Source: Deroplatys truncata
Taxonomy: Eukaryota; Arthropoda; Insecta; Mantodea; Mantidae
Length of the DNA: 64,000 nt
Reading direction: 5' to 3'
NCBI GenBank assembly: GCA_030765065.1
Contig: CM060990.1
Location: 411,255,198 to 411,319,197 of the forward strand
Part shown: positions 1-64,000 of the stretch, one piece after another
Layout of the letters: the number at the start of each line of letters is the position of its first letter
Numbering within the stretch: position 1 is the stretch's first letter
The notes under the pieces: model-generated
Database searches by the model: none
Told to the model about the DNA's origin: nothing
What the model saw: only the letters and a program-made list of their open reading frames with translations
Position numbers and translations under genes: made by a program

Positions 1-1285
1 TCTATATCTTCCAGTCTTTTCCTTGCCTTTTTCCAAAAATGTTTTACGTTATTTTCTCTCCTTCTCCATATATCTCCTAACCCATTTTTCTCCAAAATAT
101 TCCGTAATTTACTTACCCATCCATCATTCATTAAGCTCTTCTCTTGGTATTCAATACATTGTCTTAACACATTACTTTTTCCTAGATTTAAACTTCTGAA
201 CCAAAATTTCAAAGCTCTTTCCATTATCTTCCCCTTAGTTGGCACCCTGCCCATCTCTAATTGTGCTACCTGTCTTACAATTGACTTCGGTAGCCCTAGT
301 ATTTCTCTACAAAACATCCTGTGCACCACATCTATACATTCCCATCCTCTATCTAATCCCCATATTTCTATACCATACATCATTTTTGCCTCCACAACCA
401 TGTCATAAACTTTTTCCAGCCATTTAACATTTATATTACGTACTTTATATTTGCAACTTCTAATTGCTGCCATCACCCCTTTACCTTTTGCCAATGCAAA
501 CTTCTTTTGTTTCTCCCATTTATTACCTCCATCTATTTTTACTCCTAAATAGATACAGTCACGCACTACCCTGTAATCTTTATTCTCTCCCTTCCACTTT
601 TCATATTTGCCTAATTTTCCCCCCTTTTTGAAAACTACAATCTGTGTTTTCTCTTGATTCACTTTTAACCTCCATTCTTTACAATATACAGCAATTGCTT
701 GTAATGATTGTTTTAAACCACTTACTGTAATAGAGCCTACCACTAGGTCATCTGCAAAAAGAAGTCCTGGAATTTGGATGTTGTTAATTACTGGTGCACA
801 GTTATTATTCCTTCCAATTTCTAGTAAGACATCATCTATGTATAAATTAAATAAAACTGGACTTAGCTTACATCCTTGCCGAAGGCCTTTCTTTTGTGGA
901 ATTTCGTTTGTTACACAGCCTGTCTCCACCCTTACACAGAAGGTGTTCTCAAAATACAGTGCTTTTAGAATATTCACCAATTGCTGACTTACTCCCTTAC
1001 ACACTAATTTATGCCACAGAAGTTGTAGCTCAATTCGGTCATAAGCCTTCTCTAAGTCTACAAAAGCCATATACAGTTTACCCCTTTTTTCTTTTAAATA
1101 TTTGTCTGCTAATGTCTTTATAATAAATAAATTATCAATTGTCCTCCTTCCCTTGCGAAAGCCCATCTGTAATTCCGAAAGGATATTATATTCTTCAACC
1201 CAAGATTGTAGTCTCGCTGCCAAAATGCCCGCAAAAAGTTTTCCTATATTCGATAATAATGCAATACCTCTGTAGTAATTAAATA
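1..1285 (-). mobile_element. LINE reverse transcriptase, 5'-truncated, runs off left edge
   Basis: On the minus strand this stretch reads without a stop from about 1285 to position 1, over 420 codons, as a non-LTR retrotransposon reverse transcriptase. Visible RT motifs are NYYRGIALLS (finger), MAFVDLEKAYDR (first catalytic Asp), QGCKLSPVLFNLYIDD, and the FADDL catalytic box at about 744-758. The copy starts abruptly inside the RT domain and the 3' end lies outside the window. It is the same family as the LINE at 46560-50110, which has matching residues along its whole length including the WRRRENNVK segment. It abuts the C-terminal end of a piggyBac remnant near 1285-1340, so it probably inserted there. 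The clade (Jockey/CR1/R1 side) is not decided. The open frame suggests a young insertion. Confidence 0.9.
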
Positions 1286-1339
1286 CAAAAACAATTCAAA
1301 GGATTTGTAAGTCCCGACAGGATCATAGAGATGAATTGC

Positions 1340-2470
1340 AATAAGGGACTCAAAAGTCTCAAACAGCCATAATCATTGCTTCTGATGATACTCATAGAAA
1401 CAGTTCTTTTTTTCATTAACACACAGAAAGATATTACACACACAACACTTTGGATGAGGTCTAGATTCACTTTTCTGGATGAACAAAGTTCACATCTGCC
1501 TCTTGAATTCACAAATATTGGCCCGTGTGGTCCTGTATTTTGGAAACAAACATCATTTGGTACTGAAAATGTCTTTCTTCTCTTTGGAGCTGGCAGAGGA
1601 GAAGTCTGATCATTTTGGGCCTTCCCCGTTTTTTGGACATTGGCTTTCCAAGTGTGAGTAGACCAAGTGTAGTTCTACATTTGAAATCGATCAGGGAAAG
1701 TCTTTCTCTTACATTGCAGTAGGCAATGTATGAATTCACAAGAGTCATTTTCCACTACTGCATAACATAGTCTATATCAGTATCACTTTGATTTTCTATC
1801 TATTTCATAAAGAGACCTCAACATGTCGGCTTTATCTACACCACCCATGTGCTTATTATAATCTTGTACAATTGTCAGTGCATCCACTTCAAATTTTGTT
1901 CCATTTTTCTGGGTTCTTGATACACTGCATGTTTCATTACCATGATAGTTTGAGAGAAAGTGAACTGCACGATTGTCCATCCACATGACAAACAAGAGGT
2001 CTTTATCTGAGAATCTGAAATCAATCTGTCCCTTCTTCAGGCTCTTGTGTGCTGCAAGCTTTGGAAGTCCTTCGCGATTTGATTGTACAGTACCACAGAC
2101 ATAAATGCATACATCTTTCAGTTGCTCAAAATTATTATTGTTGTGCTTTCCTTGATATATTTCAAATTCATAAATATATCCAGACATATCTGATCTGCAC
2201 CAAGTTTATATCCTCTTTTGATGGGCTTCATAGGATTTTATTGCTTGATTGAAAACCTACCTTTGATCAACATCTTACCTTCATCAATGCACTGCACTCG
2301 AGTTGGATCCCTGAGTCTCATGAAATTATTGTTCAAACTGGATATCAGTGGCCGCAACTTATACAGTTTATGAGTTGTTGGATGGCATTGCAAGATTGTC
2401 ATTTACATGAAGATTAGCAAGAATTTGGAAATATCTATCACATGTCTGTATTTTTCACTAATAGTACTTC
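1340..2470 (-). pseudogene. piggyBac-like transposase remnant (PGBD type)
   Basis: Minus-strand fragments in order match a piggyBac transposase (DDE_Tnp_1_7). An LHVNDN-like motif lies near 2400-2450, CIDEGKMLIKGR near 2260-2300, then GYIYEFEIYQGK, CGTVQSNREGLPK, DNRAVHFLSNYH and DYNKHMGGVDKADMLRSLYE (1783-2187). NSYIAYC...LGLLTLG lies at 1640-1748, and a C-terminal Cys-rich zinc domain (CELCSSRK..., CVCN, NCFYEYH) at about 1370-1510. The enzyme normally cuts and pastes DNA at TTAA. Frame changes between the fragments show it is dead. A LINE abuts its 3' end. I did not find convincing terminal repeats. Family call is firm, exact ends are not. Confidence 0.88.
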
Positions 2471-2640
2471 TAAATCTGGAACAGAGAACTAACGATACTT
2501 GAGAGAACCTTAATCTTATAAATACACAGTACAAATCTCAAATAGTATAAACATGAAACCAAAGAGAGTTTTCTTAAAAGTAAATTTAAAAACGCTTCAT
2601 TATCATTGTCATCACCATCATTATTATTAGTATTCAGAGC

Positions 2641-2706
2641 AGGATTAGAATTAGGGCTAGGGTTAGAATTAGGGTGGTGGTTGTTGTCATCATCATCATC
2701 ATCATA

Positions 2707-2738
<32 letters not shown>

Positions 2739-2762
2739 GTTGTTGTTGTTGTTGTTGTTGTT
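2641..2762. repeat. TTAGGG-like and TCA/TTA/TTG trinucleotide repeats
   Basis: Positions 2641-2680 hold irregular GGATTAGAATTAGGGC-type units rich in TTAGGG. They are followed by tracts of TCA (about 2687-2710), TTA (about 2710-2738) and TTG (about 2739-2762). This is simple sequence. The open frame across it is low-complexity and not a gene. Confidence 0.9.
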
Positions 2763-2829
2763 TCTTGAGAATAATCCTGAAGCGCTTCCATCCTATCTTC
2801 TGGTTTTATGTTCTAATTCATAAAATCCT

Positions 2830-3500
2830 TCAGTTAATTTTAAGAAAATATTTTCACTTGTATCATTCATCTCCATGTCAGAATATAACAAGAAGTCAGA
2901 CTGTGGCAACAATGCCAGTGCAGTATACAGACTAAACCTTCGCCTTGAGTCTGGTTACACTGGGCATTCAAACAAGAAATGATACACATACTCATTCTGT
3001 GTTCCATATAGAATGGACTGAGAGCAGGACACTGTTCGAGTTCTGGTATACCCAACTCACCCATACATGCAAACTCATTTATGTTCGAAGGCATGAATGG
3101 TACAAATTAATGACCAAAGCTCATTCGATGGACAGCTCTAATTTGCACTTCATCTTTTAGGGCTGCAGGGTTAGGTGTGCAAAGGATGTGCTTTTAGTAC
3201 AGAACTGCTTCTACCCTGGCATCAGAACCTTCTGTCTGAACCTGTCCATGAAAGTAGATGGAACATAAAAGGGGAATCTGGCAGGATGCACCATATGGAG
3301 ATGTTACAGACCTCACTGAATTGTGTCTGTTACAACCACATCTGGCCATACTTGATAATCCCTCATTTCATCCTTTCCTCAGGGAGGTTAAGTAGATGCA
3401 ATAGGACAAATACTGGCTGCAATGCTGAAATTCTCCTCCATCACCAATTTATATTTATGGAAGAACCAAATTGCTTTTTGTGTCTCATGAATTTAAGGTA
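2830..3500 (-). other. Possible LINE C-terminal remnant
   Basis: A minus-strand frame near 2950-3010 reads GTQNEYVYHFLFECPV. This resembles the Cys/His-containing ETVEHFLFECP segment found after the RT or RNase H of several insect LINEs. Upstream text (FGH, CMGELG) is compatible but broken. There are no RT motifs and no boundaries, so this is a weak call. Confidence 0.28.
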
Positions 3501-3906
3501 TCTGTAATATTATCAATCATTTTCTATAGCACTCATTATTTAACACTAGTTCATTTGGTTTCCTAAATGTTCATTTCATTGTGAAGAGTCTTCATGAATA
3601 TGAAAACGAGCCTGCATGATAAACGATTGGAAAGTCAAGATAAGTATGTAGTCATTTTCCATTCTTCTCCATATTTTTCTTTCTCTTGAAGATCTATAAT
3701 CATCTTCAATACTGTTAAAAGATATTTCTGGATATATCTAAAAACTATACTTTGAAATCATGTTATTAAAAAATTACATTGAATTTTTCAGTTTGATTCT
3801 ACCTTGCCAACTATAGCCTACACACGGTTTGTGAGGGAGAACAATTAAGTGTAAATATAGTCATGTTCGTTCAGGCAAAGGTATGGGTTTTCACCCAAGA
3901 TTATAA

Positions 3907-3907
<1 letters not shown>

Positions 3908-3949
<42 letters not shown>

Positions 3950-4000
3950 GCATGTGCGTGTGCGTGCGTGCGTGCATGCATATGCATGCGCATGCATGCA
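3908..4000. repeat. TG/TGCG microsatellite
   Basis: A long TG dinucleotide run grades into GCGTGC and GCATGCAT repeats that alternate purine and pyrimidine throughout. No gene is present. Confidence 0.95.
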
Positions 4001-4690
4001 GAAACCTAGGGGTGACTGATTCACCTAGTACAAAGCTAGTATTTTGGAATATTTAGCACCTCTAATCTTAAGATCTATGCACAAATTACTGCTCCATGTC
4101 TGTGTATATGCCTGGAGGAATATATGGGGGAGGGGGGTGCTGATGAAGTTTTTATATGATCCAACTCTGGAAATGTTACCAAGCAGATGTCTTTCTCTGA
4201 CTATATTTAAGAACCTCTTTGCATGTCTGAGAGTCACATATGCAATAACTGCATTTGGGAATATACAACTGTAAATAAAATTCTCTTCATTATTTGAAAC
4301 AACCTCAAAATGAATCATCTATTCCTTTTGATAGATATTTAGCAGTTTCTTTTCTTATCCTGCAACATTAAACATGTGAGCATAATTAATAATATGATAC
4401 ATTAAAAACTATGGGGAATCCCACAAACTGACTGTAAGCAAAGCCTCATTAAATATACAACATGACACATATATTCAACATTAATACAGAGAAAATTTGT
4501 TATTGTTACAAACTTTTCTAACAATATTTGAAAAGTACTAGACTGAAGTGTACACTGCAATACGCTTTTCATAGCTATTTCTTTCAGTGTTTATAATTTT
4601 TATTAGAGAGCAGTGTAAGCTAGGAAGTCTAATTTAAAACACTTGGAAAATAAAACAGTGCAGTATAACAGTTAACTCAGAATTGAATCC
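4001..4690. other. No gene seen; probable intron
   Basis: Nothing recognisable was found. The stretch lies directly downstream of the donor of the minus-strand exon at 4700-5387, so it is probably intron of that gene. Confidence 0.5.
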
Positions 4691-4699
4691 GATACTTAC

Positions 4700-5387
4700 C
4701 AGTACTTGCTACTGATTTAGCACTGCTATTATCAGCAGAACCTGGCTTGTTATCTCTAGTAAATGAAGAGCTCCTATGGGTGCAAGCTCCAGAAAAAAGC
4801 CTTAATTTGGCTTCTTCATTGCTTTTACTGCTATTAGAAGCTCCTGTTTTGCCTACATGTTCACCATTACCACTTTTTCCACTACAGCGACTGTCGCCCT
4901 CATTTAAACGCCCGTATTCACCCAGTTTTCTTGGTGCTGGAATCAGGGAATGTGCTGGAGAGTCCCTTCCTCTCATTGTGCCCGAGCCTTCTGAAGCTGC
5001 AGGAGTTTTTCTTCCTTCACTATCACTTAAACGCCCATATTCCCCCAAACGCCACTCCTTACCTCCACTTGGTTTGTGTGTTCGACAGGGACGAGGTAAC
5101 GAACTTGGTGGTAAACTACCAGACCTGCTACGAATATTAGGTGTCCCTCCCAGACATGTTTCCTGCATACGCTGCTGCTGTGAGCTACGGCCCTGCTTTT
5201 CCAATAGAAGAATTTCCTCAGGACGTCCTTGTTCATATCGATTAGGAACTAGACCTTGCAGAAAACTTGGCTCAAATAAGTGATGAGGTGAGGCACCTCC
5301 TACACCTGCAAGCAATGGCTTGGGTATTTTTCCTTTGCGTGGTGCTGTACTTGTATTAGTGAATCCTGGAAAACAGCAAAGACCCCG
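4700..5387 (-). CDS. Host internal exon, Ser-rich disordered protein segment
   Basis: On the minus strand a pyrimidine tract ending in TTCAG (acceptor at 5388-5390) leads into an open exon of 688 bp. It ends at a strong donor, TG|GTAAGT, with the intron starting at 4699. The exon starts on a codon boundary and encodes 229 codons plus one base. The open frame continues about 39 bp upstream of the acceptor, but that part is typical pyrimidine-rich intron. The peptide is rich in Ser, Gly, Arg and Pro and has no obvious fold. It carries a KGKIPKP basic segment and two copies of LGEYGRL about 40 residues apart, each with a Tyr, followed by acidic text (SDSEG, NEGDS). Codon use is GC-richer than the flanks. 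I do not recognise the gene. A cytoskeletal or scaffold protein is possible but not shown. Confidence 0.78.
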
Positions 5388-5390
5388 CTG

Positions 5391-6068
5391 AAAAGGAAGA
5401 AAGAAAGAGAACAAAATTGGGATCACTTCAGGAACTTTTATGACTGGTTAAAGTTAGTGGTACACCACACTTCATGCACCTTGTTACACTATTATCTGTT
5501 ATTATCTCTTCTATGCTTCAGAAACATTAATGATGATTTTTGCAAATATATCCTTACAATAGTAACAAGGGAAGTATCAAACCCTTCATGCTAAAACCTA
5601 CGATAAAATATCCAGTCATATTGGATAAGAAGATCATAACCAAACAATTAGGTGCCAGTTTCAACCACAAGGTATTGAAGCCAGAACATTGCAATGGCAG
5701 TACAATATGTGACACAGATGGACATCCTGGTTAGAGTGTATAGTAGCTGTCTTGTTACATGAATGACTCCCCTCTTGCTTACCAGGGCCATCCATTTCAG
5801 TCAATACTGTAAGTGTTGGTTCCTATAGTAAAAATGGCTGATGTGCTGTTGTATTTCTAAGCCACAGAGTAAACCCAAGCAGCTACAACTTGCATGCAGT
5901 GCTTTTATGACAAATTGCTTCTGTCCTAAAATTTCAAGGTAGATTTTGACATGAAGCGTTTAAGCAACCCTTTTTAAGCAATCAACAGCAACAGTGCATA
6001 AAAAACTAAACTTAAAGGTAAAACTCTAAACTTGAAGGTACAAATTTCATTGCATGCATAATTTCATA
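5391..6068. other. No gene seen; probable intron upstream of exon
   Basis: AT-rich sequence without recognisable coding text. The short open frames have no family resemblance. It lies between the acceptor of the host exon and the TTAA that starts the Kolobok element. Confidence 0.5.
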
Positions 6069-6404
6069 TTAAAGGGGAATGAAACACAAAAATCATGTTG
6101 CTTCCCAAATGAAGGATGTGCCCTGTAAATGCAGTGGTAAGATAACTTCTACATACTGTGTCACTGTTATCACTGTGTAAGCTAAATAAAATCTGTGCCA
6201 TGTGACATCAGTGCATGCTGTGCATTGGAGGGAGCTTTAGGATTACAAGGCAATGACTGCAATACATGCAGTAATACACTTTAATAATTGTTCTTGTGGT
6301 ATTTCAAGCTCAAGAGAATTGTAATTTGAGGTGGTGTTTTTGGTGATGATGTTACTGAGTTCACTTTAGTATTATACAAACAATGTAATATTGTGGAAAA
6401 GAAA

Positions 6405-6776
6405 ATGCCTCTGTATAGTGCATACAGGTATAATGTCAAAAGTAAAGAATGCAAGGAACTCATTTTCATAATTTTCCAGAGAAAAATCTCCCAAAAGATA
6501 TAGGATATGGGTAGAATTTTGCAAAAGAAAATATTTTTATCTGGTTGCGAAGCTCGTTTATGTTCCTTGCATTTAAAGGACACAGATTATGAACAGTCAC
6601 AGATTTTAAAAAAGCAAGTTATACCAGATGAAAATTTCAGACAGCCTTCATTACAACCTGGAACTACTCCTACTGTAAGGTACTGTATATGGAAAGATTT
6701 CCATATACTAAGTTCAAGTAAGACAATTAACCCTTCACCATCTTCATACTACAGCAAACGACAAAGAACAGAGTGA
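6405..6776 (+). pseudogene. THAP domain of Kolobok-like transposase (broken)
   Basis: The frame from ATG 6405 reads MPLYSAYRYN..., a THAP start in which the first zinc-binding cysteines are lost. It continues through FIIFQR, one stop codon, then GCEARLCSLHLKDTDYE (the second C..H half) and the closing LQPGTTPTV, like the AVPTIF end of THAP domains. Order and spacing fit a C2CH THAP finger of about 90 residues, which binds transposon ends. The lost cysteines and the stop make it non-functional. It is in the same orientation as the transposase body beyond the copia insertion. Confidence 0.75.
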
Positions 6777-6933
6777 TATGAGGTTAAAATTCATAAAAAC
6801 ATAGTTTCTGAACTATGTGTCAATAGTGTTAATTATGATAAGACTGATAATGAAGGTGGTGATGGTAACACTAGTAAAAGAGAATTCAGAAAAGAAGGTG
6901 ATGAAGAAAATAAGAATTCAGAAATACAATGTT

Positions 6934-7190
6934 TGAGAACAGAGAATAACTATATCCTCTCAGGGGTTGTAGATCAATTAAGAAACACAAATTTACATAA
7001 TAACACATTTATTCACAATCACTGATAGAAATTATAAAAGACTATTACAAGATATGACAGTGTGCTTGCTCAGCAACCCACATGTTCCTAGTGCCTTCTC
7101 TCATACACTCACCAGCATTGCTCTACCATACGCCTTCAAATCTAGATGTCGCTAGTTTCTCTGTAAAATGAATTTACCTATATTCCAACA
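6934..7190 (-). repeat. 3' LTR of copia element
   Basis: This is a 257-bp copy nearly identical to 10906-11170. The differences are mostly transitions, plus a missing TATATA-like stretch before the GATGTC segment. It ends TATTCCAACA at 7190. Confidence 0.93.
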
Positions 7191-7290
7191 AGCCTCCTTA
7201 AATTCATATTACAGTCCAAAATTTACTTTCATCAATTACTTTACATTTAACATATTTCTAAACTTTTCAAATTTGTTTTGACCTTAAGAC

Positions 7291-9790
7291 TTAAAAAATA
7301 TCTGCTATGTTTTCTTCAAAATTCACTTTTACAATATCAATTTCACCATCAATACAACCTTCATTTACAAAGTGGTAATGAGTTTCTATATACCTTGATT
7401 TCTTCATAAAATTACCAAACTTTGCTACATGTATCGCACCAAAATTATCTTCATAAATTTTAATAGGATCAAAAATTTCTATATTAAAATCAAGCAAAAT
7501 ATCTTTTACAACCTTTAATTCACTCACACACTCAGTTAATGCTACATATTCAGCTGATGTGGAGGTCTTTATTACACTGTTCTGTTTCTTTGATTTCCAA
7601 TAAATTACATTTCCATTTAATTTAATTACATAAGCAGTTGTTAATTTTATATCAATAATATCACCTGCGTAATCAGCATCTACATAGCAATCTAAACTTT
7701 CAGCATTTGTATTTTTATTAAAAGTTAAATTTAATTCTTTGGTTAAAACTAAGTACTTTAAAACTCTCAAAGCATACTTATAACGACTACTACCATAACA
7801 ATTCTGAAATCTACTGAAATAATCTATACTAAAACTTATATCAGGTCTTGTTCCTGAACTAATATACAAAAGAGCTCCAATTAAATTTCTATATTTAATT
7901 TTATCACTTGCTGATTGTGCAGGTACTAACTTCAAATTTTGTTCCATAGGAGTAGCATACAAATTAGAATTTACAATATCGTACTTCTTTTCTAATGACA
8001 AGATATAATACCTTTGATCTAGGGTCATTTCTGCTTTATTATAATCATGATTAATATTAATACCTAAATAGGTTTTTTTTTACCCAAATGTTTCATTTGA
8101 AATCTTTTAAATAATAAACTTTTAACAAAATTTTACTTTTATCTTTACAACATATAAGTAGATCTACAATTAATAGAATTAGATAAATGTTGCTTTCATT
8201 CTCCTTATCATTTCATGTATATAAACAGCAATCATTTTCACTTCTTTCAAAGCCTAAAGCTCTCAAATAAGTATCAAAGCATTCATACCAAGATCACGGG
8301 CTTTCTCTCAAACCATATAATGCTTTGTTCAATTTTAGTACTCTATCTGTACCATCCTCATAATCTTGTGGCTGCTTTACATCAATTTCTTATTTAACTT
8401 TACCATTCAAAAATGCTGTCTCTACATCCATATGTTCAATATTTAAACCATTTTGACAACAATATGCCATTAAAATTTTAAGTTTGCATTCTTGCCACTG
8501 GAGAGTAAATATCATCAATTAAATCATTCTGTTGATATCCTCTTACTACTAATCTAGCTTTATAGATATCATCAGTCTTTTTTGCATAGACCCATTTTAC
8601 ATCTAAAATCTTTTTACCATTTGGTTCATTTACATACATCCAAGCTTTATTTTTATTTAAACAACTCATTTCTTTACCCATTGCATTTCTCCACTTTTCA
8701 GCGTCAACATAATTTACATATGCAACATTATTATATACAAAATCATCATTAAATCTTGCAGGCTTCCTTTTTTTCCTGGTTGATCTTCTCAGCCCTAAAT
8801 CTTCATTTTTATCATTTAAACTCTCATCAATATTATTGTCTTCATTTTCATCATTTTCATTTTCACTTTCTTTTTTATTATGAGGCCCTCTTGACTCATC
8901 TTTAAAATCTATATAATTTGTACCATCTTCAATTATATCTACATGTGTTGCTACAACTACCCTGTTATTAATCAAAACTTTATAACCAACATTTCATACC
9001 CTAACAAAATGCCTAAATCTGCTTTTCTATCCCATTTTGAATTTCTCCTTTGTTCAGTGTTCAGGCACTCTGACAAATACTTTACTTCCATAAATTCTTA
9101 AATGTTCTAATTTAGGTTTTTCTCTAAATATTATTTCATAGGGTGTTGGTCCTTTACTACCATATTAGCAATGATTCTATTCTTTAATTATTCTACAATA
9201 ATTCTTTCTTAACTATTTCAGGCCAGAACCAATTATCTACTTTAGCCTCTGCCAATAAACATCTAGATATACTCATAATGTCTCGATTGTATTTTTCTGC
9301 TGTACTACTCAATTCATGTACATATGGTGGACAAGGTTCAATAGATATACACATTTCCCTAGCAAAATTATATATGTCTCTATTTATGTATTCCTTACCA
9401 TTATCACACCTCAATCTTTTTACCATTTTTCCTGTCTCACTTTCAATTAAGTTTACATGGTCAACAAAAAAGTATATACTTCACTCTTTGATTTGATAAG
9501 ATAAAATTTAGCTAGTTTACTGTAATCATCAATAAAAGTTAAAAAAATATTTTTCCCCATTTAAGCCAGTAGTTTTATGTGGTCCATTCAAAACAGTATG
9601 TACTATCTGTAATATTTCCTTTGCTGGTTTTTAAATGGCAAATTATGCATTTTATTTTCCAAGCATATCCCACACTTAAAATAATCAGACTCCAATTCTT
9701 TTGGCAAACCTTCAAGCATTTGTTTATCACACATTGTTTTCAAATAATTAAAATTTATGTGCCCCAACATTCAGTTTTCCTAAACCGGGC
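7291..9790 (-). pseudogene. copia pol: integrase, RT, RNase H (broken)
   Basis: Reading from 9790 downwards there is first a gag-pre-integrase fragment (CGICLENKMHNLPF). Next comes an integrase core with RCDNGKEY and a decayed TAE box (9193-9426). An acidic linker with RRSTRKKRKPARF leads into the RT N-terminus WRNAMGKEMSCLNKN, VKWVYAKK and KARLVVRGYQQ (8478-8975). The last part holds the RT thumb and the RNase H with DADYAGD, IYWKSKKQ, TSTSAEYVAL and EDNFGAIHVA (7291-8028). The central RT with the YVDD box is disrupted and the protease is missing, so the polyprotein is dead. Family assignment is firm. Confidence 0.9.
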
Positions 9791-9818
9791 CTAGCCTCAA
9801 TTTCTGTATTAAAATTAC

Positions 9819-10672
9819 TCACTTTACCATCATCATTTTGTTGTCCTTCTTGTCCTTGATTTTGCTGCCAACCTCCACCTCGATAATGTTGGCTCCAACC
9901 TCAACCAGCTCCTCAGCCACCACGATGTTGCCAGTGTTGGTAATGTTGCTTGCGCTGGCCTTCTTGCTGCTGCGCGCCGCTCTGGACTTCCACAAATTTT
10001 CGTTTGGCTTTGAGCTCATACATTGCGCCTTAAAGTGTCCAAACTTGTCACACTTGAAACACACTTTATCCTCTTTTCGTTCAGTCTTAAATGCACTCGA
10101 ACTGTTTTTGCTTCCTTCTTCTGTTTCTTTTAATTCAACCATTTTTATTTTACTTTTCACATATTCAACAGTCTGATCACTTTCTTTCAACACATCAATG
10201 AAGTCACCAATGTAACTTAATGAACTTGGAAGCATTTTAATCATACAACTTAATTTTTCCTTTTCACTAACATTTGCACCTGCACTTTTCAAATCATTAA
10301 TTAACTTTTCAAACTCAGTAAAAAAAGCACTTCAATCTTCAAGTCCTTCAACTTCAATTTTTTAAATTTATTTCTTATGCAAACTTGCAGTGCAGTAAAT
10401 TCCTTTAAATACATTTCGTTGAACTTTTTCATAATTTCATACACATCTCTTTGTCTTTTACAAACAGTAGCTGATCATTCAAAATACCACATTTATGTGA
10501 CATTTATAGCCTTCAAATCTTTTTCTGTCTAATTGGGCTCTTTATCTGTCATCACTTTTTCCCTCGCTGCTACTTCCTCACATTTCTTTAGCTTTAAAAT
10601 CACTGTGATTCTCCTTTTCCAGCACTCATAGACCTTGCCATCGAAAACAGGAATTTTAACTTCATCTGCCAT
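9819..10672 (-). pseudogene. copia gag with CCHC zinc knuckle (broken)
   Basis: The frame opens with MADEVKIPVFDGKVYECWKR near 10672, a usual copia gag start. It continues with stops and shifts, then reads intact from 10292 to 9819. The knuckle CFKCDKFGHFKAQC has the CX2CX4HX4C spacing used to bind the RNA genome. The start is chosen because the ATG precedes the first conserved gag block. Confidence 0.88.
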
Positions 10673-10905
10673 CTTGGCTACTTTTCCTTACCTTATGGTT
10701 TTCCAAAATTACACCATTTTAAAATAACTATGTCCATTATTTTTCTTGCAACAACTTTTACCAAAAGTTTCACTTTTTACTCAGGACTTTCATGAGTAGC
10801 AGATATTTAACATTTGCATGTGTTTTGCTATCCCCATGGCACCCAAAAGCCCATGTGGAGATAAGTAGAAAAAAAGATGAAAAACCATGCATCTCCGCTA
10901 CTATA

Positions 10906-11170
10906 TGAGAATAGAGAATAACTATATCCTCTCAGAGGTTGTAGATAAATTAAGAAACATAAATTTACATAATAACACATTTATTCACAGTCACCAATAA
11001 AAATTATAAAAGACCATTACAAGATATGACAGTATGCTTGCTCGGCAACCCACATGTTCCTAGTGCTTTCTCTCACATACTCACCAGCATTGCTCTATCA
11101 CACACCTTCACATCTCTATATATAGATGTCACTAGTTTCTCTGTAAAATGAATTTACCTATATTCCAACA
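10906..11170 (-). repeat. 5' LTR of copia element
   Basis: This 265-bp repeat matches 6934-7190. On the minus strand it starts TGTTGGAATAT and is followed by gag. Confidence 0.93.
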
Positions 11171-11282
11171 CAATGTAAGCTAGGTACTGAAATTATAAGG
11201 AATTACACATTGTTAGAACCTGAAAATATCTACTTAATAATCAATGTTGAGGTAGGTTAGGATAATCTCAATTCAAGTTTCT

Positions 11283-11546
11283 ATGAGCCTAATACTTCAG
11301 ATAGATTCTGATGCAAGTGATAGTGAGGAAGAAGCTGCAGCAGAATACTTCATTGCTGCTTGGACATCTCTATTGTTGTTTCTCACGACATGTGCTTTAT
11401 GTAGAAATGGAGTCAAAACTATTTATCATTACATAAAAGGGACAATGTTATGTGTTAAAACAATGTGTTACTATGGTAATACATTTACATGGAGCTCTCG
11501 CAATTTATCAGGAAGGAAATCAGAAGGAAATACTTTAATAGAAAAT

Positions 11547-11616
<70 letters not shown>

Positions 11617-12580
11617 CTGTTATATTATACTACTATTTATAATCTGGTATACTGCTTCAATAATTTAAATCCTTTTGCATATTACTGGGTTTGGCAATGT
11701 TTTCAAGGCCTACACTGAATAAAATCGTTCAAAACATGGCAGCATCAGTTGTTAGAACATTTTTCCATCAAGAAAGAAAAAGGACTTTAATTCATTAAAA
11801 GCCAATGGTAAATGTATATGGTTGGAAGGGATAGTCAGTATGATTTCTATGGATTTTCAGCCAAATATTATACATATTCTGTCATGCATTTAAGTTCCCA
11901 AAAAATTATTGATTTTGAACTTGTTCAAAGAGGTATGGTGAAAGGTATTTGGAAGGGGCTGCTTGCAACAACATCACTACGTTGCAAAACTAAGAAGTGT
12001 GTAGAATTAAATTTTTTCTTTCTGAGAGACATAAAAGTGTAAGATATCTGTAAAAAAGCTATAGGGAAAAAAACAAAACAAAAAAAAAAAACAAAAAAAA
12101 AATACAGAGAGATGATGACATGGAAAGACCATACAAATAACCATTTATGGTAGGCTGCACAAAACTGTGATGAGAATATTGCCATTTTAATTGAAAAATG
12201 CATGTCTATTTTTGTCATATGAAAATGAACATAAATGGCTAGAAAATGGTGAACGGAAATCTTGTGATCATAATGAATTATAGGAAAAAGATAAGATATA
12301 TAAATTATGGATTAAAGGGCAATCCATTGTCTATAATGCTCTGAAGAAAACTATTTTGGATAGTACCATTTTAAAAGATTTGTCTCATATTTGCCATTAT
12401 ATACACATTGGCAGTTTAGAAGGCTATCACATTCTTTGTATAAGTTTTCTCTGAATAGAACACATTTTTCACATAATGGCTTTCAACTTAGTCCATGACT
12501 GCAGTACTAGATAATAATTTCAATGTAAATAAAAAAAGAGTGGAATCAAAAGTCTTGGATAATGAAAAATAAATATGAGT
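11283..12580 (+). pseudogene. Kolobok-like transposase body (broken)
   Basis: Plus-strand fragments match the transposases that carry an N-terminal THAP finger. They run from acidic DSDASDSEEE through a decayed Cys pair (CALCRNG) and C-YGN-FTWSS...GN (11283-11540). After a TTA microsatellite comes a degraded GD-SPGFSAKYYTYSVMHL...KIIDFELVQRG block (about 11815-11950). The downstream LEGYHILCISF...FHIMAFNLVHDC text near 12410-12510 corresponds to the LE-FH-LL...FSY-GM-AR-QLA region of the family. Frameshifts, stops and an A-rich stretch (12070-12105) interrupt it. The fragments keep the expected order. Confidence 0.72.
11549..11616. repeat. (TTA)n microsatellite inside transposase remnant
   Basis: An uninterrupted TTA run of about 68 bp reads as poly-Leu in one frame. 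It expanded within the Kolobok coding remnant. Confidence 0.95.
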
Positions 12581-12599
12581 AAGCTAAGAAGGAATGGAA

Positions 12600-13431
12600 A
12601 CTGCTGATAATGAGTACTCACAGTATATCAGTCCATTACCAAACATTATTAGTGAAGTATACTTCAATGGGTTCTGGAAGTACATTTCTAATATTAAGCA
12701 CTACACATGATGGTATGACACCTCTTTCTCTGTGTCCAATAGCAATCCATGAATTAATCCATGCCATAACATCTTATTAGCAGGATTATTGGGTGTAATT
12801 TCTTTTTAGCTCTGTTTTTTGTTTTTAATGCTAAATTATGCCTCACAAAGTTCAAGGCAAGTTATAATTAATTTGTGGCAATTAGGTAGTTTTTCTTACA
12901 AATAAAGTTATCCTTTGCCATCTTTGTGTTTTCACAGTTTGAACAACACACACTTTCTTCATCATTATTCATAGGTATACATTCATTTGCACTTAAACCA
13001 TTCGATAGAACCAGCATGCTTATCATTGTTCACACTGCCTTGGAATCACCATCAGAATGGTGTAATTCTTTTTTGGTTCAAACTGATAAGGTTTGATACC
13101 ACATTCACTCATTTTAAAAGTAAATGCCGGACTTATGATTATCACCTAGTATTAATTGGATTATGAGAATTAATTGGTTAGTTTTTAGCTCTACTCTCTG
13201 TTAATAGGGATAAATTATGACTCCTCTAGTTAAAATCACATTAAACCTTATTTGCCATTTAAAGCATCTCATAATGCTACATACCTGTTTATTTCCCAGC
13301 AGCTTAATCACCTATAATGTCCGCATATATTAAGCAAGATGCTGTAATGCAACAACCATTGAGCTTAGGATGGGACTGCCAGTGTTGCTAATTATTTCTG
13401 ATGACAAACTAATGTGATGAATGAAATATTC
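12600..13431. other. Non-coding 3' part of the Kolobok element
   Basis: No coding text was recognised. The stretch lies between the last transposase fragment and the right inverted repeat, so it is assigned to the element by position. Confidence 0.45.
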
Positions 13432-13774
13432 ATTTTTATGTTTCGTTCCCGTTTAAACAAGCTCTGAACTGAAAAGCACTTGAAAACTTTATTCATGGCT
13501 TATGTTTTCAGTATCACTTCTTTAGGAGGAAAACAATGAAATAGTCTTCCCAGTCCGCATATTGCTGCAACAACGAAACTAGTTTTTAAGAGTTTAACAG
13601 TGAGCATTTTGATCTCTGAATGTCCTCTAGTTTAAAATCTTGAATATACTCATCATATGCTTAAATTATTTTTCAGAACTTAACATAAAAACATGAATAA
13701 TGGACATTGAAGCAACAAGAAATGAACAAGAAACTTAACTGCAATACTAAATGTTAGAGCCATTGCTTATGTTT

Positions 13775-16580
13775 GTAGCTGAGTGAAATACCCTGAAACA
13801 ATGATCAATACATAAAACTATACCACAACCTTTACACATGTATTTTGATTCCCTCTATGCTTTCTTCCCTCTGGAATTATGCACATTGTCGCACATCCTA
13901 CACATTCTTGTTGAATTTTGCTTCTTCTTGGTGGGAGGAATCACAGACAGAAAATGTATCCAACAAGTCACAATGGGTGTTGCTTTCGTTGATGGATAGC
14001 TCACTGCTTTTGGAGAAAATCCCTCTCCCTTATGCTCAACAATGAGTTTCGCAGCAACAACCATGCAATCAAGGGTGCTGTTGTTTCCTCCATGTTTTTT
14101 GAAGAGAACAAAAGCATTCCATATGGCTAATTCCAAAAGATGAAAAAATGTCTTCTTATGGTACTCCCCCCCCCCCATTGCATGGCAATGGATTGTTTGC
14201 AATGTGCTGATCTACTTTATCCACACCTCTCATTGTATCATTATAAACAAACATAGCTGCTGGTTTTACAATATCCTTGTATCATACTGTGTGTGTCTGA
14301 ATTTCTACATTATGGATTGTAGACAAGATGCAAACGTGTCTCTTATTTCCATTTCAGGGCAGTTAGTTTGTCTCATTGGAATGCTGCAATCTCCCCTTTC
14401 TTTAGTTTCTTGGTCCAAGAAAATGATGGAATTTCTTTTCTTGCTGGATGCATGGTTCCATACGTCTTTGTGCTTTCTGTTAGTAGGTCAGCAAGCTGCA
14501 CAGAACTATAATAATTACCTATAGGGCATTATCCCCTGTTTAGTATAGGTTTCATTAGCATGACAATGGCAGATCTTTGTATTCTTTTCCAAATTTAGTA
14601 CCCTTGTGTATGTATAGAATTAGGGACCAAATGTATCTGGTGGCTCATTCACACAGCATGAATATTGTGGTGCCAAATCTAGCTCTCTTGAGGGCCAGAT
14701 ATGGGATCCATCCCAGGTGTCTTTTATACATACAACATCAAGCTTTTGCCTATGGTCATGTCTCTTTCTGGAACACAGAAACTACTAAACTTAGCAAAGC
14801 TCAAAATAGGCCATACTTTGTTCAGTTTGGGTTGTGGATTTCTTTCTGCATTATAGGTTGAATTGTTGGAAAAATAATCCTCCTCCTCCTCCCCCTCCCC
14901 CCTCCTCCTCCAAACCCTTCTGTTATCAGGCATCTGTTTCACCTCTTTCCATCCATATATTATATAATACACATTTTATTATTTCAATCATTGTTTTCCC
15001 TCATTTTTTGTGATTATCTTTCTATTATATTTTACAATTTAATTCTTGGTCTTAGTCTTCCAATTTTTTATTCTACTTTCATGCCTATTGCCTGCTTAAC
15101 TTTCCTTTCCTACATCTTTCTGTAGACATGCCCAATCCGCTTGGGTTGTTTCTCTTCTATAACTTCAGTTTCCAATTTCTTTAATTTTACCTTTTCTCTA
15201 TTCTTTCATTTCTAATTGTATCCCTTCTAGTCTTCCCCACCATTCTTCTTAAGTATTTTCATCTCTGCTGCTGTTACTTTGCTTTTTCTAATAGTGTCAA
15301 GCTTTCTGTTCCATACTGTAATATTGGTTGTATTATTGAGTTATGTGTCTGTATTTGTGTCTTTATACTAACTCTTTCTTCCTAACTATTGTGCTATTTA
15401 TTTGGTAATATGCTGGTGATAAATTTTTTACTGTGTTTAATATCTCCTGTTGTACTCTATTATCACTACAAATAATGGAACCCAAGTGCTTAAAACTTTC
15501 TGCTCTCTACTACTTGATCATTAAATTTAATATAAAGTTCCTTTTGTTTGTCTTCTTTGGATACCAATACAATTTTGGTATATAAAGGTGCTTGTAAATA
15601 AGCTGATCGAAGTCTCAAGTACCCAACTGTAGTTCTTGAGATTCAGCATTTACATATTTTTAATATTTCATCCTTATGTGTGATAAATACCCTGCATCAC
15701 ATCTTTCTCCATTTTGAATATTTTTGAGAGTTCACCATCCATGGTTACAAGTCCCCCATCCCCTCATATGTATTTCTAACAGCCTTTATTGGTCTCTGTG
15801 GTACCATTTTTGTTTATTGTGCTTCCCATAAATGTTTTCTTGGGACCAAAGCAAATGATTTAAGTCCACAAATGCAAGGTATAGACCCTTATTCTTACCT
15901 ACACTTTTCTCCATGGATGTTCTTATTGTAAATATATGGTCCTGTGTCGATCTGGTTGAAAAGCAGCCTGCTCTTCTTCCAAGTCAGTTTATACTACAAA
16001 TCTTAGTTTCCTCTCTTCTAGTATATATTTTATATGCTACCAGTGAGGGGCTAACTGCTCTATAATTATCACATTCCAGGCTAAATTCTTCTTCAAGTTT
16101 ATAAATCTCTGGAATGGTAGAACCTCTCAAAACATTGGTGTGGTTAATGTAGCTCTTTTTGTCCAGTACATTTAATATGTTGGTTTCTTAACAATGTTTT
16201 GCAACAATTTTACAGCAGTAAATACACACATTTCACCAATTGTTGTGTTATTCCATGCCAGGACGTTTGTATTATATATTTGTTAGTCTTGGTAACCAAA
16301 ATTTGCATGAATTCATCATCAATAACTTTACTAAAATAGTGCTCAACATCCTCAATAGATGGTTGAAAATTAATTTCAGATTTACCTGATAAAGGAAAGC
16401 ATGGTGGAACAGGTAGCATGGCTAGAAGGATATATTTTGCAACACATTATAGTACGTGCAATGTCACCTTCAGATGAATTAATTAATACATCACTTTCTT
16501 CTCCTAAAATCTCCTCATAGTTATCCTCAGATCTCTCACACCCACTAAATTCAATACTGAATTCTTTGTCACTCTCCATG
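13775..16580 (-). pseudogene. Second piggyBac-like transposase, split by a LINE
   Basis: The N-terminus on the minus strand at 16200-16580 reads MESDKEFSIEFSG..., acidic, then IEDVEHYFSKVIDDEF and TNKY, the usual piggyBac start. The rest lies at 13775-14960: YVPERD-like FCVPERDMTIGKSLMLY, then YGTMHPARKEIP, DTMRGVDKVDQH and KTFFHLLELAIWNAFVLFKKHGG. The C-terminal zinc domain is RMCRMCDN...CKGCGIVLCIDHCFRVFH. Between them lies a minus-strand RTE-like LINE (about 14975-16205), which explains the gap. The subfamily is like PGBD4 and differs from the remnant at 1340-2470. Several shifts and stops make it dead. I did not pin down TTAA-flanked termini. Confidence 0.85.
14975..16205 (-). mobile_element. 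Highly decayed RTE-like LINE inside piggyBac remnant
   Basis: Minus-strand text, broken by stops, still shows an RT order: IPEIYKLEEEFSLECDNYRAVSPSLVAYKIYTR near 16020-16110, RSTQDHIFTIR...EKSVGKNKGLYLAFVDL near 15860-15950. Further on are KIVLVSKEDKQKELYIKFN near 15540-15580 and a tail with RRETTQADWACLQKD near 15125-15160. Such NYR, QDHIFTIRQ and LAFVDLEKAFD motifs occur in RTE/R4-type LINEs. No catalytic box survives cleanly. It interrupts the piggyBac coding order, so it is the younger insertion. Confidence 0.65.
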
Positions 16581-16599
16581 TTTAATGAAACTCAAGGAA

Positions 16600-17390
16600 G
16601 TAACATATGAAAAACTGCAAGAGCCAGTTGAAACAGAGACCTCTAGTGTCTATAAAACATGCGGAAAGAAAATTCAACTGACCTGACCAATTCACAGACA
16701 CCTGTCAGCAGAAACATACATGTCAAAAAATGAGATTACAGTGAAATCTAAAGGAAGTATCAAGGAGCTACCAAAAAGCAAGTAAAAACAGATGAATTTG
16801 GCCATTTAAATTATATGCCTCGTAAATGATATGCCTGAGTATACTCCAAGTTTTACTATTTTGCCAAAATTAAAAACCTGAATATATTCAGGTTTTTATG
16901 TTAAGAGATTAAATATGTTTTCCAAAATATATGGTTTTGCTTAAACTACTATTTTTCTAAATGCTACTTTATTCTATTATTTTTCTCATTAATGATGATA
17001 ATGATTAACTTAAGGCAGAGCTTCAATGAAGAGGATATGAGATCCTACTTTTCCAACTTTACTTCTGAGGTCAAGTATGGATTATGAAAATATTCCTTAA
17101 CTAATATCTTTTTTCTGAGGCAACTGGTAACATAGTGTCTCTCAAATGGCTAGAGTACGCAAAAAGTATGTTATTTAATTCTTTTTTTTTTAAATGTCCT
17201 TTTCCCGGTGTATTTTATGCTTTATTTGGAGATGGAATACATTTTTGACACTTTGTTATCAATGTTACTAAAGACTTTAGAGGAATCTTGGAAAAATTAT
17301 TAGTAAATATTGTTTATTAGGTGCTCAATTATTACATTTGCAATATATTTTACAAAAACAAGCATTTATCTATTTTGGAGGATCATGAAA
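16600..17390. other. No gene seen
   Basis: AT-rich spacer. The only notable structure is a perfect palindrome at 16871-16898. Confidence 0.6.
16871..16898. repeat. Perfect 28-bp palindrome
   Basis: The two 14-bp halves are exact reverse complements with no spacer. The left half is TAAAAACCTGAATA. There is no T-run or gene beside it that would argue for a terminator. Confidence 0.85.
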
Positions 17391-17399
17391 CACATTACA

Positions 17400-18690
17400 A
17401 TTATACTCTAGATTTTCTCGGGCTTCCAGCCAGGTGTAGAGTTGGTTCGAAACCGATGTTTCAGGAACGTACATTTTCAGGGTAGCTGAATGATGCAAAA
17501 TTAAGAGTCCTCCATGTTTATATTAATGTATGTGGTACTAAGTCTGAACCTCTTAGAAAACAGGTCGGGTACCCTGAGGTAGTAAAAGGCATGGACATTA
17601 TAGAAAATTGTTTAGTCAAGTAACTATCTGATGTGATGATTTTGTGTTTCTGTGCTGGTTTTGATGCATTTTTAAGGCTGGTTTCCAGGCTGTACTGAGC
17701 TGTAGGACGGAATCTTGGTACAGGTTATTTTTCTCAGACAAGATGGCTTCCTTCACCCTCCATTGCCAGCACACTTGGCTAATACAGTTGTTCCACTGAA
17801 GTTTGCCCTGTGGTCTTGTTCGAAACAGTGTTCTGCTAGACCCAATTTTTCCAGTGGCATTGGACGTGTACTTCTGTTGTGTTCAGCAATTCTGGTGGAT
17901 ATTGTTCCTCTGATTTGGCCTATGTAGGCAGTGCCACATTCACAGGGGATGCAGTAGACACCTGGGACTCTCAATTCAAAGTTGTCTTTGACCGGTCTGA
18001 TAAGGTTTCTGATATTGGGCAGAGGTAAGCGCCTTGATATGTTTAGTTAACAATCTGCTAATCTTATTTGATAAATTGCCAGTAAAAAGGAATACAAGTG
18101 GAAGCGGTTGGTTTTTCTGTAGTCAGTCATGTGCTGGTGGGCTGTTTGCATGTGAGCCCTTTTGATAGAGACTTTGATGACATCAATTGCATAGCTGTTC
18201 TACCAGAAAGTGTAGCCAAGGTGTTTAAGTTCTTCTTGTACACGGTTGTGAATCCAAAATAGCATCCGCTCTGCGAGTGAGGGTGTTCAGTACACCTATT
18301 CATTGGGAACTTGTGATGGAAGCTGTTGGCGTTTAGATAGAGGTCTGTATGGATCGGTTTCCAGTAGACTGTATGGCTTATTTTTTCGTTGTTTTATGAG
18401 ATCATGATGTCAAGAAACGGCAGGACCCCATTCTTCTCCACTTCCATTGTGAACTGTATCTGTTGATGGCGACTGTTAAGGTGTGTTAAGAAGTCCGGTA
18501 TCATGTCCTCCACATGCGGCCAGATTACGAGTACAAAGGTCCACATATCTGAAAAAATGAGTAGGTTTCAAAGGTGCCGTCTCAAGAATCTTATGTTCTA
18601 GGTGTTCCAAAAAGAAGTTGGTAGTGCAGGCGAGAGCAGGGAGCCCATTGCTACTCCGTCTTCAAGAACTCTTGAACAAAATTACTTAAG
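17400..18690 (-). mobile_element. Penelope-like element with RT and GIY-YIG (decayed)
   Basis: Minus-strand reading from 18690 gives VAMGSPLSP-like text, TNFFLEHLEHKILETAPLKPTHFFRYVD (RT, with one catalytic Asp visible) and FTMEVEKNGVLPFLDIMIS. A VYWKPIHTDLYLNA thumb follows, then a GIY-YIG endonuclease GVYCIPCECGTAYIGQ...TRIAEH (17753-17974). RT followed by GIY-YIG is the hallmark of canonical Penelope-like elements, which use telomerase-related RT chemistry. Many stops are present. The 5' part is missing where a Jockey-like LINE begins near 18690. Unlike the other Penelope copies here I see no inverted second arm. Confidence 0.85.
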
Positions 18691-19929
18691 AGCACCCACG
18701 ACAGGACCTTGCTAAAGTCCAGGTAGCAGACTACTATCGACGCAGTCTAGCTACAATGACCAGCGAATCTGATAGGATCTTTAGACGTAAAGAGTACCTG
18801 TCAACCTAACGCCTTGGGTACCACAGGTTTAAATTCACCACTTTGGCGGATTGTAACAACTTCTCGCGGCATTACCGTAGTAACAACATGCCCTTCCAAG
18901 TTACACCGCCCCCAAAGTTGCGAACCTACAAAGTGGTAATAATGCACCAGTATGGGAGGAGGAGGAAGTAAAGGCAGACTTAGGTAGGTTAGGCTTTGAC
19001 ATCCTGAAAGTTACTCCACCCGTCTACTCACGGAAGATTAGGGCTCGTGTTCCACTCTTTGTAATAGAATTGCCAAATAGGACTAGCTCCTGTCCATTAA
19101 GTCCCTTACGGACCCAGCACATTGCAGAGTGCGGATTGAGGACTACGTCTCCCTCTCGAGCCCACGTCATGCGAGCGGTGCCTGCGATTCCGGCATTTGG
19201 CCCGGAATTGTGAGGCGCCGCAGGTCTCTTCTCCGTGCGCAGGCAACCAGCACACAGCCGATGCATTGCAAGCTCGCGTAGGTGCGTCCTCTGTTGTTCC
19301 CATGATCAAGGAGCACACTGGAAAGGTTGTGTAGAATATAGGAAAGAGGCTGGATGATCTTCCAACAACCCCTGCGGTGCGACCAGGACACCGGCAGATG
19401 TGGGACGAGGTGTCCGGTAATCGGGGATCCTACGCCGCAGTTATCCAAGGCAACACACACATTGGCAAACACATACACAAGAACAAGAACACACCACCTA
19501 CACAACTGCAAACGCGGCAAAGCACACAAACACGAGCAACACGTACGCACAAACACAACAATGCCAGCAATCCATCTCCACCTAAAAGCCCACAACCCAC
19601 ACCCATCCAAACTACAGTCCAAACTCACCCAAGGATCAGACAGCTTATGCTAAAACTAGACCCCACCTCAGAATGGTTCTTGTCCCGCCTTGAATGCGGA
19701 GATCCTCATACGGGGTACCTAATAGTAGTCAGCCATTGTGACCACTTTTAAGGTAAATTCAAGTTTACAAAACCTCCGAAAAAGCATGTTGCAGGCTATC
19801 TCCAATTAGTCTCCCAGTTCTCACGTGCAAATACGCTTGACTAATGGACGTAGACAGGAACAAGGCACCACAAAGAAATACTTATAGAAAAGGATCCACG
19901 GTTAGACGACAACCACAAAATACTCTTAT

Positions 19930-20586
19930 AGAACTGCAGAGGAGCGCGCTCTAAGCTACCTGAATTAAAACATCACCTCGCAGTAAATCCTGTTGCACTG
20001 GTTCTGTTAAGCGAAACCTTCCTAACTGATAAATCCAGATTTTCTGTGCCAGGCTACCGCTTATATCGTTCCGATAAGTCCTATGGGCAAGCCAGAGGCG
20101 GAACAGCGATACTGGCATGTAACAGCATCGTCACTACAAAAACATATACCTATGTTAGGTCACATGGAAGGCACAGCGGTGTGAATTCGCATACACGATC
20201 AGCCATTAGCAGTAGTGAGCCTATACAACCCACCAGGCCTACTGCTCCAATAATATTTAGAAACGGTGCTTAGCTTAGGTAATCAAGTTATAGCAGCCGG
20301 TGACCTAAACTCAACTCATGAAGCTTGGGGCTGCCACGCGAATAAACCTTTAGGCAACGTCCTACACAGGCATATGGTGAAGAAAAATTACATAATAGCA
20401 CATACTACAGAGCCTACTTACATTTTCCACAACAGACATCAACGACCAAACGTACCAGATATTGCCCTACTTAAAAACACTATGCTCAGATGCAACCTGC
20501 AACTCGTGGACTCACTAGTCTCCGATCACTACGCCGTACAAATTGAAACAGTGAAGGCCCCTACGTGCGCCCCCCCCCGCTATTAA
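19930..20586 (+). pseudogene. Jockey-like AP endonuclease domain (broken)
   Basis: This domain of ORF2 nicks the target DNA. Residue blocks SETFLTDKSRFSVPGYRLYRSD, GGTAILACNSI, AGDLNSTHEAWGC and SDHYAVQIE follow the order of exonuclease/phosphatase-fold LINE endonucleases. The GDLN Asp/Asn and SDH His are present. A frameshift lies between about 20240 and 20270. A run of Cs near 20570 may be another shift point. Confidence 0.82.
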
Positions 20587-21189
20587 GGGGGACTACAACC
20601 GAGCAAATCGGGAGTTATTTAAGACCACGCTAGATGCACACCTACAAAGCACAGAACCCCTGCAGAACCCGAGAGAAGTAGACGAATTGACTGCACTACT
20701 AGAAGTAATAATGCAGGCAGCCACGTTTACTGCTGTCCCATTAAAACTCCCTCCGCGGAGTGGAATTGGCTACCTCCCGGACTTGCTAGTCCTAATGAGC
20801 GAGAGAGATACGAACGGCGTAAATAGCAGCGCACGCGTAACCTGGTATACAGTCAAGCAGGCCACCCTAAACAGCTAAGTAAAAGCTCGAATAAATGAAA
20901 TATTATACAAACAGTGTGAATAAGCCCATGATGGCATGCAACCAGACTCAAGCCAAATTTGGCAATCGCAAAACAACTGGTAAAAGAGCCGATCAAATAC
21001 CGCCCGTACTGCTACCCAACTCAACGGACACTTATGCCAAAACCTCGGACATAGCTAATGCCCTAGCAGACGCACTAGAGGAAGTCTGCAGTCCTAACGA
21101 CGAACAGAATGTCCAAGCATTCCGCGAGCACGTAGAACGAAGCGTAGAAAGCATTATCTCTTCCCTAACCTTCAACACGGGATAATAAG

Positions 21190-22650
21190 TAACAAAGGAG
21201 AAATAAAATAATCAGGCATCTGCAAAACTACAAAGAGACTGGCCCAGACCAAATACCAAATGTGGTACTCAAAAACTTAAGTGACCTGGCCATCAAGATG
21301 CTGGTGGAGATAAGCAACTTTTGCCTGCGATACGGATAATTTCCTAAATGCTGGAAGCACGCTAATGTACCTATGTTTCCAAAACCGGGAAAGGACCCCA
21401 AAAAATCCCAAAAACTACCGAACGATCAGCCTCCTCAATACTATTAGAAAGGTTGTAGAGAGAGTAAACTTGAAACGGTTAACGACGTGTACGTGTCTCT
21501 TTATGTATAAAGAGACATAACATCACCATCAACGAACAGTTCGGGTTCAGGGCGAATCATTCCATTACGCTACAACTAAAACATTTTGTAGAAAACATTA
21601 CACAGGGCTACAATACGAAGGAATCAACGGCAGCGGCATTCATTCATATTCAAAGAGCTTTCGATACAGTATACAACCCAGTCTCACTGTGTACCCTGAG
21701 GATGCTAAACTTTCCTGACTAGGTCATAAAATTGGTAGCACATTATCTGAATGGGCTAACATTGGAAGTAAATATGAACGGAGACCGCTCAACAAAAAGG
21801 AACATATGGGCAGGGGTCCCCAAGGAAGTCTCCTAGGTCCAGTACTCTTCAAGCTGAATATAAACGACATTCCGAAAACATCAGACACCCAAATGTCAAT
21901 TTATGCTGACGACACGGCCATAACTTCCCAATCGTGGAAACAGAAAATTGCAGCAAAAAGGCTGCAGAATGCAGTAAACCAAATTCAGCCCTGATTTAGG
22001 CAATAGCGGACAAAAGTTAACACGGTGAAGTCACCACTGGTCCTTTTCATTCAGAGGACGTCACACCGAGTCCCACGAGCAACAGTTAAGCTGTTTGATG
22101 AGCACATTCAGTGGACAAACGGTGTCAAATACTTAGGGGCCAGGCCAGACAGTATGCTTATGTTTGCCGCCCATGTCAAAAACGTAAAACGAAAGGCTAA
22201 ATACTAAATACACCTCTCTATTCGTTGTTAACTCGGGACACTCCAAATAAGCGTCCAATTGGGACTGATATTGTACAAAACACTAATCGACCGGTTATGA
22301 CGTACGCAGCCCCAGTCTGGGGACACTGTGCAAAATTGCACATAAAAACCCTCCAGGTATTACAAAGCAAAATGCTAAAAATCATTACTCACCAAGAATG
22401 GCACCAGTAGATATACTACACTAAAATCTAAAAATGCATACGACTGAGGAATTCATCAAGCTATTGGCGTTCAACATGTGTCGTCAATGCGAGAATCACT
22501 ACAACCCCCTGATCTCGCGTCTGGAACAGTATGCTACCGATGTCAGTAAACACAAGAGGCCCCTGTCGCTGTTTGACAGAAGGATTCCCGTCAACAAACA
22601 CACGGATGATAAAGACATAAGAGACTTCCTAACACAACTAATACATTAAT
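21190..22650 (+). pseudogene. Jockey-like reverse transcriptase (broken)
   Basis: Fragments read KETGPDQIPNVVLKNLS, then [49 protein letters not shown] with both catalytic Asps, KVNTVKSPLVLF, VKYLGARPDSML and PVMTYAAPVWGHCAKLHIKTLQVLQSKML. Stops break the reading in several places. Confidence 0.85.
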
Positions 22651-22861
22651 GCCCTCTAACATTACGCACCCCTAGGCATCAACAAAGTTCCACAGTAGCC
22701 CTTAAGTTCTTGCGCCTACAGGCCAAGTCGGTCCTGGAGGCAATGGGACCTCCCGAGTGGCACACTAGTGCAGCTGCGCCTTGATTGTGATGGCTACTTA
22801 TCTATGTGGTCACATATACGACACTGGCAATGAACAGGGCATCGAGCAAATTCAATATATA

Positions 22862-23665
22862 TATTGTGTGATCAAGAGTATCCGGACACCCCACAAACAT
22901 ACGTTTTTCATCTTAGGTGCATTGTGCTGCCACCTACTGCCTGGTACTCATTATCCGCGACCTCACTAGTCATTAGACATCGTGAAACAGCAGAATGGGA
23001 CGCTCTGTGGAACTCACGGACTTCGAACGTGGTCAGGCGATTGGGTGTCACTTGCGTCAGAAGTCTGTACGCGAGATTTCCACTCTCTTAAACATCCCTG
23101 GGTCCACTGTTTCTGATGTGATAGTGAAGTGGAAACGTGAAGGAACATGTACAGCACAAAAGCGTACAGGCCGACCTCGTCTGTTCACTGACAGAGACCG
23201 CCGACATTTGAAGAGGGCCGTAAAGAGTAATAGGCAGACATCTATCCAGACCATCACACAGGAATTCCAAACTGCATCAGGATCCACTCCAAGTACTGTG
23301 ACAGTTAGGCGTGAGGTGAGAAACCTTGGATTCCATGGTCAAGCGGCTGCTCATAAGCCACACATCACGCAGGAAAATGCCAAACGACGGCTCGCTTGGT
23401 GTAAGGGGCGTCAACATTACACGATTGAACAGTGGCAAACCGTTGTGTGGAGTGACGAATCACGGTACACTCCATGAAGAATGGGCTGCCATTCTCCAAG
23501 AAACCTTCCAGCACCTGATTGAAAGTATGCCTGCTAGAGTGAACGCTGTCATCAAGGCTAAGAGTGGGCCAACACCATATTGACTTCCAGCATTACCGAT
23601 GGAGGGCGCCACGAACTTGTACGTCATTTTCAGCCAGGTGTCCGGATACTTTTGATCACGTAGTG
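22862..23665 (+). mobile_element. Tc1-like transposon with internal deletion
   Basis: Inverted ends share GTGATCAA(A/G)AGTATCCGGACACC; the right end begins CACTACGTGATC. The element is flanked by TA at 22860-22861 and 23666-23667, the Tc1 target. At 804 bp it is about half the usual length. The transposase N-terminal half is present and the middle is deleted. Confidence 0.93.
22995..23477 (+). pseudogene. Tc1-like transposase, N-terminal half
   Basis: MGRSVELTDFERGQAIGCHLR starts a paired-type helix-turn-helix (REISTLLNIPGSTVSDVI), then a GRPR hook (TGRPRLFTDRDRR), a second HTH, and the first catalytic Asp in VVWSDESR. The frame then stops. In another frame EEWAAILQETFQHLIESMPARVNAVIKAKSG (about 23477-23570) supplies the C-terminus, so the second and third catalytic residues are deleted. 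It cannot be active. Confidence 0.92.
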
Positions 23666-23667
23666 TA

Positions 23668-24200
23668 TATATAATACCTAGAATTACACATAAGACCTAG
23701 CATATACCTTAGGCACGTAAACTAATTGTTAAGTAAACTAAATGATCTGGAGATACCTTTCAATCTGCCAAACACATATAACATAGATTTATGCATTTGT
23801 ATACGACAAATATGTGTAGCAGATAAGGAAACTAACATAACTAATGATGCACTTGGCACAGAAAACACTCTCATACTAATCTGACACGTAGCAATTTTAC
23901 AAGGTTGACCCAAAGAAATTCACTCTCAGAAGCTTGCAGTAAGCTCTAACAAAAAGTAACTAAGAGTTGCAAAGAACTCCGCATCTGCAGAATAATCGTT
24001 GAAATATATAATAGACATTTGATGTAGACAACGTCAGCATTAACAGCCATCAATGACAAAGCGCCTCGCGCAGTTTGATTTATGTTACAGATAGTCAGCC
24101 TTGTCTCCAGCTGACAGCCGAGACAGCAACTACTAACCGACGACGCCGCCTTCTCTCTTCTGCATGAGACCTTCACCCCATTTCCACTTAGCATGAGCCT
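23668..24200. other. No gene seen; possible LINE 3' UTR
   Basis: No coding text. It may be the continuation of the Jockey-like 3' UTR after the Tc1 insertion, or unique sequence. Undecided. Confidence 0.4.
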
Positions 24201-24229
24201 GCATATCACCATAAGCTCTAGGTCTTGAT

Positions 24230-25140
24230 GTGTTTAGGTTCGGCAAGTCGTCTTCAACTCTTCATTGTTACCAAAACACTGACCGCAAGACAGGAATTTC
24301 TTGAGGTGCAAGAAAAGATGTAAATCACTGGAAGCAAGATCAGGACTGTATGGTGGATGATCAAACAGCTCCCACCCAAACTCCTGAAGGACAGTTGCTG
24401 TGTGCCGAGCCGTATGTGGACAAGCATTGTCATGGAGCAGCACAACACCTGCAGTAAGCATTCCATGCCTCTTGTTTTGAATGACACGTCGCAATTTCCG
24501 CAGTGTTGGTCAACGTTCACTGTTTCACCTCTGGGCAGGAGGTCAACGAGCAGAATGCTCTTCCTGACCCAGAACACCGTGCACATCACTTTCTGCACCG
24601 ACACAGTCCGTTTGAATTTAGTCTTCAGCCGAGATCCACTGTGACACCAATGCTGCTGCTTGGTTTCCGGGATAAAGTTCGAAATCCACGTCATATTGCC
24701 CGTGACGATGCTGTCGAGGAACTCGTCGCCGTCATCATGATACCGCTGTAGAAATGTTAGTGCTGCTCCTAAGCGTTTCATTTTGTGCTGGGGTGTCAGG
24801 TTTTTTAGCACCCACCTGCCACACAATTTCCTGAACAGCAGGTGCTTAGTGACAATTTCATGGAACAAGGATCGCGATATCTGCGGAAAATGGCTGCTGA
24901 GCTCCGTAATCGTGAAGCGATGGTTCTCCACGATGGGCTGCCGCACCAGCACAACAAGGTCATCATTGATGAGGGACGGTCGCCCACTGCGCTCTTCATC
25001 ATGAACACTTTGACGACCTCCGGAAAACTGCCTACACCAGCACCATCTATTTGCTCATGATGTTCGGTCCCTAGACCTGACAGAGCTGACAATGAATTTC
25101 GATCGGTGCTATGTTTTGCGCAGTAAGAAACTTTAATGGT
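24230..25140 (-). pseudogene. mariner transposase (broken)
   Basis: Minus-strand text matches a mariner transposase from the second HTH on: SGRPSLINDDL near 24960, then LVRQPIVENHRFTITELSSHFPQISRSLFHEIVTKHLLFRKLCGRWV. DGDEFLDSIVTGNMTWI follows at the position of the first catalytic Asp, where the usual GDETW has become GNMTW. LLHDNACPHTA and YSPDLASSDLHLF supply the second and third Asp with DD34D-like spacing. A shift separates the N- and C-terminal parts (24254-24952 and 24234-24494). The N-terminal segment near 25000-25130 lies in a third frame. Terminal repeats were not resolved. Confidence 0.9.
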
Positions 25141-25195
25141 GGGTTGGGTTGGGTGTACTTATTGTATGGAAGATGTTTATAGTGACATGGTTTCA

Positions 25196-26690
25196 AGAAT
25201 TATGAAAATAATAGGTCTGTTTTAGGAAATACCGCACATTACTTACTTTTTAAAATATGAGACATGTTTCGCAAGCATGTTGCTTTTATCATCACCCTGA
25301 GTTCCAACTACCTAGTAGAGAGGATGCTGACAGGGTGGCACTATTGTTCTGTTCCCTGGTGGCAACTTGATGAACCTCTTCATCAAATTATCTCCCATTG
25401 GTATATCAAAGTTGAATATGTGGTGTTTGTGCTTTAGGATAAATATATTTTCCAATGCCATAAGTTACCAGTTTTCATTGGCGTTCTTAAGCAAGACAGG
25501 CTCCACCGAGTGGGATGGCTCAGCCGGTTACATCTGTGGCTCGCATTTAGGAGGTCTCGGATTCGGTCCCCAGTGACTGCCGACTCTGACCCATGGGTTT
25601 TTCGGGGTTTTTCCTGGATCGTCAGGTGAATGCTGGAGTGGTTTCTTTCATCCCCCAAATTTCCTGTCCCTCCATTTCATTCCATTCTTCATTTCATTCC
25701 TCTTTCATCCCATTGGTCTCTTTCAGGAAATGTCGGCGATGGTGTTTCAGTGCAGCATGGCAGGGGAAAAGGATGCTCCTTGTGACTCTCTCCATCCCTC
25801 GACTTTCAGCTGGCTGTGAGGGTATCCGAACCCCCTTGAGGGGCATTGGACCCCCCTCTATGTGGGATGGAGTCCCTGGTCTGCCTGTCCATCTACCGAG
25901 GTGACTCTATCTGGAAACTTAGGGACCCTATCATTGCTCCTGGTTCCAGCCGCCCGGTGTCTCCTTTCGCCTCATCCTTCCTCCTGGGGATGCCTCCTCA
26001 TGAGGCATAGGTACAATATCCACTCTGGATTGGTGTCGAGTCCCCTCCATAGTCAGTCCAATCCAAGACAGGCTCCAGATCATATCATGACATTTTTGCC
26101 AGAAATGTGATGCAACTGTTGATTTTTCCTCTTGTTTTTGTTTGATGTATTTGAAATGTTATTTTGTCCTTATTTCCAGTTTCCTCTTGGTTTTCCAATA
26201 TAAAATTTATCGCACTGCTTGCAGTTAATTATGTAGATGCCTGATCAATTCCTTGGAGCTATTGTAATCCTTTATTTTTTAATTAAGGAAATTCTGTATT
26301 GAGTAGGTGTTCCTTGGAGCTAATGTGATGATAAATTCTTTGAAGATTTTTGAAATTTTCTGTAGAATGTTTGGTGGTACTTGCACTTTTTGCCTGCCTT
26401 GATCAAAAACATCAATGAAAACTGGAAACTAACAGCATGGGAAAAATGATTTATCCTTAAGCACAAACATCATGTGTTTAACTGTGATATACAGACAGGA
26501 GATAATTTGGCAAAGAGGTTCAACGAACCACCACCAGGGAACAACAGTGCCACCCTTACAGCATCACCTCTACAAAGCAGTCAGAACTTGGTGTGATGAT
26601 GAAAGCAACATGCTTCTGAAACATGTTCTGTATCTTAAAAAGTAAATGATATGCAGTGTTTCCTGAAACTGACTTATTTTCATAATTCTA
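25196..26690 (-). mobile_element. Penelope-like element with inverted ends, holding a SINE
   Basis: The left arm (25196-about 25445, minus orientation) and right arm (about 26410-26690, plus orientation) are inverted copies of the same 3' region, both including the end of the endonuclease ORF. A GIY-YIG remnant (GIYIINCKQCDKFYIGK) lies on the minus strand near 26190-26260. The ORF text continues across the SINE at 25506-26064 into LALENIFILKHKHHIFNFDIP. Each arm carries a hammerhead-like core (25261-25295 minus; 26593-26627 plus), with GTGATGA in place of CTGATGA. The structure is an inverted partial dimer with both 3' ends outward. No target duplication was found. Confidence 0.72.
25506..26064 (+). 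mobile_element. tRNA-headed SINE inserted in Penelope element
   Basis: Exact 13-bp duplications AAGACAGGCTCCA flank it at 25493-25505 and 26065-26077. The head has a box A-like TGGCTCAGCCGG and a box B-like GGATTCGGTCC at tRNA spacing, the internal promoter for RNA polymerase III. The body is GC-richer than its surroundings. It has no long A tail. Confidence 0.85.
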
Positions 26691-27266
26691 TATAATTTGT
26701 TGACCATATCTTACAGTATAAAAGAGGAAGAAGAGAAAAAGAGAAATAACTTCTAATTCACTCATTTCATGGCAGCTTGCAGGCTGACCAATTGACAGTG
26801 TCACAAGCATTGAATACACTTCAGGCTCTAAGTTCTAACATTTGTATCACTTTAGTCAAACTGCTGCTGCTCAGTAAAATTTATTTGTACTGTTGTTATG
26901 CTTTATGAAGTGTTACATGCATTACTAAAGCGTTACTATAATTTTCATGATGTATCTAAATTTAAGTATACAAAAAAATGTTATACATGAGTTATATGTG
27001 AAAATTGAATCATTTAGGGAAGTTAGAAGCTGATGTTTGATATCATTTTCAGACATACCTGTTCTAAAATGAGATGCTGCATGAAACCCTATCAATGAGC
27101 TAGGACTATAGAAGTGACAGTCAACAAAAGCCTAAATAGAAGAGAAGTTAATATGAGGAGCAACTAATCAAAACATAAATTTTCCATCTATGGTTCAAAT
27201 TGAATATGGAGTACTTTTTGAAAGATTACAGTGCTCTCCACACATCTGTGAAGTCACATTTATTTA
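26691..27266. other. No gene seen
   Basis: AT-rich spacer between the Penelope-like element and the hAT terminal repeat, without recognisable coding text. Confidence 0.5.
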
Positions 27267-27799
27267 AATTAGGGTTGCCATATGTCCTGAAAAAGCAGGA
27301 TCTTCCTAAATTTTAACACATGGAAAAGAGGCCTGCTTGATTTTCAAAAAATCCTCAAATGTACTGAATAATGGAGATCTGTTACCCTTGCATTTTTGTT
27401 GCAAGCTAGCGCCTAGCCATAGACATCTCGCTGTACCACTATTATGAGAACTAGTACCAAAGGGTATGATGATTGCAATTACTACATTATTGTTGACTAG
27501 CCTCAACACTGCTACTTTGTTTTTCTGCCATAATGCTGATTTTTTACTAAGATGTCACTTATAATACTTCCCATTCCTGTTGTATTCAGCCATTACAAAG
27601 AGGCACTATATGTGTCGAGCAGCATGTTTATTTTCCATAATCAAGCAAACCAAAATAATAAAGATATCTGAAAACATGTTTCTATTGTTGTTTCTCAAGT
27701 GTTACGTATGTGAGAGTGGAATTGTTGATCTGGTGACATATTGCTATGTGATTAAAAATGTCTAAAAACAGTCATTGAAATGCAATAAAGAAACGACAA

Positions 27800-29896
27800 A
27801 GGAATTTACCTCAATTAAAGGAGGAAGGCATGAGCATGAAACACTCTGTGGTGCAAGTAAGTAGACCTCTATTAGTTTATTAATAAAGAAGATAAATTAT
27901 GAATCAAGGAAAGTAGTAAAAATACTTAAGACCTTCATTTCTGATTTTCGTGCATATGTGAATATAGCTCATGGGGGTAAAGGTGGGGTTTGTAAACATT
28001 TAATGACAAAAGCTACATCAAACACTGCGCAGCTTCAAGGGTATTTCACTCAGCAAACTAGCAAAGCCAAGAATGTAGCAGCAGCTGAAGGTGTCTTTGC
28101 CTACCACAGTATGAAGCATCACATATCCTCCAATGCAGCTACTTGTAATTCTGAAATATTTTTAAAAATATTTAAGGACTCCAACATTGCCAGCAAATTC
28201 TCAAGTGCAAAAACAAAAGCTGAAGCCATTGTGAACAATAGTCTTGCACCCCCATACTATAAGTGTGTTCAAGGATTGTATTAAATATATAGAATTCCTT
28301 AGTATATCTATTGATGCTATCAACAAGCATTACCATAAGATGTTTCCAGTTGTTACTCAGTATTTTGACATGGCTAAAGGGACACAGACTAGATTAATTG
28401 AATTAATCAACTAGAAAGCGAAACCTCTCTTTCCATAGGTAGTTATTTACTGAAAACTGTAAAGATTTTCTATGTTTCAAGGAAAGCTGTTGCATTTGGA
28501 GGTGATAATATTAACACAAATTTTGGAGGGCTCCACAGAAAGGGTCAAAATAACGTGTTAAGTCAATTACAGAAAGATTTGGAATGTGGTAGCAATCTTA
28601 TTGGTGTTAGCTGTCCAGCACATATTATGCACAACACACTACATGCTGGTATTGATGTCTTAAGGGTGATGTAGAAACTCTAATTATTAAGATTTTCAGC
28701 CACTTTTCAATACCGTTAGAGTCAATACACTTAGAGAATTCTGAGATTTTGTGATACTTACCAAGGTTTGCTGTATCATTCAAAGACAAGATGGATAGGT
28801 ATATTTCCTACTATTCAAGGAATAGTTACAGTATTTGAGGCACTGAAATCATATTTTTTATCAGTTGATAACTGCCCAAAAATGTTAAAAAGTCTTTTTG
28901 AGAATCCACTTGGCAAGGCATTTCTTTATTTTGTTTTGTCACTCTCCAATGTCTTACATAACATAAATGTATAATGAACTTAGAGAGAGAGAGAGAAGCT
29001 GTATCTGTAATTGAGGTTATGAATGAATCAAATTTTGTTGCAAACATTCTTAAAGAGAGGACTAACCAAAATTTTCTGCCTCTTAATGTGAAAGAAATTT
29101 TAGAAGAAATAGATAACCCAGCCATTGTTAAGACTTTTGGACAAGAAACAAAAATTGCTATATCACTTGTCTTGATTATTTACAAAAGTGGTTATATTCT
29201 TTCACTCATCTCAAGTGTTTCAACTGGTTGTTCTTGAAGGAAGTACCAACGTGGGGTGGACATATAGAAGACACTGTTAAATTATAAGTAATAATGTAGA
29301 AGTGGTTGATAGTGAAGTATTTCAAATGAAAATGAACGAGGAGTAGGTCAGCAGCTGACGATGAGAGCAAGGGACTCTTGAAACATGTCCAGATAATTTT
29401 ACTTAAGTGAAAAGTGTAAATGAGTTTTCCTACTCCTCCTTCATTTTCACACTGTTAAATACTTATTGAAGCATGGTTACAAAGTTGATGACTCATTATT
29501 ATTCAACCAATCAGTGTGTTAAATAAACTGAATGAGACTGACTCTAACTGACAGTAATTTCATAGAAAGGCTAGCTACTGTCAAATGGGTGAACTTTTCA
29601 GTTCTTGTAAGAATAGTGAGCAATATTCAGAACTATTAAAGATTGCCCATTTCTATTTCTATTTGCCTGCCCATAATGCATGTGTGGAAAGGATTTTCTC
29701 CATGATGAATGCACAATGGACAGATGACAGGAATAGGTTAAAAATTACATCCATTGGAGCAATCCTGTTGGTTCAATATAATTTGAAAATTATGTCGTGC
29801 TTGGAATTTCATGAATATATAGTGCAAAACAACACGTTACTGAAACAGATTTCATCTTCAGAAAATCCTGACTGGTTTACGACTAAGAATGATTAA
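27800..29896 (+). pseudogene. hAT transposase (broken)
   Basis: Early text near 27935-28020 reads FRAYVNIAHGGKGGVCKHL, the zinc-finger end of this hAT group. FAYHSMKHHISSNAATC...FKDSNIASKFSSAKTKAEAIV...LAPPY follows, then KTRWIGIFPTIQGIVTVFEALKSYFLS (28768-28974). The C-terminal dimerisation domain is LPAHNACVERIFSMMNAQWTDDRNRLKI (29585-29896). The chain EDTVKY / LLKHGYKVDDSLLFNQ reads on if the 29283-29448 insert and one duplication are skipped. Several frame changes and stops show it is inactive. Confidence 0.9.
29283..29448. mobile_element. Short fold-back insert with hammerhead-like core
   Basis: The 166-bp insert is flanked by exact 12-bp duplications ACACTGTTAAAT (29271-29282 and 29449-29460). 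It holds 20-bp inverted repeats at 29328-29347 and 29429-29448 (GAAAATGAACGAGGAGTAGG with one mismatch). Between them lies CTGACGA (29355-29361), a hairpin, GAAAC (29380-29384) and GTC (29387-29389), the core order of a hammerhead ribozyme with a tiny stem III. No ORF. It interrupts the hAT transposase frame. Confidence 0.75.
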
Positions 29897-30012
29897 TAAA
29901 GCAACAAACTTACTGATAAATTTAAATATAACATTTGCAGCACTTGCACATACATGCATTGTTTCTCTGTGTATTCCATGACCACATAAAAATTAAGTAA
30001 TAAATTACAATA

Positions 30013-30583
30013 CTAATAATATAATTTTGAGTCGAACTAATACTCCATTCTCTATTTATTACTAGTATGTACCTAGAATGCATTTCATTAGGACCTTCCT
30101 AACATCATCAGCAGTTGGATTTTGATTTGGCAAACTCCCTGGTTGATTGAGACGTCCCTCATAGTGACCTGATAAACTTGAAGTTTGGGTTCTCATCAAG
30201 GTGGTGTCAAAATTGACGAGTTTTCCCTTATATTTCTTTATGAAGATCTTTACCCATGTAGATAATGCTGTTGGACCCTGAACACTTTTTAATAAATGAA
30301 TTTGCTGTTCTATATGTGGTTCGCCTTCCAAAAACAATACGCCACTGCAGCTTTGTCTATTTCTTTGTTCCTAATACTCCTAAAATGTTCTTTAAGCCTA
30401 GTATTCAGATTCCTTTTAGTTTTTCCAATGTAAAAGTCGTCACAGTCTTTGCAACTTATACACTAAACACCTGAAAAATGTATTCTAGGTAAATACTAGT
30501 AATAAATGGAGCATTGAGTATTAGTTTGACTCAAAATTATATTAATTTTGTGCTTCATTGTATCATTGTCCATACACATTAAG
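30013..30583 (-). mobile_element. Penelope-like remnant with GIY-YIG and inverted ends
   Basis: It is flanked by exact 11-bp duplications AAATTACAATA (30002-30012 and 30584-30594). A minus-strand GIY-YIG remnant reads DDFYIGK / LNTRLKEHFRSIRNKEIDKAAVAY and then IHLLKSVQGPTALSTWVKIFI (about 30200-30460). The sequence at 30018-30085 returns inverted at about 30475-30543. A hammerhead-like core lies on the minus strand at 30077-30111: CTGATGA, a perfect 6-bp stem II (TTAGGA/TCCTAA), then GAAA and GCATT. It sits in the 3' UTR of the hAT element. Confidence 0.8.
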
Positions 30584-30652
30584 AAATTACAATATGTTGG
30601 GATAGAGTCCTGAATTCTTGTCTCTCCCTTATGGCAACCCTAATTAAATTGC

Positions 30653-31787
30653 AATAAGTCCTATCCACTTGTAAAACTATAACTAGAGTGCTGAAGCAAT
30701 CCATAAATTGTCGATCAGTGCAATTGAATCAAATCACAAATTGTACAATAATAGAACAAACCTGTGTTAGTAAAAATAGTAAAACGAAATCATATTCAGA
30801 GGTGAGTTTTGTTGGGTTGGTATTATTGACAATAAATATTACTTTACTTTCATTGTTGTCCAGTTTATAACAGTCATTATTAGATATTTGTGTTGAAAAC
30901 TCACCACTAGTGAGTTGGTTATTGCTAAAAATACCGAAAACAGAGGCACCTATAAGAAAAAGAATGAAACAGAAAATGAAACAAAAGCAAGAATAAGAAG
31001 CCAGGTAATTTCTTATAATTAATTTTCAATAGTTCATAATTACATGATAACATGTGCAGCTACCTACCTACAGTGACCAATAGTACCAGTAATACAAGAA
31101 GTTATTCAGTTTACTTATTCCCACACCATTTACATGCAATTAATGGCTTTTGTTTCTGGGATTTTTCAGATATCATTAAAAAGATCCCCATCTATTGAAA
31201 TCTGAGCCTTCCTGTGAGCACAACAAGTCATATCCACTTGTAAAACTAAAAATTGAGTGCTGAAGCAATCCATAAATTGTCCATCAGTGCAATTGAATCA
31301 AATCACAAATTGTACAATAGTAGAACAAACCTGTGTTAGTAAAAATAGTAAAACGAAATCGTATTCAGAGGCAAGTTTTGTTGGGTTGGTATTATTGACA
31401 ATAAATATTACTTTACTTTCATTGTTGTCCAGTTTATAACAGTCATCATTAGATATTTGTTTTGAAAATTCACCACCAGTGAGTTGGTTATTGATAAAAA
31501 TACTGAAAACAGAGGCACCTATAAGAAAAAGGATGAAACAGAAAATGAAACAAAAACAAGAATAAGAAGCCAGGTAATTTTTTATAATTAATTTTTAATA
31601 GTTCATAATTACATGATAACATGTGCAACTACCTACTTACAGTGACCAATAGTACCAGTAATACAAGAAGTTATTCAGTTTACTTATTCCCACAGCATTT
31701 ACATGCAATTAATGGCTTTTTTCTGGGATTTTTCAGATATCATTAAAAAGATCCCCATCTATTGAAATCTGAGCCGCCCTGTGAGCA
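30653..31787. repeat. Tandem duplication of about 568 bp
   Basis: Unit 1 (about 30653-31220) and unit 2 (about 31222-31787) are nearly identical, with scattered substitutions and a 2-bp indel. The duplication starts about 10 bp after the hAT right terminus. Each unit holds the same 60-codon open frame, which has no recognisable domain and no convincing splice sites. Confidence 0.93.
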
Positions 31788-32049
31788 CTGTGAGGGATAA
31801 TTGTGATAATACAATATTCCAGTCAGTGTACTTTATAGGGTGAAAAGGGATGTTTTAGTAAAACCCAAGAAGGAAGAACAATATTAATAGATGGTGTTTA
31901 TCTTTATTAATGAAAGTGATATTACCAAAATATCAAAGTGTGGAGAAAATAAAAAAAAACTTCTGTAACTGTTTAATTACCACTTGCACTCTGGGAGGCA
32001 AGAAATTCCTGTAAGTGCAAATATTTTTTAGAAAATTATTTGGTAATTG

Positions 32050-32431
32050 GCAGCGCCGTGGCCGAGTGGTTAGACTGCTTGCCTCTCACTGAGGTGGCCG
32101 GGTTCAATCCCAGGGACCCACATGTGGGATTTGTGGTGGACAAAGCGGCATCTAGGCGGGCTTTCTCTGGGTTCTCTGGTTTCCCTCGCCATTCATTCCA
32201 CCAACTGATCCATCATCACCTTTCCTTTCATCCATTTCACCATCATTTCGTTTCATCTACTTCCTTCCTTCCATACCAGGCATCGAGCTGATCACCCATC
32301 CTGGATATTCTGTCTGATCCATGAGTGTCTGCTCCTCGATGGGCCTCTTGACCCCAGGCACCCGCCTGTAAGTCCTGGGTGGTGGAAGTCCTACATAAGA
32401 GGAGGTTAAACAGAGAAAGAAGAAGCAGAAG
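32050..32431 (+). mobile_element. tRNA-headed SINE with 12-bp target duplications
   Basis: It is flanked by ATTTGGTAATTG at 32038-32049 and 32432-32443. The head reads GCCGTGGCCGAGTGGTTAGA with box A TGGCCGAGTGG and box B GGGTTCAATCCC at tRNA-like spacing, close to a class II tRNA (Ser/Leu type). A tRNA-unrelated body and an AGAAG-rich tail follow. This is a mobile repeat rather than a tRNA gene, because the fold is not completed and direct repeats flank it. Confidence 0.9.
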
Positions 32432-32443
32432 ATTTGGTAATTG

Positions 32444-33050
32444 TGTTTCTTATATAATGACAATTGCCAAAGCTATCCAGAAAAGGAAAGTTGTGCAAAA
32501 TAAACATGAAGGTGACCACTGTTGGAAAGTTTCAAGCTAAAATATAAAAAGTAACACAGTTTTTGTTAAAATTGAGAGTAGGTGAAAGCCATTATTCAAG
32601 AAACAAAAGCAAGAGGCTTTACCTACATTGAGTATCACAATGTATTACTCATGTAAACTGCTTTAGTTCCATACAATTTAAAAGCAAAAAACTCTTTTTT
32701 TACAAAATACCTTGCTTTTGGAACCCCAGCAAACAATAAATGCAGCTACTACCTCTGGTTGTATCATGAAATAATGCTGTTGTGTTGTTGATATAACAAA
32801 ATAGCAGGAATTAATAGCAGAGTTGCAGATACACAAAATTTGAGCTAACAGTTCCGCAAGCTCTTAAAGGAGGAACCTTACCACAGCAAAATGTTTGTCT
32901 TTGATAAGTTGCAAGTACAGGTGCTCCCAATATTGTTGATAAGTAGGGCTTATTATTCACGTCACATATCTCAGGATAGCTTGCGCGATAAACATTGAAA
33001 ATAAAGATCCAACGTTCTACTTACGAATGGAAATGCAAGAAAGGAGGTGT
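32444..33050. other. No gene seen
   Basis: AT-rich sequence without recognisable coding text or repeats. Confidence 0.5.
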
Positions 33051-33059
33051 TCTGATGAA

Positions 33060-33780
33060 GTTGCTTCACTTCTCACCAACTTTTTAAGTAGCTCACATTT
33101 TGACACTTCCATCACTACCATGAGGTTTTTGCTGATAATTATAGTGGAAGAATAAACATCAGTATGTCATGCATGTTTACACATTTTGGATGCTAAGGAT
33201 TTGCCACCACATATAACACAAATCTCAGCGTTCATTTTTAACCACCAATTGTATATTCAGCCATGTAGAAAAAGAGGTAAGAAAACTCCAGAAATTTTGA
33301 ATGCTACTGATTATGAGAAAGTGTACAGAAGTGTAGGAAACACTAGAGTTCTGGGAAAAGACTGGATGGTGAAAGATAACAAAGAACTTACGGAAGTTTT
33401 GAAAAAAAATATTGATTGAATAAGTGATATGAAAAGTATTTTGTTGCAGAAAGGTGAAACTGCAAACAGAAGAGATGTTAAAATCAAAACTGAAGCAACT
33501 AATCATTTGACTTATCTCCCAAACAATTTCAGATCCATTACAAAGTGAGGTAAAAGATGCCATAGAAATGCCAAATAAAGAACTAATCCAGGTCCAGTTA
33601 ATTGTGTTATGGAAGAAAAGAAGGCAGATATAAAAAATCTGTTAGTCACAAGATTTGGAGAAACTTGGAAGAAGTTGAACTACAGTTCTTCAAAGAATCA
33701 CTTACCCTTCCTCCCATCTCATTACAAGAATCCAATGAAAGTAATGTTATGTGTAACTGTTTGAAAGAAGATAGTGCACT
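33060..33780 (+). pseudogene. Possible DUF7869-type protein remnant
   Basis: One frame near 33100-33155 reads HEVFADNYSGRINIS, like the (S/A)DNC-GQN-N motif of insect DUF7869 proteins. Further on, DWMVKDNKELTEVLKKN (about 33360-33415) and EEKKADIKNLLVTRFGETWKKLNY (about 33610-33690) fit the C-terminal part of the same proteins. Frames change repeatedly. The match is by motif order only, so it is tentative. It is cut at its 3' side by a fold-back insert. Confidence 0.42.
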
Positions 33781-33796
33781 TATTTAGTACTTTAAT

Positions 33797-34030
33797 TTAA
33801 AACCATTTTGGGGATCATAATTAAGCTTTTATAAATGCAGAAATTAAGATTTTTATTATTCTAGCTTCACTTTTTCACTAGAACTTACTGGGACATATTT
33901 CAGAAACTGTTGTCTCCATCATCAGAATGATCTACTGCCATTATCCAGGCTGATGATGGAGACCCAAAACATGACCCAGTAAGTTCTGATGAAAAAGTGA
34001 AGCTAGAATAAGAAAAATCTTAATTTGTGC
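33797..34030. mobile_element. Fold-back insert with hammerhead-like core
   Basis: It is flanked by exact 15-bp duplications ATTTAGTACTTTAAT (33782-33796 and 34031-34045). The arms at about 33838-33900 and 33968-34030 are inverted copies (left arm segment TTCTAGCTTCACTTTTTCA). On the minus strand 33892-33925 holds CTGATGA, a hairpin, GAAA and GTC. A degraded partner starts with CTGATGA at 33950 on the plus strand. No ORF. Confidence 0.8.
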
Positions 34031-34045
34031 ATTTAGTACTTTAAT

Positions 34046-34774
34046 GTTTACACTTTTTATTGCTTAAATTTGTTTTTTTCAAAAATGAAAACTGTATTGC
34101 AGAGAAAGTGAACTAGAGTAAAAATACTTTTCTCTCAGGTATTATTGTATTATTAAAACCTTTCAAACAAATGTCATACTTTCCAATGAAAATATTCTAG
34201 TGTTTCAAAACAGTAAAATACTACATTAATTCCTAAAATATCCATGAAGACACATCAAAACGGTAATTGTCCAAGTTAAATACTATAAATACATCCATAA
34301 TTTTAAAATGCTTTTATTTAGATATGTGGTTGTTCCAATTTTGACAGCAGATTTAAACAAGATTTTATTCATCTTTCTACTGAAAACAAATTGGAAAACA
34401 CATTTATTGTTTCTCCTGAAAATTTTGTTTAATGCCACAATTTATATTTTGATTACTTCCTCCTCAATGACATTAGAAACTTATTCAGTTTTTCTTGATG
34501 AACCTCTGTGCATGAATGACAATTTTCTAAAAAGATGTCAGCAATGATTAGATGCTGCAGGATAACACTTCCATAATTTGCTGTGTAAGGAAACATGCCT
34601 ATTTCTATTGTACCTGTATTACAGCAAATAGAATCGGTTATATGGACATTACATTTGATTTGCTCAGAGATACCACTGTGACTGTCAATTTACCAACTGC
34701 TAAAAAATGGGTGACAACATTAAAAAAGATTCAGTAATATACCTATGGACACTGAATATATCTACATTCATATA
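34046..34774. other. No gene seen
   Basis: AT-rich; the two short open frames have no family features. Confidence 0.5.
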
Positions 34775-35984
34775 CAGAATGAATTCAAACTCTACCGACA
34801 AACTTTCACAAGATTTTTTCTAAGTGTTTTGATGTAAGGAATCCATGGTCCCCAGTGGCTCAATACTGAGTAATTTCAGTGTTTTCATTTTTTAATAACT
34901 CAATCACCTTTGTATCTGTTTACTCAAATATGATTATTTCCAAACAGAACACAACCTTTCACTGCTGTAGTAGAGCGTGTTTTCACTGTAGTTCAACACC
35001 AGGCTTCGACTCCTACTCAGTTCTTATTTAATGCAGTACATTACCTTGTTACATTGCCAGTGATATGGTATGGATAGCTACTTGTGCAGAATTAGCTGAT
35101 AAACACGTCTACAGTTTCACTCAATGAAATGAAAGAGCCACACAATGACACTATGCAGAGCTGTTCCTGTAGTGATGGCAACCTCATCACACAACATTTT
35201 CAGCTGATTGGACCTTTTCACTACCTGACAGACTGAATGGAATAGTCTACTAAACTCCCTTCAACATACCCTACCACATTTTCTGGAAGATGTGCCACAG
35301 GTATATGTGGTCTCAACATGTTGTGGCACCAGCACATTTTGCACTGAATGTTAGGAAATACTTCAAGGAACAGTTCAGGTAAAGAAGGATTGGTCATGGT
35401 GACCTGTTCCATGGCCAGAACTGTTACCAGATCTGACACCCATGGACTTTTTCTTTTGAGTTAACGTGAAGAGCCTAGTTTACATGACTCCTGTTAAAAC
35501 TAATATGGACCTGTTGCTAGAATTGTAGCAACTGCTGACGATGTGCGCCAGCCAATCTTATGGGATGCTAGAGTATATGTGACAGTTCATGAGCATTGCT
35601 GTGAAGTTTGTCATGATAATGGCAGTTGACTTCTTGAACAATTACTTTAAGCAGTATAACAGCATAATTTGGGTTGTTTGATGTCATTTTATGTAATGTT
35701 TGGTTATCTATCCTTGAAAATAAATAATTGCAATTGTCAGGAGGTGATGAGTAGTGGATTAATTGGTGGCAAACCATAATGTAAACACATTCTACAGCAG
35801 TCAAAGTTTGTGTTTTGTTTGGAAACAATATTCTGAGTAAACAGATACAAAGGTGGTTGAGGTATTACAAAATGAAAACAATGAAATTACTCGGTAATGA
35901 GCCACTGGGGACCATGGATTCCTTATATCAAATTATCCCTGAACAGCTTGGGAAGGTTTGTCGCTAGAGTTTGGATTCACCCTG
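34775..35984 (+). mobile_element. mariner-like element with about 180-bp inverted repeats
   Basis: The left end (34775-about 34955) and right end (about 35806-35984) are long inverted repeats starting CAG(A/G)(A/G)TGAAT. Between them the plus strand reads HTLPHFLEDVPQVYV, then GTSTFCTE, PVPWPELLPDLTPMDFFF and VKSLVYMTPVKTNMDLL (about 35260-35520). This is the C-terminal half of a DDE transposase of the Tc1/mariner group (PDLTP-DFF motif). The N-terminal half is missing, so an internal deletion probably removed it. It is flanked by TA on the left and CA on the right. Confidence 0.8.
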
Positions 35985-36700
35985 CACACTGAATTTGTAC
36001 TTTGTGGATAACTTTAATATAAAGTGAATCTCTTTTATTTCATATTACTTTTTTTTGTTAATCAAAATGTGTTGCCAATGAATGAATGTTGCATCTAAAA
36101 TGATATAACAGATGATCAAATTGATTTAGAATACAAGAATGCATGTACAAATAATACAAGCCCATGAAGATAAAAGCGTTTTCAAAGAATTTAGCTTCTC
36201 TTTACATATTTTTTGCACTTGAAAGCAAATGTAACAATCTACCATCTTTGTAGGAAAATTAAGTTTTTTTATTGTTGTGAACATTTATTGATTTTCAGTA
36301 CTCATAAAGCAGTGCATTAATAGAAAATACTGTTAGGTTCCGAAAGACATCTGTCAATTAGATTACTGTGGAGGCACAGCCATGCAAACAGCTCTTAAAC
36401 ATAGGATGCTGGTTAAAGGAAAGTTTTCTGTAATTTATGACTGAATTTTACAGAGGAGCTTGGTTTATCTTCACAGATGTGGTTGCTACAGTTCACAAGC
36501 TTTATGTTGGCACTTTTTCTACTATCCTTTCTAACATGGGCTGGGAAAATCCTTGGGTTTCTTTCCTTCAAATGGTTAGTCCCATTTAACCCTATTGTGT
36601 TCCCTAATTACCTGCAGTGGTATGAGGGTAAGTAGGCATTAGTGGTGTTGCAACTCTTGCAAGTGAAATATCGGTTACCAACATGTTGCAAACATGCAAA
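35985..36700. other. No gene seen
   Basis: AT-rich spacer. The terminal sequences of the following transposase element may lie here but were not recognised. Confidence 0.45.
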
Positions 36701-36719
36701 ATATTTTTGGAATTTGAGA

Positions 36720-38530
36720 ATTTTGTGATTATTTTAAACATAGTGCTGGGAATTGTGCTATTGTTAGTTCTAGGAGGAGTGGGAAGAAAAGGAAAAGCTC
36801 TAAGATCAGATGCTAGGGAAATTGTGATCAACGTTCATAAATTTTTTGCAGACGAACGCGAGGCCCTAAAATGTGGAAAGCCAACTATGTCGATGTTGAG
36901 CATAATTCAAAAAACTGCTGCAGCTACAGGTTTTTCATCTCATGCTGTGAAAAGAATACTCAAGGAACAAAATAAAGCACAAGAATGTGGTAGTTTTATA
37001 GACTCCTGGTAAAAAACATCCAAATAGAAAACCCACAAAAACAATGACACTTTCTATGCTGCTGCAATAAGACAGTCTATTTATTCGCTCTAACAGACTG
37101 ATTTTCTGCCCAGCTTAGAAGACATAAATAATGTTTTAAAAGAAAAAATTTTGTGCAAAGGAGTTTATGTAGTTTGCAAAAAGATTACATAAAATGAAAT
37201 TTAGATTTGTAAAGAACCCATGCAGAGGGAAATTTCTGATGAAACAGCCAGACATTGTTGCAAAAAGATTCATGTTTCTAAGAAAAATGAAAGAGATAAG
37301 AGCTTCTTGTGTCCCTATTATTTATTTAGATGAAACAAGAATCAATATAAATCATACAAAAAACAAAGCATGGAAAAACGAAGAGGATGACTTTGAATTT
37401 CCAGCACACACCACAATAAGCAAAGGACAGTGTTTTATAATCTTACATGCTGGGTGTTTGACTGGTTTCATTCCCAGTGCTCTGCTTGGTTTTAAATCAA
37501 AATCAAGCAAAGGTTATCACGAAGAAATGGATAGTGAAACATTTAAAAATTGGTTTATTAATCAGTTGTTAGCTAATATTCCCCTTAATGGTGCTATAGT
37601 TATTGATAATTCATCTTATTATTCCATGCAAGTCAACAAGGCTCTGATATCATCATCATTTAAATCAGTAAAGCAATCATGGCTCCATGACAATAACATT
37701 GAATTTAATCTGCATTCCACCAAAGCTGCATTGAGCTAATAAAGCTGAAAAAAGACAGTCTCAAAATTTATGAAATAGATCACATAGTGTGAATACATGG
37801 CTACAGTGTAATTAAACTATCTCCATACCATTTCGATTTAAACGTTATAGAACTTACATGGGCGCAGATAAAAATGATGTTGCAAAACACAACATATCAC
37901 TTAAGCATAGTGACGTAAAAATGTTGTTTGATAGTGCAGTAGGTAAAGTGACTGAACAAAACTGGCAGTGAGCTTGTGAACATGTTGAAAAGTTAGAACA
38001 GTTTTATTGGGAGAGAGATGGATTAATAGATGAAATTAGTGATCGATTCATAATTAATTTAGAAAAAAATTAAATTGAGTTTTATCTATGGACGCTCTTT
38101 AACTGCCGTGGTCCTTAGCATCCCATTCTATATTGGGCATGAAAGACTGGTAATTTTGCTCAGAGGTCTCTTTATCAGGCTTGAAGTTCTTTCACAGGCT
38201 GTAAATCTATGACACGGGACCACCGGCTTTACTTCCCTTCTGAAGGAAGCTGTGCTAAGGATGTTTACGTCTGAAAAAATCCATCGCTCTCTGCCGGGTT
38301 TAAACCCATAACCTCAGGAACTAGAGGGTAGCATGGTAACCACTACACCATGGAGGACAACAATTAATTTAGAAGATGATTCAGATAGTGAAAATGAACA
38401 TTTTGAAATTTCTGACAATGAAGTGGAAGAGCAACAAGAACATTGGGAGGATGAAGAACAAACAAAGAAGGATCATTCACCACTAGTGTTTCTGCCCTGG
38501 CTGGTTCGCCATAAAAGAGGGACAACTTAG
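36720..38530 (+). pseudogene. DDE (Tc1-like superfamily) transposase, split by a SINE
   Basis: Plus-strand text matches a common insect transposase. An HTH N-terminus reads SDAREIVINVHKFFADERE...KTAAATGFSSHAVKRILKE (about 36805-36980), then MKQPDIVAKRFMFLRKMKEIR. The first catalytic Asp is in IIYLDETRININHT, followed by HAGCLTGFIPSALLGFKSKS, GYHEEMDSETFKNWFINQLLANIP and the second Asp in IVIDNSSYYS (37194-37739). The later part YHFDLNVIELTWAQIK (about 37828-37870) holds the last acidic residue. The reading DRFIINLE resumes as INLEDDSDSENEHFE after the SINE at 38065-38362. Stops and shifts occur at about 37010-37190 and after 37739. Confidence 0.87.
38065..38362 (-). mobile_element. tRNA-headed SINE inside transposase frame
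   Basis: Exact 13-bp duplications AATTAATTTAGAA flank it (38052-38064 and 38362-38374). On the minus strand the head reads CCATGGTGTAGTGGTTACC (box A) and GGGTTTAAACCCGG (box B) at tRNA spacing. The body ends in ATAAAACTCAATTTA. A truncated copy of its 3' body lies at 40620-40768. Confidence 0.88.
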
Positions 38531-38539
38531 AAAGAAAGA

Positions 38540-38928
38540 GATAGCGAGTACTTCTTTCTTTTTCTAATAAGCAAGTGACAACTTATAACTCGTGGACTAT
38601 AAGCTACTAGAAAACAACGAGGGCCTGAATTATTTAGATAACCATTACTGAAGTAAGTGGCAGTGGCAGCAGTGATGGCTTATTTACTTATAAATGCTAC
38701 ATCATGAAGTTTCAGAAGTCTCACATAGAAAGGAAAGCAATACATGCAACTGTATTTTCAAGAGAAAAAGTTGGCACAAGCCATTTCAGAAAAGGTAAAT
38801 TCTTAACTATGGCAACATATGTATTGTACAATGTAAATATAATAATGGGTGCAGAATTTTCTCACTTTTTACAGCTCAATGCAGTACTGTTCCATTTAGT
38901 GGCATAGTCCTAAGCTCACTGCACAAAA

Positions 38929-38971
<43 letters not shown>

Positions 38972-40149
38972 AAAGCTCATGACAGAGAAAATTTGAGATC
39001 AGCTTTGAATTAAGTATCCCCAAATATACAAATCCAATCTACATTTAAAAGAAAGTTTTTAGGTACCCTAATTTTGGAGGCCTGAGTAATTAATGCTTCA
39101 TAGAAGCTGTGTAAAACTTCTTCAAACACTTCAAGATGTCATTATTGAAGCTTATAGCCAATATACTGTATTGTAGAAATAATGCTTTGTAACATTGCTT
39201 ACATTGCAAATAATCATAAGCATGAATCTTTTTGTAATGAACTTCAGTAAATGTTAATTTAATTTAACATGTTAATTTAAAAATGCTCCATACCCTTGAC
39301 TTATTCCAAAAGGGAATATTTCCATTTTAAACACATCTTCAAAATAATCATAATATTGTGCAAACATAACATAGTTGCATTCTTTTAAATAAATATTAAC
39401 CAATTTATATAACAATACAGTTTTTTACAGTTTCTTCCAAAAGTGACAAACATGCAGATGGTTCCTTTTGAAGCTGTATTCATGCACTAAGTATTCCCAA
39501 TTAGCAATTGAATTAATTTGATTTTTTTAAAATATAATAACCTTAGTTCCTTTCCATTAAGTATATTATGCAAAGTATTAGCAAGTAGAGCAGAATAATA
39601 AACAAAAACTAATGTTCTAGGTCACTGCTTTATTAATCTTAATCAATTATTAGGGAAGGAATCTGATGTGTTAAGTTCAGGCAAGTTCCTCTATCCAGTA
39701 TTGTTTGTTTGTATATACAGTGAAACTTGATCAAAGTGAAACATGTATGATTTGGAAATCTGTCTAAAGCATACAAATATTTCAATTCCAATGCATGCAG
39801 TACATATTTATATGTCAAGTTTTTGCATAAAATGGAATGTGCTGAATGGGGAAATGGAATGCAAATTTTAAGATTTAAGTAATAATTCATTGCATAATGC
39901 AGAAAAGGCAACATTACTGCATTACAATATATCTTCATTATTCACGTCTGTATGAGCACGTTACTTCTTAGCGCGAAGATTGTACAGCCCTAAAAAGGCC
40001 AAATACTGATAGGATGTAAAAGTTGGTGGCACTTGTCCTGTTCAGCAATGGGGTTTACCCGGCATGGTCAAGAACCCCCCAAAAAATATGCTACCTGCAT
40101 TATTTTCTATTTTCCACCAGGCATCATTTTCAGTTTATGTTTAGCACTT
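38540..40149. other. No gene seen, with AAAT microsatellite
   Basis: AT-rich sequence without recognisable coding text. An (AAAT)n run lies at about 38935-38972 and could be the tail of a degraded retroposon. Confidence 0.5.
38935..38972. repeat. (AAAT)n microsatellite
   Basis: A perfect AAAT run of about nine units. Confidence 0.95.
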
Positions 40150-41720
40150 TAAAGTGACAACATCATATTGAACAAAAAGTATGTTTACTAACACTTAATG
40201 AAAAGATAAAGGTAATCAAGGCAAGTAAGAAAGATGTTTTCCTGTGTGCAAAATAATGTTGTATTTCAACTGTGGTAAAACACAATTTTATGAAACTAGA
40301 CAGAACAAAGATAAGATAAGGGATGAGTGTATGAAAAGGGATGAGTGTATGAAAAGGGATGGGCAAATGAAAAGAAAGGCCAAGAAAAGGGGAAATGAAA
40401 TTAATGAGATAGTGTGAAAATGGTTCCTAAGTGCATGGACAAAAAAACCTTTGTCTGACCCATTTTACATAACAAGGCTCTGAAATTTGCCATAGAGTTT
40501 GGGAATACAGAGAATAATGCATCTACAGGATGGCTGGATAGCTTCAGAGTTAGACACGTTGTGTGAAATGAAGTGTGTGGGGAAGCTAAGGATGTGCCTT
40601 AGCTCTATTTTATTATTTTATTTTATTTATGGACGCTCTTTAACTGCTATGGTTCTTAGTGTCCCATTCTATATTGGGCATAGAAGACTGGAAATTTTGC
40701 TCAAAGGCATCTTTATCAGGCTTGAGGTTCTTTTATGTGCCCTAAATCTATGACACAGGACCACCAGGAAAGTGTAGTGATAAAATGGAAGACAAAACTA
40801 CACAACCTAGTTATGGATTATGACCTCAAAGATCTGTTCATTGCAGATGAAAGAGGACTGTTTTATCACATACTGCCTTCAAAATCTATCTCAATTCAAG
40901 CTGAAAAGTTTGTTGGCAGAAAAATATCCAAGGAAAGTCTCACTGTACTGCTGTATGTAAACATGTTAGGTGAAATGGAGAAGACACTGGTTATTGCAAA
41001 GGCTGCAAAATCTCACTGTTTCAAAAATACAGACATCAGCAAGCTTCCAATCATGTGGCAAAACAATAAAAAGGTGTGAATGGCGAGTGGTCTTATAGAA
41101 GAGTGGCTGGGATCTTTTGATGCCAAAATGAAAAAAGAAAATTGTCATGCCAAGTGCTCCTTTTCCTAGATAACGCAACATGCCATCCCAATGTCAAGTT
41201 ATGAAACGTGAAATTGGCTTGGTGGTTCAACCAAAATCACACAACCCATGGACCAGGGAGCTTTTTACACATTCAAGTCCCATTATAGGTAATTATTGAT
41301 GCAGTCTGTTATTGTAAGTGTTGAAGAAGTTGAAAGTGCATTTGCTCTTAATGGTCAGTTTCTGTCCTGGGTGCAATGAATTGGATTGATCTGGCAGTAA
41401 GCGAGTTAAAGCCTGAAACTGTCACCAAGTGCTTCAACATTCCAAGTGATGATCTTCTGTCAACTCACTCCACTTTTACTTTGCCAACAAATCTAATAGA
41501 AATTTGCAATGCAGAAGATGATGAGGCCACATAGAAAGAAGAGGAACAAAATGAAAATGTCCCCAGGAAAATTAACACACCTGAAGAAACAATCCCAGGC
41601 ATATACCAATTGCGAACAGAAAATTCAAGCAGGTTTCCCTCTTGATATGTGGCAAAAAAGTGAGTGAGATGAGAAGCAAACAAACCTAGAGATAACAATG
41701 CAAGAAAAAACTTACAGTAA
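40150..41720 (+). pseudogene. Tigger/pogo-type transposase, split by a SINE fragment
   Basis: Plus-strand text before the SINE fragment reads INEIV-KWF, then ALKFAIEFGNTENNASTGWLDSFRVRH and GEAKDVP (about 40395-40605), the CENP-B-type DNA-binding region. After it, LHNLVMDYDLKDLFIADERGLFYHILPSKS carries the first catalytic Asp of DDE_1. VGRKISKESLTVLLYVNMLGE, KSHCFKNTDISKLPIMWQNNKK and EEWLGSFDAKM follow. A later frame gives QPMDQGAFYTFKSHYR (about 41240-41290). Stops break the second half. The family (jerky/Tigger) is clear; the termini were not found. Confidence 0.88.
40620..40768 (-). mobile_element. 5'-truncated SINE copy in Tigger transposase
   Basis: This stretch repeats the tRNA-unrelated 3' body of the SINE at 38065-38362 (shared GGACGCTCTTTAACTGC and CCCATTCTATATTGGGCAT) and lacks the tRNA-like head. 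It interrupts the Tigger frame between GEAKDVP and the catalytic domain. Confidence 0.85.
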
Positions 41721-42139
41721 GTTATAATACATGCCATTATATTATGTTAGTGTTATTAGTATAATAGTGAATTGTATTGTATATTGTACAATATACAAAT
41801 AAGTGAAGAACATATACTGTACAGGAGTTAAGCTACATAGCTGCGCATGTTCATAATTACAAATCTATATTTATGATGCATGGTAATTAATAATATTTGT
41901 GTTGCATAGTATATTTTTGTAATCCAGAAACTCGTCCAATTTGTAAAACTATTTTGATCCCATACAATTCCACTTTGAGCAAGTTACAGTAAAACTTCTA
42001 TGAACTACTCTTGCAAAAGATTATTCTTCTATCTGCTTCAGGTTAATTGAGATAAACATTTGCAACAATGGCTACATAACACTGATAATTGTTCTTTCAT
42101 ACATGCCATATGTAGGCTTAAGTTGGAAAGGTAGAATCA

Positions 42140-42400
42140 AAGAGATTGCCATGGTAGCTGGTTGGTTATTTGGTTAGTGCAGCAACACAGTAAGCTGAAG
42201 GCCTGTGCTTCAAATCCCGGCTATGGGATTGAATGTTTTAGTCTGATTCCACCTTTCCAGTTTCATTACACATTTCATTATAGGTACAAAGGGGGTAGCA
42301 ACAGTCAAATGTTTAGAACTGGGCTGCTATATGTTGGCCTTGAAATTCCATGTGGTTTCCATGACATCACATGAAACAACTGAAATTTGGCAGTACTTCG
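42140..42400 (+). mobile_element. Possible tRNA-headed SINE
   Basis: The head GGTTGGTTATTTGGTTAGTG and a box B-like TGCTTCAAATCCCGG are spaced as in tRNA-derived SINEs. The rest resembles a SINE body with no ORF. No target duplication was found, so the ends are estimates. Confidence 0.5.
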
Positions 42401-42429
42401 AAAAATTAAATAACAAAGAATAGAAAAAT

Positions 42430-42520
42430 TAACCCCTTAGCCGTTATGGACAGAATGGTTCCACCACACGCAGATCCCCTTCACCTGTTATGGAAGGAAT
42501 GGTTCCACAAGCAGATTAGA
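42430..42520 (+). repeat. Repeat shared with 60476-60560, piggyBac-like end
   Basis: TTAACCCCTTAGCCG starts like a piggyBac terminus at TTAA. TTATGGACAGAATGGTTC and a variant TTATGGAAGGAATGGTTCC follow as subrepeats. The same unit recurs at 60478-60550. No partner terminus was identified. Confidence 0.45.
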
Positions 42521-43700
42521 GTATGTTAATTTTGAACAAAACATTGTTTTGCAGTTAACATGTGGACAATATCATTAGTTATACACCTAATGTAACAACT
42601 GAAGCATTCTGTGAAGGAGTTTTACCCCTCTTAGCACAGCATTTAATGTTAGTTTTAAGACATGTGTATGTATGAAAATCTTTATGCTTCTACTGATTAT
42701 ATCACAGTCCGCTTATTCTAACATATTGCAAGACAAAATGCATTAGAAAAGAAGTTTGAGCTATGTGTTCCCCTGTGATGCCCTATTGTGTTTGGAACCT
42801 TGTTTAAAGTGTATCATAACAAGAAGAATTATTCAAATGAAAGGAAGTATGCATGTGAATTTCTTTGTCTTATGAATGTTACATAAGCTTTACATAACAG
42901 AACTTTGCTGCTTTCACCCCTGAGCCACGCATCTATTCAGGTTAAGGTTATGATTATTCGTCACATCTTTACTTATATTTGTGTGTAGTAAGACATTTTT
43001 TTTATTATTCACGGAAGTTAATACAAGAAAGTAATCTCTGCCAGTAAACAAGGATGAATGATGACACACCAGGAAATTCTTAGCACTCTATTCTGGTCAC
43101 TAGACTCCAGCTGCCAACTTTGTTGCTTCAGCTAGCTTGCATAAATTACAGTCCAAGAAGAAGTGAAACATCTAACAAGCTTCTCTGCATATTAAGCCCG
43201 AATTAGCTACCTAAGTTTTCAAAATAAGACAAATGAGGTGGTTAGAAGCAAAGGAGTGTACATGACAAAATTGAATATTTTGAGATATGTGTACCATATT
43301 GTAGTGGAAGAAACAATCTATTGGTGGCAAAGGGGTATAAGGTGTATGGAGTGATTTGAGCTGCTTCCTAGTGGTTGTTTGAAGAACTGTTTAACAAGAA
43401 GTATTTTTCTCTTTGGATGCAAAGAGAGGCAAGTGTACATACATCTGTTTGATTCCAAACATTTTGTAAACTGCTTTGATCTGGTGATTTGGTGCTTTAG
43501 AATTTGGCAGATTAGAAGCTGTGTTTGCATTCCAGACATTAAAAACAGAAGGATGGAAGAAGCTGAACATATTAAGAAAAATGGAGATAATGAACAGACA
43601 GTAAAAATGCTAATAGTGATGGTAAGACAATAGCAATCTTTGCAACATAACTTTAGCCATGTGTATGAAGTTATTTTTGCAGTTGTATCACAAAGTTACA
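42521..43700. other. No gene seen
   Basis: AT-rich sequence up to the hAT left terminus. The open frame near 43379-43633 has no recognisable domain. Confidence 0.45.
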
Positions 43701-43709
43701 TGTCATAAC

Positions 43710-46480
43710 CAGGTGCGGCTCATCAATATGTGCTACAGTGCTACAGCACAATGGTTATTTTGTTGAAAGTAGTGCCCCATCACGTGTTAAGCATATCTTC
43801 AATTATTATTGCATATTTTCTTTCACTTTCATAATTTTAACCGATTTTATATTTGCCATGTGCTAGCATTACTTGCTCATCACTTGCAAAGGTGATTCAA
43901 GCCTCACATACACGTGATCGGTGCTGCTTTAGGTACTACGCAGATCCTCAGTTCGTTGGTGGGAATGCAGACCAATCTACGCACATGACGCATCTACTTG
44001 AAATCTCTTCTCCTATTGGCTGCTTTTACCTAGAATTGTGCTAACATTGACTGGAGCACAAAAGCGTTCCTGCTGCTTGCCGTAGTATAACTACTGCCAC
44101 CTATGTGGTGTTGATACAATTACCATTCTGCTATGCATGATACTAGTGGCAATAGATCTTATGCTGCAGCAACATAGCTCAGAGAGAATAAAGCTCTCCG
44201 GAAATGCACATGTGGAGCTGATACAATTTTAGCTGTTGGTATCACTTGTTTTCGATAACAAATAAGGCAAAATATTTGATTCAGCTTAAAAACTCAGGTT
44301 ATGTCCGACAGTAATAGTTCTGTTGTGTGCGCTAACATGAATTCTGTGAGTAGTTTGATTAATTATCCTTTCTCTAGGAGGACCCTAAAGGAAAAAGTTC
44401 AAGTGAAGCAACTAGGGAGGCAAACTCCAGCTCTAAACATTACGCGATCTGCAAAATGAGGAAGAAATAATTCCTACATTAGGTGGTTTAACCCCAAGAT
44501 CTACGAACATGCATGGATATGTGGATGCCAAGAAAGAAATGCCCTTTTCTGATTTCCATGCTTGCTGTTTCTTGGAGTACAACGGGAGTGACAGACCTAG
44601 GATATATTAATGTTTTTATCAACAAACACAAACAAAATGTAAAGCATTTGAACAATGTCCTAGATTTAAGTGCTTTAGGCAGTATAAATATTGTGACTCA
44701 GTTAAGCCGTGCTTATCAAGAAGCGAAACTGAAACATAACCAGCAAGTTGAAAAAAACAGGTATGTTTTGTCGCGCATTATTGACTGTATAAAGTTTTGT
44801 AGTGCGTTTGAGCTGGCTTTAAGAGGACTTGATGAATCTGAATCTTCTGAAAATCCTGGTGTATTCCTAGGATTGATTGATTTAGTAAGTAACATTGAGA
44901 GTGCTGTGAAGGAACACATGGACTCAAACCATATTTTCAAAGGGACCTCCAAAACCATCCAGAACGAACTCCTGGACTGTATGCTAGAAGTTTGTCGTGA
45001 GGTGATTGCAGAGGAAATGAAAGAAGCTGATTTTGTGGCTGTTTAGGCAGATGAAACCACAGATGTTTCTCATCAGTCGCAGCTTGTATTGGTATTTAGA
45101 TACAAGAAAAATGGTTTTCCATATGAAAGATTTTGGGTTTTTTTTAATCCAAAGGGACAAAATGCAGAATCACTTTCAGAAAGCATATTAAAAGTGCTTA
45201 ATGAGTTATTCAAAGACAACCCTCAAAAACTCATTGCCCAAACTTACGATGGAGCCTCGGTAATGAGTGGTGCAATTGGAGGAGTACAAGCCAAAGTCAA
45301 ATCTCAGTTTCCAAATGCGCAGTATATTCACTGCTATGCACATCAGTTGAATTTAGTAATGGAACATGCAGCTTCACAGAATAAGTCTGCCAGAATATTT
45401 TTTCTTAACCTGTCAGCTTTTCCTGCCTTTTTCTCAAGATCCCCACAGCATTTAGCTGCCCTAGAATCTGCGGTGGCAGAAGAGTTCCTGATGGTTCTGC
45501 AACTAGGTGGAATTTTAGATCCAGAACTGTTAATGTAGTATATGAAAATCAGGAAGAATTGCTACAGTGTTTTTTGGATTTGGAAAATTCTGCCCATGAT
45601 AAGACTTGCCTGGAAGCAAATTGACTTCGGCATTATTTAGAAGATAGAAAATTCCTTTCTTGGTTGAAATTCTTTCACAGAGTAATGCCTTATGTTGATA
45701 TCCTTTATAGCCAACTGCAGTCTAGATCAACTGAGGCAATTAAAGTAGAAAATGCCATGTCTTTATTCATTCAGTGTGTATGTGATATTCGAGAAGCAGC
45801 CTACAGTATATTTATGTTTCCTTTTGAACCAATGAGCAAACGACAGAGTCTCTGAATATAGAAGCCAAAGAAGTGTGCAATCGCATTATTGAGGAAGCTA
45901 GACATCGTTTTCAGTCCTTGAGTCATCTCGATGCAGCAAAGCTGTTAAACAGTAAATGTTTTGGCAATTTTTTAAACCAGTTTCCCGAGAGTGAACTTCA
46001 AACTGCTGTGGACACATATACAATACTGAACAAGAAAATGTTAAAGACACAGCTCAGTGTTCTGTAAGCAAGATCTGACTTCAGAAATATTGATGGGTCA
46101 GTGCAATTATTACAATACATAATCTCTAACAGCTTGCAAGATTCATTTTCTGAAGTGACAACTTTGCTAAAAATTTTGATCACAATGCCAATGACCACTT
46201 CTAAGCCAGAAAGATGTTTTTCATGTTTAAAACGTGTTAAAACTTTCTTAAGAAACACCATGTTGCAAGATCGTCTTACTGCTTTGGCAATGTTGTCCAT
46301 GGAGAGGAACATAGTTTCTAAGATGGATGGATTCAACACCAGAGTGATTGATAAGTTCTGCAGTAGGAAGGAGCGCTGTATGGACTTCATATTCTGCCAT
46401 TAGGTAAGAGAATTTGCAAAAATGTGTACATATTGTATGGTACTGTAGCACACACATTATTTTGTTCACCAGCCGCACTG
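43710..46480 (+). mobile_element. hAT transposon, ZMYM/TTF-finger type
   Basis: The left end begins CAGGTGCGGCT at 43710 and the right end finishes AGCCGCACTG at 46480. Both carry a subterminal GTGCTACAGT motif. Flanks GTCATAAC (43702-43709) and ATCATAAC (46481-46488) match at 7 of 8 positions, the hAT duplication length. The element is 2771 bp and encodes one transposase. Confidence 0.9.
44301..46402 (+). pseudogene. hAT transposase with TTF zinc finger and DUF4371 (broken)
   Basis: From ATG 44301 the order is an N-terminal stretch, then a TTF-type finger IRWFNPKIYEHAWICGC...NALFCFPCLLF in a shifted frame (about 44470-44570). DUF4371 text follows: FELALRGLDESESSENPGVF, HIFKGTSKTIQNELLDCML, ADETTDVSHQSQLVLVFRYK, AQTYDGASVMSGAIGGVQAKV and IHCYAHQLNLVMEHAA. 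The hAT dimerisation region is KILITMPMTTSKPERCFSCLKRVKTFLRNTM (46101-46403). The catalytic ADETTD Asp is preceded by an in-frame stop at 45044-45046. Shifts near 45540 and 45850 also break the frame. Such proteins resemble ZMYM1-like host genes derived from hAT. Confidence 0.92.
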
Positions 46481-46580
46481 ATCATAACCAGTCTAAATTT
46501 ATGGATGTGTGTACAAAAATATAGAATTAAATATGTAAACAACCCTTAAATACTAAATATATGTAGTAGATTATTAAGGG

Positions 46581-48330
46581 GTAGCAGAAACCTGGTTAAG
46601 GGAGGTAAATATAGAGGTGAAGGATTATACATATGTTGGAATAGAAGGGGAGGGGATAGCAAGGAAGGAAAGAGCTTCTGGGGAGTGGGTCTTTCTGTAA
46701 GACAATCCATAGGGAAAGTAATAAGGGAGTGGGTCTTTCTGTAAGACAATCCATAGGGAAAGTAATAAGAGATACTTGGTCCAGGATTAAAAATGTTTTG
46801 TGGATTATATTGGAAGATAAACTGATAAATGAGAAAACCATGTGTTTAGGTGTAGTGTACAATGCACCTGCTCCCTCGCAATACCATAATCCTGAATTGC
46901 TGAAGGCGCTAGAGAGAGATATAAATAGGTTAAGAGAGAAGTACGGGAATACGGAAATAATAATAATAGGGGATTTTAATATCAGAATAGGTGAAGGGGA
47001 TGTGAATATAGAGTGCGATATGTTTGTTGGAAATGAAAGATGTTCTAGAAGGGAGCAGTTCAGGCGAAGTAAAGATAAGTGTATTGATAAGTCAAGTGAA
47101 GGTTTTATCGAAGTTTGTGAAGTGAACGCTTTAGATATATTGAACGGTAAATATGGAGATGATTTGGAGGGAGAGTTTACTTTTGTTAATATGAACGGGC
47201 AAAGTGTCATTGATTATATATTATGGCCGATTAGCAAGGCGAATACAATAAGAAACTTTAAGATATTAAATTTTGTATCTAATAGTTCCCACTTCCCGCT
47301 GGTAGTGGAGATTCAAAGGCGATCAGAGGAAGTAAGGGAAGTTAGGCGGGAATGGGGAAAGAATACTAAGCAATATATTGAATTTAAATGGAGGGAGGAA
47401 CAGAGAGTAGAATTTAAACTAACATTAGATTCTAAGCATGGTCAAATATGTCAACAGGGAATGAGTTTTATGATAAGGAACCAGGGAATAGCAAATGCAA
47501 CCAATATTTTTAATATGTTAATGCAAAGAGCAGGGGATGGGATGAGAAGGGGGAGGGGCAGGGTAATAAAGGAAATAGGGTGGTATGATGAGGAATGCAA
47601 AATAACAAAAAAGGTGGTGAAACAGGCATTAGTAAGATGGAAAAAGAGAGGGGGTGAGGAAGATAAGAAGGAATACCTAAAGAGTAGGAATTTGTATAAT
47701 GCACTATTAGAAGAAAAGAAACAAGAATGGAGAAGTAAAGAACAGAGTAATCTGATTAAAGTTTTAAGGAAGAACAATGCCAGCAAGGTGTGGAGAGTGT
47801 TAAAATCCATGTATAACAAATGGTTAGTTAAACCAAATATCACTTCAGCAGATTGGATGGAGTATTTTAAAATGTTATTTGAGGAGGAGTGTTTTATTAA
47901 GATGAAACCAGTGATGGATTTTGGAGTGGGATACATAGATATATTAGATAGTGAAGTAAGCGATGAGGAGGTAGTGAAACAAGTGAAGGCAATGAAAAAT
48001 AATAAGGCAATGGGTATTGATGGAATTCCTCCTGAGTTTATCAAAGAATGGTGTAGTAATGAGACTAGAGTAAAGATGTTTACAGATTTGTTTAATGTAA
48101 TAAAAACCAAGGGGTATGTACTGGAGCATTGGAGGAAAGCAATAATTCATCCTATATACAAAGGCAAGGGGAGTGTTGATAAGCCTAATAATTATAGGGG
48201 AATAGCATTACTTTCAAATGTTGGAAAGATTTTCACAGGGATTTTAGCAAATAGCATACAAAACTGGGTAGAGGAATATAATATCCTCTCGGAGTTTCAA
48301 ATGAGTTTCGTAAGAGGAGAAGAACGGTAG
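46581..48330 (+). pseudogene. LINE endonuclease and RT N-terminus
   Basis: AP-type endonuclease motifs are VAETWL (46581), YNAPAPSQ, IIIGDFNIRIGEGD (the catalytic Asp/Asn), DYILW, and NSSHFPLV (the SDH position with SSH instead). RT fingers follow with MKNNKAMGIDGIPPEFIKE, HWRKAIIHPIYKGKG and NNYRGIALLSNVGKIFTGILA. The frame is lost near 48330, where the copy at 1-1285 continues with FRKGRRTIDN. The start is set by the first motif, because the 5' end is truncated. Confidence 0.9.
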
Positions 48331-48344
48331 ATAACTTATTCATA

Positions 48345-49484
48345 ATGAAAACTCTAGTGGATAAGTATTTAAAAGAAAAAAGGGGAAAATTGTACATGGC
48401 ATTTGTTGATTTGGAGAAAGCGTATGACCGCATTGATTTAAATTTGTTGTGGCACAAGCTCTTGAGGAAGGGAGTAAGTCAACAGATGGTGAATTTATTT
48501 AAAGCTCTATACAAGGAGAACACATTTTGTGTGAAAGTAGGAGTAGGATTGGTGACAAAAGAAGTAAACCAAAGGAAGGGATTACTACAAGGATGTAAGC
48601 TAAGTCCAGTGTTATTTAATCTGTATATTGATGATATCCTCACTGAGATAGGAAGGAACAATAATTGGTTGCCTGTGATAAATAAGGTATCAATTCCTGG
48701 GTTATTAGTTGCTGATGATTTAGTGATAGGATCAGTTTCAACGATTGGTCTGAAGCAGTCCCTACAGCAAATGAATAAATACTGTGATGAATGGAATCTG
48801 AAAGTAAATCAAGAGAAGACTCAAATTATAGTGTTTAAGAATGGTGCCAAACTGGGCAAGTATGAAAAGTGGAAGAATGGAGAGAAGGAATATAAAGTGG
48901 TCAGAGATTGTATATACCTAGGGGTTAAAATGGATGGGGTTGGAAAATGGGAGAAACAGAAGAAACTGGTATTGACGAAGGGGAAAGGGGCAATGTCAGC
49001 AATTAGAGGGTGCAAATATAGAATACCAGATATAAATTTTAAATGGCTAGAGAAAATATATAACACAGTAGTTGAAGCAAAAATGTTATATGGAAGTGAA
49101 ATATGGGGAGTAGAACGAGGCTGGGAAGAGATAGATATGGTACATAGGAGTTTTTGTAGAGAAGTTTTGGGCCTGCCAAATGCTACAGCTAAGGAATTTG
49201 CTCTAATTGAAATGCAGAGAGTGGGGAGAAAAGGGGTAATAATGGAGAGAGCTCTTAAATATTGGCACAGACTATTAAATTTAGAAGAGAAGAACTTGTT
49301 GAGGCAGTGTTTGGAATTTCAAGAAAGGAACTTAAAGAAAAATGGGTGGAGTTATAGTATACAAACTAATTTGGAAAATAGTAGTCTGGGAGAAATTTGG
49401 AGAAGGAGGGAAAATAATGTTAAGGGTTTTTGGAAAGAAGCTAGGCAGAGGTTTGAAGATATAGAGATACAAAATTTTTTTTAG
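48345..49484 (+). pseudogene. LINE RT palm and thumb
   Basis: MAFVDLEKAYDRIDLNLLW gives the first catalytic Asp, then QGCKLSPVLFNLYIDDIL. The catalytic box reads LVADDLVIGS where related copies have FADD, with both Asps kept. LKVNQEKTQIIVF and VRDCIYLGVKMDG follow, then the thumb YGSEIWGVERGWEEIDMVHR and the WRRRENNVKGFW segment shared with the copy at 1-1285. It stops at 49484. The zinc motif follows in another frame. Confidence 0.92.
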
Positions 49485-49559
49485 TAACATTGGGAAGAAA
49501 AGTTCCTTGGAATCATATATATTCATAAAAAATGTATGGGCTAGAGAACAGTATGTGGA

Positions 49560-49872
49560 TAACTCAAATAAGGAACAAAGAGAAAGTATAGCCTGGGTAT
49601 GAGCAGGTGTATGGAGACTAATAGGAATAAGAAATGTGTTTCCACAGAACCAGTGTCCAATATGTGGGGAAAGAGAAGATTTAGAACATATCGTTTTTTA
49701 TTGTAAAGGTACACAGCACTGGAAAAAGCAAGCTATAAATGGGAAATGGTTAAAACTGGACAGGAAAGTAGCCTTAAGCAAGATTTTTAACAAAGACAGT
49801 AAAAAGGTAGGAGAGTACCTGTCCAAAGTAAAAAAGAAATGGTTATGGACAATAAAAAGAGATGTGAATTAG
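49560..49872 (+). pseudogene. LINE C-terminal zinc domain
   Basis: NQCPICGEREDLEHIVFYCKGTQHWKKQ carries a CX2CX8HX4C pattern typical of the C-terminus of Jockey/R1-side LINEs. It belongs to the preceding RT and is in a different frame because of a shift near 49484. Confidence 0.88.
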
Positions 49873-50139
49873 TTTCATTATGTGATGTTAAGTTATGTAA
49901 TTATATTATCATTATTATAATATTAGTATTATTAGATTATTATTTTGGTATTACTACTATTATTGTATTATTATTATTATTATTATTTTATGTTATAATT
50001 AAGGAATGTAATATGGGTAGAATATGGCAAGATAACAGCTTGGGCTGATGTATAGCCATATTCCAAGGAAGATTGCTAGCACAAATAAATAAATAAATAA
50101 ATAAATAAAAAGATATGTATATTGTTTTATTTATAGATC

Positions 50140-52090
50140 TGGTAGCTGACACTGATGGTGACTTTCCCAAATCCTTCTGATTCTACAGAAGGAAGTGAAG
50201 AGAGTGGGAAAAGAACAAGGAAAAGGGTAAGAAGAGTGAATACCTGGAAGAGGAATAGGACAAGAAAATGCAGAAACACAGGACAAGAGTATGTAGGAAA
50301 AGGCAGTGTGTACAAGAAAGCAAAGTCTGTCCAACCGTATGACCATGTGTGTAGGTATGAATGCAAATGTTTTTCTGGGGATGATAGGAATGAACTATTT
50401 AAAGACTATTGGGCAGTAGGATCATGGGATCTCCAAACAACGTTCATTGCTGGAAGTATAGAGGTGTATAAACCAAAACGAGCATCTAGCAGTGCACTAT
50501 CCCACAAAGATGTTTCTGTGGTTCTCAAACTAAAGGATATGCAAAATGTTTATGCATATGTTTCTATATCAACCAAAAGAGGTATGATAATGTTCTCAAA
50601 CACAGGACAACTACTAGTGTCCCACAGACAGATAGGAGGGGAGAGCATATACCAACTAATAAAACACCACAAATGATGTACAGATGAGCAAGCAACATAC
50701 TGACTCCTTCTCAAGATACACAAGTCATTACTCTAGGAACAAAAATCCCCAGACAAAATATATTTCCCAGAGTCTCAATATTTGGAAATTGTATCATCTT
50801 TATTCAGAGTTTTGTAAAGAAAAACATAAACAGCCCTGTTAAAGAGAGTCTTTACAGATATCTTTAATACACAGTTCAACCTCAGTTTTAAAAGGCCTCA
50901 TTCAGACACTTGCTCTACATGTGATGCACTTGAAAGTAAGATTATTAAATAGTGAGGAGCCTGAAGTAGTTAATACCAGCAAACTTAACAAGGAACTACA
51001 TTTGTGGAGGACAGAGAAAGCTCGGTTAGCAAAGAATGATGTCCAACAGCTGGCAAAAAATAACCCTACCACAATTAAAGCAATATGTTTTGATTTTCAA
51101 AAACCACTGCCTAGCCCACTTTTAACATGCAATAAAGTATATTATCTTAGTCAAATGTGGACATACAATTTTGCCATTTGTGACCTTGCTGGTGGCCATG
51201 CTTCAATGTACATGCGGCATGAAGGTGAGGCCTCACGGGGCTCACAAGAAATCCTGTTTGCTGAAGTATGTACAACTTCCTCAGTCTGTAATAACCCTCA
51301 TTGCTTTTAGTGACAATGCAAGGGGTCAGAGCAAGAACAAAAACATCATTAAGTTCTGGATGTATATCATAAAGCATACATTGCTGAAGACCATTGGCCA
51401 CAAGTTCTTGATTTCAGGCCACTCCTATATGGAATGCGACCAAGACTTTGGCCTCATCAAAAAGAGCAAAAACATCATCCTAGCATATTTATACCTGATG
51501 ATTGGATGCAGGTTGTGGCATGTGCAACTCGTAAATTCCAAGTAGTATGAATGGCAACAGATAACTTCCTGTCTACAGAGGCTATGAATGAAGTGACCAG
51601 AGACAATGTTACAGGTATTCACACATTTCAGTAGCTTCATTTTGAAAAAGAAAGCCTCTATACACTATTTTATAAGACTACCCTCAATGATGATAAGAAT
51701 TTTGAATTCATTGACTTAAGACTATCAAAACCAGGATGCCCAAGCACAGCAATAATACATCACCTGCCATAACAACAGGGAAATATCAGAACCTGCAGCA
51801 GTTACTTTCATTTGTGCCTCCAATTTACCATCCATTCTATAAATCTTAAGCACAAATCAAAAACATCTGCTTCCAAACAATATAGGAGATCACCAGCAAG
51901 TGGAGGGCCAAGCACACAATCTGGTAATGACATGGTGCCTTCTGATGATGATGTGGGACTCAGAATAGGTATTTCCTGTAATAAAGCCAAATGGGAGTAT
52001 TTGTATGTTTATGCACTATGAGTTTGCTTGGAAATTTATGTTTCTGTATGTAACATTGTTTATTCATTTGCCAATCAATAAAAGTTATGT
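50140..52090 (+). pseudogene. DUF7869-type protein, probably a mobile element gene
   Basis: Plus-strand fragments match a large group of uncharacterised insect proteins. A basic start reads KRTRKRVRRVNTWKRNRTRKCRNTGQEYV; CRYECKCFSGDDRNELFKDYWAVGSWDLQTTFI follows. Next come HYSRNKNP, KLYHLYSEFCKEK, NLSFKRPHSDTC-TCDAL (about 50710-50935) and ICFDFQKPLPSP (50921-51310). The DUF7869 core is LAGGHASMYM-HEGEASRGSQEI, IAFSDNARGQSKNKNI and FLISGHSYMECDQDFGLIKK (51171-51545). The SD, GQ-N and GHS-MECD motifs look like a metal-binding nuclease core, but function is not established. AATAAA lies at 52078. It follows directly on the LINE tail and is broken by many shifts. Confidence 0.7.
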
Positions 52091-52099
52091 ATGGATTAA

Positions 52100-55000
52100 T
52101 GTAATACATGAAAATGGGACAAAATATTGTATTACATAGTTATGGTTCGTTCCAAACCTGATATTAATGAGAGTCAAAGGGATATAAGTGACATCCTTGG
52201 AGGCAGAGAGATGTAAGTCTAACTAGATTATTGGTAAAAACATTACTGAGCGTAACATTCTGAATTTAATTCACTGATATTGTATGTATAGCTTCATTAA
52301 TAACCATTACATATGATGGTTATTGTAGAAATGTAACAAATGAACATAGAATTTTAAATCTGATACAAACTTTGAAGCTCATTTTCTCAGAATCATGACT
52401 TTGTCACTTACACTCTTCTGCTTTTAACCGCCTCTTTTGCCAATATAAAATGAGGAGCATTGAAGCAAAAAGCACTAAGTGCATAATAAAAATTTTTCAG
52501 AAGAGAGGAAATACTAATATCTCCTTAGCTTAATGGCGGTTTTTAAAGCTCTTCATACCTAACTGTAGTGCAAATGTCACTTTCCTAAATACTTTTATAA
52601 TTAAAATCATTTTTTGTTTAATATCACATTAATAATGAAAAATGTTTTGGACTTAGTGCATTTTGAAGCAATTATATTAAAGATGATGAACATTAAGAAA
52701 ATTATATTTAATGATGTTTTAATGAATAATTTCAATCCTGCTTACAAAAAAAGGTTTTATGCTCTGCTTTGTGCATTTTTTTTTGGAGGGGGAGTAAGTT
52801 CAAATTTCATTTCTCTCTGTACTTCAACAATGCCCATTTCTTCTTACAAATAGTTACATTCTTCTTCATTCTGGTTTTTGCTACAGAATGCAGACCCTTT
52901 TTCCATAACCTCCACTAAAACTATAGCTCAGACTCACATCTCTATTCACTCCCAAATCTCTCTTATAAGAGCGTATCAACATCCTTTTCTTTGCTTCATT
53001 GACTGTGCTTTGGAGTGTTAAACCCTTGACTTGTGGTATACACTCAAACTTAACTTCCATTTCAAAGGAGATATGAATGGATTAGAGGGATGGCAAAAAC
53101 TATTAGGTTTGCATCTTTATCGCTGTATCTGAAGGATAATACAAGAAAAGAGAACTTACTGCTTCTCATTATATTTTTAAAATTAGCATGAAAAATAAAG
53201 CAACACAGAAAGTCATCTCAGTATCCTTTGCAGGTATTCCACTGCATTTATTTGCACGAGAGTAACAATAAAAATGCATTTTAATGACAAGGCACAAGCT
53301 CTTTATCTCATTTTTACTTCTTTGCTAATCTTCGTTTCCGCATTTTCATTCTTTTTCTGCTATCTTTACTGTTGCCTGGAGGAACAATTATTTCCTTTTT
53401 CATGTTGTAATACTTCAGTAGATGTACTATTAATGCTTCCTTGACACAGCTCCCTATCTCAGAGCTTGAAGTAAGCACATTCATTTTCTTCATTCATTCA
53501 TTTTGCATGATGTAATATTGTTAACAACATCCGAGGAAGCGATATCTAATATTGCTTGATAGCAACACATGCATTTCTAGTTCCACAGAATGCAAACACA
53601 ACAGTCACATATACACAGTGTCACATTAGCAATTCTTCGGTTCTGTAAACTGGTGAATTTTGTTCCATTCATCTCCATGGACCAAGCACTTTCTAAACCA
53701 AACACTGTATTTCAAAGCCATTTTATGATAGGAGGGAGTGCCATTTGAAAAAAAAAAAAAAACTGATTACACAGATTGATTCAGCACTATCAAAATAGGG
53801 AAATTGTATCAAAAAGCATTTTGTCTGTGATTGGACTAAGTGCATTTTGTTCTGATGATCCTCAAATACAGCCAAAAGTGATGCTTAGCTTTAGTAGGTT
53901 TATCCTTATTGGTTACAACTTTGATAAATATGTGTTTTTGTTTCATTCAAAATCTTAACAATAATGGAATAATTTGCATTTTAACCAACTTGTGTTGAGT
54001 TAAATTGCCAGTTTTATTTAAACCGCTATTGGCTGAAGTATAGCAACCAGGTATGCTTTAAATGGCTGGTGGTGAATGGGTTAAAACAAATAGCAACAGG
54101 TACCTTGAAACGGCTGATATCACAAAGAAAATTATTTGAAATAAATTGTGTGTTCTAGAATGCCAAAAGAGGTCAAGTTGACCCCTAAGAAGAAACTAAT
54201 CTGTACTTTTAGAAGAAAAAACTAATTCAACACAATTTCCTCCAGTGACTTTTATTTATTTTATGAGTTCATTCTACTAACCAAAAATGAATTGCTTCCT
54301 GATATTCAGTTGTAAATGTCATTTATTTTAAATGCCTGGAGGAGTCATACTGATTCCTTTATGCAATACTATGGTTTTTTCATACTTGACAAACTAAATG
54401 TGTTTTATTTTATATAACTGGCAAGTAAATCTATATCAAAGGTTACAATATACAACAACAATGCTTATGTTTAGAAATTATAGGAACAAAGCCCTTTCAC
54501 CAGACATGCCATTCCTTGTTCAACTCCGTTGTAAGTAAGAAATTGTACTGAAGAGAAGTAAGAAACTCTAAGATGAAACAACATGATAATAGGCATCCCA
54601 TATGAGGAGATAAAATAGTTTCAGAACTGTTTCTTGAGGATAAATTGCTTAGAATAATGTGATTATAATATTGAAACACTGTATTTTATTACTAGGGATC
54701 AAACTGATCACTTTCAGGCATTCTAGTGTTAAAGAGATCTACATTTTTTTGTGCAGCAAGTTTCTATCTATCTCTTATGGTTTACTAGTAATACAAAATT
54801 ATACAAAATTCCTTCCGAATGAAGATGACTTCATAGGCTATTCTCAGAAAAGTCAAGAAATGCATTTTATGTACCATGTGAATATCGTAAATATCATAAA
54901 AATAATCCTGTAAAATAAAATAATAGAATAAAATCCTAAAATAATTTTAATCAAAATCAGTAAGGTTATTTTTGAGAACATCAGCAATTTTGAAAAGCTT

Positions 55001-55140
55001 TCCATGTAAATGGTAGTTTATGTGGGGGGGGGGATTTTCTTGAAAATATTTGTGCCACATCCTCGGAAAATACTGAACTTAACTATGAAGTTTGGAATTT
55101 ATCCAACATTCTGATTTTTATACATGCATGCATGCACACA
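52100..55140. other. No gene recognised
   Basis: AT-rich. A minus-strand stretch at about 53330-53700 looks somewhat coding (TKFTSLQNRRIANV, and KKEIIVPPGNSKDSRKRMKMRKRRL near its end) but matches no family I know and has stops. An A-run lies at 53748-53762 and a G-run near 55023-55033. Confidence 0.45.
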
Positions 55141-56109
55141 CACTGTTCTACAAATGCTTCTTTTGGATTCGGGGGCCTCATTATATGCTTATAAACAGCT
55201 AGTTGATCTTGCTAATATGTTCAACTCCAAATTTCAATAAATGAACCAACAAGAGTAATCGATACTACTACAACTATTATAGATCATATTTTAACAAACT
55301 TACCTTTGGAACAGTATCATACAACTGTAATAAAAAGTCACTTATCAGATCATTTTGCATTGCAAATACAAATCACTTTTAGAATACCAGTATTACAAAA
55401 TCTCAACAAAATAGTGATGGATATTAATAATGCTAATGTAATGGCTCTTTGTGCTATGTTGCAAAACGAGCAATGAGTAAAAATTTATAATGAAAAGGAT
55501 GTTAATAGGAAATGGGAACATTTTATAGCATATGTAGCTATTACTTGGATACTGCTTGTCCATTAAAAAGTAAGAAAATAAAACAAAACACAGGAAATCA
55601 ATGGATTAATAAAGATATAATTATAGCAAAAGCAAAACTGAAACATTATTATGATAAGTATAGAATTACAAAACTATATAAAGATAAATAAACATTAACA
55701 AGCTTTAAAAGAAATTGCAGAAAATTAATAAAACAATCTAAAACAGAATACACAAAACATGTAATTGAAAAATAAAATAATGTTATAAAAACCGCATGGA
55801 ATCTTATAAATAATGAATATGGTAAAGGCAAAAGTCAGCACAAAAATATTGAAATAATTAGAGGTAATGTCATAATTACAGATTCCTGCAGAAATAAGTA
55901 CTCTAATTAATACTGGCTTTATTCAAAATATTAATACTCTACCAAGTAAAACAAAATACCACTTTAAATTGCATAAACCTAAATAAACATAGTATCTCCA
56001 TGATGATAGCTTGAGTCACACTTTTTTACACTCACCTTCACTAATTAAAAGTTGTATAAAACAGAAACCTTTTCGAGGACATTCATCCTCATCATCAGCA
56101 ACTGGGTGA

Positions 56110-56541
56110 CTAAAAGTCTCTTTCTCCCATATCCTCTTCTTCCTTTTCCTGCGGATTCTGAACCTGTTGCCATCTGGTGTTGGGGGCACAAAGTTTTAAA
56201 CCATAGTTCACAGACGGGATTTCAAAATTAATGACATTGCCATTTTTGATGATGTGTATTTTTTCCCAGATGTTCAATTCTATTGGTGTGGTGAGGGGTT
56301 TTAATAATTTTATACTTTGGCCAATGTTGTGGTTTTCTGTCCAAAAATGGTGTGATACAGTGGATTTCTCTATTTGTTTTAGTTTTATGTTCCTTTGGTG
56401 TTCCTTAAGTCTGGTTTCCAAGTTTCTTTTTGTTTGTCCTATGTAGTATTTCTCACATTCATCGCAATTAATCTGGTAAATTCCGGATTTTAATGTGTTT
56501 GGGATTGTATTTTTGAGAGGTGTGTTTAGCAAGTTCTTCAA
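56110..56541 (-). CDS. GIY-YIG endonuclease of Penelope element (left copy)
   Basis: Open frame of 143 codons. SGIYQINCDECEKYYIGQTKRNLETRLKEHQ holds the GIY...YIG pair and the Arg of the fold, preceded by LLNTPLKNTIPN. The C-terminal SHHFWTENHNI and the Glu-bearing NIWEKIHIIKN segment are present. It is the C-terminal domain of the RT protein and nicks target DNA. The open frame is intact here but cut off from the RT by a stop near 56600. Confidence 0.9.
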   Translation of the reverse strand: MKNLLNTPLKNTIPNTLKSGIYQINCDECEKYYIGQTKRNLETRLKEHQRNIKLKQIEKSTVSHHFWTENHNIGQSIKLLKPLTTPIELNIWEKIHIIKNGNVINFEIPSVNYGLKLCAPNTRWQQVQNPQEKEEEDMGERDF

Positions 56542-56602
56542 GCTGAATTTGTTTTGTGGAGCTAGTTTTATGTTAAATTTGTTGAAGATTCATTCAAATT
56601 TT

Positions 56603-57870
56603 CTAAAGGCCCAAGGGTGGTTTGTGAATTTCTTGTATTTCCAATTTGTGTTTGAGAGAGGTGTTAGTGGTGGTATGTGAAATTGCCTTGAGTTTCTTCT
56701 TCTTGTTTATCATGTTCCTTATGAGATCTGAGTTGAATCCATTAGTTACTATTATCTCTATATGTTGTTGTTCTTTTAAAAATTCTTCTTTGTTCAAAGG
56801 GACACTATGTAACCGGTGGATCAGATTTCTAAAGGCGGCTAGTTGGTGTGAAGTTGGGTTGCAAGCATTTTTCTTTGTATAATTGTCCACATGTGTAGGT
56901 TTCCTATGTATACCAAATTTAAAGTCATTTTGATCTCTAGTTATAATGAGGTCCAGGAAGGGTAAGGTGTTGTTCTCTTCAATTTCAATTGTGAATTTAA
57001 TTCTGCTGTCCTGCAGGTCCAACAGTTTCAAAGCATCTTCTGTTAATTTCTGGAGTATGATGGCAAAAATTCCATCAACATATCTCCGTCAAAATTTGTA
57101 TATGTGAGAGAAAGCTTTCACTATGTGGATTTCAAGGTGGCTCATACATAGTTCTGCCAGAATGGGGGACGGTGGACTTCCCATTGCTAATCCTTTTGAT
57201 TGTTTGTAGAATTTATTATTAAATCTGAAGAAGTTGTGTCTAGTACATAATTCTATACGGTTAATGATATCTATTTCTGTGGAGTTTATTGTAGTCTGAT
57301 TCAACCATTTTCTGAGTAGTGTACAAATTTTTTCTATGGGAATACTAGTGAAAAGTGCTTTGATGTCAAACGATACCATTATGTGGTTTTTTGGGATGTT
57401 GTAGTTCTGTAAGTGGTTTATTAATTCCGAGGAGTTCTCAATTCCCAGGTTTTTAAACTTTTTGTAGGCTTTCAGTTTGTTTACTAACCACTTAGCAATG
57501 TGGTAGGTAGGTGAGTTGATGCAACTGATAATGGGTCTCATGCTATTGTCATCTTTGTATACTTTTGGTAAGCAGTATAATCTTGGCAAGGTGGGGTTAG
57601 CAGGTTTTAGATTGTATTTTTCAGTTGTTGCTAGGGTGTTGTTAACAGAGAGAGCCTTATTTACTAAATTCATGCATGTGGTTAAAGGGTTCTTGGAGAT
57701 TTCTTCATAGTCCGGGCTATCTAACATCTGGTTTACTCTATGGTTATAGTCATCCAGTTCCAGGATTACAAGAGAGTTGCCTTTATCTGCTTTCAGGTAT
57801 ACCTCTGATTTTTTGTTTAGACTTCTAATTATTTTATTGTAGTAATTATTTTGTATTCTACCAGATACAG
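56603..57870 (-). pseudogene. Penelope RT
   Basis: Reading downwards from about 57870: RIQNNYYNKIIRSL, KADKGNSLVILELDDYN and LPRLYCLPKVYKDDNSMRPIISCINSPTYHIAKWL. MVSFDIKALFTSIPIE follows with the first catalytic Asp, then KGLAMGSPPSPILAELCMSHLE. The YVDD region near 57089 is broken by a stop and shift. IKFTIEIEENNTLPFLDLIITR and the thumb HRKPTHVDNY...NACNPTSHQLAAFRNLIHRL (56603-57031) complete it. The open frame extends past 57870 into the inverted arm and this extra N-terminus is an artefact of the inversion. Confidence 0.92.
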
Positions 57871-58077
57871 TAACTAATGGATTCAACTCAGATCTCATAA
57901 GGAACATGATAAACAAGAAGAAGAAACTCAAGGCAATTTCACATACCACCACTAACACCTCTCTCAAACACAAATTGGAAATACAAGAAATTCACAGACC
58001 ACCCTTGGGCCTTTAGAAAATTTGAACGTATCATCAACAAATTTAACATAAGACTAGCTCCACAAATCAAATTCAGC

Positions 58078-58540
58078 TTGAAGAACTTGCTAAACACACC
58101 TCTCAAAAATACTATCCCAAACACATTAAAATCCGGAATTTACCAGATTAATTGTGATGAATGCGAGAAACACTACATAGGAAAAACAAAAAGAAACTTG
58201 GAAACCAGACTTAAGGAACACCAAAAGGAACATAGAACTAAACCAAATAGAGAAATCTGCTGTATCACTCCAATTTTGGACAGAAAACCACAACATTGGC
58301 CAAAGTATAAAATTATTAAAACCCCTCACCGCACCAATAGAATTGAACATCTGGGAAAAAATACACATCATCAAAAATGGCAACATCATTAATTTTGAAA
58401 TCCCGTCTGTGAACAATGTGTTAAAACTTTGTGCCCCCAACACCAGATGGCAACAGGTTCAGAATCCACAGGAAGAGGAAGAAGAGGATACGGGAGAAAG
58501 AGGTCACCCAGTCGCTGACGATGAGGACGAATGCCCTTGA
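58078..58540 (+). pseudogene. GIY-YIG endonuclease, inverted right copy
   Basis: It nearly repeats the left copy: SGIYQINCDECEKHYIGKTKRNLETRLKEHQ, then a shift near 58255, and NIWEKIHIIKNGNIINFEIPSVNNVLKLCAPNTRWQQ in another frame (58343-58540). It proves that the element contains two copies of its 3' half in inverted orientation. Confidence 0.92.
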
Positions 58541-60475
58541 AAATGTTTCTGTTTTATACAACTTTTAATTAGTGAAGGTGAGTGTAAAAAAGTGTGACTC
58601 AAGCTACCATCATGAAGGATACTTCACTGTTAATAAGTGCTTCTGTTTTTAATCTTTATAGTATCTCTAATTTGATGTTCCTTTCAGAGATACCTGAAGA
58701 AGAGCTTTTAAACATGATAAATAAAATGAAAACTAAAAATTCAATGAGCAAAGATGGAATCTCAACCATTCTTTTAAAACAGTATGCTCCCAGCATATTA
58801 AAACCATTAATAAAATTGATCAATGCAAGTATAAATTCATGAATATACCCTAACTGTTTAAAAAAATTCTATTGTAAAATCCTTGTATAAAAATGGTGAT
58901 AAGCACTGAACAGAGAATTATCGTACAATAACATTGATCTTGTCACTTTCAAAAGTAATGGAAAAAAATCATTGCTAATCAATGCATTCATAGAAAAACA
59001 CAAGATTTTAAATAACTTTCAACGTGGTTTTAGGAAAGGGAGATCAAAGAAAGATGCAATAACAGAAATAGTTGAATATCTTATTGATAGCTTAGAAAAT
59101 AGGGAACAAAATAGTTGCATATTTTTCAAGCTAAGTAAGGCTTTTGATTGCATAGACCATGAAATATTACTAAATAAACTACAACAGTATGGGATTCATG
59201 GAGTACCATTTAAACTAATAGGTTCACACTTGCGTGGCAGAACATGTTGAAATTATGTATAAAAGTAATCGGTAAATAAAGGAGTACTACTCAAATATAC
59301 ATACCATAAAATATGGCATACCACAGGGCTCAGTATTAGAGCCCTTGCTATTCATAATATACATGAATGATATACCGTTGACACAAAATGGGAAAATTAT
59401 TGCATATGAGATGACACTTCTATAGTAAACACCAACGAAAGCTTACAGAAGCTAGATACTTATACAAAGCAAAATATAAAACAAATTGTGGAGTTTTTTA
59501 AGCTAAAAAACCTGCACATTAATGTAAAGAAAACAGGATTCATGAACTTTCAGACAATTCAAAACAGAAATGAAACCCAACTAAATGTTAATATAAACGA
59601 TGAAGAAATTAATGACGGGTAAACAATTCTAACTTTTTAGGAATAATGGGACAAACAAATAGATAAAGTCTGCAATAAAGTAAGTTGAAGTATATTCTTA
59701 TTAAAATGAATGGCAAAAATCGTTGATATAAACATATTAATGAGTATCTATTATGGATTAATATACACACATTTATTATATGGAATTACAGTTTGTGACA
59801 AAGTGCTACTAAGTACACCAAAAGACTTTCTATACTACAAAAAGAGCAATTAGGGTAATGGTAAGTCTAAAGCCACAGGAATCTTGCAGAAATGATTTCA
59901 AAAAACTAAATATTCTTACTTTGTACTCTCTGTGTATCTTTGAGGTAATAATGTATCTAAAACATAGTGAAAATCATACAAAAATTAACAGCCAGATTCA
60001 CGACCTTTTCACTAGAGTTAAAAATTTCACTTTTCACACATTTTCATATAACTTCAAATAGATTACAAATGTTCAAGATGAAACCCACTGCTACCACTTC
60101 TATATTTTTTTAATAAACTACTAATACGTATTCAACAAATACAAAATAATAAACAATTTAAAAGGGAACTAAAAAAGTATATGATTCAAAGATGATATTA
60201 TTCAATAGACAAATTATTAAATTTTAGTATTGTTACGCTTTTTGTAGTATACATTATTAAATTTTTCAATTAGATAAAACTCTGAACATATTAGCTTAAG
60301 GACAAACTTTGTACATACATTTTCTTTGTAATAGCCTGCAAAAGTAAGATTGTGTCTAGGTAGAAATTAATGTATTGTATTGTATAATGTAACTTCTTTT
60401 ATACTTAGCCTTTTCTTGACAATGCCATGAATTCATGTAATTTTAATCGGCAAATAAATAAATTAAATTAAATAA

Positions 60476-60560
60476 ACCGTTATGGACAGATCCATTCTGC
60501 TGAGTCATACTGTCTCCCACACATTATGGACAGAATGGTTCTGCCAATTTCTGCAAGCAG
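60476..60560 (+). repeat. Repeat shared with 42430-42520
   Basis: Carries CCGTTATGGACAGA and TTATGGACAGAATGGTTC units as at 42430. It directly follows the LINE tail, so the LINE may have inserted into a copy of this repeat. Confidence 0.5.
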
Positions 60561-61193
60561 TTATAAACTGGGCAGACTTTTCTAATCTTTCTGTCTTTGG
60601 GATGTAATTAACTGAAGCTGCAGTGTATCAATCATAAGCTACACCTCTCACATGCATAATACTTCATGAAATTGTATGTTATGTTTATACCTGAAACATG
60701 CTGATAATATTGGTACACTTCTATGGATTTAATGATGATGTAAGAGTTCTTGTTGCTGCTTACTTTGCTTCTAAATGAGTTGAATATGGTTGTTTTAGCA
60801 TATTGACATCAACTATGGCTTGTAGACAATATTTGCTCAGATTTCAGAATGAAAAAATTCTCTACCAAGGTCATGGAAGGGCATAGCCAATGCAGAAGTA
60901 CCATTTATTTATTTCTTTGTTTATACTGATGTCAGCAAGCGCCTTCATATGATTCATGCAGGTTTATACTAGCATATCTCACTTTGCAAACAAGGATGAA
61001 AGACACAATGTAGAAACATTTAGCCTAATATCAATGCATTGTCTCAAGTTACAAATAGTTGAGATCCCATTTTCATTTATCTTCTGTAGCATACAATTCA
61101 TAAGGAATTAAAGTAATGAGCTAGATTTTTTAATCATGCTATACACAGTGTTCAAAACAAAACATTCCATAAAGAAGTAAATTAATTACAAAC
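60561..61193. other. No gene seen
   Basis: AT-rich spacer without recognisable coding text. Confidence 0.5.
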
Positions 61194-61205
61194 ATAGTAA
61201 CCTGT

Positions 61206-61428
61206 ATAAAACTAATAATTAAAATGAAGTGTTTAAAACAGTGGAACATGTCAATAAGATGTTAAAACACTGGTCAGCAGATTAAAAACACTTGTTGCTC
61301 CACTTACTTAAAATTCTTACTCAAACATATTTCAAAGAGCACGTCTCTTCGAAACAGGTTTGAGTAAGAATTTTAAGTAAGTGGAGCAACAAGTGTTTTT
61401 AATCTGCTGACCAGTGTTTAAACATCTT
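61206..61428. mobile_element. Palindromic fold-back insert
   Basis: Flanked by exact 12-bp duplications ATAGTAACCTGT (61194-61205 and 61429-61440). Positions 61254-61430 form a near-perfect palindrome with arms of about 80 bp and almost no spacer (centre near 61342). The right arm carries a stem (AAGAG/CTCTT), GAAAC (61351-61355) and GTT, the second half of a hammerhead-like core. The CTGANGA half is absent, as if two 3' tails had been joined head to head. No ORF. Confidence 0.88.
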
Positions 61429-61713
61429 ATAGTAACCTGTGCTTATAAATAGGTATTTATGTTTTCTTATACACTGATTCTTTGCTTCACTCAAATATCT
61501 TGAAAACTATCAGAATAAATTGTGTCTTTTTAAACACCTATAAACTTAAATCTGGCTGATTTTAACTGATACTGGTGTATAGGTGTGGGGTCTATGGATA
61601 ACATCAAAGGAATTACTGCTTAGTGAGCTATAGAGGAAAATGAAACAGGAAAAAGAGAGCATTTGTCATGAAATATAGAAAATTCTCATATCTTCATGAG
61701 AGAAGATTAAAGT

Positions 61714-61719
61714 TTTATT
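61714..61719 (-). promoter_or_regulatory. Candidate poly(A) signal
   Basis: AATAAA on the minus strand about 180 bp after the stop of the putative terminal exon. Position and strand fit; the hexamer alone is weak in AT-rich DNA. Confidence 0.35.
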
Positions 61720-61897
61720 TAAATAACGGATAAAAGTTTTATAGTAAAAATATACAAAAGCTTTAATCTTTTCTAATACCTTAAAGTGTGTTCTATTTAA
61801 CATCAGATGGAGTAGTAATGGTTGGGCTTCTAGGTATCAAACCTGTGTTCTAAAACATACAAGTAGAATAAAACTCAGGCTATTGAAGCTGACATGT

Positions 61898-61992
61898 TTA
61901 TTTCTTGTGGGGCTTGGAGATTTTGGATGGATCATTTTCTTCAGGCTCTAAATCCACTGATAAGTGAAACCAACGTATACTGACTGGGATAG
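61898..61992 (-). CDS. Host terminal coding exon
   Basis: On the minus strand GGTCTTTTTTGCAG (acceptor at 61993-61995) precedes two bases of a split codon. A clean frame of 30 residues follows, beginning IPVSIRWFHLSVD, continuing LEPEENDPSKISKPHKK, and stopping at TAA (61898-61900). The hexamer AATAAA overlaps the stop and another lies about 180 bp downstream (61714-61719). The peptide has a hydrophobic start and a charged, hydrophilic C-terminal tail, as in the cytoplasmic end of a membrane protein. I do not recognise the gene. Upstream exons must lie beyond 62000, probably outside the window. Confidence 0.62.
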
Positions 61993-62099
61993 CTGCAAAA
62001 AAGACCTATAAGCATTAATATTAGGTATCTCAAAGAGTGTACTTTCAATACGGGAATGTGGAGTTGGTTGCTGACTGACTGCTGCAGTCCATCTTCCAA

Positions 62100-63200
62100 T
62101 CAAAGTTAAGATTGCTTGTTCACCAAGACTGGTTCCTTAGCAGTCTAAAGAGCTAATGAATTTAGACTAAAAGCAAGGAAGCTTTTTAAACTTTCAAGAA
62201 GAACTGGTAATTGGTCCTTCTATGAGTTATAACAAAGCCATCAGTAAGACCAAAAGTATTCATGGATTGTGCTGCCAGGGGATAGAAAGTATTTCTAGCA
62301 GTACAAGGGTCATGAAAGCATTGGTCAAAAATGCTAACAGGACAGTTAGCATGATGAAAATACCTAATGGCAGTTACACCCAGTCAGAAATGGAAACACT
62401 GTTACGTTTCATAAGAGCCCATTTTCCTGACTCTAAAGCAGTCAATAACCAACCTATTAATCGAATCAGTCACATGAATCAGGACAGATTGGACTGAGAC
62501 CTGATCAAAGGTGTGATCAATGTGATTAAGGTAAGGTGGGCTGACAATTAATTTGAACATAAAGCAGTTGGACCAGATTTAATATTTCCTTCATTGATAC
62601 AACAAGGGATTGATGGTATACAATCCCTGCTTTGCAGCCTTTTTATAGCTTCTACAGACATACCCATCTTCCATTGGCATGGCAGTAATTTCTATGACAC
62701 TTATGCCTAAGCCTGATCATCCTAATTGTGCTGAGGCTAAGGCATATTATGAATCTCTCCTCACTTTTTCTTAAGGTGTTGGAAAGACTAGTTGACTGGC
62801 AATTCAGGGGCAATATTCTGGAAGTTTTTTCCATTATACATACGAGTGTGCTGATCAGTCAAGTAAATTAACAGAAACAACACTTTATCATAATTTCCAC
62901 TACCTAAAAGAAGAGATTCTAAGATTACCATTGGGGCGTTTCTTAATGTGAAAGATGGTTTTAATCATCCCTCTTGTGAAGAGGATCTGAAAGACTTTCA
63001 AGAGCATGAAGTTACACCTACAATTTGTCAATATAATACACTATCTCAAAAAATAAGGAGATGAACGCAAGTCCATTTGGGAGGACGAGTTGCCTACTGT
63101 TAGGAGCTGTGCACAGGTGGGGGAGGGTTCTCTCACTCCTGCTTTGAAACCTGGAGGTGGACGGTCTGTTGCAGAGTCTCAATAAGATTTATTATCTCTT
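62100..63200 (+). mobile_element. Jockey/R1-like LINE RT remnant
   Basis: Plus-strand text reads SMSYNKAISKTKSIHGLCCQGIES, NGSYTQSEMETLLRFIRAHFPDS, then KAVGPDLIFPSLIQQGI. SLLTFLLKVLERLVDWQFR and KLTETTLYHNF follow. At the first catalytic site stands GRFLNVKDGFNHPS, where an Asp is expected before -GAF-. Near 63125-63180 a frame gives GVLSLLLXNLEVDGLLQSLN, the G(V/S)LSPLLWNLVVD-LL motif. This order is that of R1/Jockey-type RTs. It lies in the putative intron upstream of the exon at 61898-61992. Stops and shifts are frequent. Confidence 0.82.
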
Positions 63201-63669
63201 GTTATTAAGAGAGGTTTCCTGTTGAACACATTGTACTTATACATTAAGCTTGCATAATTAATTTCAATGAACAAGCAATAGTGGACAACAATGTTAACTA
63301 CAATAATGAATGTGGAAAAAGAAAAGAAAAAGGAAAATAAAAGCAGTGAAGGAAGTATGAATGCCCTAATCCATCAGAATATGTAACTTTGGCTAATGCA
63401 AGCACTCTGTCATAACACTATCATTAGATAATTAATCATTTTGTGAGATATCACTCTTTTATCCCAATATACTATCAAAGTTTCATAAGCAGTGGTGAAC
63501 CGTTAACAAATAATATATTGTGTGGAATTTAGTTCCCACTTACTGTTAGTTCCTATCTCAAAATGTCTTTCCAGGACCCCTCCACAATCCTAGCAATTTG
63601 CTTGGTTGAATTCTAGGACAGCCTGTATATTATATTACTTTTTGTCCAAAGAGGAAGTCCCAAAAATCC
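63201..63669. other. No gene seen
   Basis: AT-rich sequence after the LINE remnant; no coding text. Confidence 0.5.
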
Positions 63670-63674
63670 AAAGA

Positions 63675-63960
63675 TTTGCCAGCCATTACGGCTGCACTTG
63701 CTTAAATGCCTAGCTTTGGTGTTTTATAGTACAGGGAATTGCAGATTCAAATCCTGCCTTGACCATGGGTGCTCGTGTTTTCATAAATGTGTCTTTATGC
63801 GAGTAAAATGAAAAGACAACTAGAAAAATGGAAAACAACATAAACCTGAGAAAAATTGGAGAAAAGGCATCAAATGTGGTACTTTCAATCAAGAATACAA
63901 AATAAAATAAATAAATAAATAAATAAAACAAAAAATATGGGAGTTTAGGTTGATAAGCAC
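63675..63960 (+). mobile_element. tRNA-headed SINE with AAAT tail
   Basis: The head has box A-like ACGGCTGCACTTGCTTAAATG and a good box B GATTCAAATCCTGCC, followed by a tRNA-unrelated body and an (AAAT)n tail at about 63902-63930. The body (GTACTTTCAATCAAGAAT) carries no ORF. Target duplications were not identified. Confidence 0.65.
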
Positions 63961-64000
63961 TCATAAAGTTTGTAAAAAACTATAATTATATTATTCTTAT

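Follow-up and report, generated by a model that had tools for sequence, protein, structure and literature searches.

Within a 64,000-nucleotide stretch of the Deroplatys truncata genome, referred to here as the window, six insertions carry ends that are inverted copies of one another, some with coding sequence and others with none, and they raise the question of what kind of element they represent and whether one process gives rise to both forms.

Structure and identity of the insertions

All six of the insertions for which the original prediction claimed inverted-repeat ends were recovered with such ends, and the exact target duplications (TSDs) of 10–15 bp that it reported for five of them are present; no strand is assigned to the insertions as units. 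F1 (25196–26690) is an old head-to-head Penelope insertion, split by a SINE-like insert, with arms at 25196–25501 and 26392–26689 that are about 78% complementary, and a GIY-YIG remnant on the minus strand near 26060–26244; a search of its flanks for an exact target duplication of at least 8 bp found none. By eye, the SINE-like insert occupies 25505–26063 and has its own direct repeat. F2 (29283–29448) is a coding-free fold-back whose inverted end is merely 20 bp long, flanked by a 12 bp TSD (ACACTGTTAAAT, 29271–29282 and 29449–29460), and F3 (30013–30583) is a head-to-head copy with an internal GIY-YIG remnant and an 11 bp TSD (AAATTACAATA, 30002–30012 and 30584–30594). F4 (33797–34030) is a second coding-free fold-back, with a TSD of 15 bp (ATTTAGTACTTTAAT, 33782–33796 and 34031–34045). 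F5 (55999–58657) is a coding head-to-head copy with a 10 bp TSD (ATAGTATCTC, 55989–55998 and 58658–58667), in which the long arm (55999–57868, minus strand) contains reverse transcriptase (RT) and GIY-YIG sequences and the short arm (57869–58657, plus strand) contains GIY-YIG. F6 (61206–61428) is a coding-free, near-perfect fold-back joined within hammerhead stem II, with a 12 bp TSD (ATAGTAACCTGT, 61194–61205 and 61429–61440). A further inverted repeat at 34775–35984 looks by eye like a different element.

Judged by their sequences, the six insertions are several families of endonuclease-type (GIY-YIG) Penelope-like elements (PLEs). The Penelope relationship claimed earlier is borne out by the RT and GIY-YIG domains, inverted terminal repeats, short TSDs and a 3′ tail; F5 matches the Pfam model RVT_1 (E=2.4e-11) and matches GIY-YIG once per arm (E=3.8e-7 and 6.9e-7). 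The 3′ ends were said to face outward where coding text remains, and the RT and GIY-YIG frames do face out in both arms of F5, with the endonuclease (EN) remnants in F3 and F1 consistent with the same arrangement. A seventh, decayed Penelope copy at 17420–18690 (minus strand, borders set by eye) was recognized from tblastn matches to EN and RT remnants; it has no inverted partner, and inverted repeats in 15500–19500 do not exceed 28 nt.

Five window insertions have a Penelope 'tail' of 39–50 unmatched nt at exactly one end, located on the left in F2 (29283–29327, the right end being tail-less), F4 (33797–33836) and F6 (61206–61255), and on the right in F3 (30545–30583) and F5 (58615–58657), such that each of the five window copies with a TSD has one tailed and one tail-less end. 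A candidate F1 tail to the left of 25196 matches an F2 tail at 28 of 44 positions, where 400 window positions average 23.1 matches and reach 34 at most, and is not established.

Coding and coding-free copies belong to common families, in agreement with the earlier proposal of a single process for both. RT or EN sequence lies within the fetched stretch at 9 of 30 F6 loci, 20 of 30 F4 loci and 9 of 20 F2 loci, and there are F6 relatives with an intact core and coding region. The coding-free copies are truncated products of coding families, for which no new element class is needed, and the suggestion that they are retrozyme-like passengers fails on the RT or GIY-YIG sequences within their families. 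They do resemble animal non-LTR retrozymes in being short, non-coding and hammerhead-bearing, with target duplications longer than 4 bp; however, as described in the available part of that account, retrozymes are head-to-tail tandems of a non-coding unit with canonical type I hammerheads, whereas the units here are head-to-head fragments of coding elements (PMC7229834).

Hammerhead-like cores

Hammerhead-like cores had been predicted near the ends of most of the insertions, and a core, whole or partial, is present in all six, although the F6 copy lacks CTGANGA. The proposed covariance-model check gave a divided answer. The Rfam hammerhead models find nothing in the window, either at gathering score or at E≤10, and nothing at six further loci, whereas R1, a fitting model trained on 19 copies from outside the window, yields 22 matches in the window with E values of up to 5. 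Ten of these have E values between 6.5e-17 and 0.046, and each of the ten falls inside one of the six insertions; for the remaining twelve E is at least 0.4. A simple descriptor identifies 8 window sites, six of them facing outward in four insertions (F1, F2, F4 and F5), whereas 40 first-order Markov sequences gave 2.0 sites on average and never more than 6. The R1 matches place predicted cores in the left (25261–25294, minus strand, E=2.5e-6) and right (26594–26627, plus, E=8e-9) arms of F1, in F2 (29347–29397, plus, E=6.5e-17), in the left arm of F3 (30068–30119, minus, E=3.8e-5), in the left arm of F4 (33884–33933, minus, E=1.9e-9) with a degenerate core in its right arm (33942–33983, plus, E=1.1e-5), and in the left (56056–56106, minus, E=5.2e-5) and right (58507–58557, plus, E=0.0083) arms of F5. 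F6 has two overlapping hammerhead 3′ halves on opposite strands at 61316–61368 (E=2.7e-5 on the plus strand and 0.046 on the minus). F1, F3 and F5 are outside the training set.

The order CTGANGA, stem II, GAAA, NUH is seen both in an alignment of 19 copies from F2, F4, F6, F7 and F8 and in the window matches, with the exception of window F6. Within this alignment stem II covaries, with both-side changes at four of its five pairs and pairing in 89.5% of cells; the alignment as a whole has 36 cells with both-side changes compared to 13.8 in shuffles. Stem I was expected to pair poorly and does so in several families; in the alignment 72.7% of its cells, counted over three pairs, are paired. By eye, a two-pair stem III is kept in the 19 aligned copies, and not in F5. 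Minimal type I hammerheads of PLEs were reportedly described by Cervera and De la Pena in 2014. The cores here share the short stem II and near absence of stem III of such hammerheads, with no clear difference from those in the available part of a review (PMC6155905).

One tailed and one tail-less end in pairs flanked by a target duplication

The tail pattern was examined at 110 loci outside the window (34 F5, 27 F6, 29 F4 and 20 F2). These include 20 of 39 listed places for F2 and five of the places in one F5 listing, with preference for places showing the two arms together. Because the F6 query contained one tail, the F6 sample is biased to tailed copies; the F5, F4 and F2 queries contained none. 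Pairs were counted solely where both ends match the tail or the no-tail site. There are 58 head-to-head pair calls, and target duplications with a median length of 13 bp flank 45 of them, against a chance rate of about 2.5% among 400 mismatched flank pairings. Every one of the 45 TSD-flanked pairs has one tailed and one tail-less end, and the two start sites are therefore apparently used one per strand. At L039, L057 and L011 the tail identity of the tail-less end is within the range scored as unclear, and the duplication sits at the tail-less boundary. Among the 13 pair calls with no TSD ten are one-tailed, L020 has two tails, L070 has none (its left end being a weak 18-nt match), and the tail state of L041 is not callable. 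No target duplication was found at L024, considered as a chimera of two families.

Non-majority variants are shared in greater number between the arms of a single insertion than between arms taken from different insertions, with means of 1.27 and 0.315 respectively for F5, 0.53 and 0.101 for F6, 0.25 and 0.082 for F4, and 0.4 and 0.107 for F2. A stem formed by AGTGRAG and CTYCACT in the RNA 3′ module is suggestive, its support being that its position is shared and that two pairs are changed on both sides, a count attained in 46 of 500 shuffles; its length is not above chance in F5, F4 and F2 and is barely above in F6.

Inner ends and arm junctions

The inner ends of the arms, 155 of which were mapped with L045 as the F5 reference, accumulate at an AGT located 12–15 nt upstream of the hammerhead (at about 29342 in F2, by eye). 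Of the 89 inner ends within −100 to +47 of this AGT, 23 fall between −3 and +4 (uniform P=2.5e-10), noting that one F5 query started beside AGT, which favours arms reaching it. The window F5 arm has a small deletion beside AGT, and no AGT was found before the hammerhead in F3, F8 or the copy at 17420. Only nine of the 155 inner ends (five F5, one F6, one F4 and two F2) fall about 3 nt or less from the predicted hammerhead cut, and the cut is rejected as the main template end as a general rule, although it may serve as such in F5; by arm lengths, four of the five F5 cases are L111–L114, which were fetched for their closely spaced arms.

We take AGT to be an initiator-like motif, and the accumulation of ends there probably reflects run-off at the RNA 5′ end, that is, at a transcription start. 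The ends could alternatively mark an RT stop before the folded hammerhead, a reading compatible with the conserved stem II and with the further inner ends lying between AGT and the predicted cut. However, an RT approaching the ribozyme would come upon its 3′ side first, and a stop caused by folding is therefore expected 3′ of the core, whereas AGT is 12–15 nt 5′ of it, and by this reasoning such a stop is unlikely.

The junctions of the 45 pairs comprise 13 with an overlap of at least 1 nt, three that abut, 14 with gaps of 1–10 nt and 15 with gaps of more than 10 nt, giving no clear signature of microhomology. Junction positions vary, and arm lengths are unequal within a single copy.

A proposed two-strand priming model

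The mechanism that best accounts for these insertions, to which we give a probability of roughly 75%, is target-primed reverse transcription from both cut strands followed by joining of the cDNAs. The element enzyme would cut the two target strands about 12–13 bp apart and each target 3′ end would prime reverse transcription of the element RNA, with the tail site as the starting point on one strand and, on the other, the no-tail site, some 40–50 nt closer to the RNA 5′ end. Each cDNA would be of variable reach, extending deep into the coding region or just to the RNA 5′ end at AGT, and joining of the two would yield a head-to-head insert with a target duplication, or a coding-free fold-back where both are short.

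A more specific version is offered tentatively, at somewhat less than even odds. Here the priming of the two strands would be coupled, each strand being assigned its own site, tail or no-tail, within a single folded RNA 3′ module enclosed by the AGTGRAG/CTYCACT stem; the RNA would begin 12–15 nt before the hammerhead, so that the transcript's first structure would be the ribozyme, and reverse transcription starting within the 5′ repeat would generate 'strong-stop' cDNAs and thereby a large class of coding-free fold-backs. The purified anole PLE, the Anolis carolinensis Poseidon element PAc, was found to cut the two strands, to extend each of them and to start internally, as proposed here from genomic copies; its tail corresponds to the interval separating two start sites, as read for the copies here, and in both systems the hammerhead is near the ORF start (PMC11167929). 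In vitro, however, PAc shows no start-site difference between the strands, unlike the one site per end of each insertion seen here, so that one-per-strand use must come from a coupling unseen in that assay (PMC11167929).

Fold-back self-priming has been proposed for rotifer Penelope elements, according to the available part of that report (PMC3846280), in which a palindrome, for instance hammerhead stem II, would let one cDNA or antisense RNA fold back and be copied into an inverted repeat. A few junctions do lie within the stem II palindrome (window F6, L002 and L004, with an 18-nt overlap in L004), but self-priming predicts identical 3′ ends and the ends differ in all TSD-flanked pairs, which together with the variable junctions and unequal arms makes it distinctly improbable. 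The original prediction favoured self-cleaving RNA multimers that become linked head to head while being reverse transcribed, taken here as a single insertion event, with coding-free copies as passengers. The cores in all six insertions and the excess of both-side changes in the alignment are in keeping with this, as are F5 copies L111–L114, L117 and L120, whose inner ends coincide with the predicted cut or are no more than about 6 nt away (by eye, among 35 readable F5 copies). Nonetheless, the two arms of an insertion have distinct fixed end points in 45 of 45 TSD-flanked pairs, inner ends at AGT outnumber those near the cut, coding members occur in the families of coding-free copies, and anole PLE ribozyme mutants insert normally in vitro (PMC11167929), such that we consider multimers very improbable. 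Independent insertions lying head to head by chance might account for L020, the sole two-tailed pair and one with no target duplication, but are scarcely credible for the remainder given that one TSD surrounds the whole unit in 45 of 58 pair calls and that arms of the same insertion share variants.

Comparison with other elements and implications

In L1 twin priming, inverted 5′ parts arise from a second priming at one target; the second priming takes place within the RNA, and just one end of the product is a 3′ end. A second priming event at one target is common to L1 and to two-strand priming as proposed here, but both outer ends of the insertions here are 3′ ends. The RT and GIY-YIG domains and head-to-head inverted pLTRs are like those of Penelope/Poseidon and the Adineta vaga elements Pen2 and Pen3, for which the available part of the report describes 8–10 bp target duplications, AT-rich targets and an optional 31-bp tail at one inverted pLTR (PMC3846280), all of which have counterparts in the insertions here. 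In contrast to Pen2 and Pen3, as they appear in that part, many copies here are very short and coding-free with inner ends piled at one motif, and the one-tail rule is counted across 45 TSD-flanked pairs (PMC3846280).

The insertions are of a known kind, with head-to-head inverted repeats, target duplications, an optional 3′ tail and minimal hammerheads already published for this element type; the one-tail rule and the accumulation of inner ends at AGT seem to be new in this detail, and the contribution is a testable refinement of mechanism. Short palindromic coding-free inserts are explained with no new element class. Penelope elements are relatives of telomerase, and on their mode of insertion these genomic copies yield sharp predictions, namely that both strands are primed, that each uses one start site, and that the template 5′ end lies at AGT, all testable in the published in vitro system.

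Structure and coding content of the insertions

The six Penelope-like insertions of the window (F1–F6, starting at 25196, 29283, 30013, 33797, 55999 and 61206, respectively) all have inverted arms, and F2–F6 are flanked by exact target duplications of 12, 11, 15, 10 and 12 bp, so the original prediction of six insertions with inverted ends and five exact duplications is sound; no exact duplication of at least 8 bp is present at the F1 borders. In F2–F6 the arms are unequal at their 3′ ends, with 39–50 nt lacking a partner at one end (the tail) and 0–4 nt at the other. F5 encodes reverse transcriptase (RT) and GIY-YIG domains in its long arm and a second GIY-YIG in its short arm, and all of these frames read outwards, bearing out the proposal that 3′ ends face outwards where coding survives. 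Endonuclease (EN) remnants are present in F1 and F3, and F1 also contains a SINE-like insert (25505–26063) with a direct repeat, CAAGACAGGCTCCA, seen by eye on both flanks.

Other elements share the window. At 17420–18690 on the minus strand, remnants of EN and RT mark a decayed Penelope copy that has no inverted partner and is absent from the original list. A separate element at 34775–35984 has inverted ends of about 99 bp and an interior that by eye resembles a mariner-type transposase remnant. A LINE-like element at 46660–49484 (plus strand) has long reading frames and a strong G skew, with Exo_endo_phos_2 in its first frame and an RT seen by eye only.

Searches of the source genome (4.29 Gb, 818 contigs) with F6, F5, F4 and F2 each yielded 563 to 1328 candidates, of which 40 were scored; the loci extracted numbered 30 for each of F6, F5 and F4, and for F2 20 of the 39 places listed, with 5 plus 20 extra short F5 pieces. 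Sequence related to RT or EN is present in the retrieved stretches of 9 of 30 F6 loci (L005 and L012 being repeat views of L001 and L002, and the L017 piece lying outside the pair), 20 of 30 F4 loci (the best match in L086, 82% identical to F5, may be a copy from another family) and 9 of 20 F2 loci. A coding F6 copy of 1645 nt (L025) is matched over its full length by L026 at 88%. The coding-free window copies therefore belong to coding families and are truncated in both arms, and the reading as retrozyme-like passengers initially envisaged is not supported; the window elements are additional Penelope-like elements of already known type.

Other arrangements of Penelope pieces were also encountered. 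Two zigzag arrays (L023:1944–2388 and G000:C2:122693359–122694020) consist of short Penelope pieces in alternating orientation, with units of roughly 111 nt and 71 nt. At L024:1501–1800 an F6 left arm abuts an outward-facing hammerhead of a further family, F8; this is possibly a mixed-family insertion, and a search for a target duplication there found none.

One tail per insertion

The 3′ ends were found by a script that assigned tailed or tail-less status from tail identity (random means 0.51–0.53 and maxima 0.69–0.71, 200 trials each), paired opposite ends and sought target duplications; when 400 flanks were paired wrongly as a control, about 2.5% of the pairings showed one. The script made 58 head-to-head pair calls in 110 loci outside the window, 45 of them with a duplication (15 F5, 16 F6, 8 F4 and 6 F2). 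All 45 duplication-flanked pairs combine a tailed with a tail-less end, L039, L057 and L011 being ambiguous by tail identity alone. The F6 query held one tail; the F5, F4 and F2 queries were tail-free, and their pairs are one-tailed in 29 of 29 cases. Among calls without a duplication, ten are one-tailed (including a second call in L086), L020 is two-tailed, L070 is tail-less on the basis of an 18-nt match, and L041 has no assigned tail class. By eye, and outside the count, L063 and L072 are the ends of one further insertion sharing AGCATATTAA, one end tail-less and the other with a deleted tail.

Independent choice of start sites would give one-tailed pairs at most half of the time, and the one-tail rule thus argues that the starts on the two strands are coupled. 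Fold-back copying of a single cDNA (PMC3846280) is argued against, since it predicts equal ends, which the rule contradicts. That paper already describes the tail as optional at one inverted pLTR, and the literature passages searched contain no count or coupling statement for tails.

Immediately beyond the tailed end of the duplication-flanked pairs the flank is rich in A (30, 26 and 27 of the 45 pairs at positions 1–3, respectively), and on the tail-less side it is T/A-rich, possibly a strand-specific cut preference.

The two presumed RT start sites, the tail site and the no-tail site, are associated with a putative seven-base stem in F2, F4, F5 and F6, with AGTGRAG ahead of the no-tail site and CTYCACT inside the tail (AATGGAG/CTTCATT in F3). 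Across 13 natural copies the paired share of cells is 90.8%, compared to 87.3% in shuffles (1 of 500 as high) and 32–62% in slid versions. Two stem pairs show double changes, a number attained by 46 of 500 shuffles, and judged by length alone the stem does not exceed chance expectation in F5, F4 or F2.

Hammerhead-like cores

Rfam models found no hammerhead anywhere in the window, but the ten best window matches of R1, a model trained on 19 copies from outside it (7 F6, 5 F2, 4 F4, 2 F7 and 1 F8, the last two families being encountered in flanks), all fall within the six insertions (E 6.5e-17 to 0.046), including F1, F3 and F5, whose families were not in the training set. Across the 19 copies the core is invariant except for the N of CTGANGA. 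Stem II is paired in 89.5% of cells with both-side changes in four of five pairs, and 36 cells are changed on both sides versus 13.8 in shuffles, a number that none of 500 shuffles reached. The number of pairs with such changes (7 vs 5.8, matched by 124 of 500) and of further pair types (12 vs 14.9) is not above shuffles. Pairing in stem I is weak, at 72.7% of cells, as originally read. Because of this conservation and the R1 matches we regard the cores, at the level of sequence, as real and conserved; the F6 copy in the window lacks CTGANGA.

Inner ends and a model for insertion

An AGT motif lies 12–14 nt 5′ of CTGANGA in F2, F4, F5 and F6 (CCAGTAGG, GCAGTGAA, TTAGTCAC and TCAGTCGG), at 14 nt in both arms of F1, and as AGTCGA at 14 and 15 nt in two F7 copies (all by eye); F3, F8 and the 17420 copy lack it. 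We take it to resemble the arthropod initiator. Mapping of inner ends (where an arm stops inside the insertion) in four families gave 155 positions. Of these, 89 fall between −100 and +47 relative to the A of AGT, and 23 of the 89 are at −3 to +4 against 4.8 expected. By family the counts at AGT are 8 of 45 (F5, a share possibly inflated because the first query began beside AGT), 8 of 44 (F6), 4 of 40 (F4) and 3 of 26 (F2). With a second F5 query, beginning at the predicted cut, about 6 of 35 copies readable among 38 non-window places end at AGT and 6 of 35 near the predicted cut, by eye. We infer that AGT marks the RNA 5′ end, reached by reverse transcription begun in the 5′ repeat.

Non-majority variants are common to the two arms of one insertion three to five times more often than to arms of different insertions (F5, 1.27 versus 0.315; F6, 0.53 versus 0.101; F4, 0.25 versus 0.082; F2, 0.4 versus 0.107; the 43 pairs include two window copies), and therefore both cDNAs of an insertion probably derive from a single RNA or at least a single source lineage.

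The anole Penelope-like protein cuts and extends both strands with internal starts; it showed no strand difference in start site, its tail is the stretch separating two start sites, and its ribozyme mutants still insert in vitro (PMC11167929). The self-cleaving multimers of the original prediction are not supported. Two-strand target-primed reverse transcription would yield outward 3′ ends, a single duplication, unequal arms and varied junctions, to which the one-tail rule would add that the two starts are coupled, one at the tail site and one at the no-tail site; so read, the rule gives the ribozyme no required part in insertion. Two quantitative regularities, the one-tail rule and the clustering of inner ends at AGT, make a long-open mechanism testable.
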